64,000 nt of DNA, taken from NCBI GenBank assembly GCA_963969365.1, contig OZ017755.1:1240001-1304000 (forward strand), written 5' to 3'. Below are positions 1-64,000 of this stretch, piece by piece. Position 1 is the stretch's first letter, and every line of letters begins with the position of its first letter. The position numbers were made by a program, and so were the translations under genes. This DNA is from Asterochloris sp. CNOR1 (lineage: Eukaryota; Chlorophyta; Trebouxiophyceae; Trebouxiales; Trebouxiaceae). Below the pieces are notes generated by a model. That model was not told the DNA's origin, ran no database searches, and was given only the letters and a program-made list of their open reading frames with translations.

Positions 1-128
1 CGCTTTCGTCTGGAATGGCTGTGCTGCTGGCATGCAGCTCTGATGAAGGCAAGCCTGTGTTGTGTTGCTGTATATGCTGGCTCTGCATGGCTGACTCCTT
101 GATATGGATCTCGCCAATTTTTTTGCAG

Positions 129-708
129 GCCTCTCAATGACATTGCAGTGTTCAGCTGCAACTGCAGTCATCATGGGGCCCCTTGTGGTCACAGTGCTGC
201 TGGTTGCTGAGGTTGGCAGCAGATGGGGAGAGCTGGCGGCATTCTTGGGGCTCATTCCTATCTCTCTTTCAGCCTTTTTGTGTCTGGAAACGGTAGCTGG
301 CTTTGCAGCTGACATTTCAACAGGTCTGGAGAGTCCTGACACCCTTCGGATGTTGCGCCCACTGGTAAGATTTGGCTTCCTGAGAGTTTCAAACGCATGA
401 GCCCCCACACTGCCCATACTTTGTGCAAAGCAGTACAGATGTGCAAAGCCTCCCTGCCCTGCTGCAGCTAACACTGATGGCCTTAGGTGCCTCTGTTGCA
501 CAGGCTGCTGTTGCCACCTGCCTTCCGCCCAACAAGTTGCCCACTGCTGGCTGTGTTTCTGGAGAAAGCACTACAGAGAGTCGAGATCACCCTCAGTAAA
601 GTCCAAACCATGCCTTTGCTCCCCAGAACTGAAACATGTGAGGACGTTGCAGACTGGACTGAGTTTAAGAGCGAGTATCAGAAAATTGACAATGGCAGCG
701 TGATGTAA
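129..708 (+). CDS. 3' end of an unrecognised gene (partial)
   Basis: Two exons (129-364 and 487-708) join in phase across a 122-nt intron with a GTAAGA donor and a TTAG acceptor. The first exon follows a T-rich tract ending TTTTTTGCAG, so the gene starts upstream of the window. The readable part has a hydrophobic stretch (around VIMGPLVVTVLLVAEVG, then a second one around LAAFLGLIPISLSAFL), suggesting one or two membrane helices or a buried hydrophobic domain. A charged C-terminal segment ends in EYQKIDNGSVM before a TAA stop, and TGTAA overlaps the stop. I do not recognise the family. The gene converges on the phosphatase gene downstream. The exon join is fairly sure; the function is unknown. 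Confidence 0.5.
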
Positions 709-895
709 ACAATTCAGATACGCTATGAAGTGAGCTCTCCCTCTCTCTCTGTCTCTGTCTGAAAGGCATACAGGTGCTATTTCTTGTATGAGCTCGAGTG
801 TTTGTATGACGAAAAAGTTGCTGGAGTTGAGCTGATGCATGGCATGAGCCTGATGAAGGTTGTAGATGGCTCCATGTTTGCTGGGCACTAGCCTG
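709..895. other. Convergent 3' intergenic region
   Basis: 187 bp lie between the stops of two converging genes. It holds a CT-rich simple repeat at about 733-760 (CTCTCCCTCTCTCTCT). No coding potential was seen. Confidence 0.6.
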
Positions 896-2407
896 TCAGC
901 AGAGGTGGCTGACATCATATCCGCGCTCAGCAAACCATGAGGCCATACCATACTTGGCGGCAAGGCAGGGGCGCACATCTGGCACTTGACTCAGGCTCTC
1001 AAGCATGGGCAGTAGGACTGTCAGCAGCTGCCTGCAGCAGGCGAAAACATGTGTCAGCCACCACAGGACCAGCCTGTCTGTGATCAGCCAACCACATGGA
1101 GGTGCCACAGAAACCCCTGACAAAGACCCAGGAGCTTGCCTGTCATCAGCATCGCCAGCAAAGGGCTTGACAGGGATCCCATTGCATGGCTGCTGAAGGA
1201 AGCTGAATGGGTTGTTGTCAAGCAGCACGCATCTGCTCATGTCTCTACCAAGCTGAGCAAGGTCTTTGCAATGCTGTCGGCCGGCAGTGGTGACAGTGGC
1301 ATCTCTGCAGGATGGGAGGCCAGAGTGTCAGCATCTAATGGGGCATAAGCAACACTTGTGCTATCTGCAGTCAGCAAATAAGCTAAGCACCCAGTGCCCA
1401 TTACGCACTGCCGCAAACATCCTCTGCCAAAGCCTGAGCAATTCAGAAGTATGTGGGACCCACCTGTAGAGGCGGGCTGTAAATATCTCATTCTGAGGGT
1501 CGATCTCATCTAGCAGGGGCTGGGCGTAATCTGCAGGCCCACAGACAGGAAGTCTTACCCACTATCTGACCATTTCCTCGATTTGCATGCCCAGCCTAGC
1601 AGCAAAAGCAACAGCAGTAGCTAAAATTCCATGCGGCATGTATGTGTGGAGCAACTGGCACTCACCAGCGAGGGCAGCTGTGAAGACAATGAGCTCAGCA
1701 AATTGGCTGGCCCTGAGGAGAAATTCGTGCAGCCCAGGGCGCAGGAAGGCGACAACACCTGTGGTGTTGGCATTGCCCAGGCTGCAATGAAGGCGCAGTG
1801 CACTGCTGTCCTGGTGAGGGCGCAGGTGATGAGGGACGAGGGAGGCGCGATAGGACATGACGAGGGTTTCGTCAAGGTCCAGCACAACCTGCAGCGAAAC
1901 ACGCATTTGCTGAGTACTTAAGGGCCAGATAAGCTGTCTACAGAGACAGAACTACGGAGACAGAAAGGCACATGCAGAGCAGCAAACGCAGAGAGGCACA
2001 GCAGAGCTATGAGGACTCGAGGGGAGCAAGGCAAGGGCAGCGCAGCAGCACGTTCTGGCTCAGGGCTACATTGCCTTCTACACTTCTGCCTCAAGAAGGG
2101 ACACACAACTACTCACCGTCAATTGCTCAGGGCTCTGGAGGACCCTGGGTGGCAGGAGAGCGGGCTGGCGAGGCAGGGCCCTGGCAACATGGCGCAGGCG
2201 GTGTTTGCCTGCCTTTGCACCAAGCTCCTTATTGTAGTAGTACCAGGCTACAACTGACCCGCAGACAAGCGTGAGCTGCCTCAATGTGAGCAGCCACTGC
2301 AGAACGAGGCCAGCAACCGCAAAGGCTGCCTTCTGGAGGGGCAGCTGGCGATGGGCCTCAAAGAGAAGCTGGAAGAAATTGCCATTAACACTGGGGGACC
2401 TGTGCAT
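896..2407 (-). CDS. FCP1/SCP-family phosphatase with N-terminal membrane helix
   Basis: Five exons join in phase: 2407-2117, 1888-1666, 1530-1464, 1304-1140 and 1031-896, giving 293 residues. The catalytic DxDxT motif is seen as VVLDLDETLV, just after the first junction. Downstream come the family blocks FTAALADYAQPLLDEIDPQ, KDLAQLGRDMSRCVLLDNNP, FSFLQQPCNGIPVKPF and LLPMLESLSQVPDVRP. This fits a HAD-superfamily Ser/Thr phosphatase of the CTD small-phosphatase/Dullard group. The first exon encodes a hydrophobic helix (about residues 24-48), so the enzyme is probably membrane-anchored, as Dullard/CTDNEP1 is at the ER or nuclear envelope. The last intron starts with GC (CAG|GCAAGC), which is needed to restore DDRQLL. 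The substrate is unknown. The C-terminal tail (AAKYGMASWFAERGYDVSHLC) is longer than in animal Dullard. Confidence 0.85.
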
Positions 2408-2663
2408 TTGCTGCTGCTGTCCTGCTTACTGCTACCAGGCAGGGTGAAATAGCTGCTCGACACCTTATCAATGCTGCTGTTCCGGAACTGCTAAATTCCG
2501 CTTTCGAAGGTTTCCACCTGGTCGTCACCTCCGGTATCGGCGTGAGGAGCCAGTGACTGCAGCCAGAGCAGGCCCAGTCAGCCAAGATAGAAAGCGAAAG
2601 GCCAACTATCCAGTTCCAAACGTAGTTGACTGACAGCGGCGAGGACAGAGAGGCCTAAGCACA
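2408..2663. promoter_or_regulatory. Divergent promoter region
   Basis: 256 bp separate the ATGs of the phosphatase (-) and the Pro-rich membrane protein (+). The spacing implies a shared bidirectional promoter. I see no clear TATA box or motif. Confidence 0.45.
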
Positions 2664-5600
2664 ATGGTAAGGCACCTGCATCATGTTTGGTCTTGATCCT
2701 TGCAGCCGTGCTCCTGTGATGTCTCTCTGCAAGCTTCTCCCTCTCTGCATGCAGAAGTGCTCAGCAGGACAGGACCTGCTGGGAGCAGCTCCAGTCTGGA
2801 TATCTTGCATCATACTGCTGCTGATTGGATGGATTGTGGGCATTGCATGTGCAGCAGGTCAGTAGGCAGCCTGCAGGCCAGCTGAGGTATATACTGTGGT
2901 GTTCAACAATGTCAGCAAGTACCTTGTCTTGTGCCTGCAGCATGGTTTATATACCGCCAGCGTAAGATGTCCCGCTATTACAGCTCTGAGCCACACTTCG
3001 ATGCAGAGCGCCAGGCAAGCCATCTGTGTCTGTGCAGCTCTGCATATATGTGCACAGCAGCAAGAGATTAACGCAGTGCCTGCTGCCCTCCGGTCTCATC
3101 AGCCAGGGAAGGCCTGCAGCAGTACATGGCTGCAGCCTGCTGGGCAAGGGCAACACGGCGGCATGAAGGGCCAAGGCTGTGCCATGCACGCTCCTTAGGC
3201 AGCCTGATCAACATACTGCTCAGCCTGCTGCACCACTGCGATGTGATGTGCACCACTGTGATGCAGCTTCCACAGCAGCCTGGCAGCATATTGCTCTGCC
3301 ACTGCAGAAGGTCACCACACTGGACTGCTGGCCAACTGCCTGCCTGCTACTTCTTGTGACTCTTCTGGGATACGCCACAACAGCAAGACACTCCCCTGCC
3401 TGACACCCCCTCGCAAGTCACCGCATCTGTGGGCGGTCACGAGCCCTTCAGCACATGCCGCTGATGATCTCCCTCTGCCTTGCTGCCCAACTGCAGGAGG
3501 TTATCACGCCCAAGGAGCCTGGCCACAACCACTTCAGCACCTGGCGCATGCCGGCTCGCTCCACACGCTCAGCCTTTGGGCGCACCCCATCTGCAACCAA
3601 GCACGGTGACCCTGTCAGCCTGGCCCAGCAGCAGCCGCCCCATCGGGAGCAGGCGCCGCACGTGGAGGTCAGGCATACGCCAGCAGAGGCTGTCGAGCAG
3701 GCGGGGGGCGTCAGCGGGCCCCTGGGCATGGGCATCGTCTCACAGAGTGAGCACAGGAGCTGCCAACCTGGCAACTTCCTGTCTGCTCGCACCGCCCATC
3801 AGTGCAGCATCTTCACGGCGTTGCATATGAGTGGAAGCTGGGCGGTCGCAGAGTGGAAGCACTATACCATGTCATTGAGCTGCATTGCCAGCAGCCATGC
3901 AATTTGCTGATCACTTCTCGGATCCTCAAACTTTCAGCTGCAATTTGTCCTGACTTGTTTGATGAGCAATACTGCTAAAATTGCAGGCCATGCTGCCAGC
4001 TTGATGGGGTACAAGGTTGCAGGCATCCTCGGACCTGCCCCCAAATGCATACAGGCTTGGAGAAGGACCAGCTGCCACGCTTTGGCCTGAACTACCAGCA
4101 GGGCACCCCTGGCAAGCAGCCCATGGTTCCACCAGCGCACAAGCGGGATCTCTCTGTGCGCACCATTGACGACCTGCCTGACGAAAATGACTGGAAGCCC
4201 AATGCCACGAGGCCGCCTGCCAGCATCCCTTCATGGCGTGCCCCACTGGAGGCAAGGAGCAACATTGTGCAGGGGCCGCCCCCTGTGCCGCAGGTGGGGT
4301 ACGCAGCCGTGTGAGCGCAGCTGTGTTGAGACCCACATGATGTTTGAGCTGCTTGTGTTGTGGTCAGGTCAGCAGCAGATCTGTTTGCTAGCACCAGGCG
4401 CTTGATTCTAGAACTGCAAGGCTTGTGCTCTCTACTAGCTGCAGTTTGTGCAGCACTAGTGGTTGGGCATGCTGATGTTCAACAGCTTCTGCATTCCAGG
4501 TGACTAGGGCCCCTGCAGGGCCTGAGATGGGCCGGACCTTCAGCTTTCCCAAGCCAGATAAGTCATCTGGTGAGACAGCCCCCTGCAGAGGCACCATTTT
4601 GGCGGGTCATGAGCTGCTGCCTGCTAGAAGGGTGTGAAATTTGCTCACTTGGAACAACCTGTTCAGGCTGCATGCATGTGCAACATGTTGCATAAAGCCA
4701 TCAAGCACTACTGCAGCAACCCTGTGCGCACGTGCCATCCCAGCCTGCCCCTGAGCAGCCAGTCTGCAGCCCCTGCACCTTGCAAAACCCCATGGACGAA
4801 GCTGTCACAGCCACCATGCATGCAACTCCCAGCCTCCCCCTGGGCGGCTGAACAGGACCTCTTCATGCACAGAGGCAATGAGACCCTCAGCGATGCTGCT
4901 GCAATTACCCAGCACGTGTGTGCCAGGCTCAGCCTGTCACTCAGCCTGTCACTCACCCATGCTGTGCCTGCTCATCCCACCTTGCGAAAGCTGACAATGC
5001 TGTTGTGGCCGCCTTAACTCAGACACAGGCAATGACAATGTGGACTGTGCTGCTGCAGCCACCCTGAACAGGCATGCCGCGCCCAGCCTGTGCCTGAGCA
5101 GCTGCGCAGTGCACCTGCACAACCTCACAGAGACACTTGTAGACACTGAAGCTGCTGTTGCAGCCACCCTGCCTGTGTGCAGCCATGCTGCAGCCCACAG
5201 GCAGTAACAAACGCTGACAGTGCTGCTGCAGCCACCCAGAACCCACGTGCCACGCCCAGCCTGTCCATGGCGCGGTCCCCGCTCCCCAAGGCGCAGATGC
5301 CTGAGCGCAGGAGCTCCCAGACGCCGCCACCCCCGCCGCCACCGCCGCCAGCAGGGCTGCCGCCGCCTGCTCCTGCGCCGCCTCCACGAGCAACTGCGCC
5401 AGGTCAGTCAGGGCAGCATCCTTCCTGAGGACAAATGCTGCGCTTGCCCCCAAGTTGCCTTTGTGAGCATCATGAAGAGAGGCAGCTAAGCACTTTCAGT
5501 CAGGGTGCTGGAGAAGCTTGCTCATTGTATGCGTTCCCTACCAGAAGCGATCACAGATGCAGCAGCCAGACTCGATTGCTGCAGGGTGCAGAGCTATGTC

Positions 5601-7750
5601 TTCGTGTCAACATAGACTTAATGCTTGCATGCATTGTTGTGGGCAGGGCAGTGGCAGTTGCTTGGAAGTTTGCAGCCAACCATGCCCCGCTGACTTGACT
5701 TGTTACTGTAGGCCCAGGGACACCCAGCAGGCAGGTGGCGGCAGCTGCAGCAGCGGTGGCTGGTAGCAGCAGGCCAGTGGGGTTCAGGGCACCAGGGGTG
5801 AGGCCCAGCAGATCAGGCACTGGCTGGTACACAAAGTCCTGTCTGCCCTCCCAAAGAGCCTGGCTGGGGTTAAAACTGCAAGACCCTGCTGATGCATATG
5901 AACTGGCACTGAGCACCAACATTGCGTCGTCCGCGGCAGACCAGTCAGACCTGGCCAGTTGGCAGGACATCTGTGACATCTGCAAGCTGCTCCTCCTCAC
6001 TCTCCTTTAGAGGCAGTGTAGGCCATGTGTTTGGCATTAATGTCTTCATGCAGGCTGGTCCAGCCATATTGCCACCCTCAGTAAGTTCATTGGCCCGAAG
6101 CAGCTCAGGATCCTGGATCTGCACATGCAGCCCCTCAGGCAGCGTGTCTTGACCAAATGAACAGCTAGCTCAGGATCTTGGTGGCAGCGCAGGCTGCTCC
6201 CCCGCCACCACCACCGCCGCCTCCAGCTGGCTCATTGAAGGCAGCCAAGGGGCCAGCCCCCGCACCTGCAGCCCCTGCAGCCAGCCCAGACCCGGCGGCG
6301 GCGGCAGCAGGGAGCGGCCTGGGGGTACCTCGCAGCATCGCAGCGCCCAAGCCTCCCCCCGGCCCCAGCGCTGCAGCAGCGGCTGCCTCATCTGCCAGGG
6401 GAGGGGGAGGAGGTGACATGATCTCAGCCATTGTGGCACAGGCAGCCAAGTTTGCGGCCAGCCGTGGGGGTGCTGCTGGCGGGGATCAGCAGGTGGGGCA
6501 GCCAGCTGCTGCTGCATGTGCAAGCCCAGCCCTGGGTGCGGTGACCTGCTCCCAGCCGCTGCCATGCAAGCAGACAGGTTGTGAGGGGTCACAGGCAGCA
6601 GGGCGAGGTGCCGGTACGCATGCATGCCGCTTCCTTAGCGCCGTGTTCCTTCGCAGGCAGGGTAACATCTTCTCTCGCATGCAGCAGACAAGTGCCTGCA
6701 GTTTACAGTCCATGAAGTGTGCATGCATGCTGCGTCCATAGTTCTTTGCCTCCCTGGTGCTGGTGCAGGGTGACAGCCGTGTGTGATGTGCAGGCAGCCA
6801 GCCTGCAGTAGCAGGCAGGACATGGGTGGCATGCTTGCAGGAACAAGCCCGGTATGCTATTGACAAGGCCCTTGTGAGTGTGCAGGAGGCCAGCAAGGCG
6901 GCGGGTCCATCCGTGGCGGCAGCAGCGCAGGCTGTGAAGGTGCAGGCCGCGCGGGGTAGCCACAAGCATGCTCCTAGCGATGCCTATGAGATGGATGACC
7001 TGGATGCAGACTGGCAAGCACTGCTGAATGAGTTGGATGACAGGATGTGTGAGGTGGGCGCCAGGCTCATTCCGTTGACCCTGGATTGAATCTGGCGGGC
7101 TGAGGAGACAGCAGGCTGTGTGATGTGCAGAATGCACAGTGGGCAGGTGTGCTTTGCAGCTGATGTCACGGCTCTAGAAGGGGGCTGACAGGTTACATGT
7201 TTGCAAAATTTGAGCCGCATTGCTTGGACTCAAGCGTTACCTAAATGCCTGTGAGGTTGTGAGGACTGGCAACAAGTGATGGTCAGCTCAAGTATAGGCT
7301 GTGCGAAGGGCTTAGACTAAGCCCATCCCAGTGATACAGCAGGCTGTGGGGGGCGGAGTCAGCACTGCAAGGCTCCCTCATAGCAAGGGCCTCAAGCTTT
7401 GTCTGGCCATCAGACTGCCACGACTGTCTGCCACCGATCCTGAAAGGTGTGCACTGGGAGTATTGCTGTGGTGTGCTGGGGCGGTATCAACATCGCAGTC
7501 AGGGACGGCACAGCGGCTGCCATCACGACGTGCAGGTCTACTTCCTCGCGCTTGCATGTGGCGTGCTGTCAGATGTCAACTGGCTTCCTCCGTACTGCTG
7601 CAGGCAGGCAGGCCTGGGCTGGTTGCTAAGGAGCGGGCTGTGGCAGTCAGAAGTCTGTTGGTGTCCACCTCTAGCGAGAAGCCAGACATTGCCCTGAACA
7701 AGGCCCTAGATGATGTCGAGCGTTACCGGCGTCTGAAAGGCGGTCCCTGA
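2664..7750 (+). CDS. Single-pass membrane protein with long Pro/Ala-rich cytosolic part
   Basis: Exons join in phase as ATG (2664-2666), 2755-2857, 2941-3014, 3497-3746, 4055-4293, 4500-4569, 5232-5402, about 5713 onward, about 6193-6492, 6841-7053 and 7604-7750. The first coding exon is just the start codon. Residues about 12-36 are a strong helix (VWISCIILLLIGWIVGIACA) followed by basic FIYRQRKMSRYY, so the C-terminus should face the cytosol. Then come basic, polar linkers, two runs of nine prolines and Ala-rich stretches. Near the end is an acidic helix, YEMDDLDADWQALLNELDD, and a final charged exon ends RYRRLKGGP. Poly-Pro plus a single acidic-Trp tail recalls actin nucleation-promoting factors, but I see no convincing WH2 motif, so this is only a suggestion. 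A GC-AG intron follows FDAERQ. The 5713-6190 exon borders are unresolved. TGTAA at 7785 is a likely polyadenylation signal. Confidence 0.65.
4706..5270 (+). repeat. Tandem decayed copies of an exon 5' edge
   Basis: The real acceptor/exon start near 5219-5270 (GCTGCTGCAGCCACCCAG, then ACGTGCCACGCCCAGCCTG) is preceded in its own intron by about five degenerate copies, starting near 4707, 4801, 4894, 5047 and 5148. Most keep a TGCAG- or CACAG-like acceptor and the CCCAGCCTG block. Spacing is 70-150 bp. A local CAGCCTGTCACT duplication lies near 4930-4955. Confidence 0.7.
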
Positions 7751-8105
7751 CTCAGCAAGCCAGTCAACTGGCGTTGCTGGGTGGTGTAAATTCATGCTAC
7801 TTTGTTCACACTGCAAGTGAAACAGTCTCGCTCTACTTGGCAGGTCTGACAATACTATGTGCCCACATTTTATTTGGGTGAAGATATTTGGCCTGCTCCA
7901 TGTTGGATTACACCGAGCAGAATTTCACACTGAGTTTAAATTTATTCACCAGAAGCAATGTTGCATAAGTGCAACATGGCTTGCAGGCCTGCCAACAAGC
8001 TGGCAACCAGAGGCAGGGATGAAATAGCAATGCAGCTCTGCAGCAGGAAGTGTTCACAACAGACGGAAAAGCTTGGTCAGATGCGTTAGGGGGATGATGA
8101 TGATC
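7751..8105. other. Convergent 3' intergenic region
   Basis: 355 bp lie between the stops of the Pro-rich gene (+) and the four-helix gene (-). It has TGTAA at 7785 and AT-richer sequence (7850-7960) than the flanks, as expected for 3' UTRs. No gene was seen. Confidence 0.5.
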
Positions 8106-9230
8106 CTAGACATCAGTTTGACCATGGTAGGGGGCAGGTGCCCCAGTGGTGGCAGCGGTGCCTGTAGGCCCAGTGTTTGCGCTCCTCTTAGCATCATATG
8201 TCTCTGCAACCCTGCCGTGGTCAGTGCCAACAGCCAGCAGCAGGATGGTGTTGGCCACAGAAAGGGCAAGGAACCCGGCGAAGGCGGTGATCTGCAGGCC
8301 ACCAGCAATAGTGTGGGGGACATGCATAGCCAGAAATGGATGGGAACGAGATAGGAATGCTGGCAGAAGTTTGGGGACAGTACACACCAGCCCGTTCCGT
8401 GCAACGTGGCTCAGTCCATGGGCACTGTTCTTGTAGTTGTTGTAATCCTGCACACACGATGATGTGATGTCAGTTCCATAGAGCTGCTTGATGCAGTAAC
8501 GTCCCCTCGACTGAGGGTGGCTGCTTGTGCGATGTACACTTCATGGAAACTTCAATGAAGCTGAGTCCTAGCTGACTCACCGAAGTCTCAATGATGGTCA
8601 GGACCAACGCCGTACCAACCAGCACAGAGATGCCAGTCCCTGTGACAGCAAGACCGCTGGCGCCAGCCTCAATGAGGTGCAGCAGCACCATGAACAGCAC
8701 AAACGCCTGCAGCCAGCCAGCCACCCAAAACATGAGTCATGGGTCCATGTGACCGCGCCATGTGCACAACGGGAAGCTAGCTCAGGACAGCCTTTGTGCA
8801 GACCATGACTGTGACAATCCAGCCAGATCTTTGTATCATAACAAGATCTGGCTGTGCAAGACTGGGTGTGACATGTAACACCATGCACAGCGCTGGTTCC
8901 ACTGGTGACAGACAGATGCCAATGAGTGCCAGTAGTCCTTACCTCCCAAGCCCACACAAACCAGCCAAAGCCCAGGCTGAAGGTTGAGCCTGACTCGCCA
9001 GCTGCAGGAGAGTCAACAATGGGTGGGTACAGCTTGTGCCAGAAGCAGTACGCAATGCTGTCCCGCACAGCTGTCCACAGAGTCAAGTAACCAAAGCACC
9101 CACCTCCATGCCTGGCAGCTGCCAGTCCTCCCAGCACAACCACCCAGGCGGCGCCAGTCAGCAAAAGAAGAGGGAAGGTGATAGCTGCCTTGATCCCACC
9201 AGCTTTCTGGCCTGTACCCGCGCGAACCAT
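8106..9230 (-). CDS. Four-helix integral membrane protein, unrecognised
   Basis: Three exons join in phase: 9230-8943 (96 codons), 8706-8581 (42 codons) and 8447-8106, giving about 252 residues. Four hydrophobic segments are visible: ITFPLLLLTGAAWVVVLGGL in exon 1, FGWFVWAW running into FVLFMVLLHLIEAG across the first junction, GLAVTGTGISVLVGTALVLT, and AGGLQITAFAGFLALSVAN. The loop between helices 1 and 2 is the longest. The C-terminal tail is hydrophilic and Thr/Ala-rich. The topology resembles MARVEL/CASP-like four-helix proteins, but no signature residue settles it, so I give no family name. ATG 9230 is the first in-frame methionine and is followed by a short basic stretch before helix 1. 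Confidence 0.65.
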
Positions 9231-9655
9231 GGTGGCAAGTGAGTGCTGATGACAGGTACAGGAAGGGAAAGGTGGGCACAGATTTTGGTGTGCTGGCCTT
9301 TATGTGAAAATGGGGTCCTACACTGACTTTATAAGGAAATGGATTTTAGGCAGCTTCCCAGTGGGAGATGTATAACAAAAAGGCCTGGCAGCCTGCCACA
9401 TAGGCCGTGATCATGCTGGTGAGTCAACTGCACATGGCAAGAGCGACACCTGTGCGGACAGCATGGCTCTCTTCACCTCAAAGAGGCAGGGGGAAGTGAT
9501 GCTTCCCAACACAGTGTGTTCGGCAGTTTGCTTGGAGGAAGCGTGTGTAGGACATGAAACGTGCCGGCTTTGCTCTGGACCAATTTGTGCTTCACTGGCT
9601 CAGGTTGGCAGGTGCTGAACTGCCCCGCAGGAACTCCATTCCACTGGGGCATGTG
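9231..9655. other. Intergenic: promoter of the four-helix gene and 3' region of the nuclease gene
   Basis: 425 bp between two minus-strand genes. I see no ORF, RNA gene or repeat of note. Confidence 0.4.
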
Positions 9656-12600
9656 TCAGGTGAGACTCACATAGTCGTCACCAAGAGATGTGGCGTCCAC
9701 ATCTGGTGTGGGTATGCTTGCTGCTGAGAAGCTGCTCAGCAGGCCTCGCGCCAAGGCCCAGCTGGAGGGGACAGCTGGCTGCGCTGGCGTCTCAAAGCCG
9801 GAAACGTTGCCAGCAGCAGCCTGAGTGCCCGGCTGCTGGCTCTCGCCTCTACAGATGGTGTCTTGCTGGCAGGCAGCAGGAGTTACAGGGGGTGGTGACA
9901 ACCTGAATGCAGACAGGGAGCAGCATATCAGGTACACCAGCTACTGTCTCTCTTACTCTGCTCTGGCAGGGCAGCTGCATGTCAGTGGTATAAGCAGGCA
10001 GGCTAAAGCAGCGGCCTGCAGCTCATAAGGGTTGCCGGCAGTTTCAGCATCATCACCTGTCAGATTTGACTTGCAGCAGCTGCAGCAGGCTCTGGCAGTG
10101 CCCACGCAGAGGCTCTACCCACAGCATGACCACGTTCCACATCACCAGATGCAGCTCAACAAAGCACCACCAGTGGGTGCAGCAGCCTCACCTGTCAATC
10201 TTGACGGCATCTGGTAGTGCCTGCCAGGAGGCTCTCTTTCCAGGGCACACAACACCTGTGCTCTCAGATGCCTCGCCGATGCCAGGGCATCCATCCTCTG
10301 CAGCAACAGCTGCTGCAGCAGGGCCAGCCTGCTTGGGGCAGCAAGCTGCCACAGCTGGGGTGGCAGGTGAGCTCCCACCCTGTAGCTGCACGACCCCAGG
10401 CTGGGCAGCCCTTCCTGCCTGCGCAGGGAGTTGTGCTGCATTGCAGGTGTGCTCTGCACCAGTGTCCCCGGCAGGTTCTGCCTCGCCAGCAGCAGGCCCC
10501 TGCGGGGCTGCTGCAGGCTGTGCCTGTCCATGATCAGGCCCTGGCCGGGTGTGAGGGGACACACCCCCGCCAGCTGTGCCCACAGCCTGCCTGGGCTGCT
10601 GAGGGGTGGGCACATGCCTACAGGGGGCGCTGCCGGGAGCGTCGTCGGTCAGGATGACTATGCTGCTGCAGCTTGTGTCGCCTGTCAGCGGCGTTGCGCA
10701 CCGCTGCTGCGCTGCTGTGGTCTCCAGCACCGCCACATGCCTGCACGCTCAGGCACGACGGTGAGGGAGCACAGTCAGGCCTACTGACGCAGCAGCCAGA
10801 GCATTTGGCAGGGCTCCAGGGCTGACAACACTTCTAGAGATCCAAGAGTTATGCCTTGCCAGGCGGCCCTCTGGACTGCAGCATGCAGACTGCACCACAC
10901 CAGCTGGTGGCTAAGCCCGCCTGACGCCAGCAGTGGCAGACAGGATGCCTTGCTGATCCCGATGCCTTACCTGGCATCACCTTCTGCTGCCCTTGTGTCA
11001 ACTCTGCAGCTGGCAACTGGGGTGTGCACTGACTCTGGGGTGCACAGGTCCAGAATGCTTGGGGAGGGGGCCTCTGGCTCCTCAGGCGCTGCCATGTGGC
11101 CTGATGGCCCTGCTGCGGCAGCATCTGGCGCTGTCGAGCCCTGATTCCTGCTGCGTTTGCTGGGGCTGTCCAGCACAGCGCCAGGGTCCTGGAACAAGTT
11201 GCTGTGCCTGCCGCTGCTGTCTGCTGCCGCCTCCCACCTGCCACGCTTGCCTGGGCTGCTCAGGCCGAGGCTGCCACTCCCAGCAGCTGCTCTGGGCATC
11301 CCTGACATGCAGCTGTGGGCCTCTGTGCCCCCATTGCTGCTGCTGCTGCCATCACTGCCCAGGGGCCGGGGCGCTGGGGCTGCCTTGCTGGGCACAGGCA
11401 AGTCACAGGGTGCCGCTTGCAGGAGGCCATACCCTTCGCTGCTGCGTGCGGTGCCTGCCTTGCCCACCTTAGAGAACAGCTGCAGCAGGGAGGAAAGGTG
11501 CCCTCAGGAGTCTGAAGGAGGCCACATCCTGTGCCCTACCTGCAGCCAATTTTCGGACGCAAGCAGCTGCAGCAGGGCAGAGGACGGTCCTCACAACCCT
11601 GCCATGCCTTCTCATCTTCATTGCCCAGTCCTTTCACAGTGCACTTCATCTCTCAATGAAGCCATGGGCCCCAGCCAAGTGCCCGCTTACCGCCTGAATC
11701 GTCCTCTGCCCCTTGCCTGGCGTCAACGCAGCAGCCTTGGCAGCCTTGCGTGCCACGACCTCAGCCCTCTTGGCCTCCTTGGCCAGCGCCGTGCTGTTGA
11801 AGGCCTCAATCATCCGTGGCTGGTGCCGCTGCACTGTGCTGATCTTCACGCTACGCCCCTCTGGCCCATTGGGAGGCTTCTTCAGCCACTCCTTGTCCTG
11901 GACTACGTCCTGCAAGGAAAGGGACAGCCATGCTCAGCCAGGCCAGACATGCAGAATGGGCCAGGGAGTTGCTACAGCCATTCAGGGTGTTCCCGACCTC
12001 CCCGTGTTGTACACCTTCCTGCACAGAAGGGCAACAAGTGTCCTCAATCAGGCCAAAAGGTTGCTAGGTTGGATGCTGGTTCCTTGCCTTGAGTGCTGTG
12101 CCTCTGCCCTTTGCATGGAGAGCAAGCGACATGAAGTGGGCGGGCACCCAAGCTGATTCCCCCCACGCGCTGCAGAAGCATTTGCCCAGCCAGCTACACC
12201 CACAACTCAGCCAGCTGCAGGAGCGCTCACCAGGGCGCTGCTGCCCAGGCTGAGCTGCTCTCACTGCAGCATGCCTGCCACTCAAAGCTGGCACATCTGT
12301 GCCAGGTCATCTGAGCCACATGCCACAAGCTGCAGGCAACTGCACCACTATAGTCCCAGTGGCAGCTGTGCCGCACTGCAGCATACTCTACGCCAATTGG
12401 CAATCTCTGCAGCAAAGCAGCACACGCTGCACGTACCTCAGCGCTTCCCCTTGTCAGTCGCTCCCACTGCAGCACGTAACGCCAGTGGTCGCTGTCAGTC
12501 TGGGCGCCCTGCACGTGCACCTTCTGAATGCCTGTTGCTGTGAACTCCACTGGCCCCTGCAGCTCAGCCGGAGGTTGTCGATTGCCACTGGCAGGAGGTG

Positions 12601-15600
12601 CATGGCTGGGGCAGGCCGCAGATGTCATGCACTGACAGAAGCCAGCATGCACTCATCCCCCGGACACACTGGCAGCTCAGTAGCTTCAAGCAATTTATGC
12701 CCAGCTGCAGCAGTACTCTAATGCCCACACTCCTGGCTGCGTGTGAGCTTTGCTAGCAAGAGCACCAGGAGCCATGTATTATGAGATAACGCCCCCAGCC
12801 ACAGGCCACATCGCCAGCACTGACAACAGCCTGCGACGCGCAGGTCCGCCTGCCTGCCTGGCTGCAAAGACATCCATGGGAACATCATCAGCAGCAGCTG
12901 GCCGAGCACAGCCACTGCTCACTTGGCTGTGAGTGAAGTCCCACAGCATGAGCACCGGCAGCAGCCTGCGCCGCACAGCCGTGCGGCCCATCCAGGCCAG
13001 GTGAGCGGAGAGTGCATCCACGTCTGGCCTGTGCTGCCAGCACAGCAGCTGGCCCTCACGCCAGCTGCGCTGTGAGATGAGGGCTGTCACAGCCTCGCGC
13101 GCCCCCTGAGACTGCTCCAGGTAGGCCCGCTGGGCGGCCTGCGCCCTGCTCTGGAACTCGCGACTGGCTTGCACCTTCCTTAGCGTCTGCAGGCAGCATG
13201 TGCACAGGAGTCAGCTGGCAGCCAGCATCTGGTGTAAGCCCTGGGTACTGTGCAGATGCCTATCTTGAACACAGCGCCTCTCAGGCTACTCAGCAGCCTC
13301 TGCAGCCACTGTAGGCAGCCTGCCCTGGGCACTTGCGCTGCTGGGGGGGGGGGGCCACAGGAGCCCTGCAGCTCTACAGGGCTTCTGCTGTCCCACACCA
13401 GGCGAATCCACATGCAGCCAGGGGCCCTCACCCTGTCGACCAGGCGATCACCCCTCCTTGTGTGAAAAGCACACTCGCAAGGAGCGTGGGGGCGAGACGC
13501 GCAGACAGCCCCTGCTGCGGCACAGTGGCTGCAATGGTTTTTCTTGGAGTGGTGCTGGATCTGCTGCTTCCTGTGGCCCTCATGCTTGCAAGTCTTGCAG
13601 CCTGCAGGCAGGTAAACACTACAAGCGCCAGACGAGCACCTGCGCACACATGCTTGGGAATGGGCTGCTTGCCAACCCCTCACACCCAACAGCATGCTTG
13701 CAGTGCAGGAGGCAGGCCCAGGGGCGCCAAGGTGCTGCACTACACATGCAAGCTTTAGAAAGCACGCAGCTATTGACGCTCAGATCCTGCTGGTGCAGCA
13801 GTACTGGCACCTTGCAGTGCACAGAGGCAGGCGGTCTGATGCGCTCTGTGCAGAGCTGCAGCACCACTGAGCATGCCACCCCCCGCAGAGTTGGCCACAG
13901 CAGCAGCATGGCACCTGCCTGTGCACTTGGTGATCTCCTGCAATTCGCTGCTGGGTGGCTGGTCCAGCACAGCTCCCAGCCTGTCCAAGAGTCCAGCATC
14001 ATCCTGCAGGCAGCATTCATGCACTGCTCGGTATGTTGCAGTTCTCAAACTCTGCAAAAGAGTGAGCAATGCGCTGTGTCTGGTATGATGTCTGTCCCAC
14101 TGCCCACTGACGTCTTGCAGTCGTCATGCAGTGCAGCGTTCAGCATGTTGGGAGTGCGCTGAGGTGCTAAGCTGGTCCCCATTGGGATGATGGCATTCTA
14201 GTAGCCTGAGAGGCCTGCAGTGGTCAAGCCTGCAGCGGACATTGCATCGCTCAACTGTGTCACTGGCTGCTACTTGAAATCAGCCAGGCTGCTCTTCTGC
14301 AGCTCATTCAGCATGTGCTTTGTTGATGGAGGACTGGTTCAGGTGATGCAGGGATTGGCACTGAAGCATATACAGCCTTGCTTTGCCTGATGCTGATGCA
14401 GGTAGGAACAGACTTACATCTGAGTCAGCTGGAGTCTATCCTTGACGTCGTGCAAAGCGATCATGGAATGCTCAGCATGCTGCTGCACCTTGCGACCCTC
14501 CAGCAGTTGCTGCAGCAGCGCCCGTGCCCCCACCCCTCCAACCTTCTCAGCACCAGCAATGCCGTAATCCCCGCCTGCGAGCATGTAATGTGTCAGCACA
14601 CTGCGTGCAGCTGCTTGGAGTGTGTGTGGGCTCAGATGACAGCGGTCTGAGATGTGACAGCACATGTCGGTCTGTTGGAGCCAGGTGCACAGGGCAGACA
14701 GGCTTTCCAGGTCAGATTGAGCACCCCAGACAACTCCCCTCACCCTGCTGCATGGATGCCATCCCATGCAGTCGCGTCAACACCACGCCCATGCCCATGC
14801 AGGCATGTGAGCAGCCCTTCTCAGCAGCAGGTGTCACCAAGGCTGCATCACTCCCTGGAGGCGCAGGGCACCCATGCACAGGGCCAGGATGTACATCTGC
14901 TGGGGCAAATGTTGTATGGCCTGCCTCAGTGAGAGCAATGCCAGCTGGGGCAAGCTCCCCATGGCCTGCCTCACTTGAGAGCAGTGCCAGTGCAGACCAC
15001 CAAGAGCCGCTGTGCATTGCACCCTACTGGTGAGAGGCGCCGATGCAGGACACGAGGGAGGCTGTAGACTGCAGGCCTACCTGTGAGCAGCGCCAGGGCG
15101 ATGAGGGCCTCCTGCCCTCCCCTGGTGATGCCCAGCAGCTGTCGCACCTGGCCCGCCGTGCACTTGTGCATCTCAGCCTTGTCAGGGCTCAGTGTCTGCA
15201 AGCAGGCAGCAGAGCTGTCCTGATGGGGCAGGTCCTGCACTGTTGGTCTGGGCACCAGCACTGGGCAGGCAGCAGGGATGCGTCAGATGCAGAGACAGAG
15301 CTGCCCCTGCAAGGATGAGCATGAACATTGCAGGCAATCAGGGGGGACAGCCGGGAGGTAATCTGTGCCACCGCCTCCATGACCATGCATGCCGGCATCG
15401 CCCCACCACCTCTGTGCAACAAGACCACAGCTGGTCATGTATGTTGTCTGCCCGCCCACCTGCATGCTGAGGGTGTGGAAAAAGGCTCTTGCACCAAACA
15501 CCAGCACACCCCCTGAGGTTCAGCCCCTAAGCTTGGGATGCATCTCCTGAGGAGGCACAAGTCTGTGCAGGCAACCAAAGCGCAGGCAGCATGCAGCTGC

Positions 15601-17825
15601 GCTGGCGCCTCCAAGACAGCAGAAAGGCGCACACCTGTGCAGCAGGCCTACCTGCAGGCTGAGTGTGTGATACACCGTCTCAGCGCCAAACACGAGCACA
15701 TCTCCGTCCCTCGTGGCCACTCCGGTGACCAACCCAGCAACATTCAAGGCGGCACAGGTTGCCTCAGCCTCCCCTGGGGCGTCCACGACGGGAAGGCCCT
15801 GCAGCCCCGGGCAGAAGGGCTGTAATCAGCATTCGGGGCTGCACCGTTTGCCTCAGCGTGTCCTGGGGCCGTCACCCCAAGCAGGCCCCTGTGTCGTCAG
15901 GCAGCACCCTGTGGGTTGCTTCACACAGGGGCACCTTGTGCTTAATGCATGCTCTGTTTGGTGAGTGAGAGACAAAGACAGCCTTTGAAGTGATGGCATC
16001 TGTGCAAGCAGCATGTGCAGAAGACAAGTGAACCTGACTTCCACTTGTGGCTGATTACAAGCAGCCGAGCTGCCTTCACGTCCAACTAGGCATGCGCCAG
16101 GACACCGCGTTGGGTTGAGCAGGCTGCGCAGGCAGGGCCACGCACCAAGGCGGTGAACACCCTCGTAGCCTGTCTGCAGAGGGCCAGAAAACGCTCGTCC
16201 CCACCTCCTCCGCCCTCATAGCCGGTTTGCCAGAAGAATCTGCGCCAGCCCCAAGTAAAGGATGTGTCAGCTGAAGGGCTGCCTTGTAGGTGGAGGTATT
16301 ATGCCATGCTCGCAGGCCTGCAATGCAGCCGATGTGCATGAGCCTGTGCACACAATGGATGCACCGCCTGGACCATAATTTCAGTTCTCTGGCTCACAGG
16401 TCTTGTCAGCTGCAGGCACTCTTGCCTATTAGGCAGGCAGGGCCTCACTGACTGCTCATGGTCACTCACGGGTCTCAAGGGGACATGCACAGGTCGATCC
16501 CAGCCACTCCTGCATGTTGTGGTGCTCACGTGGCTGGCCCAACCCCGATGCGGGCACTTGCCCTTGTCAGGTAAGAGGGCTTGCTCCAGACAGCCAGCTC
16601 ACCTCTGCTGCAGGCACGCGAGCTTGCCGGTCAAGCGTGTTCCAGGCTGCCGGCTCAGCTCTGGCGCAGGCGGTGAATGCTTGAGTTGCAGGTAAGCACT
16701 GATGCCCACCAATGTGCTCAGCAATATGAACCGGGCAATCTGCCTTGAGGGACCTGGCTCAGCCTGGAGTAGGCGCCTATGTCTGCCAGGCAGGGGGGCT
16801 GCAGGCCGCTTGCTCACCTCCGGCGCAGGCACTCGCGTTTCTCTGCAGGCTTGACGCCGTCAACCACACCGACAGGTAGACAATTGTAGCGCAAAAAGTT
16901 GACTGCCTGCCGCCAGCACACAGACAAGGGCTCAGAGAGCCAGGAGTACGAATAGGGAGTGGGCCCAGCCTTCCACAGACGGGCCGGCAGGGCTGCGTTG
17001 CATGGGGGCTGCTCTCACGGGGAGTCAATTGCCTGCTGCCAGTGTGCAGGCAGGGCTGCTGTTAGGGGCCTTTTGTGATGGCGAGTGGCCTTGCCAGCCA
17101 CCAATGTGCAGGACGGGCAGAGTGGCTCGTGGGGCCTCCAGCTGCAGAGCTGAGCAGTCTGGCAGGTCTCATGGCCGCCTGGCACTGGGGCTCTGAGCTT
17201 TGTCCTCAGCACAGCAGAGTTGTCGCCCGTCGAGCGCCTGCACAGCCATCCCCAGCACGATGCCAGCCTGCTGCTCACCCGGTTGAATGCCACAGTGGCC
17301 ACCCTGTGCAGGGGGTCTTCATGCACACGGACCAGGTCCGGCTGGCGAAGCGCCTGGAACACCCAGTTGGCCAAATCCACCGCCACAACCTGCAGCACAT
17401 GGCTCCTTCAAGCTGGTATGACAATCGCGGTGCTAGGTCCACATGAGGCTGGCTAGAGCCAGGCTGTGCTCACAGCAGTTGTGACAGCACTGGGGATTCG
17501 GAGCTTCAGTGTCAAGGAGCCTCAACAGCATGTAGGCCTGTCAATGCCCATAAACCTGCACCCTCCCACACAGCAGCATGGCCGACACCAGGCTGTATTT
17601 GGCCAGGTGTTCACAGGGTGCCGCCTGCCTTTCAGCTGCGCGACTGCATGAACCCCACAGCAGTGTGCTGCCGACAGGGATCCTGCAGGCAGATTCCTGT
17701 GGGCTCGGGCTCACCAGGCCATCTGCCTCATCCACTATGGTTCTGTGCTGCCCCAGCAAAGAGCCCTGCAGGATGGAGACTGCGTCTGCTTCCTTCAGCA
17801 GGCTCCATAGCTGCGCAACCCCCAT
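9656..17825 (-). CDS. GEN1: GEN1/SEND-type XPG-family structure-specific endonuclease (Holliday-junction resolvase)
   Basis: The N-terminus MGVAQLWSLLKEA (exon 17825-17715) runs in phase into VVAVDLANWVFQAL (17389-17279) and AVNFLRYNCLPVGVVDGVKP (16906-16818), the XPG-N region. The XPG-I exon 15798-15652 carries VVDAPGEAEATCAALN and TRDGDVLVFGAETVY. Exons 15195-15081 and 14574-14489 give ALALLTGGDYGIAGAEKVGGVGA. All the metal-binding acidic positions expected for the FEN1/XPG superfamily are present. A Cys/His cluster KCTGCKTCKHEG spans the junction of exons 14003-13919 and 13601-13432, as in plant GEN1, and requires a GC-AG intron. Further exons (12.8-13.2 kb, 12.4-12.6 kb with a WRYVLQWERL chromo-like block, 11.7-11.9 kb, 11.0-11.5 kb, 10.2-10.7 kb, 9.66-9.9 kb) make a long low-complexity tail. 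The exon linking XPG-N to XPG-I (15.8-16.8 kb) is not resolved. Predicted role: cutting Holliday junctions and flaps in the nucleus. Confidence 0.85.
15455..15715 (-). repeat. Duplicated 3' edge of the XPG-I exon
   Basis: The exon end encoding VLVFGAETVYHTLSLQ followed by GTAGGC (about 15652-15710) recurs about 190 bp downstream in its own intron (about 15459-15515) as VLVFGARAFFHTLSMQ followed by GTGGGC. Reading frame, length and donor are all kept in the copy. Confidence 0.75.
16590..16854 (-). repeat. Three copies of the third GEN1-like exon 3' edge
   Basis: The exon end/donor (GTGCCTGCGCCGGAG|GTGAGC on the minus strand, near 16812-16832) has decayed copies at about 16645-16685 (CGCCTGCGCCAGAGCTGAGC) and 16590-16632 (GTGCCTGCAGCAGAGGTGAGC). 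Confidence 0.65.
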
Positions 17826-18272
17826 GGCTGCTCGCTGACCACTTGCTGCAGCGGGTCAGATCCTCAATGGGCCAACTTCTGACATCTCATGTGTCACCAG
17901 CAGAGAGGGTGCAGTGCCTACAGGTCAGAACTGCTAGCTTGACAGGCAGTGTGAGCAGGCCCAGCGTCTGCCCTAGAGAGGAGCAATGGCGTGTGCTATG
18001 CTGCGGTCAGACCATCCCAAAGATGGTGAACAGGACGCATGGCAGACATTGCATTTGGTCCATGAAGCTCAACGCTCCATGTGATGGGCTGTGCAAATGC
18101 TTTGCTATGCATGCCGGTTAAAGACGATTACGCAATTGCCTGGCCGGACTAGTTTGCTGACAGTCTCTTGCCAACTCATCTGACACATTTCCCCGTACAG
18201 CAACAGGAATAGGCACATTGAGGGCCTGACAACTGTCGCGCGGCTGAGGGGCAGGAACACCTTGTGCGTTCA
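17826..18272. promoter_or_regulatory. Divergent promoter region (GEN1-like / lipid-transfer gene)
   Basis: About 450 bp separate the two start codons. No RNA gene or clear motif was seen. The true 5' end of the lipid-transfer gene is uncertain, so part of this may be its 5' UTR. Confidence 0.4.
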
Positions 18273-20077
18273 ATGGCTTTCAAGCATGCTGCAGGCACGG
18301 ACTGGATGTGACAAACCGGTTCTCATATGCAGGCTTGGCTTAGACTGTCAACTGGTCAGTCATGACCTCTTCTCCGGCAGGAAGCACACATGGAACCTTC
18401 CTGGATGGTCTGGCAACAGCTTTCAATACAGTGGATCGCAGCAGCAACATTCAGACTATGCAGTTTGCAAAGGCGTGCGAAGCCATCCTGCCCGTTTTTG
18501 ACAAGCTGGGTAAGTGCCGCATCTGCGGCACGCCATCCTTGCCGCTCCTGCAGCGCTCAGCAGCACCGCTGTGCATTCTGCAATGAGAGCAGGGCCTGAT
18601 GCCAAGTTCTGGCGCCAAGCTGCCTGCTGCTTTCTGGCAGGTCCTGCCTGCCTGCATGAAGCCCTTGATGGATGCAAGCACTTGGTGCTGCCTGGAGGCT
18701 ACTGCTGTCAGGATGCATTGTGCTAACAGCTGCAGCAGAGACCACATCCAATATGCAGGCACGATATTCTCATTTGCCAAGTCGGAGCTGATCAGCAAGG
18801 TGTGTGCACCTTCCTCTCTGCAGGCAGTTCTTTTGGCTTTGCCAAAAAGGACCTGAAGCAGAAGGTAGCTTGCCTGACAGAAGTGGCTAGCTCTGCAGTG
18901 TATGCAAACCCGCCCCATCACCTGCTGTAGAAAATGATAGGCTGTGCTTTCGCTGTTGTGCAGCGGGAAACCCTGGAGCAGATAGCGCCAAAGCTGCCCA
19001 CACTGAATGAGGTGGTCGCGGCAGACAAGAAGGCAGGTCACCTGCTGCATGCCCCAGCGTGGGTGCATCGCAGACTGGGGACGCCTAATAGCTCACATGC
19101 CGCTATATCACTTTGGCCCAGCATGATCAAGCATCTGAGTCCAGCTTGGGGCATGGAGCTCTGCCTGGCTGCCTTGCCAGACCCCCGGCGCTGGCTGGGC
19201 AGTCGAAGCAATGCCATACATGCATCGGCCTGGTGCAACAGCCCGGCTCCTCCAGCCACATGTCATGTACTTTGCCCAGCTTCCGCCCTGGCCCTGCCCC
19301 TGCCATGCCTGCACCTTCAGCTGCCATGCCCAATACGCAAGGCTGCGCTGCAGGCAGGGACAGTGACAGTCAAGAACAGCCCCTCGCGGAACCTGCACCG
19401 CCTTCTCTCCTCCGTGTCCTTTATAGCAGCCCTGCTGCAAAACTTAGCTGCTGATCCCAAAACCTCGTTGCACACCGCAGCCGCGTCTGCCTACAACAAC
19501 ACCATGTCCCCAATGCACAACTTTATGGTGAGTACACTGCTGGGCACACAATGCCCCAAACAATACTGTCAGCGTCCATTTCTTGTGAATGCGTGCATCA
19601 CCTGTCTTAGTCATGCTAGGGAGTGCTGACAGGGCCAACTGAGGCGTTCCTGCAAGAGTCAAATGCAGGACAAATCCATGCTAGCCTGGGAGCCTGCTGA
19701 TGCAGATGGGCAGCCTTGCATCCAGGCTTGCCCTGCATGCTACTAAGCTGCATGAGTTGACACCCTGCAATGTGTATGCAGGTAAGGACTGCAGTGAAGG
19801 CCAGCTTCTATACATTGCCCACTAGAGCAGGCTTCCTTGAGAGCATTGGCGAGACAGGTGTGTGCTCGCTTCTGCACTGATCTCTGTCCCAGCCGCTCCT
19901 GCCTGCATTGGCCCCCAACAGAGAGCAGTGGGGAACCTGATCCTGTGAACTGCAGAAAGGACAGCTAAGGACCACGCAGCACACTTTGTGCCTTCTGCAT
20001 CAGAGTTGGTGAAGCGGGTGGAGGCACTGTTCGACGGCACACAGATGCCCAAGTCTGACACCACCTGGACAGGCTGA
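18273..20077 (+). CDS. GLTP-domain lipid-transfer protein, ACD11/CPTP-like
   Basis: The GLTP domain is seen across exons. THGTFLDGLATAFNTVDRS and KACEAILPVFDKLG (to 18509) come first, then one of two 41-nt exons. Next come RETLEQIAPKLPTLNEVVAA (from about 18966), then SPSRNLHRLLSSVSFIAALL with AAASAYNNTMSPMHNFM (19372-19527). VRTAVKASFYTLPTRAGFLE (from 19782) and LVKRVEALFDGTQMPK (to TGA 20077) complete it. The RNLHR pair gives Arg-x3-Arg, and the alternative exon gives (D/E)-x3-K. In CPTP and ACD11 these positions bind the phosphate of ceramide-1-phosphate, so a phosphosphingolipid ligand is more likely than a glycolipid. Cytosolic carrier; ACD11 restrains cell death in plants. The first exon is uncertain: ATG 18273 with a GTGACA donor fits in phase, but the acceptor is not canonical. 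Confidence 0.75.
18757..18872 (+). repeat. Tandem alternative exon pair in the lipid-transfer gene
   Basis: Two 41-nt segments, each preceded by a TGCAG acceptor and followed by a GT donor, encode the same part of the domain. Copy one (about 18761-18801) gives GTIFSFAKSELISK; copy two (about 18812-18864) gives GSSFGFAKKDLKQK. Both splice in phase from DKL(G) upstream to RETLEQ downstream. Including both would break the frame. Confidence 0.75.
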
Positions 20078-20404
20078 AGACTGCACACCCAGTAGCAGCC
20101 TTTCTGCTGCTGTATTCTTGCTGTTGTTCCTTGACAGTGCAGTGTGATGGGTGATAGAGAGCCCCAGCAGCAGAGGCTGCACATGTGAACACAGAAAACC
20201 CCTCACAAGAGCAGCTGCGCATTTCGTGAACAGCAGCACATCGCAGGTTGCATTGTAACAGCAAACAGAGATTTTTCATGATCTTGGGCTGCACTTGTAT
20301 GCTGGCAAGATCATGAATGGCGCCAGAACAGCTTATTTCTGTATTGTCCAGCAAAATCAGCTGTGGTAGGGAGTCTGAGAGGGTGAACCTGGGGTGCTAC
20401 ACAC
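20078..20404. other. Convergent 3' intergenic region
   Basis: 327 bp between the stops of the lipid-transfer gene (+) and CPN10 (-). No gene or repeat was recognised. Confidence 0.45.
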
Positions 20405-21083
20405 TCAATTTGAGAGAATGCCCAAGATTTCCTCATCCCTGAATAACTGGTACCTGCATGGCAGCAGTAGGCAGCTGAGATGCTGGAAAGTACTCTGCTG
20501 CTAACAGCTTCTGGGGAGAAACAGGCTGTGGGAGCAACAACAAGGCCACTAGCTGCAGGAATGGCATGCAACCTCTGGGGTTGCAGCACTCACTCTTTGT
20601 CTTCCAGCTTGAGCACCTGCCCTCCATACTCTGGCAGCAGCACCTTGTCCCCTTCCTTCACGCTGACAGGCATCACCTCCCCCGACTGCAGGCTGCGCCT
20701 GCCAGGACCAACTGCCACCACCATGCCTTCCTGTGCCTGCACAGTGAGAAAATGACGCTTGGCGGCTGCCAGCAGATCAGATGGGTAGCCACAGCGAGCA
20801 GGGAGAGCACCACATGTGCAGCTGATATAAAGCTGAGCAGGAACATGCTGCCCTCAATATCATCAAGCTCATGGCAATGAGGGATCACATCGTGCCCTCA
20901 GGAGCCCGCTTGGCAGAGCCAGCTTCCAGAATCTGCTGCAGTGACGGCCGCGCAGACTCAAAAGTCTGATCCACACACCTTGGTGGAAGCAGACTCTGGC
21001 AGCAGCACTCCCCCGATGGACTTCTCCACAATAGGCTTGCTGACAAGCACCCGGTCAAGCAGAGGCTTAAACCGCCTAGCCAT
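20405..21083 (-). CDS. CPN10: Mitochondrial-type co-chaperonin CPN10 (GroES family)
   Basis: Three exons join in phase: 21083-20979 (105 nt), 20736-20594 (143 nt) and 20453-20405 (49 nt), giving 98 residues, the usual length for single-domain mitochondrial CPN10. It reads [32 protein letters not shown], then [26 protein letters not shown] and [11 protein letters not shown]. The mobile-loop Gly-Gly-Val-Leu-Leu-Pro block, which docks to Cpn60, is intact. It forms the heptameric lid of the Cpn60 folding chamber. There is no long transit peptide, as is normal for mitochondrial CPN10. A longer in-frame N-terminus upstream of ATG 21083 exists but is unlike the family. Confidence 0.93.
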
Positions 21084-21242
21084 TGCCTTGCGGTGAGGGA
21101 AACTCCACGGACTGAAGCACCCAACTCCGGGCGATCGAGGACGATGGCTTTCTGTCCCCAAACCTATACTTCAACTTCTACAAGGTCAACTTCAATACTT
21201 GCGCATGTTTTGTGGGCCAGCTCAAGTGGACAGATCGGTAGC
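21084..21242. promoter_or_regulatory. Short bidirectional promoter between CPN10 and importin genes
   Basis: Only 159 bp separate the two ATGs, so both 5' UTRs and both core promoters must fit here or overlap. No TATA-like box was recognised. Confidence 0.6.
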
Positions 21243-24200
21243 ATGGATCCCCAAACGCTCGTGCAGACATTGTCAGCATGCTTGAGTCCAGTACAGGCAG
21301 ACAGAAAGGCTGCCGAGGCTCAGCTAGCACAAGTAAGAGTTACATCTTGTTGTCAGTTGAAGTTGAGGCCTGGCTTGTTATTACTAGAACTTTGCAATGC
21401 CATTGAGCCAAAGTGGCACACCAGCAATCATGAAGATCACCATGCTGCACAACTGAGGGTTCGCGTACTCTTAGGCTTGTGCCAACATTGCTACTGGCGT
21501 TTATTGGGCGGCATCCTGAGCATCGACATGATGCTCATGGCCATCGCTGCCCGTCTTCTGTCAGTCAGTCTGCATGCCGGACACCTGGAGGCCGCCTGCC
21601 TGGCCCTCTCCTGACAGGCATGAGAGCTGACAGGCAGGCAAATCGGCCATCAGGCCTGCGGCTGCTGTGCAGGTGCAGCATGCCCCTGGCACGCTGACCA
21701 ACCTGCTGCGGGTGGCAGTGGAGGGCTCCTTGCCTGTGGAGGTGCGCCAGCAGGCAGCCATCCAGGTCAAAAATGTCTCAAAGCGGGCATGGGAAGCGAC
21801 TGAAGGTGAGCCGGACACACTGGGAGCTCCCTTGTGCCAGACATTGCTGCACGAGTGCTTGCCCTGAGGGCCAGCAGGTCATTGTAGGAGGTGCTGCCTG
21901 GGGGCAACAGCAGGAGTGCTGGCTCTGGAGGTCAGCTGGACCCGCTGGCTTGGTTTGAGTGCCTGTAGCAAAGAGCTGACAGCACTCCAGGAGGGGCTGC
22001 ACAGGGTATATGGCTGCACTGGTGCTTGCACAGCAAGTCTGCAGGATGAAGTGCTTGCGCTGGACACATTGCTGAAAGCAGCCCCTTAGGTGCCTGAGCT
22101 CATTTGATACATGAAACATAATTGCAATGGGGTGTGTGGTCTCTTAGAGGTGCTGGCTGGCTGTTGCCAATCAGGTGCGTGCTGCTCTGCAGATGAGCCT
22201 CGCCTGTCAGAGCAGGACAAGTCGGCAGTGCGGGATAACCTCTTGGAGGGGGTCACCAGGTGAGCAGCCTGCCTCAGGCCACCACGGGGCACGATACTGC
22301 AGAGCACGGGAAGGACTGCAGAGTGTTGTAGGAAGAGATGGGCGATGTCAGCCATCGCGGCCCTCTCGCTGAGCTGCTTCTGAGCTCAACAAAGAAACTG
22401 GGGCAGCGTGCCTGTGACGTTTGCTGGGTTGTTGCTTGGCCCTCACAGATGGAGAAGGACAAGGCAGCAGGGTTGCAGAAGTTGTTGGAGGCGTCACCAG
22501 GTCAGCAGCCTGCATCAGGCCACAAGAGAGTACGAAACCTTCAGCAAGCTCGGGGTGCCAGCTGGAACTGTGATGCCGTTGACCGGATGGGGCACAATGG
22601 CAGCACTGGCTGCCAGCTCCTTTTGGCAATTTTGAGCTGTTTCCTGCTGAAGCATGGCTTTTCAGGGCATGCCTGTGACAATGCTGGGCTGTCACCTGAC
22701 GCCCACACACAGAGCTGGACAGAGCAGCAATGCAGGAAACCTTGCTGACAGGCTTCATTGGGTCAGCAGCCTGCCCCTGCTGGTGGCCTCAGTTGCCAGC
22801 TTTCAGTGGCAGCATGAACAGACACTGCATCATTGCTTAGCACCAACAGGCAGAGCAGATTCACTGCTTTGCCAGCTTGGGCTCCAGACACAGGGCTGAG
22901 GGCTGAACATCCGCCACTGCCCCATCCAGCATGCTCACGGCTGAGCAAATCCCTCTTTTTGCTGCTGACAGATCGCCGCCGCTCATCAGCACCCAGCTGG
23001 CAGAGTGTTTCAAGTCTATTGCCCTGTGTGACTACCCCTCCCAGTGGTCGGGCCTGCTACCAGCCGTTGTGGCAAAGCTGCAGGCCAAGGTGCGTTTGCC
23101 TGTAACACCCCAAGACATTGCTGTCATGATGGCCTATGACTGAGCTGCAGAGCATTTGCTGTAGCCCGCAGCTCTGTCAAGGGAGTGGGTTGCCGCCTGT
23201 GCACGTGCATCCAGCAGGCCAGAGACTTGCCGGGCAGCCAGAACAGGGACCGGGTAGAATGCACATCTGGGACCCTGCTGCTGCGTCCTCTCGGGGGATT
23301 GAGCAATGCTGCCAGTCGCTTACTGATGAGCAGTGGCACTAAATGTTTCCCCTGTGCTTGCACAGGACCCTCGGTCTTTGCACAACATCTTCGTGCCTCC
23401 CCCATCTCCAGGAGGTCTGCTTGATAGCCTCTGTATGCCTGCTCCACGTGCTGCATAGGCCCACTGTGCCTGTATGCAGTGAGCAGATGCAGAGACTTGA
23501 ACCTGTACATGTCTGCCTGTGCAGGACCCTCAATCCCTGCACGGAGGGCTGGTTGCGCTGCGCATCCTGACACGCAAGTACGAGTTCAGGACTGAGGATG
23601 ACAAAGGGCCCCTGCTGGAGATTGTAGATGCAACCTTCACCCTCGTGCTGCAGCTGTTCCAGGTCAGCGACTCTGCTTGAACTTTGACAAAGCCACTTAT
23701 CCTTGCAATCTGCGGGTCTCCTTTTCCTGAAAGCAATGGATGTTGAAGGGGACTCAACAAACAGAGATGGCACAGCTGATACTCTTTGAGCACTGCTGAA
23801 AACCTGAATAATTGGGCCCTTGAACGAACCCCTGCTGAGCCTGTCTGCTGCCTCTCAGGCAGTGACTGCCAGCCTTGAGCATGCACCTCAGGAGCTGGCT
23901 GACTTTCTGCTCTCCATTGCATGCATGGCATCAGCCTGCTGATGTCCTAAACGGCCCTGCATGCAGCCCTGCCTGAAGCTAGTCCGCCAGACCATGTGCC
24001 AGTGCATGCATTTCAGCAGCTGGCCAATTGCTGCATGTCTGTGTGCCGCACTGCCCTGGAGCTTGACGCCCCTCATTGCGCCGCATGTGGCCTCCAGCAT
24101 GCACGTCCATGGCTTCTGTGTGCAGCACTGCCTGGGGCGGGGGAACATGTCCCCTGACGAGGCTCCATGCGTCATCATAGCTTCCTGCTTCTCTGTGTCC

Positions 24201-27200
24201 AGCATTGTCTGGACCTGAACTCCCCAGACCCTGGCGTGGGCGAGCTGCTGAAGCTGGTGTGCAAGGCCTTCTACTCCGCAACCTACATGGGCGTGCCCCC
24301 TTACCTGCTGCGCCCTCATCCCTTTGCGCAGTGGATGACCTGCTTCCACACCCTGCTGCTCAGGCCGGTGCCCAAGGTGAGCAGTGCCCTGTGGGGGGCA
24401 TGCTTGTGCAGCTTCGCAGTGACACAGCCGACGTTCCTGTCGCGGTGGCAAGGGTCTGGCTGTCCTTCACTGTGCCGGTCAGACCAGTGCCCAGCTGAGC
24501 AGCGCCCTCTCATCAAGCTGCATGGTGCTGCGGTGCCTGGGCGCCTGTCTGTCTCCTGTGGCAGCGCTCCACAACAACTCTGTGTGCAGGGTATTTTCGT
24601 GGGGAGGTACGGCACTGCAGCGCACCTACTGCACGTGCTGCTGAAATCCAGCCTCACAAAGACACCACAAGCATCCATGAATGAGTTTGAGGCGACCTTG
24701 ATGGCCTGTCCTACCCTGTGCAGCAAGGTCCACCTGGGCCGAGCACCAGATATGAAATGTTCAGGCTCAGGTGCTGCACCATTTGGTCATATCGTCTCCA
24801 TCAAAGTCTGCCACAGGCAATGCAGAATGTCAAACTGCGGCCAAGGACAAGACCCCCTTTTCATAAGTTGGGTTGTCTCTAGGAATGACACTGGCAAGGC
24901 AATGCGTTCATTGCCAGAGCAGCTCATATCCTGGACAAAAGCATCAATGGTTGCTGCAGTCCGGCGTTGACGCAACACACCTTCTGAGAGGACTGCCTTG
25001 CCTGGCGCAGGAGGGGCAGCCTGAAGACCTGGACGAGCGCCAGGCCTGGGTGTGGTGGAAAGTCAAGAAGTGGGTGCTTCACATCACCCACCGCTTGTTC
25101 AAGCGTTATGCAGACATTAAGGCGGTCAACAACGAACTGGAGAAAGCCTTTGCCCACTTGTGGCTTCGGGACTGCAACATTCGCTTCCTGGAGGGGCACA
25201 TGCAGCTGGCTGCTGCACTGTCCCAGGTGAGGCCATGGACTCCCCCTGTCTGTGCCCAAGTGGGGCTGACAGTGATGCAGGCAGCCCAGTGATACTTGCT
25301 GCTGGCAGCTGCTTGGTCATACATGGGTGCACACTGAGGACAAGACCCATGTGAGGGGGCACATGCATCCAGCTGGCTGCTGCCTTGCTCAGCAGGGCCC
25401 CCCATTATGTAAATCATGAACGTGAACACAGCAAACCCTCTTCGCGAGGGGCACATGCAGTTGGCCAGTGTTCTGCCTTCTTGTGTGTGCATGAGCAGAG
25501 CTGATGAGATGCCAGCAGCTGAGAGGGTGGAGGGGCACATATGGCTGGCCACTGCCCTGACCCAGGTGAGGTGGGACTGCAGGGCATCCAGCAGCGTAGT
25601 CCAATGGAGCAGCTGTCGCGGACAGCTGAACACAGCTCACTCTTCTCTGGCGGAGTTTCTCTGCCCTGATGAAACTTCCAAAAGGGGCCCCAAGCCCCTT
25701 GAGGGAGCTAATGCTATTACATGCAGCCAATGCAGGCAGCCACGCAAAGCCGCTCTGCAGTGCAAAGGGTTGTCAGCCGCGCGCAGTTCCACCCTCCTGC
25801 TGCTGCTGCTGCTGCAGTTGAGTCCCTGCACAGGTCTCCCACCTTGTGGTGCAGGGGGAGTGGATGTCAGCGCGCTGCATCAACCTGCTGCTGATGTACC
25901 TGACCCATGCAGTGGCTCTGTCGGCCACGTGGAAGGTCATGAAGCCCCACATCCACCAGCTGGTTGTCAGCTGCATTTTCCCCATGACCTGCTTTGACGA
26001 CGAGGACCAGATGCTGTGGGATGAGGACCCCCACGAGTACATTCGCAAGGTGAGCACTGCTCTTGACTGCTCAGCCTCAGCCAGTGCACGGGACAAGGTC
26101 TCATTTGTGAGGGCAGCTGTTTGCTGGCCATGAGCATCTCTGCAGCTGAGGTCTGCAGCCGTCCTGACAGCGCTGAGGGCATGTGCAACCCCATGACAGC
26201 GAGACAGTGCATCGTCAGTTCACAAGCCAGTCCAGTCAATTAGTCGCGACCAGTGCTGCAGGGCTACGACATTGTTGAGGACATGTACAGCCCCAAGACG
26301 GCAGCAGCCAACTTCATCCACGAGCTGGGCAAGTCGCGGGCCAAAGGCCACCTTCCAATGCTGATGGAGCTTGTACAGAAGGCCTTCCAGGACTACCTGG
26401 TGAGCAGGCCTCCGATGGTACAAGCCAAGGAATGCCAGCACATGAGAGTATGCATGCATTGGGGAGAGTTGCCAATGGTGGCCTGCAGAGGCTCATGCAG
26501 CTTTTGCAAACAGCTTTGAAGGGTTACTAGTGACCCCAAAGCACTGTTGCATTAGTGGTGGCATGCGCAGGGTCTCCAGCAGGCACAGTCTTGGGAGCCA
26601 GAGACACGCCACAGCCGGCCTGGGGCAATGCGTGTGATTGCATGTGTGTGGATCCTTGCCCAAGCCCAGTGCTCTGCTCTGCGATGATGGGCACAAAGAG
26701 AGCTGCCCTGCAGACTGGCAGTCAGTGGTTGTGGTGACCCAATGGAAGGGCCTGAAAGTTCCTTGGGCAAAAGTCTGCACTGTGCTCAAGAGCAATGATC
26801 TCCACTTCTGTGAGGTCCTTCAGCCAAGCCCAGGGGATTCACGAGCTGCTGCACATTGCTGCAGGCTGTGCAGCCCCAGAGCAATGTAACTAAGCAGGTG
26901 GCACGCAGGGTGGATGGCGCGCTGTTCAGTGCAGGGTCCATGGCAGACCTGCTCCGTAAAAAGGTGCGCCTCATGTGCACAGTACTCAGCTGCAGCCATG
27001 GACACTCAGCACATTCTTGAGCTACCTTTGATGGGATGTGGCGGCTGTTGCACCACTGATGCCCAGCAGACGCTGTTGCCTGACAAGAGAGACAGACGTC
27101 TCAGCCCCAGACATGCCTGGGCCAGCAATCCCCTGCACGATCAAGGCATCTTGACTTGCATAGCTAGCAGCCTCTACCTTGGGCATAGAGTACTAGCATC

Positions 27201-30200
27201 TCAGGCCTGGTTGCACCCAGCATAGGCCCCTATGCCAGTCAGATTGATACTCTCTTGAGGAGCCCGGGGCTCAACCAGGTCATGTTGCCAGCAGTCACCC
27301 TGGATCCGAAAGTGAGGGTTTCCCATCTCCTTTTCTCTGCCCCTGCAGGAGCAGTATGCCATGCAGCTGGAGCCCATGCTGGCCCAGTGCGTGCTGCCCC
27401 TGTTCAAGAGCCCCTACGGCTTCGTCCGTGCCAAGGCCTGCTGGGTGGCCGGCCTGTTCGCTGACATAGGGTTCCGTGAGGGCCAATCTCCAACAGGGAC
27501 TTTTGTTCAGCTCTTCCAGGAGGTCTTTCATCTATTGCGTGATCCTGAGCTGCCGGTGAGCTTCCAGATCATTGGACACGTGATGGCAGCAGATGTTGAG
27601 CAGCAGTACATGTTCAGGCACAGCAGCTGTTGTGGGTGACCTTCAAGCTGTCGGTTGTCTGCGAAATGCTGCGCTGATAATGAGTCTTGCAAGTGCTGTA
27701 TGCAGTTGCCCCAAAGTATGCAATGGAGGGCTGATCAGCTGGCAGTACAGTACCATGTGTCCTTCAGGGGGTAGTCAGCGCACAGTGTTGGTCCTGCCTG
27801 GCAGGGACTGCATTTGCCAGCCTTTGTGTCAGGAGTGCCTTCATTCAGAGGAATGCTCACTCTGCTGTGTCTCTGTGGGCTCTGGCTGCCAACTCTGTCA
27901 GGGGTTCAGCCTGCAGCTTCAGGCAGATGCTGTGTGGCACTGCCCATTCTTGTCAAGCTTCTGAAGCAAAGAAAAGCCAAGCACTGCGCTTGCCAGGCTT
28001 CATGCAGCCCACAAGCCCCGCCCAGGCATGAGGGCCTGGCTGGGACCGTAGTCTGCACATCGCCGTCTGTCTCTCCTGGCTGCAGGTCCGGGTGGACGCT
28101 GTTGTGGCCCTGCGCAACTTCATCGACGCATTTGATGAAGGGCACATAGATACTGTGAAGCCCCTCATCCCGCAGCTGCTGGACAGCGTCTTCAACCTCA
28201 TGCAGCAGGTGAGTACCCCTGGCAGAGACCCTCAGGTTTACAGAAGTCCCACCCCGCAAATCCCGTCCTCATACACCTGATGTTGCTGGGCAACCCCCCA
28301 ATTGTCAAAGAGCATGCTCAGCCTCGTGCGGCAGGTGATCAAAGCCTTGCAAGTTGCTGTCGTTTCACTGCCTTACGAGCAGGAAAGGCCCCAGCAGCCG
28401 CGGAGGCGAGGTTGTGCACATCGTATGTGCTTGCTGTTGCTTGTACACCGCCAGCATTACCAGCCTTGTCAACGAGAATGCTAAAGTAGTGCCCAGGCCC
28501 TGCTTGTACGGTACATGCTCTCGCATGGAGTCCCCCTTCACCCCCAGCCCAGTGCAGGTCACGCTCTTCAGTCCCTCCTGTGTGTCTCAGAAGCTGCAAC
28601 TGCCTCTGTAGGAATTTGGGACGCTTTGCGCCTTTGTCGAAGCTGCAGGGTACAGTTTGTGCCTTCTTTTGAAGCAGGCCTGCACAGACAGGGATATCAA
28701 CGTGTCTGCTTCCAGCTTGGCACCAAAAAGACGCCAGCATTGCACTCACTCAGACAGGCATGCGTGTGCACACAGATCGAGAGCGAGGACCTGCTTTTCA
28801 CTTTGGAGACCGTTGTGGAGAAGTTTGGCGAAGAGATTGCGCCCTACGCAGTGGGTCTCTGTCAGCACCTTGCAGCAGCATTCTGGAGAATACAGGTGGG
28901 CTCCATTTGTCACTCTATGGTGGAGCCCCATCCACAGCTTGCACTTGCACTCTGCAAAAACAGGTGGGCCGCTGACTCAGGCACACTATGCCTCAGGGCC
29001 TGTCAGATAGTTGCAGCAGCACTCTGGCAAATACCAGCGACGACTGACTCTGGCGGCCACCTGCACCTCCCGTGCATGTGCATGTGTGCGGTGCTGCAAT
29101 GCCGCCCTGCTGTGCTCAGTCAGGGGTGCAAAGCATCTTTCCCTGAGCAGACTGCTGCTTCGCACATGAGCAGCGCCATGCATGTCTACCTTGCCACTCA
29201 CGCAGCCCAAGATCACCATCAAGTGAGACATGCTGAGCCTTCTCTATGGGAGCAGTGCTGTCATCTCGACATGTCTGGCCTCACGACCTTGCTTCTTGCT
29301 ATGGCGTTTCTGCACCTCCCCCAAAGCACAGCATGCCAACTTGCAGGACTGGGGCGCAGCAGACAGAGGCACCCAGTGAAGGTTGCCAGGGTACCCCTCC
29401 CCCTGATCAGCATGCACGCCGCCCTGCAGGGCTAAAGACACAAAGCTCCAAACAAAACCTTGCATGCACGGCAGCCCTGGCCACTGCTCAATATCAATTC
29501 CAGTGCTTTGCACAGCTGAGCTGCAGAGAATAAGGGCAGCAACACAGGGACTGCAACAGCAAGCTGTCAACTCCCTCATCCTGCAACAGTAACCCATCTA
29601 ATTTCAGGGCTCCCCTCCCGCTGACCAGCATGCATGTGGCCCTGCAGAGCTTGGGACCCACAGCTGCAAAACTCCCCAGCTGCGCTCATCGCCTGGTCTG
29701 TTGCCTTGCAGGGGTCAGGTGCAGAGGACGAGGACGACGACTTTGGAGCGCTGGCTGCCTTTGGCTGCCTGCGCGCCATCAGCACTGTGCTGGAGTCTGT
29801 GAGCACGTTGACCCACCTGTTCCCTCAGCTGGAGGAGATCTTGTTTCCCATCATGCACAAGATGTGCTCCCAGGATGGGCAGGACGTCTTTGAGGAGGTG
29901 CTCCAGATCATCTCATACTGCACCTACTTCTGCGAGGAGGTGAGGCCCAGCTTCATAATCATTGCTCAGGCTAGCTCAGGTCACGTGGGCTGTCTCACTG
30001 GTCGTGTTCCCCGCGCCAAGCTTGTGATCTTTGGCAAACTTGCAGGTTCCTTGCGGGAAGGCACAAAAATTGCAAGCATACGCAATGATGCACTCTGCAG
30101 TTGTTTTAAGCACAGGGGGTGCAGCAGGCACAAGGCCATTGAGTGCAGTTGTCCAAAATCACAGCAAGCAAGGACCCTTTGCAGGTTTTGCGTGCACCTG

Positions 30201-33200
30201 GGAGGCAAACGCAAAGCCTCTGCAGGTCTCTTTTATTTGTCGATGGGTCAGGTCTCTGGGTGCCAAACGCTGAATGTATCCTAGGTAACGATGCTGTCTG
30301 TGACTTGTGCTGCTGCGTCCAGCCTGCAAGCTCTGGCTGCATGGCATTGCATGGATTTCTGTGGTGCATGGGAAGGCTTAGGCACTGATGCCCTATGCAG
30401 TCCCCTTTGCAACAGGCCCAGCAGTCATGCACTGCCCTGCAGATCTCTGAGCGGATGTGGACGCTGTGGCCGCGTATCTGCGAGGCATTCAACACCTGGG
30501 CCATCGACTACTTTGACAACATTCTAGTGCCTCTGGACAACTTCATCAGCAGAGATACAGACAGGTTCCTGGCTGGCCAGAGCCCAAACTATCTGCAGCA
30601 GGTGGGCTATGCTGAGGGCATCCTCGTTCGTCAATGCTGCGACAGTTCTACAAGCATCTTGCCCAAGGCCCCTGGAGCACCTCCGGGACGCTAACTGGTG
30701 CATACCCAGCAGGAAAACAGATGAATTTCTGGCTGGCAAGAAGCCCCTGCTACCCGCAGCAGGTAGCCTAGCCTGTCATCCTGAAGCAGGTAGGACCGTT
30801 GTTAAGGGTCTGGCGCACAAAAGTCCTGCTGCAGCTGCACACAACATTCTTGGTACATCACCTCAGGGCTGTACATTATCCAACTGGGTACCTTCTGCCG
30901 AACCAGCGCCCCAACCCCATGCAGCGGGGCAGATGGCATCACATGTGAAGCCCCATGCATCTGAGCTCAAGCTCCTTGAGTCACATCTCTTACTGTGGGA
31001 GCACCTGATATAACTGCCCATTAATGCCCATACCTGGCCCTGATAATATGCTGAGGTAGTGATTACAGCTGTGAGCCTGTGCTGCCTTGCAGAGAACTGA
31101 TGGAGGAGGTCAACACCAGGTTGGATGCACAGCATGTGCACGCTCGCAGCTGTGTCACGGCTTGCAGCATGCTTGCACTCACAGTGCTGGGCTGCAGCAG
31201 TCTGTGTGCTGGCTGCAAGCGAATGGGATGCAGAGGTTATCATGCCTCTCCCATCACCTGCCGTCAAGCAACCTTGACGCTCAAAACTTGCTGGCTGCAG
31301 GCCAATGAGATGGCTCGCCGCGTGCTCGCAGACACAGAGACCTCTGAGGGCGACCTTGCACCTGCGCCCAAGCTGCTGGAGATCATTCTGCAGAACTGTC
31401 GTGGACGGGTGGACCACTGTGTGGCGCCGTACCTTCAGGTAGGTGGCTCCATACATGGCTTCTGGTGTTGGCTGTAGATCCTCTGGGTGAGCTCAGGTTG
31501 CAGAGCTGCTTCTGATGGGTTGACCACCTGAGTGCCCCCCACAGGCAGGTACTTGTGGTTCTGTGCGTTCTGTTATGTCAGTCCCATCTGTGTGAGTGCG
31601 CCCATGCGGCCGACGCATCTGGCCATCTGCCTCAGCAGGCGGGCATGCATGCAACATGCAACGCTCATGCTGTGTGTCTCCTCTGGAGCTGTGGTCAGGG
31701 CATTCAGGCTGCAGGTAGCCACTTCCCTGCCGAGCAGACTGGTCCTGGCTGACCTGAGGGCTTTGCCTTCATATCCCCTTGCAGAAGTTCTTCAGGTTGG
31801 AGCAAGCCCATTGTCATGCGAAGCATGCTTTGTCAGTCAGAAGCATGCAGACCGTGCAGCCCAGGTGTGTGGTTAGCTCTCTTGTAAAGCCAGGTCCCTG
31901 CATCATGCAAGCTCCTCACAGCTGCCTGCAGATGGTCATCGCTTGCCTGCAGAGCATGCAGCACAGATATGTGGCTGGTGTGCATGTCAAGCAAACCCCC
32001 TTGACCAGACAGGCTTGTCACGGCTGCCTGCAGATGGTCGTCACTCGCCTGCAGAGCGTACAGCGCAAGTCTGTGCGTGATCTGCTGGTCAACTTGGTTG
32101 CCACAGCGCTGCACTACAATGCTGAAATAGCTGTCGCCGCGCTGCAGCAGCAGGGGCAGCTGGCTACCATCCTGTCCACCTGGTTCCAGGTGTGTATCAA
32201 GATTGGCACCTCAGCACATTGCTGGAAGCCTCCTGTGCTGGGTTGCAGCATCAGTCAGCATGCAGCGTGTCCACCTTGTTGCAGGTGACAACTGGTTTGT
32301 TGCCCTGTGTGCTTGTTGGGGAGTCTTGTGCTGTGCATGGGGCAACCTGCCTCAATAGCGCTGCGCTCAGGGTGCTTTCATGCCCCACCCCAAAGAGCAA
32401 TGCTGCCAGCTCAGGGATTGAAACCAGCTCAGAGAATGAACAATCACCACAGAGCTCAGACCAATGGACAGAATTGCTCAACAAGGCAAGTACATTGAGG
32501 TCTGCCTTACTCAAAGCATTATGCATGTTGCAGGTGACCTAGGTCACTTGACAAACGATGCACGTTCAGCCACAAGCACTTCAGCCAGTCCTGCCTGTGC
32601 AGCAGCATGACTGTCCACTTCTCACTCATGCAAACTTTGCCTCTATCGATGACGCAGTCCCTGCACATGTGCAGATGATATTTGCTTCCCGCAGCAGTGG
32701 GCTGCCCGTCCACTTCAAGCGCCTATATGACAAGAAGGTATCGCTGCTGGGGCTGACAGCCCTCATGGGGCTGCCTGACCGCCAAGTTCCTCCTGGGCTT
32801 GCGCAGAACTGGCAGCAGGTCACCTTGGGCATCCTGCAGCTCCTGGTCAACTACAGGGAACAGCAGGTGGGCCGGCTGCACTTCACAGGGTTGTTCGCAA
32901 TGCACTGGGTGCTCTGCTGGTGGACACTGGTGCTTTGCTTTGTCACTGGTCCCCTCATGCTGCATGACGCAGCGCAGCATCAGGGCTGCCCATGAACCTC
33001 ATCAACAATTGAGCTGCCCCTGCACGGGAGAGTCAGCTTTTCCTGTGGGGTGCATTGGCAGGCAAGCAAGTTTAGCACCATTTGAGTTTGCTGCATGGCG
33101 GGCTTCGGCCACGGCTCTGTCTGGTGCTGCACAAGGCTTGCCGGCATGTCCTGTGGCCCTGATGCGTGCAAAGCGTTCATGCCTGCCAGGCTGTAGCCTC

Positions 33201-34757
33201 CCAAGTCTGATAGGCACCAAAGGAGAACGTCTCTCCGCAACAGTGTGCGCTTCAAGCAGCCAGCCACCACACCTTGCTGCACAACACCACAGGCCGTAGG
33301 GGGTTTGCGACACCTGGCCTGTAGCACACGTGTCAACAAGGACCGTCCAAGTGGAGCAGATTCGGCAGGCAGCAGCATGCACAGCAAGCAGTGCTGTCAC
33401 AGTGCAGAGATGCTCACAGTGCAGAGATGCTGCAGGCACGGGAGGCCAAGGGGGAGGACACCCAGCTGGCAGCCTCAGACAATGAAGACTTGGACGCGGG
33501 GGAGCTGAGCGACAGTGAGGACCAGCTGGACGAGAATGCGGTGCTCAGCAAGCTGGCAGATGAAGCCATCCGGTTCCATGTAAGGGACTGGGAGGAGGGG
33601 CATGCCATGCAACGAGTCGTTCTGTCAATGCAGCAAAGCGGTCATTGATCTGCCAGTTAGTCAGCTGCTCTGAACAGACTTTACTGATTGTTGGGGACGG
33701 GGAGGCAGCTCAGTATAATCACATTGCCCTTATCGAAATCTTGAGATCAAAATGATGTTCTCTGGCATGGCAAGGCAGGCTGGTCCCTGAGCTCGCCCTC
33801 ACACACAGCCAAAGCCACACTCAGCCTGCTTGCTGCAGGTCAAGCAAAAGCTTTCACGGCTACGTCACCTTGTTATGCAGTTGCTGTAGTGCACCAAGCA
33901 GCAGATTTTCCGCCAGCTCAGAAGCCACACTGCTTTCAACTGCTTATTGACACAAACAGCACACGACCATGCCGCAGGAGGAGCGGGAGGCTGAGCAGGA
34001 GTCTGGTGAGGACTCGGATGAATGGACAGATGAGGAGGATGCAGACACCCCCATAGATGAGCTTGACCCCTTTATGCTATTTAGCAACACCCTGCAGCAG
34101 CTTCAGACGCAGAATCCCGGTAGATTTCAGGTGGGCACTCCGTTTCTTTGGCACTGACCTAAGCTCTTTCCAGGCTGTCTTGCACTCTCGTGAGCTAATC
34201 GAGCGATGTCTTGCTTCGCACAAGGAATTGAAGTCTATGGCAAATATTTTGCTTGCAATTTTGCTGTCTTCTGCAAGCAAAGACAAGGATGCAAGCAGCG
34301 CACATCACACATGTCGTTGCGGGCAGCTTGCTGCTGTTGCTGAAGTTGCTTGGCACGTGCATGCAAGACATACAAGACCTAGCCCTGGCCAAAACAGCTG
34401 CCAAAGGTCACTTCATGGTGTGCTTCTTGCTGCCCTTGAGCACTCTGCAGCAGCATCCCTGCAGTTACCAGCTTGGACCGCCGCACTTGCGCTGGAGGGC
34501 TCTGACAAGTGCTGGGCTGTTTGTGGAACACTAGCTACCAGCCCACATTGGCTTCATCGCTGCCACACTGCAGGGTGCACGCCAGGCACCTAAAGCGCTT
34601 GTGCTTGATCTGGGCACCACTCTCCTGCTGCTTGCAGGCCCTCACCTCTGGGCTTCCCCAAGATCGTGCAGCCACCTTGCAAGGAGCACTGCAGCATGCA
34701 GACACTCTGAGACCCCAGAAGCCCCATCTGATGGACATGCACCTTCTCATCACATGA
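21243..34757 (+). CDS. IPO8: Importin-beta family nuclear transport receptor (importin-7/8, SAD2-like)
   Basis: Twenty-one exons join in phase to about 1,024 residues, close to the family's ~1,040. They are 21243-21332, 21673-21805, 22193-22259, 22972-23089, 23525-23662, 24203-24376, 25011-25226, 25855-26049, 26262-26399, 26898-26963, 27349-27555, 28086-28208, 28776-28895, 29712-29939, 30443-30601, 31301-31438, 32034-32189, 32675-32866, 33436-33579, 33978-34130 and 34638-34757. Recognisable blocks: [107 protein letters not shown]. An acidic segment ([20 protein letters not shown], then [17 protein letters not shown]) precedes the C-terminal helix, as in IPO7/8. The protein carries cargo through nuclear pores by HEAT repeats bound by Ran-GTP at the N-terminus. 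Many introns contain exon-edge copies. Confidence 0.92.
22215..22800 (+). repeat. Three copies of importin exon 3 3' edge
   Basis: The exon-3 end, GAGGGGGTCACCAG|GTGAGCAGCCTGC (about 22215-22285), recurs at about 22456-22530 as GAGGCGTCACCAGGTCAGCAGCCTGC and at about 22713-22770 as ACAGGCTTCATTGGGTCAGCAGCCTGC. The period is about 240-257 bp. Both copies keep a weak GTCAGC donor. Confidence 0.75.
23354..23570 (+). repeat. Duplicated importin exon 5 5' edge
   Basis: The true start TGTGCAG|GACCCTCAATCCCTGCAC (about 23515) is preceded 160 bp upstream (about 23354) by a copy, TTGCACAGGACCCTCGGTCTTTGCAC. This copy keeps the acceptor and reads DPRSLH in place of DPQSLH. Confidence 0.7.
24354..24530 (+). 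repeat. Duplicated importin exon 6 3' edge
   Basis: The exon end CAGGCCGGTGCCCAAG|GTGAGCAGTGCCCT (24361-24390) recurs about 115 bp downstream near 24480 as CAGACCAGTGCCCAGCTGAGCAGCGCCCT. The donor in the copy is destroyed. Confidence 0.7.
25188..25575 (+). repeat. Four copies of importin exon 7 3' edge
   Basis: The exon end GGAGGGGCACATGCAGCTGG...CCCAG|GTGAGG (25188-25232) is followed by copies at about 25351, 25443 and 25528. All keep GAGGGGCACAT and (C/T)TGGC. The last also keeps an intact CCCAGGTGAGG donor, so it is a usable decoy splice site. Confidence 0.8.
28859..29053 (+). repeat. Three copies of importin exon 13 3' edge
   Basis: The exon end TTGCAGCAGCATTCTGGAGA...CAG|GTGGGC (28869-28900) is echoed near 28936 (ACTTGCACTCTGCAAAAACAGGTGGGCC, donor kept) and near 29010 (TTGCAGCAGCACTCTGGCAAATACC, donor lost). 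Confidence 0.75.
30540..30775 (+). repeat. Duplicated importin exon 15 3' edge
   Basis: The exon end TTCCTGGCTGGCCAGAGCCC...CTGCAGCAG|GTGGGC (about 30566-30607) recurs about 160 bp downstream as TTTCTGGCTGGCAAGAAGCCC...CCGCAGCAGGTAGCC (about 30726-30768). The copy has a good GTAGCC-type donor. Confidence 0.75.
31841..32100 (+). repeat. Three copies of importin exon 17 5' edge
   Basis: The true start CTGCCTGCAG|ATGGTCGTCACTCG...CTGGTCAA (32024-32093) is preceded by a copy about 102 bp upstream (31922-31997), with an identical acceptor and [10 protein letters not shown] in place of [11 protein letters not shown] more decayed copy lies near 31841-31893. Confidence 0.8.
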
Positions 34758-35312
34758 AAGAGCGCTGAACACAAACTGATGCATAGTAGACCCCCTCGCC
34801 CAGTTCATTTTTGCGCATTTCATCAAGGTGAAAGTGCCAAGTACCACAGCTCAAGTCTGCATCAGAACATGTCAATTTATTTTTGAAACACACGTGCAGC
34901 ACAGTAGATCTAGTCTATCTCTCCTGGCTTGAAGGGCATTCTTCTCATGGAGGACCCCTGCATGAGTAAGAGTTTTCTTTGACGTGGATCATGCAGCCAA
35001 TGTCTGGGGAATACCTCTCAGGAGCTGCCTGCACCTCTTGTAGCATTGCTCAAACACTAATGAGAGCAGTTACCACCATGCGAGTGATCAATGGGTCTGC
35101 CTGATGCTGACTGAAGATGCCCAGGGTGTGCCTCGTGCAGTGTTGATGTGCCCATGCAGGCCGCAATGGCAGGAGCTGTCTCTCAGCAGCAGCCATGCCT
35201 GCAAACTTGGCATCAGCACAGCAAATCCCTGGCCTTGCAGAGACAGCCTGGAGCCTGCACAAACGACGGTCAAAGGTGCAATCAAATCATAAATTGTAGT
35301 AAGACAACAGCA
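34758..35312. other. Convergent 3' intergenic region
   Basis: 555 bp between the stops of the importin (+) and CCZ1 (-) genes. It is AT-richer than the genes (for example around 34870-34900). No coding exon, tRNA or tandem repeat was recognised. Confidence 0.45.
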
Positions 35313-38300
35313 CTAAACAGGGAATGCATGCTGAAAGTGTTTATCAATGAACATCTGACTGGTTCTGCTAGCTTGTTTGAGGTCATGTTCTCCCCTGCCT
35401 TCCAGAACCAGAAACAGCTCCCTGCCGGCTGCACGTTTGCCTATCACCCAGCAGTCATGACCTCCCCTGGCAGTTACTTCACAATGTTGCAACTCCTGCA
35501 ACATAACCAGCAAGTAAGTGCTTGTCATACCCCATGAACACGCAGCAGCTGATACTGAGACAAACAATGTAGAGGCAGCCATGCAGACTGCGGCAGCCTT
35601 GAGTCACGGCCGCGGCAGACAGCAGCAGGTTCATGTCGTGGCTACGGCAGGCAACGGCAGACCTGAGCTGTGCCCATGGTATGGGGTGGATCCTTTAAGA
35701 GGGTTGAGCAGCACTCAGCTGGCGCAGAGAGACAGCATCGCCTTCTCTAAGCAATACGCAAAGGTGCAGAGATAAGGGCCTACCTCATGGACCGCAGGTG
35801 CTTGCCTCTGTGCTGCATCCAGCTCGGTGCGTACACTCAACAACAGCGCCAGAGATTCCTGGGACAGCGTTGCTACTTTGCTGGTGGGCGAGGCTTGCAC
35901 TGCAGCAAGTACGCTGTCCACAAACAGATACCTGCATGCCAGCAGCACACAAAAGCCTGGGACTCTACTTGCCAAGAGCAGAGCCTGCCCAATGTCCTGT
36001 GCTTTGAAATTGTCACTTTCTGTGTCAGGGCTGAGGGCAATGGGAGAGGGAGGGCAGGCCTCACCTGAAGCCCTGCACATGCCAGTCGCTGTGGGCAGTG
36101 AGGTGAGCTGCAGCTGCGGCACCGACTTGCTGCACCTTTTTTGTTATATTGGCCTCAGCAAGGACTGTCATGACATCAGAAGCTGTGACATGCCTGCATG
36201 ACACGCTGGATCTCAGCAGCTGATCCAACATCTTGGGCAGGGTCTGTGGATGGTCAGCAGCTGACTGAGCAGCCCAGCAGCACGGCTAGTGAGCATGGCC
36301 CACCTGTCTCTGAGGAGCAGAAGCAGCAAGGCACTGCCTAGCCTGACGGGCACTAGGTAATGGGGGTCATCAGTGCCCTGCAGACACCAGGCATAGGTCC
36401 CCTGCTGACTCACAGTCACAAGTGGGGCAGCGGCAGGAAGGCTCACAATGTGTACACCACACAAGACTCAGATGGACGAGCAGCCGGCTTGACACTGGTT
36501 GGACACATCACCAGGCAAATGCCTGCAAATTGCGTTCTGCCCACCTGGAGGTACACGGCAGCAGCGTCCTGCTCTGGCACCTGGATGGCTGTGCCGTCTG
36601 CCAGGTGAGGTAGTAGGAGGCCATCTGGCAGGGTTTGCCATGCTTCAGGGCTCAGCAGGCTCCCAGAAGCGTTGCCTGGGGGAAGTGCACTGCTTTTTGA
36701 CCTGCAGGACACCCACCTTTGGCTGACAAGGCGCTGCCATGCAAGCCGACAATGCTGATCCAGGTCGTCAGTGAACTTGGCAGTTGTGCTGCAGGTCTGC
36801 TGAGAGCACCAGCACGGCTGATGAGCCGGGAGCAGTGCTATGGACACTTCCCATGACGCAGCTGCTGCCTGAGCCGTGGAAAGCTGCAAACACAGATGCC
36901 TGCCACCAGGCAGGCCTCCACTTGGGTTCAGCAGCCTTGGCAGATTGGTGCCAACATCCGCAGCAGGCTGCCTAGCCTGACTGCAGTCCAGCCCATGCAC
37001 TGCTCTGCAGGGGTGCTGTGCAGGATGTTTCTGCAGTTTGCCCACAGCACTCAGCCAATCTGGGAGGAAGGAGGTACCAGACTGCCAGAAAGCAGCACAC
37101 AACTGTCTGACCTGAAGGAGGCTGCAGACGCCAAGCGCTTGCCAACTGACTTGCCCTTGCTGGCGGGCAGCAGGGCAGCAGTGGCCAGGCGGTGCAGTGC
37201 CAGGCTGTCTCCCGGGGCCAGGGTGTTCCATAACACGTGGGGCCCGTGCAGCAGCATGAGCCCGGCTGGACAGCTGCCCCCAGGGAGGGGTAGCATCATG
37301 AGGCGTGACACGAGGCTGTGCAGCCCTGCAGGCAAGCAGCACGTAGAGGTCTCAGCACTGTCAGTGAAGTGTCAGCAGGATGTCTGACTGCTGCGTCTGC
37401 ATGCAGAGAGGCCAAAGGATGGCTTCTAAGGACTAGCTGGTACAGGGCAAGCAGCAAGGGTGAAGCCCAGGCAGCTCGCCTTGGCAGGCTGGCCAGTACA
37501 CTGACAACAGCAGGGTCGCCGAGGCAGGCTGGAGAGGAGGGCTGTGATGGGTGGACAAACATCATTGGAACAGTGGAGTCCAGCAGGATCAAGCTGACAT
37601 GGCAAGGGCAACAGCACTAAGGGGAGGGCCCCGGCAGCATTGTGCCGAGCCTGCCTGTCAAGGTAGGCTGCAGCAGCAGGCCCCAGGGCACTGTGCAGGG
37701 AGGTCATGATAGGTGCAGCAACGGTCAGGGAGGGCTGCAGCACTGCACTGCAGCTTGCCTGTGAAGGCTGGCCGGGGCAGGGGCAGCAGCGGCAGGCCAG
37801 GCTGCGCGCTGAGGGGAACCTGCAGTGCAGCTGCATCCCCGCTGCGCCTGCTCAGCAGGCGGTCGGTCAGCTCCCCGCAGTGGGGCTGCAGCAGAGTGCG
37901 GACAACTTCTGCACCTTCCTGCAGGCGCACATGACTGTGCTCAAGCATCTAACATGTTTGATCCCATGAGGGGCAGTGGGACTGCAGCGCAACACGAGCA
38001 GCCCGTGCGCATCCCTGGCCTCACTTCTAGCAAGCCTCAAGATGCAGTCACAGCAAGGCAGTGGGGCTGCAGCACCGCACAGGCAGCCTCTGCAGCCCCA
38101 GTGCAACCCAATGCAGGTGTACGTGCCTGTGGTGGCAACAGGTTGCAAGTCATAGGGCGATAAGAGTAGCCACTGCGCAGTTCTGCAGGCACACTTGCCT
38201 GAGTGTCTGCTCAGCAGACTCATACAACCTGCAGCTCACCCCGTGTGGGTTGCGCCACATAACTGCTGTGCTTCCACACCACCATGATGTCTTGCAAGCC

Positions 38301-39542
38301 CGCAGACGCAATGCCTGACACCCTGTGCAAGCACAGCATGCCTTGCTGCTATGCCATCAAGCAGGTACAGCACAACAATTTGTGGAGAGGGCCAACACGG
38401 CAACTAATCTTCACAGGTGCTGCTGAGACAATTGATGAATCTGATCAAAAGAGGGGTTCTTTGTTTACTCCCTGCAGGGGGCTTGCAGAGAGGCATTGTC
38501 CCAGACAAGCAGCTGACCTTGGGCGAGAGTCAGCTGGGCATGGGGTCTGCTGAGAGGTGCAGACCCACTTGGCCAACTGATGTGATAGAGCAGCCTCTGC
38601 ATAATGGCTGCTGAGGGGAGCAGACCATCCCTGAAAACTGATGCATGCAGGCGCATCTGCATGGGGTCTCCAATAGGCAGCAAACCCATTCGCATAGCTG
38701 ACCTGTGAGAGTCGCTTCTGCAATGGGCCTTGCAGCAGGACCAGGAGCTGGTAGGCCTGCCGTAGCCACAGCTGCAGCGCCTCATCCCGCAAGCCAGCAG
38801 CCAGCCACTGCTCATCGACAATCTGAAGTGCCCACAATTACAAGTGTCATTGTCGAGCTAGAACTAGTCTGGGTGGAGATTGGGTGGCTGCCTCAGCAGC
38901 AGCTGCAGACGCTTGCTATGAGTAACAGTCAGCCAGCCACTGCTGCTCAATGTCAGCAGCGTCCACAGATTAGGCTATTAAGCCTTATGCAGCCACAGCA
39001 GCAGCAGTCCATCACAGGAGCCAGCCACTGCTCCCTGCCTGTCTGTATGAGGATGCTGTGCAGCATGCGCACAGCACAAGTCACTTGCTCAAGCTGTCTG
39101 CGCGCCACTTCCTGTTGTGGGTGTGGCTCTGCACATTGTCAGGCAGAGGGCCACGCTGCCAGGGACACACTGGGACTGGCAGGCACGGGCTCTCACCAGC
39201 AGCATCCAGATGTGCTCCTCTGGGCAGTGTGCCACCCACCGATGCTGAACTGCATGCATGCTCTGAAAGCCTGCAGACTCCTGCAGGCCGCAAGCAGCTT
39301 TTGAATGCATAGAGTTTGGCCAAAGCGTTGCTCACATATGCACGAGATTGTACCTCATCATCAAAGGTGTTGGAGAAAGCCATGAGCGCCAGCACCAGCC
39401 CTGTGATTGCAGTCTGCTCTGCAGAGGAGGTGCTGGCTGGACAGAAAGCCAACACTCTCTCGAGCTCATGCCCTTCGTCCTGGCCCAGCCTGTCATCTAA
39501 GATGCAAAATTGAACTGTTGCCTGAGGACGAGTTTTGGCCAT
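35313..39542 (-). CDS. CCZ1: Vacuolar fusion protein CCZ1 (Mon1-Ccz1 Rab7 exchange factor subunit)
   Basis: The first readable exon (39542-39354) gives VQFCILDDRLGQDEGHELER and AITGLVLALMAFSNTF, the N-terminal longin block of CCZ1. Next come VQHRWVAHCPEEHIWMLL, then an exon from about 38824 with LRQAYQLLVLLQGPLQKRL. Further on are LMLLHGPHVLWNTLAPGDSL (about 37.2 kb) and DAAAVYLQVGRTQFAG (36.5 kb). The C-terminal signature follows: CRYLFVDSVLAAVQASP and KVATLSQESLALL (about 35.9 kb), then GRELFLVLEGRGEHDLKQAS near the stop. The order and spacing match plant CCZ1. The protein works with MON1 to activate Rab7 on late endosomes and vacuoles. Internal exon borders between 36.5 and 38.7 kb are only partly resolved, and the true start may lie in an earlier exon. 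Confidence 0.83.
37860..39045 (-). repeat. Exon-edge copies inside CCZ1 introns
   Basis: Two sets. (1) On the minus strand, CTGCAGCCCCACTGCGGGGA (exon edge, near 37880-37900) has copies near 37978, 38062 and 38175-38200. (2) GAGCAGTGGCTGGCTGCTGG near the start of an exon (about 38800-38820) has copies at about 38932-38958 and 39018-39040, each keeping GCAGTGGCTGGCT. Confidence 0.6.
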
Positions 39543-39954
39543 CACATCATAGATCGTTGACCATCATGTCGGGGTTTGTGGGGTTCTGCACGAGGCTTTG
39601 CGAGCACTGCACGCCCCAAGACTTCCACAAATCTTGAATATCCTGCCTGAAGTGTGCTGGGCCATGCGCAGCCTGACATGACTGGCCAACATCCTGCCCT
39701 CCCCTGCACTGAAGGCCCGGGATACTTCTCGCTTTGAGATGCACAGGTCAGAGCTGCACTGCTTCCTCCATTGGTAGCTCACAGGTCCTGCGTGTGCTGA
39801 ATTAGAGCATGACAAGCTTTGACTGTAGCAGCCTGCTCAGCATGTTGCCCATGCCCCAGTGCTGCCAGCTAATGCTCCCCATGCCTGGTGCCTAGGTATG
39901 TGGGAATTTGTGCTGAGTGGTAGATGTCAACACCAGGGCATCATGCTCCTGCAG
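39543..39954. other. Upstream region of CCZ1
   Basis: About 410 bp with no supported exon. A short plus-strand open frame at 39566 (MSGFVGFCTRLCEHC) has no support. The CCZ1 promoter and 5' UTR should be here. Confidence 0.35.
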
Positions 39955-41160
39955 ATTCTGAGGTGCCCGGCAAGGGCAGAATATTCTCCTGTAACCTGGT
40001 GGTCGCCTCAAGGGGCGGCATAATTGGTGACAAGGTCAGGTGCACATTCAAGGTACACCTCGCCCTGCTGAATGACTGTGTTGATCTCGTGTGCCATGTC
40101 ATATGACAAGTCACGTGCCGTGGCAGACAACAGTGGCACAATCATCCAGCAGGGCGTGGTCTACATTATCAGCAAGGCCAGCCTGGCATCGTCAGCACGG
40201 GCAGCCTGAACCTGTGGGGATATTGCGAGATGCTGCATTTGCCTGTACACATGTACCTGGCTTCACATGTCTGCCATCATTATGGCCAACCTGACGCCCC
40301 GAAAGAGTCCATGTGTGTCCATCAGCAAGCTTCTGATAACCAGCCCTCTGCTACTGGACATGTTGCAAGTGCTTCTCAGGGCTACATCAAGCTGCACATG
40401 GTGCGGCAAGGGCTGCTTGGGGGAGGGGGGGCAATGCTTGATCCTGGTCACGGTCGCTGACAACTCCTCCTGTATCTGCCCTCCACAACTTCAACCACCT
40501 TGACCACAACTGAGATCACATTGGACATTGAAATCACCCTTGGTACGTGTGCAGGAACAGGTGACGGCAATCCCTCAAGTGCAGCATGTTGGGAGCTGAG
40601 CAGCTCACAAAATTCTGCACCTCAGGCATCTATGCTGCGTGTCCCCCTCAGCAAGCTTTGAGATCACCAGATTGTACGAGCTGCTGCCACCTTCGGCTGG
40701 GTCACTGTCTGCTCATGCTTGTACGGCCACTGCCAGGCGAAGACATGAGCGGGAGGCACCTTTGCCCTTCTTTGTGTGTGTAGGTGTTTGCTCACACCTA
40801 AACAGCAGGTGCTGCGCTTGCAAGTAAGCCTCTGCGAGTGGCATGTGGTGCTACGCTGTGGAGCAGCAGTGGCCTGTCGTCCTGGACTTTTCCTCTGTTG
40901 CTGACACTGCTCATCTACTGATACCTTGCATGTCACTTTGCAGTCTCACCCATCTTTCCTAAGCTGTGCTGAGGCTGGTCTCACAGGCTGTTGGCCCTTG
41001 CGCCAGGCCGAGGTCAGCTGAGCCAAACCCTCGCGCTGTCAGCATGTGACTGTGCAATGCAAGTTCTCCATGTCTGGGAGGAAATGAGGCTAGGGGGGAC
41101 AATTACAGTGGTAGGCACGCTGCATAGCAGTGCAACTGCATCATCTCCTTCCGGATCATT
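39955..41160 (+). pseudogene. RPA1 (RPA70)-like relic or highly diverged gene
   Basis: Fragments match the large subunit of replication protein A in the right order. PGKGRIFSCNLV and SRGGII (39.96-40.02 kb) and IIQQGVVYIISKASL (40.14-40.18 kb) match OB-fold DBD-A. LVTVADNSS (about 40.45 kb), IEITLG (about 40.53 kb) and GAEQLTKFCTSGIYAA (40.59-40.64 kb) match DBD-B. VLHVWEEMRLGG (about 41.06 kb) could be the start of DBD-C. Between them, frames are interrupted and junction phases do not agree, so I cannot assemble a working protein. Intact RPA1 is about 600 residues and essential, so a functional copy should exist elsewhere. Alternatively this is a live gene whose exons I failed to read. Confidence 0.45.
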
Positions 41161-41374
41161 GCTCGATGGTGCTTCTGATCCAGGCTGATGACACTTACGA
41201 CCTGCAGCTGCATGGGTGCATAGGCATTTCGGCATAGCTCTTGGCACCAAATGCTTTTTCTCAGCAGGCACCATAGTACTCCAGCTGAAGTGCGACGGTT
41301 GTGCTGTTGAGAGAAAGTGTTCGGAGCAGAGAGCATGGCTGACTTCCCTTTGCACCCATGCTGCTCTCTCAAGG

Positions 41375-41554
41375 GTGTGTGTCTCAAGCTTGGTTCTGTC
41401 AGCCATGCTTCCAGAAATTGAAGAGTGCTGACACTGGACGGGTGCTCTGTGGAGCATGCAGCTTAGGTTGCAGGCTCCATAGAGCACCTGTCCAGGGTCT
41501 GCACTCTTCAGTTTCTGGCTGTGGGCTTTGCAGAACCAAGCTTGAGACACACAC
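41375..41554. repeat. Inverted repeat: 81-bp arms, 18-bp loop
   Basis: Arms 41375-41455 and 41474-41554 are reverse complements. The outer 24 bp match perfectly and the inner 57 bp match at roughly 80 percent without gaps. The stem may extend about 14 bp further with gaps. The RNA would fold into a long, slightly mismatched hairpin on either strand. On each strand the arm reads CVSQAWFC..., which loosely resembles a zinc-ribbon half (W-x-C-x2-C), so the structure may be an inverted copy of an RPA1-like exon. Confidence 0.85.
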
Positions 41555-41998
41555 TCCTTTAGGCAGAGCTTGTCTGTCCCATTGCAGTCTTTCTGAGCTG
41601 GCATACCAGAGACATGACGTTCCCTCTGACTACAGGCTGCTGCCTTGAGAAATCAACGCTAAGCAACGCCTGCAGAATGGGAGAAGGACCTCGAAGTGCC
41701 AGTGCCTGATGGGGTCCCTGCTCAACACTTTGCTAACAGCTGGAGGCAGGCTGCAGATGGCTGTGCTGCCATCAATTCTGATCAGAGAGGTGCATGAATG
41801 ACAGACCTGAGCCCCCTGTGTACACCTGCTGGATTTGCTGCCTTGAGCCCGCGGCAGCCCAGGCGGCGCCCCCTTGCGCAGAGCCCCTGAGCGGCTGGTT
41901 GCGGGAAACTCAGATAGCGCAATGACAATGTACAAGCAGATGTGTGGCTTCACCCCGTACACCATGCTACATTCAACAAATTAAAGACTCTAGACTGC

Positions 41999-42262
41999 GC
42001 AAGGTAATCGCCCAGATTCGCTGCAGCAGCCCTCAGCTAAGAGTTAGGACTGGCTGCAACTCATCAGATGCTAGACATGTGACTTGTCAGTAAGTAATTG
42101 CCATAAAGGACGGGCAACACATCTTGCTGCAGTGCCCCCAGCTTGATGACCTGCGCAATGCCCACAGCCACCTGTTCCACCAACCAGGACAGACCTTGAC
42201 AGACCTCTTTCCTGACAATCCCTCAGTGTTGCTTGCAAGGTATGTGTGTACATGTGCAGCGC
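41999..42262 (+). mobile_element. LINE (non-LTR) reverse-transcriptase C-terminal relic
   Basis: The plus strand reads VIAQIRCSSPQLRVRTGCN, then DGQHILLQCPQLDDLRNAHS and HLFHQPGQTLTDLFPDN. This is the zinc-binding tail (zf-RVT type) that follows the reverse transcriptase of plant and algal LINEs: Leu-Arg-x-Gly, Gly-Cys-Asn, ARHVTCQ, then H-x3-QCP and hydrophobic helix. One in-frame TAA interrupts it at about 42091. No polymerase domain or poly-A tail is nearby, so only the 3' end survives or was inserted (5' truncation is typical). Confidence 0.6.
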
Positions 42263-42539
42263 TGCTTCTGCCGGGAATCACTGTTGCTTTCGCCTTGATT
42301 AGATGACTTGTCAGTACCATGCCCGCCCCCTGGACCTTAGCTGTGTCTCTCTTTCTCTTGGCCTGCCTGGTGATTCCCAGGATCCGAGATAAGGCACAAG
42401 CTCCTGCAAATCTATCAGGAATATCAGGACCAGCTATGAGCTATTGAGCAGATTCTGGGCAGAAGGCAGGGAGCAAGTCTTGTCTATGCTATCCAGAGGG
42501 AATCAATGCAGCAGCTTCCCACTTGATGTCACGCTGTGC
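42263..42539. other. 3' region of CDC16
   Basis: 277 bp, AT-richer, without a recognisable gene. It contains the 3' UTR of the minus-strand CDC16 gene. Confidence 0.35.
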
Positions 42540-45500
42540 TCAAGGCAACCACAAGTCATCAGGCTGCGTCAGGACGTCTGTGAAGGCCTCTTGCTGTAGG
42601 AGGATTGTCAGCATTTCTGAGATGAAGGTGTCATCGGGTCTGATGCCAAGTGCTGTGTGGTAGTGCTCCACTGCCTGCTCTGACTCTCCCTGGAGTTTGC
42701 ACAGGACATAGCAGGCTCAGCTGAGGGAATCTAGCACAAGTGCAGTGGTGGGGCGAATTAGCTCAGCAAGCAATTTGGTCAGGCTATGCAGCACCACACG
42801 CACACACGTGATCACACCCAGCTCAGGCCTGCCCTCCTGGCTCAGCTCAGATCTGGTTTGTGGCTCAATTGAGTTTAACTTGGCTGCACCATACGCACCA
42901 TAAGGTGGTGGGTGAAGCCCAGTGCGGCATAAGTGCCTGCCTGCCCAGGCTTCAGGCCAAGTGCCCGCTCGTATGTGGCAATGGCATTGCTCCACTGCCA
43001 CTGCTTGCGATACATGTGCCCCAAATTGATCAGCGTGGGCTCCCAAGCTGCAGACGTGGCAGTTGAGGCTTTTTGACCTGCCATGCACGACAAATAGTAC
43101 TGCATCTGCCTGCGATAGCATCAAGACACACATTGCGATGCTTGACCATGGGCTCGTGGGCTGCACGGATATGATGCTCCAAGCAGAAGAAGCGAGGAGC
43201 TGATTGTTATAAACATGCGGCATGAGGAGGGTCAAAAGATGGCCAACCTTCAACTTGCCAGGCTTGGAAGAACAGGCCCAATAGCTGATCTCACCACCTA
43301 CACCTACACAGCCTCTGGACACAGGACTTGCTGGGATGACCACAGCCAGCTTACCAGCTGTAAGCTTGCCAGGGACCAAGTCCAGCGCTCTCAGGAACCA
43401 ATGCGTGGCATTTGCATGCTGGCCCTTTCTGGAAGCCAGAACGCCCAGCTCATTGCAAGCCAGGGGCTCGCAGGGGCTCATCTTGTGTGCCTGCAAAATC
43501 TTCACAACATGCTCAAGGCCAGCACCATTTCCACAGATGGTGGGGTGAATCTGCGTGCCAATGACGCATACGTAGCAGCATCTGGCCAATCTCGCTGTTG
43601 GCCAGCCGGTCAGCTGAGAAGACAAGGCTGTTGCAAAAGGACTCAGGTTTCCTTTCTGCACGATGAGCGGCTGTGCCAGCCAACAACACAGAAGGGTGCC
43701 GCTTGGGCAGTGCGGGTTGTCCCACCTGCTCAAAGAGCTGTTCTGCCAGGTGCAGGTTGTTCATGCGTTGATACTCCATGCCCATGCCCACCAGTGGCAG
43801 GTGCAGCCCTGGGAAGAGCCTGGCAGCCGTGCGGTATGCTGCCATGGCCTGCAGGCAACCATTCACATGGTCTCCTTACTGCAGCAGACCCATCTGCACT
43901 GGTGCTCGCCTTTGAAATGTTAGCAACATGTGGCTGGTGGTGAGCAAGCCCTTCAAGATGCAGGTGCAATGGGGCTTGAGTGCATTACACCGCTACTCAA
44001 GGGCTTCCAATATCTGCCTGCAAGAGCTGGATGTATAGCGCGCCCGCCTGTGCCAACTCTGACTGTGCCGATCAACTCCTGCATACTGCACGCCCTATAC
44101 TGCACTGCACTGAGGTGCAGGATTGTCGCACCTGATCGCTCTCATCCTGCGCTGCAAAGGCGTTCCCAAACCCGATCCATGCAGGCGCAAAACTGCTCTC
44201 CAGCGTGGTGGCCTTTCCAAAGTACATACGTGCGCTCTCAAACTGCTGGGTGCACAGGTAGTAGCATCCGACAGCAAACCAAGACAGCGCCCGCTCTGGA
44301 TACTCCTGAACCAACCTGCACATCAGGGAATGGCACATTGCTGAAGAGATGAAAAGGAAGCAAAGTGATCCTACACAGCCCACATGGCAATACCTGGACT
44401 GCTCCATGCAGCACGCATCAAAGCAGCACTAGTTACTCGGACACTGCAGCGGACTGGCCAGTGAGTGCAGCAGCAAGCAAGTGGCTCTGTGGGACCTGAG
44501 GACTCAGCTGCTGCCCTGGAGGTATGTGAGCGGCAGTTGCCATGTGCCACAGCAGCAGGGGCTTGCCAGAGAATGCAGCTTTACTTCCTGTAAGGCATGA
44601 TAGCAGCAGCTGCCATCTGACTCAGGCGGCCTGCTCCACCTGTGACCTCTTCAGAGGGTGCAGCTGCACCTCTTGCAAGGCTGGAGAGCAGCAGCTGCCC
44701 AGATAGTGTAGCCTGCCGTACCTGTGGCCCCTCAGAAAGAGCTCATTCTTCTTCTGCAGCTCCACACAGGCAGCGATGTGGACAGGAAACACCTCCAGCG
44801 CGTAGGCATCTCTGCTCAGCAGCTGCGACGTGAGTGCAAAGCATTCCTGCAGGGTCACACATGACGTGATTAGCAAGCCGCAGCAGTGCGGCAGCTGGCA
44901 GATACCTCTGGCACGAACCCTGCAAAGCCCGGGACAGTGGTGCAGGCAGTATTGGGCCTGTATGGGCAGGCAAGCACAAGCTTGCTGCAGGGGCTTCTTG
45001 CAGAGTCGTCAACTGCGCTGCGCCTGCACCCAACAGACGGCCACACAAAGGCATGCAGACAGGGGTGCACCAAGGACACAGTCGCATACCTGGAAGGCAT
45101 ACACGTTGTACAGCCACTCTGCCTTGCACAACAGGACGTGCAGGTTGCCTGCCAGCCCGCAGCCAGGCCCAAGCACAGGCTGCAGCTGGGAGCCATCTTG
45201 GGGCCCAGGCGTGGCCAAGTCCATGGGCGTGTCCTGGGCCCCCTGCACTGAACTGTCCCCCTGCAGCTGCCTCCACTCCACGCCCTGCAGGTTGTGCAGG
45301 TGCTGGCTCCTCAGCAGAGGCCAGCAAGAAATGCCTGAAGACTGAACTGGGCTGGCCCTCCCTAGTAGGTTCACATGCTCCAAGCTGTGCAAACGGCATG
45401 ACGACCACTGCTCATCAAGTGTTGTGCCCATTGAGGTGGCCCGCCCTTTCTGCAGAGCAAGCCAGTGCATGAGCCTTGGCGTCGCATGATCTTTGCAGTG

Positions 45501-47503
45501 GGCTGAGCAGGCAGGGCCTGTGTCTCATCAATGTCTGCACCGTACCACTGAAAGGGACCATTGCAGGCAGCTGCTGCAGAAGCCTTGTAGCTTGCATCCA
45601 GCAGGCTGGCTGGCTGGCAGGCTGAGGTCATCGGGCCACCACACACAATTGGCAACCAGGAGTGGCCCCTGCACCTCAGCAGGTCTTGCGACTGGCAGTC
45701 ACACCATGTGTCGCAGCAAATGCATTCCATCAACAGGCAGGGCCAAGCTGCACACCTGCTGTGGCGTTCTGGCAAAGTGCTGCTCCTCATCAGACTGCTG
45801 GGATTCAGCAGTGGCCTCAGGTCCCAGGGGCTGCTCCAAGTGTGCAAGAATGTCCTCCATGTTGCCTGTTGGGTCATGCTTGCTGCACTTTGCACTGCAG
45901 GAGGCGTGGCACTTGCTGGGGGCGCTGCCCACCACCAGGGCTCAATTCACCAGCAATTGGCAAGTCAGCCCGCTGCACGACACCAGCACTCTTAACAAGG
46001 TAGCACGCAGATGCTGACTGCCCCAATCAGGACAGCAAATGGCATGTGTGCCACATGCCCGAGTCAGGCCAGCTGCTGCCTCCCACCTGTACAGCAGCCG
46101 CAGCCAGTCGTCCTCTGGTTTGAGCTGCAGCTCATCCTGCAGCTGCATCACCTCCTCGCTGGTCAGCATGTGGTTGTCCACCAACACCTGCAGGAGGCAG
46201 TCACATGTTACTGCGCTCACATGTATACTTGCCCAATGACCATCTGGCAACAGTCAACCCCAGGCAACAGCAAAATCATGCAGTGGAATTGTTAGCCAGC
46301 AGGTTGCAGTCCCTGAGGCTGGCCGGCATGACAGTCAGCTGTACGTGGAGCATTGTTCGAGCCTGATGCTGCAGGGTCACCTCTGTGCAATGCGCTTAAT
46401 TGCTGCAAGACTCAGCTAAGTGTTAGCTGAGCGACAATACAGCATGCAGTGCCCACAGCTGCTGCGGCACAGCCCCACCTGAAAGGCCTCATAGCAAAAG
46501 GGGTCAAACTTGAGAGCCTGGCGGTACCAGCGTATTGCCCTCCCGTGATTCTCCAAGGCATCGTATGCCTGGCCCCGCAGCAGCGCAAGGGCTGCAGGGT
46601 AAGAGACTGCCTGCCCATGCATGTCCACGGTGCCTGCACTCTGCACCATGAGCCATGTGGGCGGCAGCACTGCGGTGTCTAGGGCTGAGCTCAGGCAGCA
46701 TGGCCTGCGACCAGTCTGCTCTCGACAGCCCAGCTGCAGTCAGCAGCAGTCAGGCAGGTGGATCTACATGCTGAACAGGGGCTCAGGCACGTACTGCAGC
46801 TCACAGCTCTCAGGAGAGCAGAGCAGAAATGCTGTGGGCATGCTGTTACGCCTGCCTTTGCAGTGTGTTCACCTGTGCCTGCAGCTCCTGCAAGCAGGCC
46901 TCATCCTCCCAGGGCCCGATCATTGCCAGGCACTCCTCCCAGTCCTTGCACTCAGCCAGGCACCTGCACAGAATGGTAGGTCAAGGTGTGAACTTGAGAA
47001 TCTGAGATGGGAGGCCATGTGACTGAGCTCAAAATTGCCAGGGGAGCTGCTAGGCTGAATGCCGCACAAGGCAGCATCCTGAGAGGTTCCTGACTTCGCA
47101 GTAGTGCCAAGCGGCTGCTGTCAAACACTGGCTGCTCACAATCAATCTGGGCACACCTGGCAGCCAGGTAGCGGAACTTGGGGCTGGACTCAACCATTCC
47201 CATGTTGTTCAGCAGGAGCAGCACGCGCCTGTACTGGCGTCCAAGAAAAAGCGCCTGCAGGTGGCAAGACAATGTGGACGGCCTTCTCTAGCTGTTCAGA
47301 ATGCGATAGAGATGCAGACAACGCTGTGCATCAGAGCTGCAAGGGCTCACTGACGCAAGCTGGTGAACCGTGTCAGGATGGTTGTCTGCCAGCGTCATGA
47401 GCTTGTCTGCATAGAACACTGCTGAGGCATACAGGTGCTTCCCAATGCAGTCTGTCACCAAGGCATTCAGCCTGTGAAGGAGTTGCTGCACATCCATTGA
47501 CAT
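42540..47503 (-). CDS. CDC16: Anaphase-promoting complex subunit 6 (APC6/CDC16), TPR protein
   Basis: Exon 1 (47503-47351) gives LLHRLNALVTDCIGKHLYAS and AVFYADKLMTLADNHPDT. The next exon, from 47254, gives ALFLGRQYRRVLLLLNN and RYLAARC, followed by LAECKDWEECLAMIGPWEDE. Later exons carry TPRs: DPFCYEAFQ (about 46.5 kb), ECFALTSQLLSRDAYALEV with LQKKNELFLRGHR (44.7-44.8 kb), PERALSWFAVGCYYL (44.3 kb), LPLVGMGMEYQRMNNLHLAEQ (43.8 kb), WEPTLINLGHMYRKQWQWSN with GTYAALGFTHHL (42.9-43.1 kb). The last exon reads QAVEHYHTALGIRPDDTF. The order matches CDC16/APC6, a TPR scaffold of the APC/C ubiquitin ligase that drives anaphase and mitotic exit. Several internal exon borders are approximate. Confidence 0.9.
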
Positions 47504-48062
47504 GCCGGGCAGATGCGATCTGACAGCTGCCTCTGCTGATCGCATTCCAGGGCGCAATGGCCAGCACAGAATCAACCAGATCGGGCTGTGCCTGAGGTAG
47601 GACTCAAGCTTGACAGAAGGAGAAATGATATCAATCTAACTAGATAAATGCAGAGGCATGCAAACCTGTTTTGTGCATCAAGGCCTGGGGAGGCGTGGGG
47701 CACTCCAACTTATTCCTGGGTTGGTACACTCCAAGCAGGAGTGGAGAAGGAGGGCTGCATGTGCACAAGCTGATCCAGTGCCAGAGGCACAGAGGTCCCT
47801 GGAGCGAACCTCATCACAGAGCAGGTGCACAGATGCCTCTGCTTACTGTGAGATCACCCACATTGCCTTACTGGCCATATCATGAGCCTGAACATTTGAT
47901 GCTGCAGGTGGAGCATTGGCTCAGCAGGTAACTTTTCAAGCTTGATGCAAACTTGTCAAGCTTGGTGCAAGTTTCAAGCTTGGCACAAACCCCTTGTCAG
48001 GCAGCTGAGCTGCTGTGGCCCTCACTGCAGCTCCGGCGAACACCTGCAAACAGGAGAGCGAC
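47504..48062. promoter_or_regulatory. Divergent promoter region (CDC16 / carboxypeptidase) with tandem motif
   Basis: 559 bp between two ATGs. At 47936-47991 a motif of about 18-19 bp, TCAAGCTTGRTGCAA, occurs three times in tandem (TCAAGCTTGATGCAAAC, TCAAGCTTGGTGCAAG, TCAAGCTTGGCACAAAC), about 70-125 bp upstream of the carboxypeptidase start. The core TCAAGCTTG is a near-palindrome, which suits a dimeric transcription factor. Confidence 0.6.
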
Positions 48063-51003
48063 ATGGGGCTGTTTGTCAACTCAGCCTTTGACTCAGGCAA
48101 TGTTGAGGTGCAGCATGGTCGCTGTGGGTGCAGATCAGATGATGCCTTCTGCATGGTGACCGCACCTCTTAGTGTGCAGGTGGTCAGCACCAGGGACCCC
48201 ACATCCATACAGCTGCGCATTCATGAAGACCCCTTCTGTGAACATGATCAACGTGCTCACTTCCAGTGAGTCCTGCACTGTGGCCATTCCAGCACCAAGA
48301 AGTGCTTCAGACCACAGAGTGGCTCTGCCAGGCTCCTCTTGGCTGGGCTCAAATCTTCGTGCTGGCTGCTGGCGCTCACTGCACACCTGTGCATGCGGGC
48401 CATGCCCAGTCCCTGTCTTGCAGGTTCTTCCATTTCCGTTTGACGGGGTGCCGCCAGCAGGCAGTGAACATGAAGTTGGTGAATGCTGGTTCTGCCAGCT
48501 TCCCAGATGCCTGGAGGGGCTACCAAGCCTGCGCCAGCTATGACCGCATCTGCTGGTTCAGAGTGCCCACCAGCTACGACGACGCAGGCATTCTTAGCAT
48601 TCAGCATACTCCTGAGAAGGTGTGCAGAAGAGGTGCACACCATGCCGCTCTGCTTGCACGCAGGCTGCGCATAGCCATGCAGAGGGCTGTTGTGACTTTG
48701 CTACCAGCCTTTTGGTCAAGGGTTGCACTGCATGCTGCCGGCTTGAACTCTATGGTTGCACCTGGCTGACGGTGTGCCAAGCAGTTGAGGATCTCTGGGC
48801 TGCCTTTGGCTACAGGGGGCCACCTTGAGAGGCCCATTGGAGGCTTGATTGTGTTCTGCTGTGTCTCAGTCTGGGAGCTCAGGTTGGCCTCAAGTACTGT
48901 AAGCCCTTCATGTCGCCCTGCAGGATGCCTGCTATTACGCCTACTTTGCACCCTACAGCTACAAGAGGCATCAGGACCTCATTGCTGAGACCCTCTGCCA
49001 CGACCAAGTCCGTCTCTTCATGATTGGCGAGACCCTGGACGGTGCGTTGGCATGTCTTGTGGTCTGTGTTTGCCTGGCCTGCCTGCTGAGCAACCCAGAC
49101 AGTGCCTCAAAAAACGTGACCAGACAACAACCCAGCTGAGCACACCTACAGGCACCAGCAGGGTCTGTCAGCTCAAGCGGTCAACTTCATTTGTCTGACG
49201 CGCAGTGGCCGATGCTCCTGACAAACCATTGCAAGCCTCTGGGGCTTGACTTTCAGATGCGCAGCTGCGCCTGCAGGGCATGACATGGACTTGCTGCAGA
49301 TTGGGGAGCCTGGACAAGGGAAGAAGAAGATATGGATCATTGCCCGGCAGCACCCTGGTGAGAGACCTGAAGCAATCAGCTGTGGCTTGGTGATGCTAGA
49401 CAGGGGGATGCAAAGGTTGGGTTAGGCCAGCTCTCAATGAAAGTAGTCCCGAATGAGAGCCTCATCCCCTTGATGCAGGCGAAAGTATGGCAGAGTGGTT
49501 TGCGGAGGTGAGGCGCCACTCAAGGGAGTCTGGCAGATTGGGAACCTTGCTTTGCACAGTGCGGAGTCATGTGACTGTGCTCCGGCATCCAAGTTGGCTT
49601 GCTTGGACGCATCTGTGCAACAGGCCTCGCATGGCACGCTGAGGGCTGCTGTGAATGTGCAGGGGTTGTTGAACAGATTGCATGACCAGCATGATGCCCT
49701 GTCCAAGAAGCTGCTCAGAGATGCAGTCTTCTACGTGATCCCCAACATGAATCCAGACGGCACCTGGCGAGGGCACCTGCGCACCAATGCAGCAGGCGCC
49801 AACCTCAATCGGGAGTGGGCACACCCCACCGCTGAGCAGAGTCCTGAGGTAGGGCTGGGCTGCACTGAAGCTGAGAGATTCGGTCTCATGTGTCAGGGAA
49901 GGCTGTCATGCCGTGAACACCGAAGTGAGTTGTGGTTGGTGACTCTGTTGAAGCTAAGCGCTGCAGGTCTTCTATACGTTGCAAGCCATGGAGAAGTATG
50001 GCTGTGACTTCATGGCTGACATCCATGGTGAGAGTCACAGTGTGCTGTGGGCATCAGCCTCCGTGTGCCTCAAGCAGTGCAGGCAACATCTGAGCTGTCC
50101 GGGTGCCTTATGGCCTGGGACACTGCAGATCTTGGCAGCAGCAGCTCCCTGTGAGGGGCAGGCTCCAGGCGCATCGCTGAGCTCAAAGAGCATATGTAGA
50201 GTGCTGCTTGGCGAATTCTTCAGTGAGACACTCTTTGCTACTTTGCAGGAGATGAGGAGCTACCCTACGTCTTCATAAATGGCAATGAAGGTGGGTGTGA
50301 CACAGCCTTTGCTGAAAAGAGCGCCTTCAGCCAATGAGCCACCCACATGCAGCAGTTTGCATGCATATGTGGGCTCAAGCACATCTGCAGCTGGCATTTG
50401 AGGCACAGAGGTTCTGGTCTGTTTGGGCTCACAAAAGGCCTGCAGCCGTGCACTGCGGCAGAGGTTCTCCAGCTCTGCATGGGTGCGAATCAACTCCCCT
50501 GAATGCAGGCATCCCTGGCTGGAATGATTGGCTTGAAAGTCTGCAGGTGAGGAAGAAGGCCTTCCGTAAAATGCTGTTACCCTGTTGCGGCCGTCTGAAG
50601 ATCTGCAGCTGATGCGTGCAGAGCTCCTTTGCAGAGGCATTGCAGCGTGCCAGCCCTGACTTCCAGAAAGATGCTAAGGGCTATGGCATTGACAAAGCTG
50701 GGGAAGCAAACCTCAACATCTGTGGCCATGCCGTCGGAGAGCGGTTCAAATGCCTTTCGTTCACTCTTGAGATGCCTTTTAAGGACACAGAACACTGTCC
50801 TGATGACTTCCAAGGCTGGTCAGTTGCACAGCCTTGCAGTGATGCATGACAGAGCACATCTGCAGTGCGCTGTTCAGGTGCTTTTCAAGTGCAGGGTCTT
50901 GTTGACACTAGAATGTCAACCATGCTGCAGGTCTCCTGAGAGGTCAATGAGGCTTGGTGCAGCGTTCCTCAATGCTGTGGCAGATGTCTGCACCCTGCTG
51001 TGA
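48063..51003 (+). CDS. M14-family zinc carboxypeptidase (cytosolic carboxypeptidase-like)
   Basis: ATG 48063 begins MGLFVNSAFDSGNVEVVSTR across the first junction. The N-terminal beta domain of M14 cytosolic carboxypeptidases follows: FHFRLTGCRQQAVNMKLVNA (from 48425), YDRICWFRVPTSYD, DACYYAYFAPYSYKRHQDLI. The catalytic domain holds KKIWIIARQHPGESMAEWF (zinc His/Glu), FYVIPNMNPDGTWRGHLRTN, GANLNREW, DFMADIHGDEELPYVFINGN (third zinc His) and LSFTLEMPFKDT (catalytic Glu). All zinc and catalytic positions are present. The last exon is read as SPERSMRLGAAFLNAVADV before TGA 51003. Size, about 375 residues, fits the compact bacterial/algal branch rather than the large animal CCPs. CCPs trim C-terminal Glu from tubulin and other proteins, but here the substrate is not known. 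Confidence 0.87.
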
Positions 51004-51214
51004 TCCAGAATAGATGAGTGCCAGAGAGATAATGCACACCATTTGACTGCAGCATTGAGACTTCTACAGTGGGCAGTCCAGTGGTTTGGGGTGTCTCAAT
51101 GTGAGCAGCCCTCTGAGTATGTTCTGCCGTGCATGAAATGCAACAAAAGTTGTGAATTAGCCAATTGTTTTGCCAGCATTCTTTCGCTGCAATTGATGTG
51201 TGCAACACTGTATT

Positions 51215-54165
51215 AAGGCTCCAGCTCCAAATGACTGCTACTTGCTAGGCCAAGGCTTGAGAGTTGCTGAGGCATGCTTTGACGAACCTGCAGAAAACAG
51301 AAGTCAGGCGTCCAGCATGTGCTTGACAGAAGCACAGCTTGATTTCAGCTGAAAGGCTCACCTGTTCAATCATGTGGCGGCAAGAGAGAAGAGGAAGCTG
51401 CAGCTTAAGCTGCTGGGCATCCCTGCTGATAGATGCATCTGCGCCAGAAGCTGTCACAGCAAAGGGTAGATGCACCTGGACCAGCTTGCAGCCAGGCACC
51501 TGCAAAGCAACACCAGCCTGCCGGTTGTGCATGTCAAGCCCAGCATTTTGCTCAGGGGGCAGCTTGAGAGGGCAGCAACACTACCAGGCCAAGCAGGAAG
51601 GTGAGCGCCACACCTGCAGTGAGATGTCTTCATTGCAGACTGCAGCGTTGACATCATCAGGACTGATCTGGCAGCGAGCCTGCTGGCGGCCCAAGCTGAC
51701 ACTGATGGAAACTGATGTGACTGGGCGCCCAATGAACTGCACTGTGGGCGTCAGCTGGCATGCTGCGGGCCCGCTGACGGGGATGGCTGGTGATGCTGCA
51801 GACGCTGGCTTTCCTGCAGAGGAGGAACGGTGTTGGGCTTATCTGTGGCTGCAATGCTGCAGCTCGCTGCAGCTCTCTGCAGCTGCAGGCATACGATGCA
51901 GAGGCACTCTTTGCTGCTGCACTATGTAGAAGGTGCACCCGGGCCATGCCACAGAAAGGGGACCTCGTGAACTTCTCGTGAACAAGGTCGGCTGGGCACA
52001 AGCTCTCAGCAGTTGCACGGCCTCTCATTTGGCTGGACAGGCTTGCTGTATGCGGGGCCCCATGCTTCTCCTAGGCCTCATCAACCCCTCAGCGCGCCAC
52101 AAGTGATCTGCCCCTCACCCGGCTAGGCTGGCTTGGCCCTGGCAGGGGCCTTGTCCGTACACAACAGCAAGGGGGACCTGTGCCAGGACATGATGCGGCT
52201 TGTTCAAGAACCCCTTCATGACCTACAGACAGAGCAGCCCACCTGGCTGTGCTGGCTTGGGCTTGGCAGGCGCCATGCGCTTGTCAAACCTGAGGGGAAA
52301 CTCTGGCTCCTCCTGCACATCCCCCAGCTCTGTGATGCGCGCCTTGCTGTCCACTCTGATGCGTTGGGACTCAATTCTATCTCCCTTGTACCTCATCTTG
52401 GGCAGCTTCCACTGCTTGTCCAGCACAAGGCTGCACTTCTGCTCTGTCTGGCTCATCGCAATGCTGATCACGAAGTTCTTCAGCGGCCTGGACAGGTGCA
52501 CATTGCTGTCAAACCTTGTACAGGCCGCAGATTGCATGTTGCGTGCCACACTGAGACACCCAAAGGCAGTCATATACCTGCCAGCACATACAGCACTGAA
52601 GAGGCAGGGCCATCACATGTTTGAGATGGGTGTGCAACATATCACAAGCCTTTCCCCTGCCCCCCTCCACAATTTTGCAGCCAAGCTCATCTGGCAGCCC
52701 GTGCCTGCGCCAGCACATCATCATGAAAAGTACTGTCAGCCCCTCTGACCATCCATGCAGCACTGCAGACCTGAACTGGCGGACCCAAGGACAGCCCTTC
52801 CCTGACCTGTGCAGCACTGCACACCTGAAAGCCCGTGACTGCGTCAGCACATCATCATTGAAAACGACATCGACCACAGTGCAGGCCTCCCCCTGGCGGT
52901 CCATGTCCTCGCGTGCCTCTCCACAGCTCAGGGGGATGCGCAGCGCAGACTCGACCTGCTCTGAGGACATGGCCGCGTTCTGTGCGTCCAGAGCTTTGCG
53001 CACCTCCTCTGGCACCTGCGCATCGGGCACCCAGCTTAACAGATTGTCGCGGAGCAGCAGGGCCGTGCCTGCAGAGAAGGCACCATTTGTTTGCTGCCTG
53101 CTTTGGCACCTGCAGTCTCTTTCACGAACATTGGCTGGACATGCTTTGCCTGGTCTGGTATGGGCCTCATTGCGGACGTCCAGGGCCTGCTTTGCGCACC
53201 TCCCCTGGCACCTGCACACCAGGTTGTTAGCCTGCTGGGCTGGACCCAGCGCAGTAGGCCTCATTGTACATACTGCAGCTTTGTGCACCTCCCCTGACAC
53301 CTGGACAGGAAGGATCTGGCATCTGAAATTTGGCTGGCAAGCTCAGGGCCTGGCCAAGTGTGTGCCACCTGCACACTGCAGCACTTGTTGTTTCGCACCA
53401 TCTGAGGCTGCTGGCAGCAGATGTTTGTAAGGCGCTGGCGCACTAGGTCAGCCTGTTTGGGACCACGCAGACCAGGTCTGCTCAACGCTAAGGCTGCTGC
53501 CGTCGAGCAATAGATGATGGCAAAGGCAAGCCAAGCCAGGCTCTTGGTGACCAGAAATGTCATGCCTGCACATGTCCTGCAGCAATTGCAGACAGACATT
53601 GCCGCAGGAGTCGTCCATGCCAGCCAAATCAAAATGCTAGCATGGCGCTGTGCTTGCCTGGCCGTATGTCCAGTTTGCTGGGGCTGGCACATGTTTGCTG
53701 CTGCACATGTTGATGAATACTTTGCGGCCAGCCTCATCAGCAGTCTTCACCACAAACCTGCAGCCAACCTGAGGTGCCTGTCATGAGAGGACAGGATGCT
53801 GCAAAGAGCCCTGCAGAAACATGCAGCACATCTTGGATGGGCAGCTGTACAGGGAGCAGACAGCGTCCCACCCTGCGCTTGGAGTGATGTCTTGGCCCTG
53901 TGGCCCCTCAGATGACTGTGGCTGCTGTGGAGCCGCACCAATTGCCTCCAGCAACTTCTGCAGGCAGCAAACAGCCACGTCCAATCAGATCAGATGCAAG
54001 CAGGTTCAAGGCAACAGCTGCCAGAGTTCATTGATCAGGCCACCTTAATGTGCGGCGGTGCCTTCTCAGGATCTGGACTGTCTCCTGCTTCTCTGAGGTA
54101 ATCCTCCATCATGCCCATCATAGCCTGCATCTCATCTGGCTTGAAGCGATCCATCATGGTGTCCA
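51215..54165 (-). CDS. PIH1-domain protein (PIH1D1/MOT48-like dynein or R2TP assembly factor)
   Basis: Exon 1 (from ATG 54165) reads MDTMMDRFKPDEMQAMMGMM and LREAGDSPDPEKAPPHIK. After an Ala/Gln-rich exon, VGCRFVVKTADEAGRKVFIN and MCSSKHVPAPAN (about 53.66-53.77 kb) open the PIH1 domain. DAQVPEEVRKALDAQNAA, LRIPLSCGEAREDMDRQGEA and CTVVDVVFNDDV (52.8-53.0 kb) follow, then FDSNVHLSRPLKNFVISIAM, WKLPKMRYKGD and QRIRV (52.3-52.5 kb). The C-terminal CS-like domain contains NAAVCNEDISLQVPGCKLVQ and QLKLQLPLLSC (51.4-51.7 kb). Known PIH proteins join HSP90-R2TP to assemble axonemal dyneins or snoRNPs and PIKKs. Which paralogue this is cannot be settled by eye. The stop is placed at 51215 by phase (ELEP then TAA). 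Confidence 0.83.
52697..53302 (-). repeat. Exon copies inside the PIH1-gene introns
   Basis: (1) The exon end encoding FNDDVLTQSRA (about 52831-52875) has a copy about 134 bp away at 52697-52741, keeping ATGATGATGTGCTG and GCACGGGC-like ends. (2) The mid-exon stretch GGTGCCAGAGGAGGTGCGCA (about 52970-53025) recurs at about 53158-53215 and 53247-53302 as GGTGCCAGGGGAGGTGCGCA and GGTGTCAGGGGAGGTGCACA. Confidence 0.75.
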
Positions 54166-54434
54166 TGCTAGATCGAGCAATTGTCAGATACGGTCACCTG
54201 AATGCACACAGCAGAATGCAGACAGCAGCATTAGCCTGGGGCACCGTAGTCCAGTTGCCACCTGCTTGCCTGTCACGTCCCTCCCATGCAACCAGCTACA
54301 GTGCAGCTCAGAATGGGTGCAAGAGGCAAAGAGTTGTGCAGTGCTCAGCTTCCACACCAGGTGCGGCCCTGCTGCTCTGTCACTTGCTGCTTGAGCTTGT
54401 CAGCAGCTCATGAGCCGATGAGTGTCTGCTGCAG
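54166..54434. promoter_or_regulatory. Divergent promoter region (PIH1 gene / DUF4864-like gene)
   Basis: About 270 bp between the PIH1 ATG and the first sure exon of the next gene. The start codon and a possible first exon of the DUF4864-like gene (for example around 54313) probably lie here. No clear motif. Confidence 0.4.
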
Positions 54435-55209
54435 GGGAGCAGCTCGCACAGGAGTTCAGCCGCTTTGCCAATGAGGCAGACCTGCAGGACCCCCTTAAAG
54501 TCAGGCGACCTAGCCACCTGCTCCCGCCGACTGCAGTGGTGGCAGCCCAGCTGGACGCCTTACAAAGGAATGACTGGCCAGACCAGGATGCTGGCATCAG
54601 GACTGCATTTCTGTTCGCCAAGCCCCAGGAGTGTGAGAACATGGTGACTGGCCCTGTGAGTGTCTTCCATTTTGTTTCCCAGGCATGCAGCCTACTTTCA
54701 GCTATCTGCGCACTCCTAATCTACATCTGGTGCTTACAGTCTATGCCAAATCATGTGCGCTCCTGGGAAGCCAAGGAGGCATGGGTTGGCTTCCCAGAGT
54801 TCTCTGGCATGCTGCACTCAGGCCTCTATCAGCCCCTTCTTGACAGCAGCAGCTGGCAGGTGTGTGGCTCTGTCAGCACCTGCTCCCTTGCGCAGCTCAT
54901 GGCACTGGCGCTTCGGCTCGCACCAACACTGTCTGCTGGTGTCTGCAGGCAGCTTCTCCCATGTTGTTCCCCAGCAGTCGGATGACACATAAAGCTGTCC
55001 AGGCCGTCCATGTACAACGGCAGGACAGTAACCCAATTCCGCTTGCATTCACATTTTGCCTCGAGAGAATAGATACAGGGCCCTATAAGGTACACTATGT
55101 GCATCCTTGTGGAAGCTGCCCCAAGCATGGAGCTCAGCCTCAGATTGCCTTGCTGCAGGGCTGCTGGCTGACAGTTGGTGTCCGAGTAGGGAATTATGCT
55201 GTGGACTAG
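54435..55209 (+). CDS. DUF4864-like protein
   Basis: Exons 54435-54657, about 54739-54858, 54949-55089 and about 55160-55209 join in frame. They read EQLAQEFSRFANEADLQDPL, RRPSHLLPPTAVVAAQLDAL, RNDWPDQDAGIRTAFLFAKP. These are followed by FPEFSGMLHSGLYQPLL, AASPMLFPSSRMTHKAVQAV and FTFCLERIDTGPYKGCWLTV, ending GVRVGNYAVD. The pattern 'LDALQ-NDWP-AGI-AF-FA-P' followed by 'CLERI-GPY-GCWLTVGVR' matches plant and algal proteins annotated with DUF4864, often plastid-targeted. No function is established. The N-terminus is incomplete: the first sure exon begins after an acceptor at 54434, and the initiating ATG is not resolved. Confidence 0.65.
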
Positions 55210-55488
55210 CCGCTGGTTAGTCCTGGGTCGTTCTGCCCAGCCTGCCGCCAGCCTGCCATGCAGGCGTCTCAGGTATCAAAGCTTGCTGCATCTGGCAGCG
55301 CTGTACACAAGTGATGCACCATCGAACCCCAGCGCCAGCAAATGAGCAAACTGTGGAAGGCGTCAGAAAGTAACGGGACAGGAGGTCAATTTGAGTTACA
55401 AGCAGCATGTTTAGTTGACCGAAGTGGTCTTCACGATAAGGTGCCTGCATGGCTTTGTCGCTAGTACCTCGTTTCCATGTAAACACTC
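55210..55488. promoter_or_regulatory. Intergenic between tandem genes
   Basis: 279 bp between the DUF4864-like stop and the EME1-like ATG (55489). It holds one 3' end and one promoter. No motif recognised. Confidence 0.4.
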
Positions 55489-58400
55489 ATGGACAATGTC
55501 GTGGATTTGACGAGCAGTCCACCTGCTCAGACAGGCCTTGGAGATCAGCAGCCTCAGATTGTTTGCAGTGTGTCACTCCTCACTGACAGTGATGATGACC
55601 AGCAGCCTGACCACTGTGCAGCTGCAACTAAGGCTGTTGGTGACATTGGCAGGGGAGCCAGGCGCATTTCCCTGGGCTCACCAGATGATGACCTCCTCAA
55701 ACCGCTGACCATCAGCAGCCAGCACAGCAATGGGCACGGTCCTGGAGCTGTTCTTTCAGGCAGGGCCACTGGCGCTGCATCTCGATGTTTTGCGCAAAGA
55801 GTTCCTGGGCACAAGCCTTGCACAGTAGATGCCCCAATGTCAAAGCCGCAGCATTTGCAGGGCGGCAACCCCTAGGCGTCAGCACACTCGCTGAGAATCC
55901 TGCACCTCAGAAACTGGGAGATGTTGGCGGGCTCTGTGCAGCCGATGGTTTTCTGAACAGGTATGTGCCTGCAAGGGCTGGCCTGTCAGTGTGCATAACT
56001 GGAACTGGGTCTTGCTGGGGTCTCACGGCATTGTGACAGACATGCCTGCGCCTTTAGCGATGCAAAAGGCATGGGGTCAGCACCCCAGAGATGCAGGCTG
56101 CAGGTGGGCCTGTCGAAGGCGCAGCCAGGACATGGCAACAACATGCTTCACCAATCATGTCTCTGCTGCTGATTGTCAGCAGCATGACTGCACCTTGTCA
56201 AGCCTTCCTGTGGCGTGCAAGGCGGCTGGTGACATGAGTACAGTCTTCCTTGTGCATACCATGAACTTGACTCAGTACCACACAGGCCCGGTGGGCTGCT
56301 GCAGGGTTCCCGCAGACGCTGCAAGCCAGCAGCACGGCGCAGATGCAGATGACGATTGGCAGCAGGAGGAGTCAGATGGAGAGCGCCCCGGGGAGACAGC
56401 AAAGCAGAGGGCAGCCCGTAGAAAGCGGGAGGAGGCAGCTGCCCGCAAGCGGCAACGGGAGGCGCTCCAGGAGGAGAAAAGGCAGCACAGGTCAGTGGCT
56501 GCCTCCTGATGGGGCCCCGAGTGCACTCAAGCAGGACACTCTACTGCTACAGTAGCATCTATCTGCTGCACTGACGGAGCGCTTTGTGCCATCCTGAGAA
56601 AGACTGCAGGAAGGCTCCGCTGGCTGACTGGTGGTTGCGGGGCGTGCTTCTCCTGATCATGTGCATCTGTGCAGACAGTACGCTTCTCAGTATGCAGTGC
56701 ATGTTGCAGCTTCTGTGATCGGTCTGCATTGCATACTGAGCCCTCTGTGCAGTGCATTCTGATGCTGCATTGGGGATTGACATGCGCTGCAGGCGGAAGG
56801 AAATAACGTTCTCTGGTTTTACAATCCATGGTGCTGCTGCATTGGAGGTTGACGTGCTCTGCAGGGAGGAAGAGAAGCGGCAGAAGGCTGCGGAGAGAGA
56901 CCAGAACCGGGAAGCTAGAGGTGACTTCAAATCAGCCACGTGCAACTGGATCTCCTTCCTTGCAGTCAGGCAGAGCTCCTGGGCTGTGTCCTGTGCCAAC
57001 GCGAGCATGAGAATTGTTTTTGGGACCGCAAGAAGAGTGTCACGGTGAATGCCTGAGTCGCGTCCTGGGCAGTGGTGCAAAGCAGGGGCTTGACCACAGC
57101 GCAGAGCTTGCCCTCAGTGGCAGGTCTTGACACCTCTGGATGTGCAGGCACAGATTGCCTGCAGCGCATCGTGGCGGTGTTCGGCACCACTCTGGCGCTC
57201 CACCCTGCAGCCCAGGCCGCTATGACACGCCTGCAGGACCAGAGGTCAGAATTTCTGTGTCTGACACAGCCAACGCTCTGCAGCCAGGCCATGCAGCTGC
57301 TGCACACATGCTGTGCTCGCCGGTCATGGAGCAGGCAAGCAGTGCGCAGCTGCCTGAGCAACACGATGCTAGCTGCCTGCCTGCACCGCAGCCTTGTACA
57401 TGCAGCATGCTTGGAGCATGCTCCGCCAGAGTTGCTGCACAGCCAGCCTGCAGGCATGCTTCCCCTCCGCTGCAGGACAGTCTCAGGCTTCCCGTGCCCG
57501 CACGGCATCCGCCGCCAGATTCAGCAGCTCCCTCTGGACACTGCATCACGAGGGGACAGGCCTGCCCTGAGGAGCCTGTGCTGGCGGCGCCTGGTGGGGG
57601 CCATCCCTGCCCAGGATGCACCACTGCTGGAGGCAAACATGGAGTACTTCCCCTATGTCCTGCTGCTGTTTGAGGTGACTTCGCGATCTGTGTGCCTTGC
57701 GAGGCAGGCCCGCCTGGGTGTGGCCAAGTGACTGAAGAGGCCCTGCATATCTGGCTGTTGGGCAGTGACGCAGCCTTACAAGTCCACCAGGCCGGGCAGG
57801 AGGGAGTCTGGCCTGGCTGAGTATGTTCACGCCTGCAGTGGCAGGCCAACAGTTTCAGGCTGCCTCGAGCACTGCCGCACCAAGCCAAAGTGGCAAGTCG
57901 ACAGTGTCAGGCCGTCGCAAGCTCAGCCCAGCCACAGTCTTGCCCTGCCTGCAGGCTGCCCACTTTGTGGCGGAGGTGCAGGCAGACTACCTGCAGTCAG
58001 CCCTGCAGGCCGTGGCGGCTGCCCACCCTGGGTGCACCCTCAGCCTGGTGGTGCAGGGCCTGAGCGCCCACCTGCGCCAACAGGTGGCTGCTGGCTTCCG
58101 TGAGGACATCAGGGCCGGCAGGACAGCTCAGGCTGCTTTCAGGTGGGGACGGAGGGGGCTGTGGAGCAGCCTGCTCAGGGCGTGGCTTGATGTGCTGGCA
58201 GGGCAGCCAACGCTGCCTTGTAGTGGAGATTGAGGGGCTGCCAGGCCAGGCGAGGCTGCCTTCAGGTGCCAACTGATGGGCTGCCAACAGTCTGAGAGGG
58301 CCCTTGGCATAGAGATATCCATGCCAAGAGGGTGGCGGCAGAGGCTGGCAGGAAAGCCCAGCCTGCTCCCTGGTTGGGACAGGCAGCCTCGCTGAGGGCC

Positions 58401-59775
58401 TGGCCACACAGACTGGCAGGACAAACCTCAGATTGAAACGGAGAGCCTTCTGCACTTGGCAAGATCTGAGGACAGTCCATTGATGAATGAGGGGCCACCT
58501 AACAGCTGCAGCCCCCTACAATGTCGTGGCCATCCAAGCTGACTTGTGCTGGCCCTGCCATCTGCCCTGCTCACATGCATGGCAGTGGGCTCTCTCAGAA
58601 GAGACTTGGAGTCCGTGCATCACAGGGTGTGGGGCTTTCCAGCAGACAGTGGAGGCGGGATTGCTGTGCCAAAAGCCAGCTCACCTCCAGTGTTTGGGGC
58701 TGCAGTCGAGCCAGTGTTGATGATTTCATGGGTGACCTGGCTGTACGGTGGCCAGGAGTGACCCACCGTGTCACCCTTGACGCCCACCAGACAGCTGAGC
58801 ACCTGCTGTACACCACCATTGCCCTGGCCAAGCAGCCGTCCACAGACCAGGTGAGCCCCATGGCTCAAGACCTGTCACGACCCTGGCTGTGTGCTCACGT
58901 CATGCCTTGCTGCACCCATCAGCGCTCTGCTGCAAGACTTCATCAACAAGGGTTCCTCTGCCAGGGGCCCCGTTGCAACAGACACGCCTGCACCCTGCCC
59001 TGTGCAGGTACGCTGCTGATCGCTTTGCTTTTGCATGCTGCAGCAACACTTCCTCAGGGACTTTGGTGGCCAGAGCACAAGTGAAGCCATGCTCAAGATG
59101 CTGCGCATGAATCCCCTGGAGCAGCCCGAGCGCCGCACCCTGTTCCATGCACTCAACAAGGTGCCCCACTTGGGGCCGCCCAGCGCCTGGGCCATCACTG
59201 AGCGCTTTGGCAGCCTGGGCAACCTCATGACCTCATTCATGGACCCCAACAGGTCAGTCCGCCCAAAGAGGCAGAGCAGAGAAGAGCAACGTGAAGCTGT
59301 GCCTGCCTACAGGTGGGACTCAAGTGGTCACTCATCCAGGGCAGATCAATTCCTGATGCCTGGCGTCAAAAGTAGCTTGCAGCTTCCCATGGGCACCCCA
59401 TGGCGCCCATCAGGCAGCTCTGTCTGCCCAAGAACAGGCGGCAACACAACTTGCAGCCGCAGATTGCCTGTCTGATTGCTGCAGTGCATGCAGCAGCTGG
59501 CGGCATGCCCCAAGCACACGCTACAGGGTGTAATGGGAGCAGAACTACTGGGCAATTCTGCACTTGCAGATTGTTGTCATCAAGGCTCAGGACTGTGTTG
59601 TGTTCTGGTTAAGACACGATTGCGAGCTTGCTGCAGGAGTGAGAGCGACAAGAAGGCCCTGGTGGCAGCCCTGACCCAGCCAACAGGCCAGCAGCGCAGA
59701 GTGGGCCCTGCCACAGCACAGAAGCTATTCACCATTCTGACCAGCACTGACCCTGATGCCGTAGTGGAGGCCTGA
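55489..59775 (+). CDS. EME1: EME1-like subunit of the MUS81 structure-specific endonuclease
   Basis: The N-terminus MDNVVDLTSSPPAQTG is acidic and low-complexity. A Lys/Arg/Glu-rich coiled coil follows (QRAARRKREEAAARKRQRE, then REEEKRQKAAERDQNREARG), as in EME1. The degenerate nuclease-like domain includes LQRIVAVFGTTLALHPAAQA, LRSLCWRRLVGAIPAQDAP, MEYFPYVLLLFE, AAHFVAEVQADYLQSALQAV and VTHRVTLDAHQTAEHLLYTT. The C-terminal helix-hairpin-helix part is FLRDFGGQSTSEAMLKMLRM, ALNKVPHLGPPSAWAITERF and VGPATAQKLFTILTSTDPDA, ending TGA 59775. I see no GDXnERKX3D active site, as expected for the non-catalytic EME partner. With MUS81 it would cut nicked Holliday junctions and 3' flaps. Borders of the exons at 55.8-56.3 kb and 57.0 kb are uncertain. 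Confidence 0.75.
58105..58440 (+). repeat. Copies of an EME1-like exon 3' edge
   Basis: The exon end GGCAGGACAGCTCAGGCTGC...TTTCAG|GTGGGG (about 58117-58147) is echoed near 58198 (GGCAGGGCAGCCAACGCTGCC), 58241 (GGCCAGGCGAGGCTGCCTTCAGGTGCC) and 58348 (GGCAGGAAAGCCCAGCCTGC). The 58241 copy keeps TTCAGGTG. Confidence 0.6.
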
Positions 59776-60039
59776 TCATGGCGGTCAAACGTTTTTGGGA
59801 TGCCACCTCTGAACTGAAACCTGTTACATGTTTGCTGCCCACAACTCTCATCAAGCAGATGTTGTGCAGTGCTCCAGCAAGGCAGCATTCGTTTCATCAT
59901 TTGATGTTCTGCTGAAGAATCAGCTTCACATTATGTTGTGGTCCTGACACATGTCTTTCACTCTGCTCAGCATGCACACTTGACAGAACGCCTACAGTTA
60001 CCAGAGCAATGCTGAGTCACTGAATGGATGGGTACCTGC
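59776..60039. other. Convergent 3' intergenic region
   Basis: 264 bp between the EME1-like stop (+) and the stop of the last gene (-). It is AT-richer; no coding potential was seen. Confidence 0.4.
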
Positions 60040-63000
60040 TCAGGCAGGACAGCTGAGAACGTCCGTCAAATGAGCTGCTGCCTGGGCCTGCTGCATGGCT
60101 GCAAATATGTGGGCCTCCCGCACCAGATGGGCGGACCACAGCGGCACCCCCTGCATGCATAAACACTCGCATCAGCATGACCTCACTCCTGCAGCCAACA
60201 CAGCAAAGACATGCCTCCAAGCTACCTGCGTCGCTCCAGCGGCGGCTCGGGTGTCAAGCTGTAGAGCGGCTGGCCTGGCCCCAGGCTGGCCACCAAGCCG
60301 CTCTGCCAGCTCTTGCAGGCGCTGTTTGACCTCCTCCACATCCTGCGCAGCACTGGCGGGATGCCAGCTGGTGGCTGCAGCAGTGTGCGGCCTGTTCAGC
60401 CCCAGTGTTGCGCCTGCAGCCTGAGGACCCCTCAAGATCCCCTGCAGGGCTGTCGCAGGCCTGCCAGGCAGTGCTACAGGCAGCTGCAGGTCATAGAAGC
60501 CCTCCCAGGCAGGAACGCTGCCACCTGCTTGGGCTTCAGCTGAGCCTGCAGCTGTCCCAGGGCGGCTGCTGGCCGCCCCGCTTGCGCAGCTGCTGGCATC
60601 GTCCAGGGCGTTTGCGAGCTGCTGCTGCTGGTCCCACTCCAGCTGGACCCAGGGGACCTCTGGGACAGCGGGCAGGGCTGCAGCCTCCTGCTGCACCGGC
60701 TGCTGCCAGGCCGGCGGGGCCCCCTTGCTGCGCTGCAGGGCCGCCGTCAGCGAGCCGTCCACATTGCGGTCGGTGGCCGCCATGCCTATGTGACCGGTGT
60801 TGCTGTGGCAGGGCGCAGGGGTCCAGGGGGCGGTAGCCCCTGCAGCGAGCCCTGGCTCTGAGCCTGGCTAGATATGTATGTGGGGCCACACACCAGACAG
60901 CTCCCAGGCAGGCGCAAGGCGTCATCCCCGCAGCTCTGCTGGCAACCTCAGAAAACACAAGCAGCCAGAGTCAGCCCAACGTTCCAGCACATTTGAAGCG
61001 CCTAGTCTCATCTGTCGCAGGGACGTGATCTGCCCAAGGCGTCCAAGCATCAAGTCCACCATTCGTCATCCTATTTGCAGCAGGAGACCTGATCATTTGC
61101 CTGGTTGCGATGCCCTACCTGCCCAGGGGGTCCAGGGGGTGCTTGGGACTGTGCCTTCGCTGCCGGCAAAGTCGTCTGGCTCATCCCCAGGGCGTGCCTC
61201 CCCGTCAGCTTCCGCCTCAGGTGCACCAGAGATGGAGACACGCGCAGGCGTCTTGATGGGCAGTGGCGCATCAGGAGCCACCGAGACTGACAGCCGGGGG
61301 CCAGCCCTGCCTGGCATTGGCAACTCGGGTGCTAAAGATACGGAGAGGCGGGGGGCTGCCTTGCCTGCAGTTGCCATGCGCACCAGAGCAGACATCAAGG
61401 AGGCTGTGCCCCTTGCACCGGGGGCTGCAGCCGCGCCGTCCTGCTCAGCAGGCGGGGGCGCTGCAGCGTCTGCCTGCAAAGCTGTGCTGTCCCTCCTGGC
61501 AGCTGCGGCTGCAGCAACGGAGGAATGTCATTGTTTGGAGACGCTGGCAGCATGGCGCAGCAGACAGAAGTGGGTGGGGCGGGGGGGGATGTGGTGATTT
61601 GCAGCTGACCAGCGTGGCGGACCTCAGCACATGAGTCCGGATGGGCAGGTGGAACTGACAGCTTGCGCGTACTGCATACCCGCCTACTTGCCTTGCAACG
61701 CAATGTCAGCACATGCAGGCTGGCAGCACGACCGAGCGGCATGGGGGCGTCGTGTCAGGGGCAGCCCACCTGCAGCAGTCATGCGCCCACCTGTGCTGGT
61801 GAAGGAGGGCTGACGCTGTGCAGCCTTGCTGGCTGTGCGGGGCAGCACAGATGGGCCCATCAGGCTCCACGCAGCCTTCTCTGCCTTGGAGACTTCCTGT
61901 GGCCTGACTTCCTGTGGCCGCGGTGTGGCTGCAGGTGTCTGCGGCACGGAACTCGCGCCTCGTCTGGCCGCAGGAACCTGCAATCGGCTGGCATGAGGGG
62001 TGAGGATCAGTGCTTGGCTGGCTGGCTGGAGCCTGCAGCAGGCAGGATTCAGTGGCTCACCACACGCGGGGGTTGCTGCTGGGCCAGCACAGGCTCTGGC
62101 TGCGACTGCAGATCTGCCAGCACTGCCTCCATGGTGCGTGGGCTGGCCTGCGCCTCAGCAGCCCTGTAGATGGCGTCTGCGTGCTCAATCGCCCACACCA
62201 TGATCTGCAGAACAGCGCACAGATGAGCAGGAGGGACAGCAGGTGAGCAGGAGAGCAGCAGAGCCACCCAGTTCCGCATTGGGCGCCAGGGCAGCAGTCA
62301 CGCAGCCCGTGCTTTGGCACTGCAGCAACTGCTTGACTTTGCAGGGCCAACACCATGCGGCAGAGGGTTGTGGCAGGCCATCCCCATGTGGCTCAGACTG
62401 CTGTACAAGGCAGCGGCAAGGGCAGCATGGGTTGCCGTGCTGCGCAGCACCCAAGTCTGAATGGCCTTGAATCGGCAGAAGCAGGCACTGCAGCTGACCG
62501 GGTCCTGCTCTGAACTGCGGGGGTGGTGCGCCAGCATGGCTTGGGCAGCTGCCTTGGCTCGCAGCCCGAACAGATCCAGCTGCGTGGGCGCCTGCAGAGG
62601 GCCAGCCATCATAAGCAGCAGCAGGCATCAGCTCTGGCACACTTCAAGCAGCAAGCGACATGCACATGCAGCAGCTTGGAACTGGTCTGCAGCCCAGCAG
62701 CATGGCACTCCACACAGTGCAAACCTAGAAAGGGTGTCAGTGCACTGGCTTGGCCTCCTCAAGCACAGCTTCACGTTCCACACCTCGCACCTGAAGGTGG
62801 TCAGGCATGGCACGCTCCCGCGGCACAGCCCTGGGAGCCACCTTGTTGCCAAGCGCACCCCACGCCGCCTTGCTGGCCTTGCTGGCCCTGAGCCTGACGG
62901 GCTGCACCGGGTGCATGATCTGCTGCATGGCCAGGCGCCGCTCTGTCCTGTTGGCTGGCAGCCTGCCGTGCCAGCAGGGTGTGCTGCCACACACAGCCAG

Positions 63001-63331
63001 GTCATCTGCCCCAGGAGGCTCCTGCTGTACACCAGCTGAGGAGGCTTGAGCACCTGCCCCAACCTGCGCTGCCGCCTGGCTGGCCCCTGCGGACGGGCGC
63101 GCCCTCCCGCGCCTGTGACCAGGGGGCAGCCAGTGACATGGATGCCGGTCAGGCAAGTCTCCCAAACTCTGCAAAGCGAGTCTGGAGTGAGGACATCCGA
63201 TGCTCATGCACACAAGGCACCTGCTTGGCCACAGCAACAGTTGCAATGGACAGACTGACTCGTCCTCTGACAATTCTGCACCTGGGAGAGGATGGCGTGT
63301 CTCCCAGCCACAGCGTACGCCGCTTTGCCAT
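60040..63331 (-). CDS. Unrecognised Ala/Pro-rich protein
   Basis: ATG 63331 gives MAKRRTLWLGDTPSSPR, joining in phase (63282 to 63086) to ASQAAAQVGAGAQASSAG and on to VPRERAMPDHLQ (to 62791). Further minus-strand open stretches with plausible junctions follow. These are TQLDLFGLRAKAAAQAMLAH (62.55 kb), VWAIEHADAIYRAAEAQASP (62.1 kb), SKAEKAAWSLMGPSVLP (61.85 kb) and SLMSALVRMATAGKAAPR (61.4 kb). The 61.2-61.4 kb exon has an internal repeat: APRLSVSLAPELPMPGR, GPRLSVSVAPDAPLP, ARVSISGAPE. The C-terminal part contains DVEEVKQRLQELAERLGGQ (likely coiled coil) and ends GVPLWSAHLVREAHIFAAMQ. Composition is low-complexity and I recognise no domain. One gene is likely, but two cannot be excluded, and the 62.55 kb exon phase is unresolved. 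Confidence 0.5.
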
Positions 63332-64000
63332 GGCTTCCTGGAGGGCAGCAGACTCATTGTGCAGCAGGCACTCTGCAGATGGGAACCCTCTCGGAGGCCC
63401 TTGCCTCGATGCTCACACTGGCAGGCATACGGTCGACACTGACCGCAGGGGACACCGTCGACAATACAGCCAGCAATCTGGCATGTGCCGTTAACTCCCC
63501 TGGCCGGCTCACAACCCTGCTGCCATGATCATGTCTAGACCTCTCACACAACAGCTTGGCACTGCCTGAAGCTGTGGTAACCTTTCTGTGAATTAGTGCC
63601 ACCTGGTGCCACCATGGCCCTGTTGCAGACAGACTGCCGCCTCTGAACAGCTTGCATGAGGCCCCAGGCAGGCCTCTATCCTCAGGCACCATGCATCTCT
63701 GTTAGTCATGGCATGTTCCATTGGCAGGGACACAGTTAAGGGCTCATTTGCACACAGCCAGTCACCTCAGGAAAGCTCCTGACGTGGCCCCAGGTAGGCT
63801 CTGCCCATACATAGTGCAAGCTTGCTCGTCAAATCGTTGTACTGTGGGCAGGCACACAGTTGAGGACCCACTGCATAGAGGCTGTCATCATTGTTGCCAG
63901 GGAATTACTGCATACAGCCCGTCATTGTCACTGCCCAAGACTCACTGCATACAGCCTGTCATCATTCTGCATGTAGGCCACCGCGTTGCTGGTCAGCACC
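63332..64000. repeat. Upstream region with short tandem repeats
   Basis: About 670 bp without a supported gene. From about 63850 to the window end a 37-44 bp unit is repeated about three times, each with ACTGCATA(C/G)AG(C/G)C(C/T)GTCAT (near 63868, 63906 and 63945). Looser copies of 'GGCACACAGTTRAGG' occur at about 63726 and 63849. The promoter of the Ala/Pro-rich gene should lie in the first few hundred bases. Confidence 0.5.

Follow-up and report, generated by a model that had tools for sequence, protein, structure and literature searches.

Do introns of the green lichen alga Asterochloris sp. CNOR1 carry degraded copies of their own exon edges, as a sequence-only reading of one 64-kb stretch had claimed, and if so, which process put them there? 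For this, the whole stretch (the window; C10:1240001-1304000, the genome comprising 21 contigs and 56.38 Mb) was analysed together with six other places, namely 200 kb from contigs C1-C4 plus 90 kb from C5-C6 that were added afterwards to serve as held-out set, giving 354 kb of the 56 Mb genome. Gene models came from a hidden-Markov gene finder, self-trained, which on the initial 264 kb settled at 47 genes; their splice signals were strong (donor AG|GTGAG, acceptor TGCAG|G), and the frozen model was then applied to C5-C6. The finder produced spurious small exons and at times called the copies (echoes) exons, and exons shorter than 45 nt were therefore merged into introns. Its intergenic share was 9%, versus about 26% in the available text of PMC6652019, where Astpho2, the JGI genome of Asterochloris sp. 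Cgr/DA1pho, is given as 56 Mb, with genes that have about nine introns each and with roughly 5% of the DNA repetitive. For the importin-7 gene of the window, the joined exons formed a stop-free stretch of 2988 nt, and the protein matched Astpho2 protein P0001 at 95% across the full query length, with a gap at exon 10 (26865-26963), which is absent from P0001 and supported by Trebouxia protein P0002. Residue differences were few in the exons present in both proteins, and P0001 was concordant at most common joins, some exon ends having been set with its help.

For each intron, the 60 exon nt next to it were aligned locally with the intron itself, the best alignment being scored, and a match was called at p <= 0.01 on both of two controls, the same 60 nt against introns of other genes and the edges of other exons against the same intron. 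The upstream exon edge (last 60 nt) matched its own intron in 38 of 454 introns and the downstream edge (exon start) in 27 of 454, compared with 4/264 and 4/268 for exon interiors and 0.4-1.1% for the reverse complement of the own intron. Upstream-edge matches came from the window (12/107), C1 (4/93), C2 (7/90), C3 (8/78) and C4 (7/86), and the excess was present in 7 of 7 sampled places. The held-out set gave 13/135 and 11/135 for the edges, 1/81 and 0/85 for interiors, and 2, 2, 1 and 1 for reverse complements. Over the whole 354 kb, 72 of 500 donor regions and 57 of 500 acceptor regions had a match, and echoes were found in 114 of 500 introns and 37 of 62 genes, with per-gene match counts showing no over-dispersion across the 62 genes (chi2 66.6, 61 df). 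The median intron length was 457 nt with an echo and 251 nt without. Chance similarity through composition, in CTGCAG-rich sequence, would fit the apparent abundance of TGCAG and GCAGC words, which makes a by-eye reading doubtful; its probability is negligible, since introns and exon edges from elsewhere in the genome served as controls, as did reverse complements, and the excess was six- to eightfold over the 1% expected and was replicated in the held-out set. Single weak echoes may be due to chance (about 10 of the 114 expected). The echoes are real, not a product of chance or composition, and general within the sampled 354 kb: the refutation test set beforehand, own versus other introns with composition controlled, was run on this sample, and the claim that introns hold degraded copies of their own exon edges survived it.

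Within the window, the importin-7 gene (+ strand) carries several echoes. Exon 3 (22193-22259, set with the help of P0001) is the source of a three-unit array, of which the first intronic copy (22452-22554; 78%, offset about 242) comprises the exon end and intron start and crosses the donor site, and the second (22667-22774) is 70% identical to 22406-22513 at an offset of 261; the alignments inspected cover mostly exon ends, the exon 3 copies representing nearly the whole exon. The end of exon 7 with its donor (25189-25232) recurs at 25356-25383, 25446-25465 and 25528-25571, the last at 84% and retaining CAG|GTGAGG. At this third echo the ab initio finder took 25461-25565 for an exon, which illustrates a practical cost, as gene prediction can be misled by an echo that has an open frame and a good donor. 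Further echoes derive from the ends of exon 6 (24349-24390, echoed at 24468-24508; 80%, p = 0.05 in one test), exon 13 (28859-28893, at 29000-29034; 80%) and exon 15 (30547-30614, at 30707-30775; 74%, crossing the donor), and two exactly adjacent 102-nt units (31843-32046; 71%) are present, the second running into the start of exon 17. On the same strand, a Pro-rich gene has, in intron 4570-5231, an echo at 5024-5096 (81% over 73 nt) of the intron end and start of exon 5232-5402 (source 5196-5269), with further copies of this exon start near 4889-4942 and 4708-4759, and an EME1-like gene (so named in the earlier reading) has an echo of acceptor junction 56822-56872 at 56750-56799 (80%) and two of donor junction 58113-58202 at 58235-58420. 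Four genes on the - strand were likewise affected: an XPG/GEN1-like gene with an XPG_I domain (segment 12941-12978 near an exon end, echoed at 12806-12843, 76%; exon end 15646-15705, at 15454-15513, 78%), a CCZ1-like gene with the longin domain of INTU/CCZ1/HPS4 (start region of exon 37759-37918, source 37877-37913, echoed twice at 37973-38094), a TPR gene (donor junction 44662-44736, at 44577-44655; 75%, offset 85) and a PIH1 gene. In the latter, donor junction 52204-52277 is echoed at 52078-52153 (73%), exon end 52810-52864 at 52676-52729 (83%) and segment 52971-53027, about 42-98 nt inside the exon start, twice at 53163-53312 (81% for the nearer echo).

The copies are local direct repeats with a median spacing of 141 bp. 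Annotation-blind self-BLAST returned 76 + 26 direct pairs (102) less than 500 bp apart and 4 + 2 (6) at 500-3000 bp. Inverted pairs below 500 bp that were not hairpins numbered 2, in addition to 20 hairpins. Head-to-tail units were seen in the sampled stretches at 31843-32046 of the window, C3:43669-43968, C4:5648-5849 and C2:7127-7253; for most echoes the rest of the unit beyond the aligned copy was undetectable. Many duplications cross the exon-intron border: among donor copies running past +16 the intron flank carried on in 10/17, and among the acceptor equivalents in 5/9. In a whole-genome search that scored only the best candidate matches, three echo regions out of the 114 echo introns matched only their own locus, with no introner-like spread. 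Donor and acceptor sides differed modestly (72 vs 57 of 500; 38 vs 27 of 454), and more so for junction 50-mers (49 vs 24 of 311). Intron interiors were duplicated as well, with matches for 22 of 148 mid-intron 160-mers and 4.5-4.8% in three intron-only 50-mer classes, and the proposal that introns grew specifically from their ends is not supported. Exon-edge 50-mers (8-13%) lay about two- to threefold above the intron-only classes, near the twofold excess that drift in just one member of each pair would give. As regards a splicing-specific origin, duplicated 50-mers amounted to 45/610 in introns, 5/165 in intergenic sequence and 2/85 in long exons (reverse complements 6/610, 2/165 and 2/85), which hints at an excess in introns over an intergenic sample that is small, the finder's intergenic share being only 9%.

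We consider it likely that the echoes stem from short tandem duplications, that those crossing a junction left a piece of exon edge behind as intron, where it then decayed neutrally, and that the duplications came in an old wave that has largely ended. Stretches of about 65-270 bp inside genes would have been duplicated in tandem, and a duplication over a splice junction would leave the gene with exon edge, splice site and adjacent intron sequence in duplicate. With the outer, original junction still used, the extra exon edge would turn intronic and the protein stay unchanged, the intron being lengthened by roughly the copy spacing; reading frame and protein match suggest that outer junctions did remain in use. 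The stranded copy would drift neutrally beside a constrained true exon, so that an exon-to-copy pair would decay at about half the rate of an intron-to-intron pair and be visible longest, and this slower decay would make introns look like echoes of exon borders. Most visible events would belong to one episode, at a neutral distance of about 0.2-0.28 substitutions per site, whose cause may have been an earlier shift in the fidelity of replication or repair, or else a period of strong drift. The account incorporates the observed locality, direct orientation, presence in all sampled places, tie to exon edges, frequent junction crossing and neutral-type divergence of the copies.

The copies were dated by their divergence, as had been proposed. 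Exon-to-copy identity was 0.807, 0.786 and 0.729 at codon positions 1, 2 and 3 and 0.691 at four-fold sites, a gradient indicating a constrained exon beside a drifting copy; exon synonymous sites had seemingly drifted too, indicating that time has passed. Substitutions between exon and copy comprised 298 transitions and 290 transversions with extra CpG change, and indels 47 gaps in 2603 exon columns. Among intron-to-intron pairs, 11 of 15 fell at 0.67-0.76 identity (median 0.72), compared with exon-edge medians in the same introns of 0.76 (donor) and 0.80 (acceptor), a modestly greater divergence as expected if both members drift. The identity of the 74 exon parts averaged 0.773 (sd 0.060), and an identity of at least 0.90 was reached by 0/34 donor alignments and, in the whole sample, by 1/74 exon parts. 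This age structure is the most surprising part of the finding. Repeat-induced point mutation or error-prone copying was rejected as the reason for the missing young copies, as rates per site (C>T 0.105, G>A 0.095, A>G 0.160) and the Ts:Tv ratio of 298:290 were ordinary. Assembly collapse of young copies is unlikely, as TRF detected two young repeats, one a pair of 39-bp units (100%) and the other an array of 31-bp units (96%). Duplication of such shorter units continues; TRF found no array with a period of at least 40 bp at >=90%.

A steady, still active slippage or break-repair process that lengthens introns by tandem duplication would produce the same anatomy as an ended wave, and the two young short-unit arrays and a single 60-nt exon-to-intron pair at 91.7% are in line with it. 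A constant-rate simulation, however, placed 30% of detected donor alignments at >=0.90 identity, where none of the 34 was seen, and only 7 of the 102 self-BLAST pairs less than 500 bp apart reached >=90%, just 1 of them being at least 40 nt long, so that we regard continuing activity as quite improbable. The near absence of young copies suggests that the duplication process has apparently largely ended, which also argues that the replication-slippage or break-repair habit suspected earlier lies mostly in the past; we infer an old wave of short tandem duplications that is largely over. Somewhat less improbable, though still unlikely, is non-tandem patch copying, in which exon-terminal segments were inserted nearby during templated end joining and a full tandem unit never existed. 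It would explain why the aligned length had a median of only 41% of the spacing in 34 donor matches and why, of 20 donor and 15 acceptor copies that stop close to the splice site, 1 and 0, respectively, had a similar flank at p <= 0.01; the case at C2:539742 points the same way. Templated insertion gives inverted copies too, however, and inverted pairs other than hairpins are nearly absent here (2 pairs), the intron flank carries on in 10 of the 17 longer donor copies, and a simulation of old tandem duplications yields much of the stop at the junction. With whole units duplicated in tandem (t = 0.24, indel ratio 0.25), 51% of simulated alignments were junction-bounded at an identity of 0.775 and a length/spacing ratio of 0.46, compared with 53% (18/34 donor alignments stopping near the splice site), 0.773 and 0.41 observed. 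The simulation fits imperfectly, which again favours patch copying: it was too poor in long alignments (13% vs 29% observed reaching +44). In simulations with a broad age range only 5-20% were junction-bounded, the share rising to about half at an older age. Simulated detection at that age was 24-47%. Tandem duplication as modelled thus appears to reproduce much, not all, of the alignment pattern, and a mixture of ages or mechanisms is possible.

Where the copies lead at their far side bears on templates and on intron origin. The downstream flank of donor copies matched the start of the next exon, as spliced mRNA would continue, in 2/20 junction-bounded and 0/17 longer copies, and the flank of acceptor copies matched the previous exon in 0/15 and 0/9. 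Insertion templated by cDNA or mRNA finds no support in these counts, and a separate RNA-linked class of junction-bounded copies was rejected, about half of such copies being given by the older simulation anyway. The same flanks count against the birth of echo introns from a duplicated exon piece with AGGT (the Rogers model), which puts the upstream-exon copy at the 3' end of the intron, running into the next exon; donor copies, moreover, begin 60-324 nt into the intron in a scan that started at +60. Although at C3:43669-43968 the intron start itself resembles the exon, in units of about 70 nt, intron birth is extremely improbable as the general explanation. Selection retaining echo edges as decoy splice sites or regulatory pseudo-exons, another suggestion of the sequence-only reading, is very improbable. 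GT was retained in 35/47 donor echoes versus 332/588 (56%) of exon-side dinucleotides at -14 to -2, and 15/34 echo donors had GT and a score above the 10th percentile of predicted donors, but exon-side dinucleotide -7 was retained nearly as often (33/46), alignment bias could account for the modest GT excess, the copies contain small indels and diverge in a neutral-like manner at all codon positions, and intron interiors were duplicated too. Decoy selection has no clear support, and cDNA patches and, as judged from the three echo regions searched, introners are not supported; copies as a neutral by-product of tandem duplication, with the protein intact while the outer junction is used, are the simpler reading.

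It is conceivable, if no more than tentatively proposed, that an ancient wave of short tandem duplications, acting genome-wide across and inside introns, largely determined how long introns are in this green-algal lineage, and that the process then shut down while short-unit slippage continued. Were this true, perhaps a third or more of introns would have been enlarged, counting hidden decayed events, and exon edges would act as molecular clocks dating the episode; if long introns of other chlorophytes arose likewise, this would offer a mechanism for a trait noted, and left unexplained, in Chlamydomonas. Intron lengthening has, to our knowledge, been less studied than intron gain. Exon-edge echoes provide a marker with a constrained partner, by which single events of intron growth become recognisable and roughly datable from one genome, and make the question testable in any intron-rich genome.

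A literature search, mostly without subscription papers, found no genome-scale account of introns holding copies of exon edges, of a wave that has come to an end, or of this density or age structure; the process itself was already known. As Gao and Lynch reportedly described in 2009, short duplications inside genes are common in eukaryotes and one way in which introns arise. Compared with internal duplications of that type, those described here appear mostly to extend existing introns, affect 37 of 62 sampled genes and are decayed, with young members almost absent. Tandem exon duplication, as in mutually exclusive exons, also places copies of exon sequence side by side; here most alignments comprise only exon ends, and the copies have diverged like neutral sequence. 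The available text on the potato RdRp gene (PMC4974935) reports an intron gained by tandem duplication across an intron-exon border, and also an intronic tandem duplication of 83 bp that did not alter the gene structure. As far as the accessible accounts go, the former and the Hellsten 2011 cases share with the echoes a duplication crossing the border, but they are single cases making a new intron, whereas here no new intron was found, the existing one growing and an exon edge being stranded. A review table, in the part available, counts 188 intron gains by tandem duplication and calls the mechanism prevalent (PMC3443670). In Daphnia, internal direct repeats from staggered double-strand breaks are given for 55/90 new and 100/617 established introns (PMC4202315, available text); these are likewise local direct repeats with a proposed passive trend to longer introns, but the exon-matching repeats measure 4-12 bp and lie in newly gained introns, while the copies here are mostly 35-100 nt and old. 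Introners, as portrayed in the accessible part of PMC9860276, resemble the echoes in that sequence ends up as intron in many genes, possibly episodically, yet they are element families copied between genes, whereas the echoes searched were private to their own locus. Taken against these systems, the echoes represent a known process, apparently at an unusual density as judged from this alga on its own, made visible by the asymmetry of decay between an exon edge and its stranded copy.

Of the local duplications in the 354 kb sample (the window and six other places in the same genome), the youngest few included two on contig C5, a 60-nt pair at C5:532008 and 532131 with 91.7% identity and two 39-bp copies with 100% identity at C5:513332–513410, which provide helpful material for a study of the mechanism. 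The density of local same-orientation repeats, as detected by annotation-blind self-BLAST, differed by region: just three pairs less than 500 bp apart were found in 40 kb of contig C6 (C6:500001–540000), compared with 23 in 50 kb of C5. On contig C2, an exon start and its copy (C2:539742–539839 and 539948–540043) showed 87–89% identity, several synonymous differences and dissimilar flanks; by our reading the duplicated exon is prolyl-oligopeptidase-like, and the copy may formerly have been coding.

In importin-7 introns of the window, echo or near-echo sequence (decayed copies of the adjacent exon edge) was predicted as exon by the self-trained hidden-Markov gene finder (25461–25565 and 28335–28405), suggesting that automated annotation of genomes of this kind may yield gene models with false exons derived from echoes. 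Predicted introns in the 354 kb sample showed an excess of phase 0 (358, 200 and 200 for phases 0, 1 and 2, respectively, counted before micro-exons were merged into introns).

Hairpins were recurrent (20 in the 354 kb sample), including a long one at 41363–41569 of the window, with 86-nt arms (41375–41460 and 41469–41554) of 83% complementarity and an 8-nt loop, and other long ones at 41206–41365 and 40050–40167 of the window, C2:541530–541710 and C4:522670–522823. These hairpins may represent foldback or MITE-like elements.
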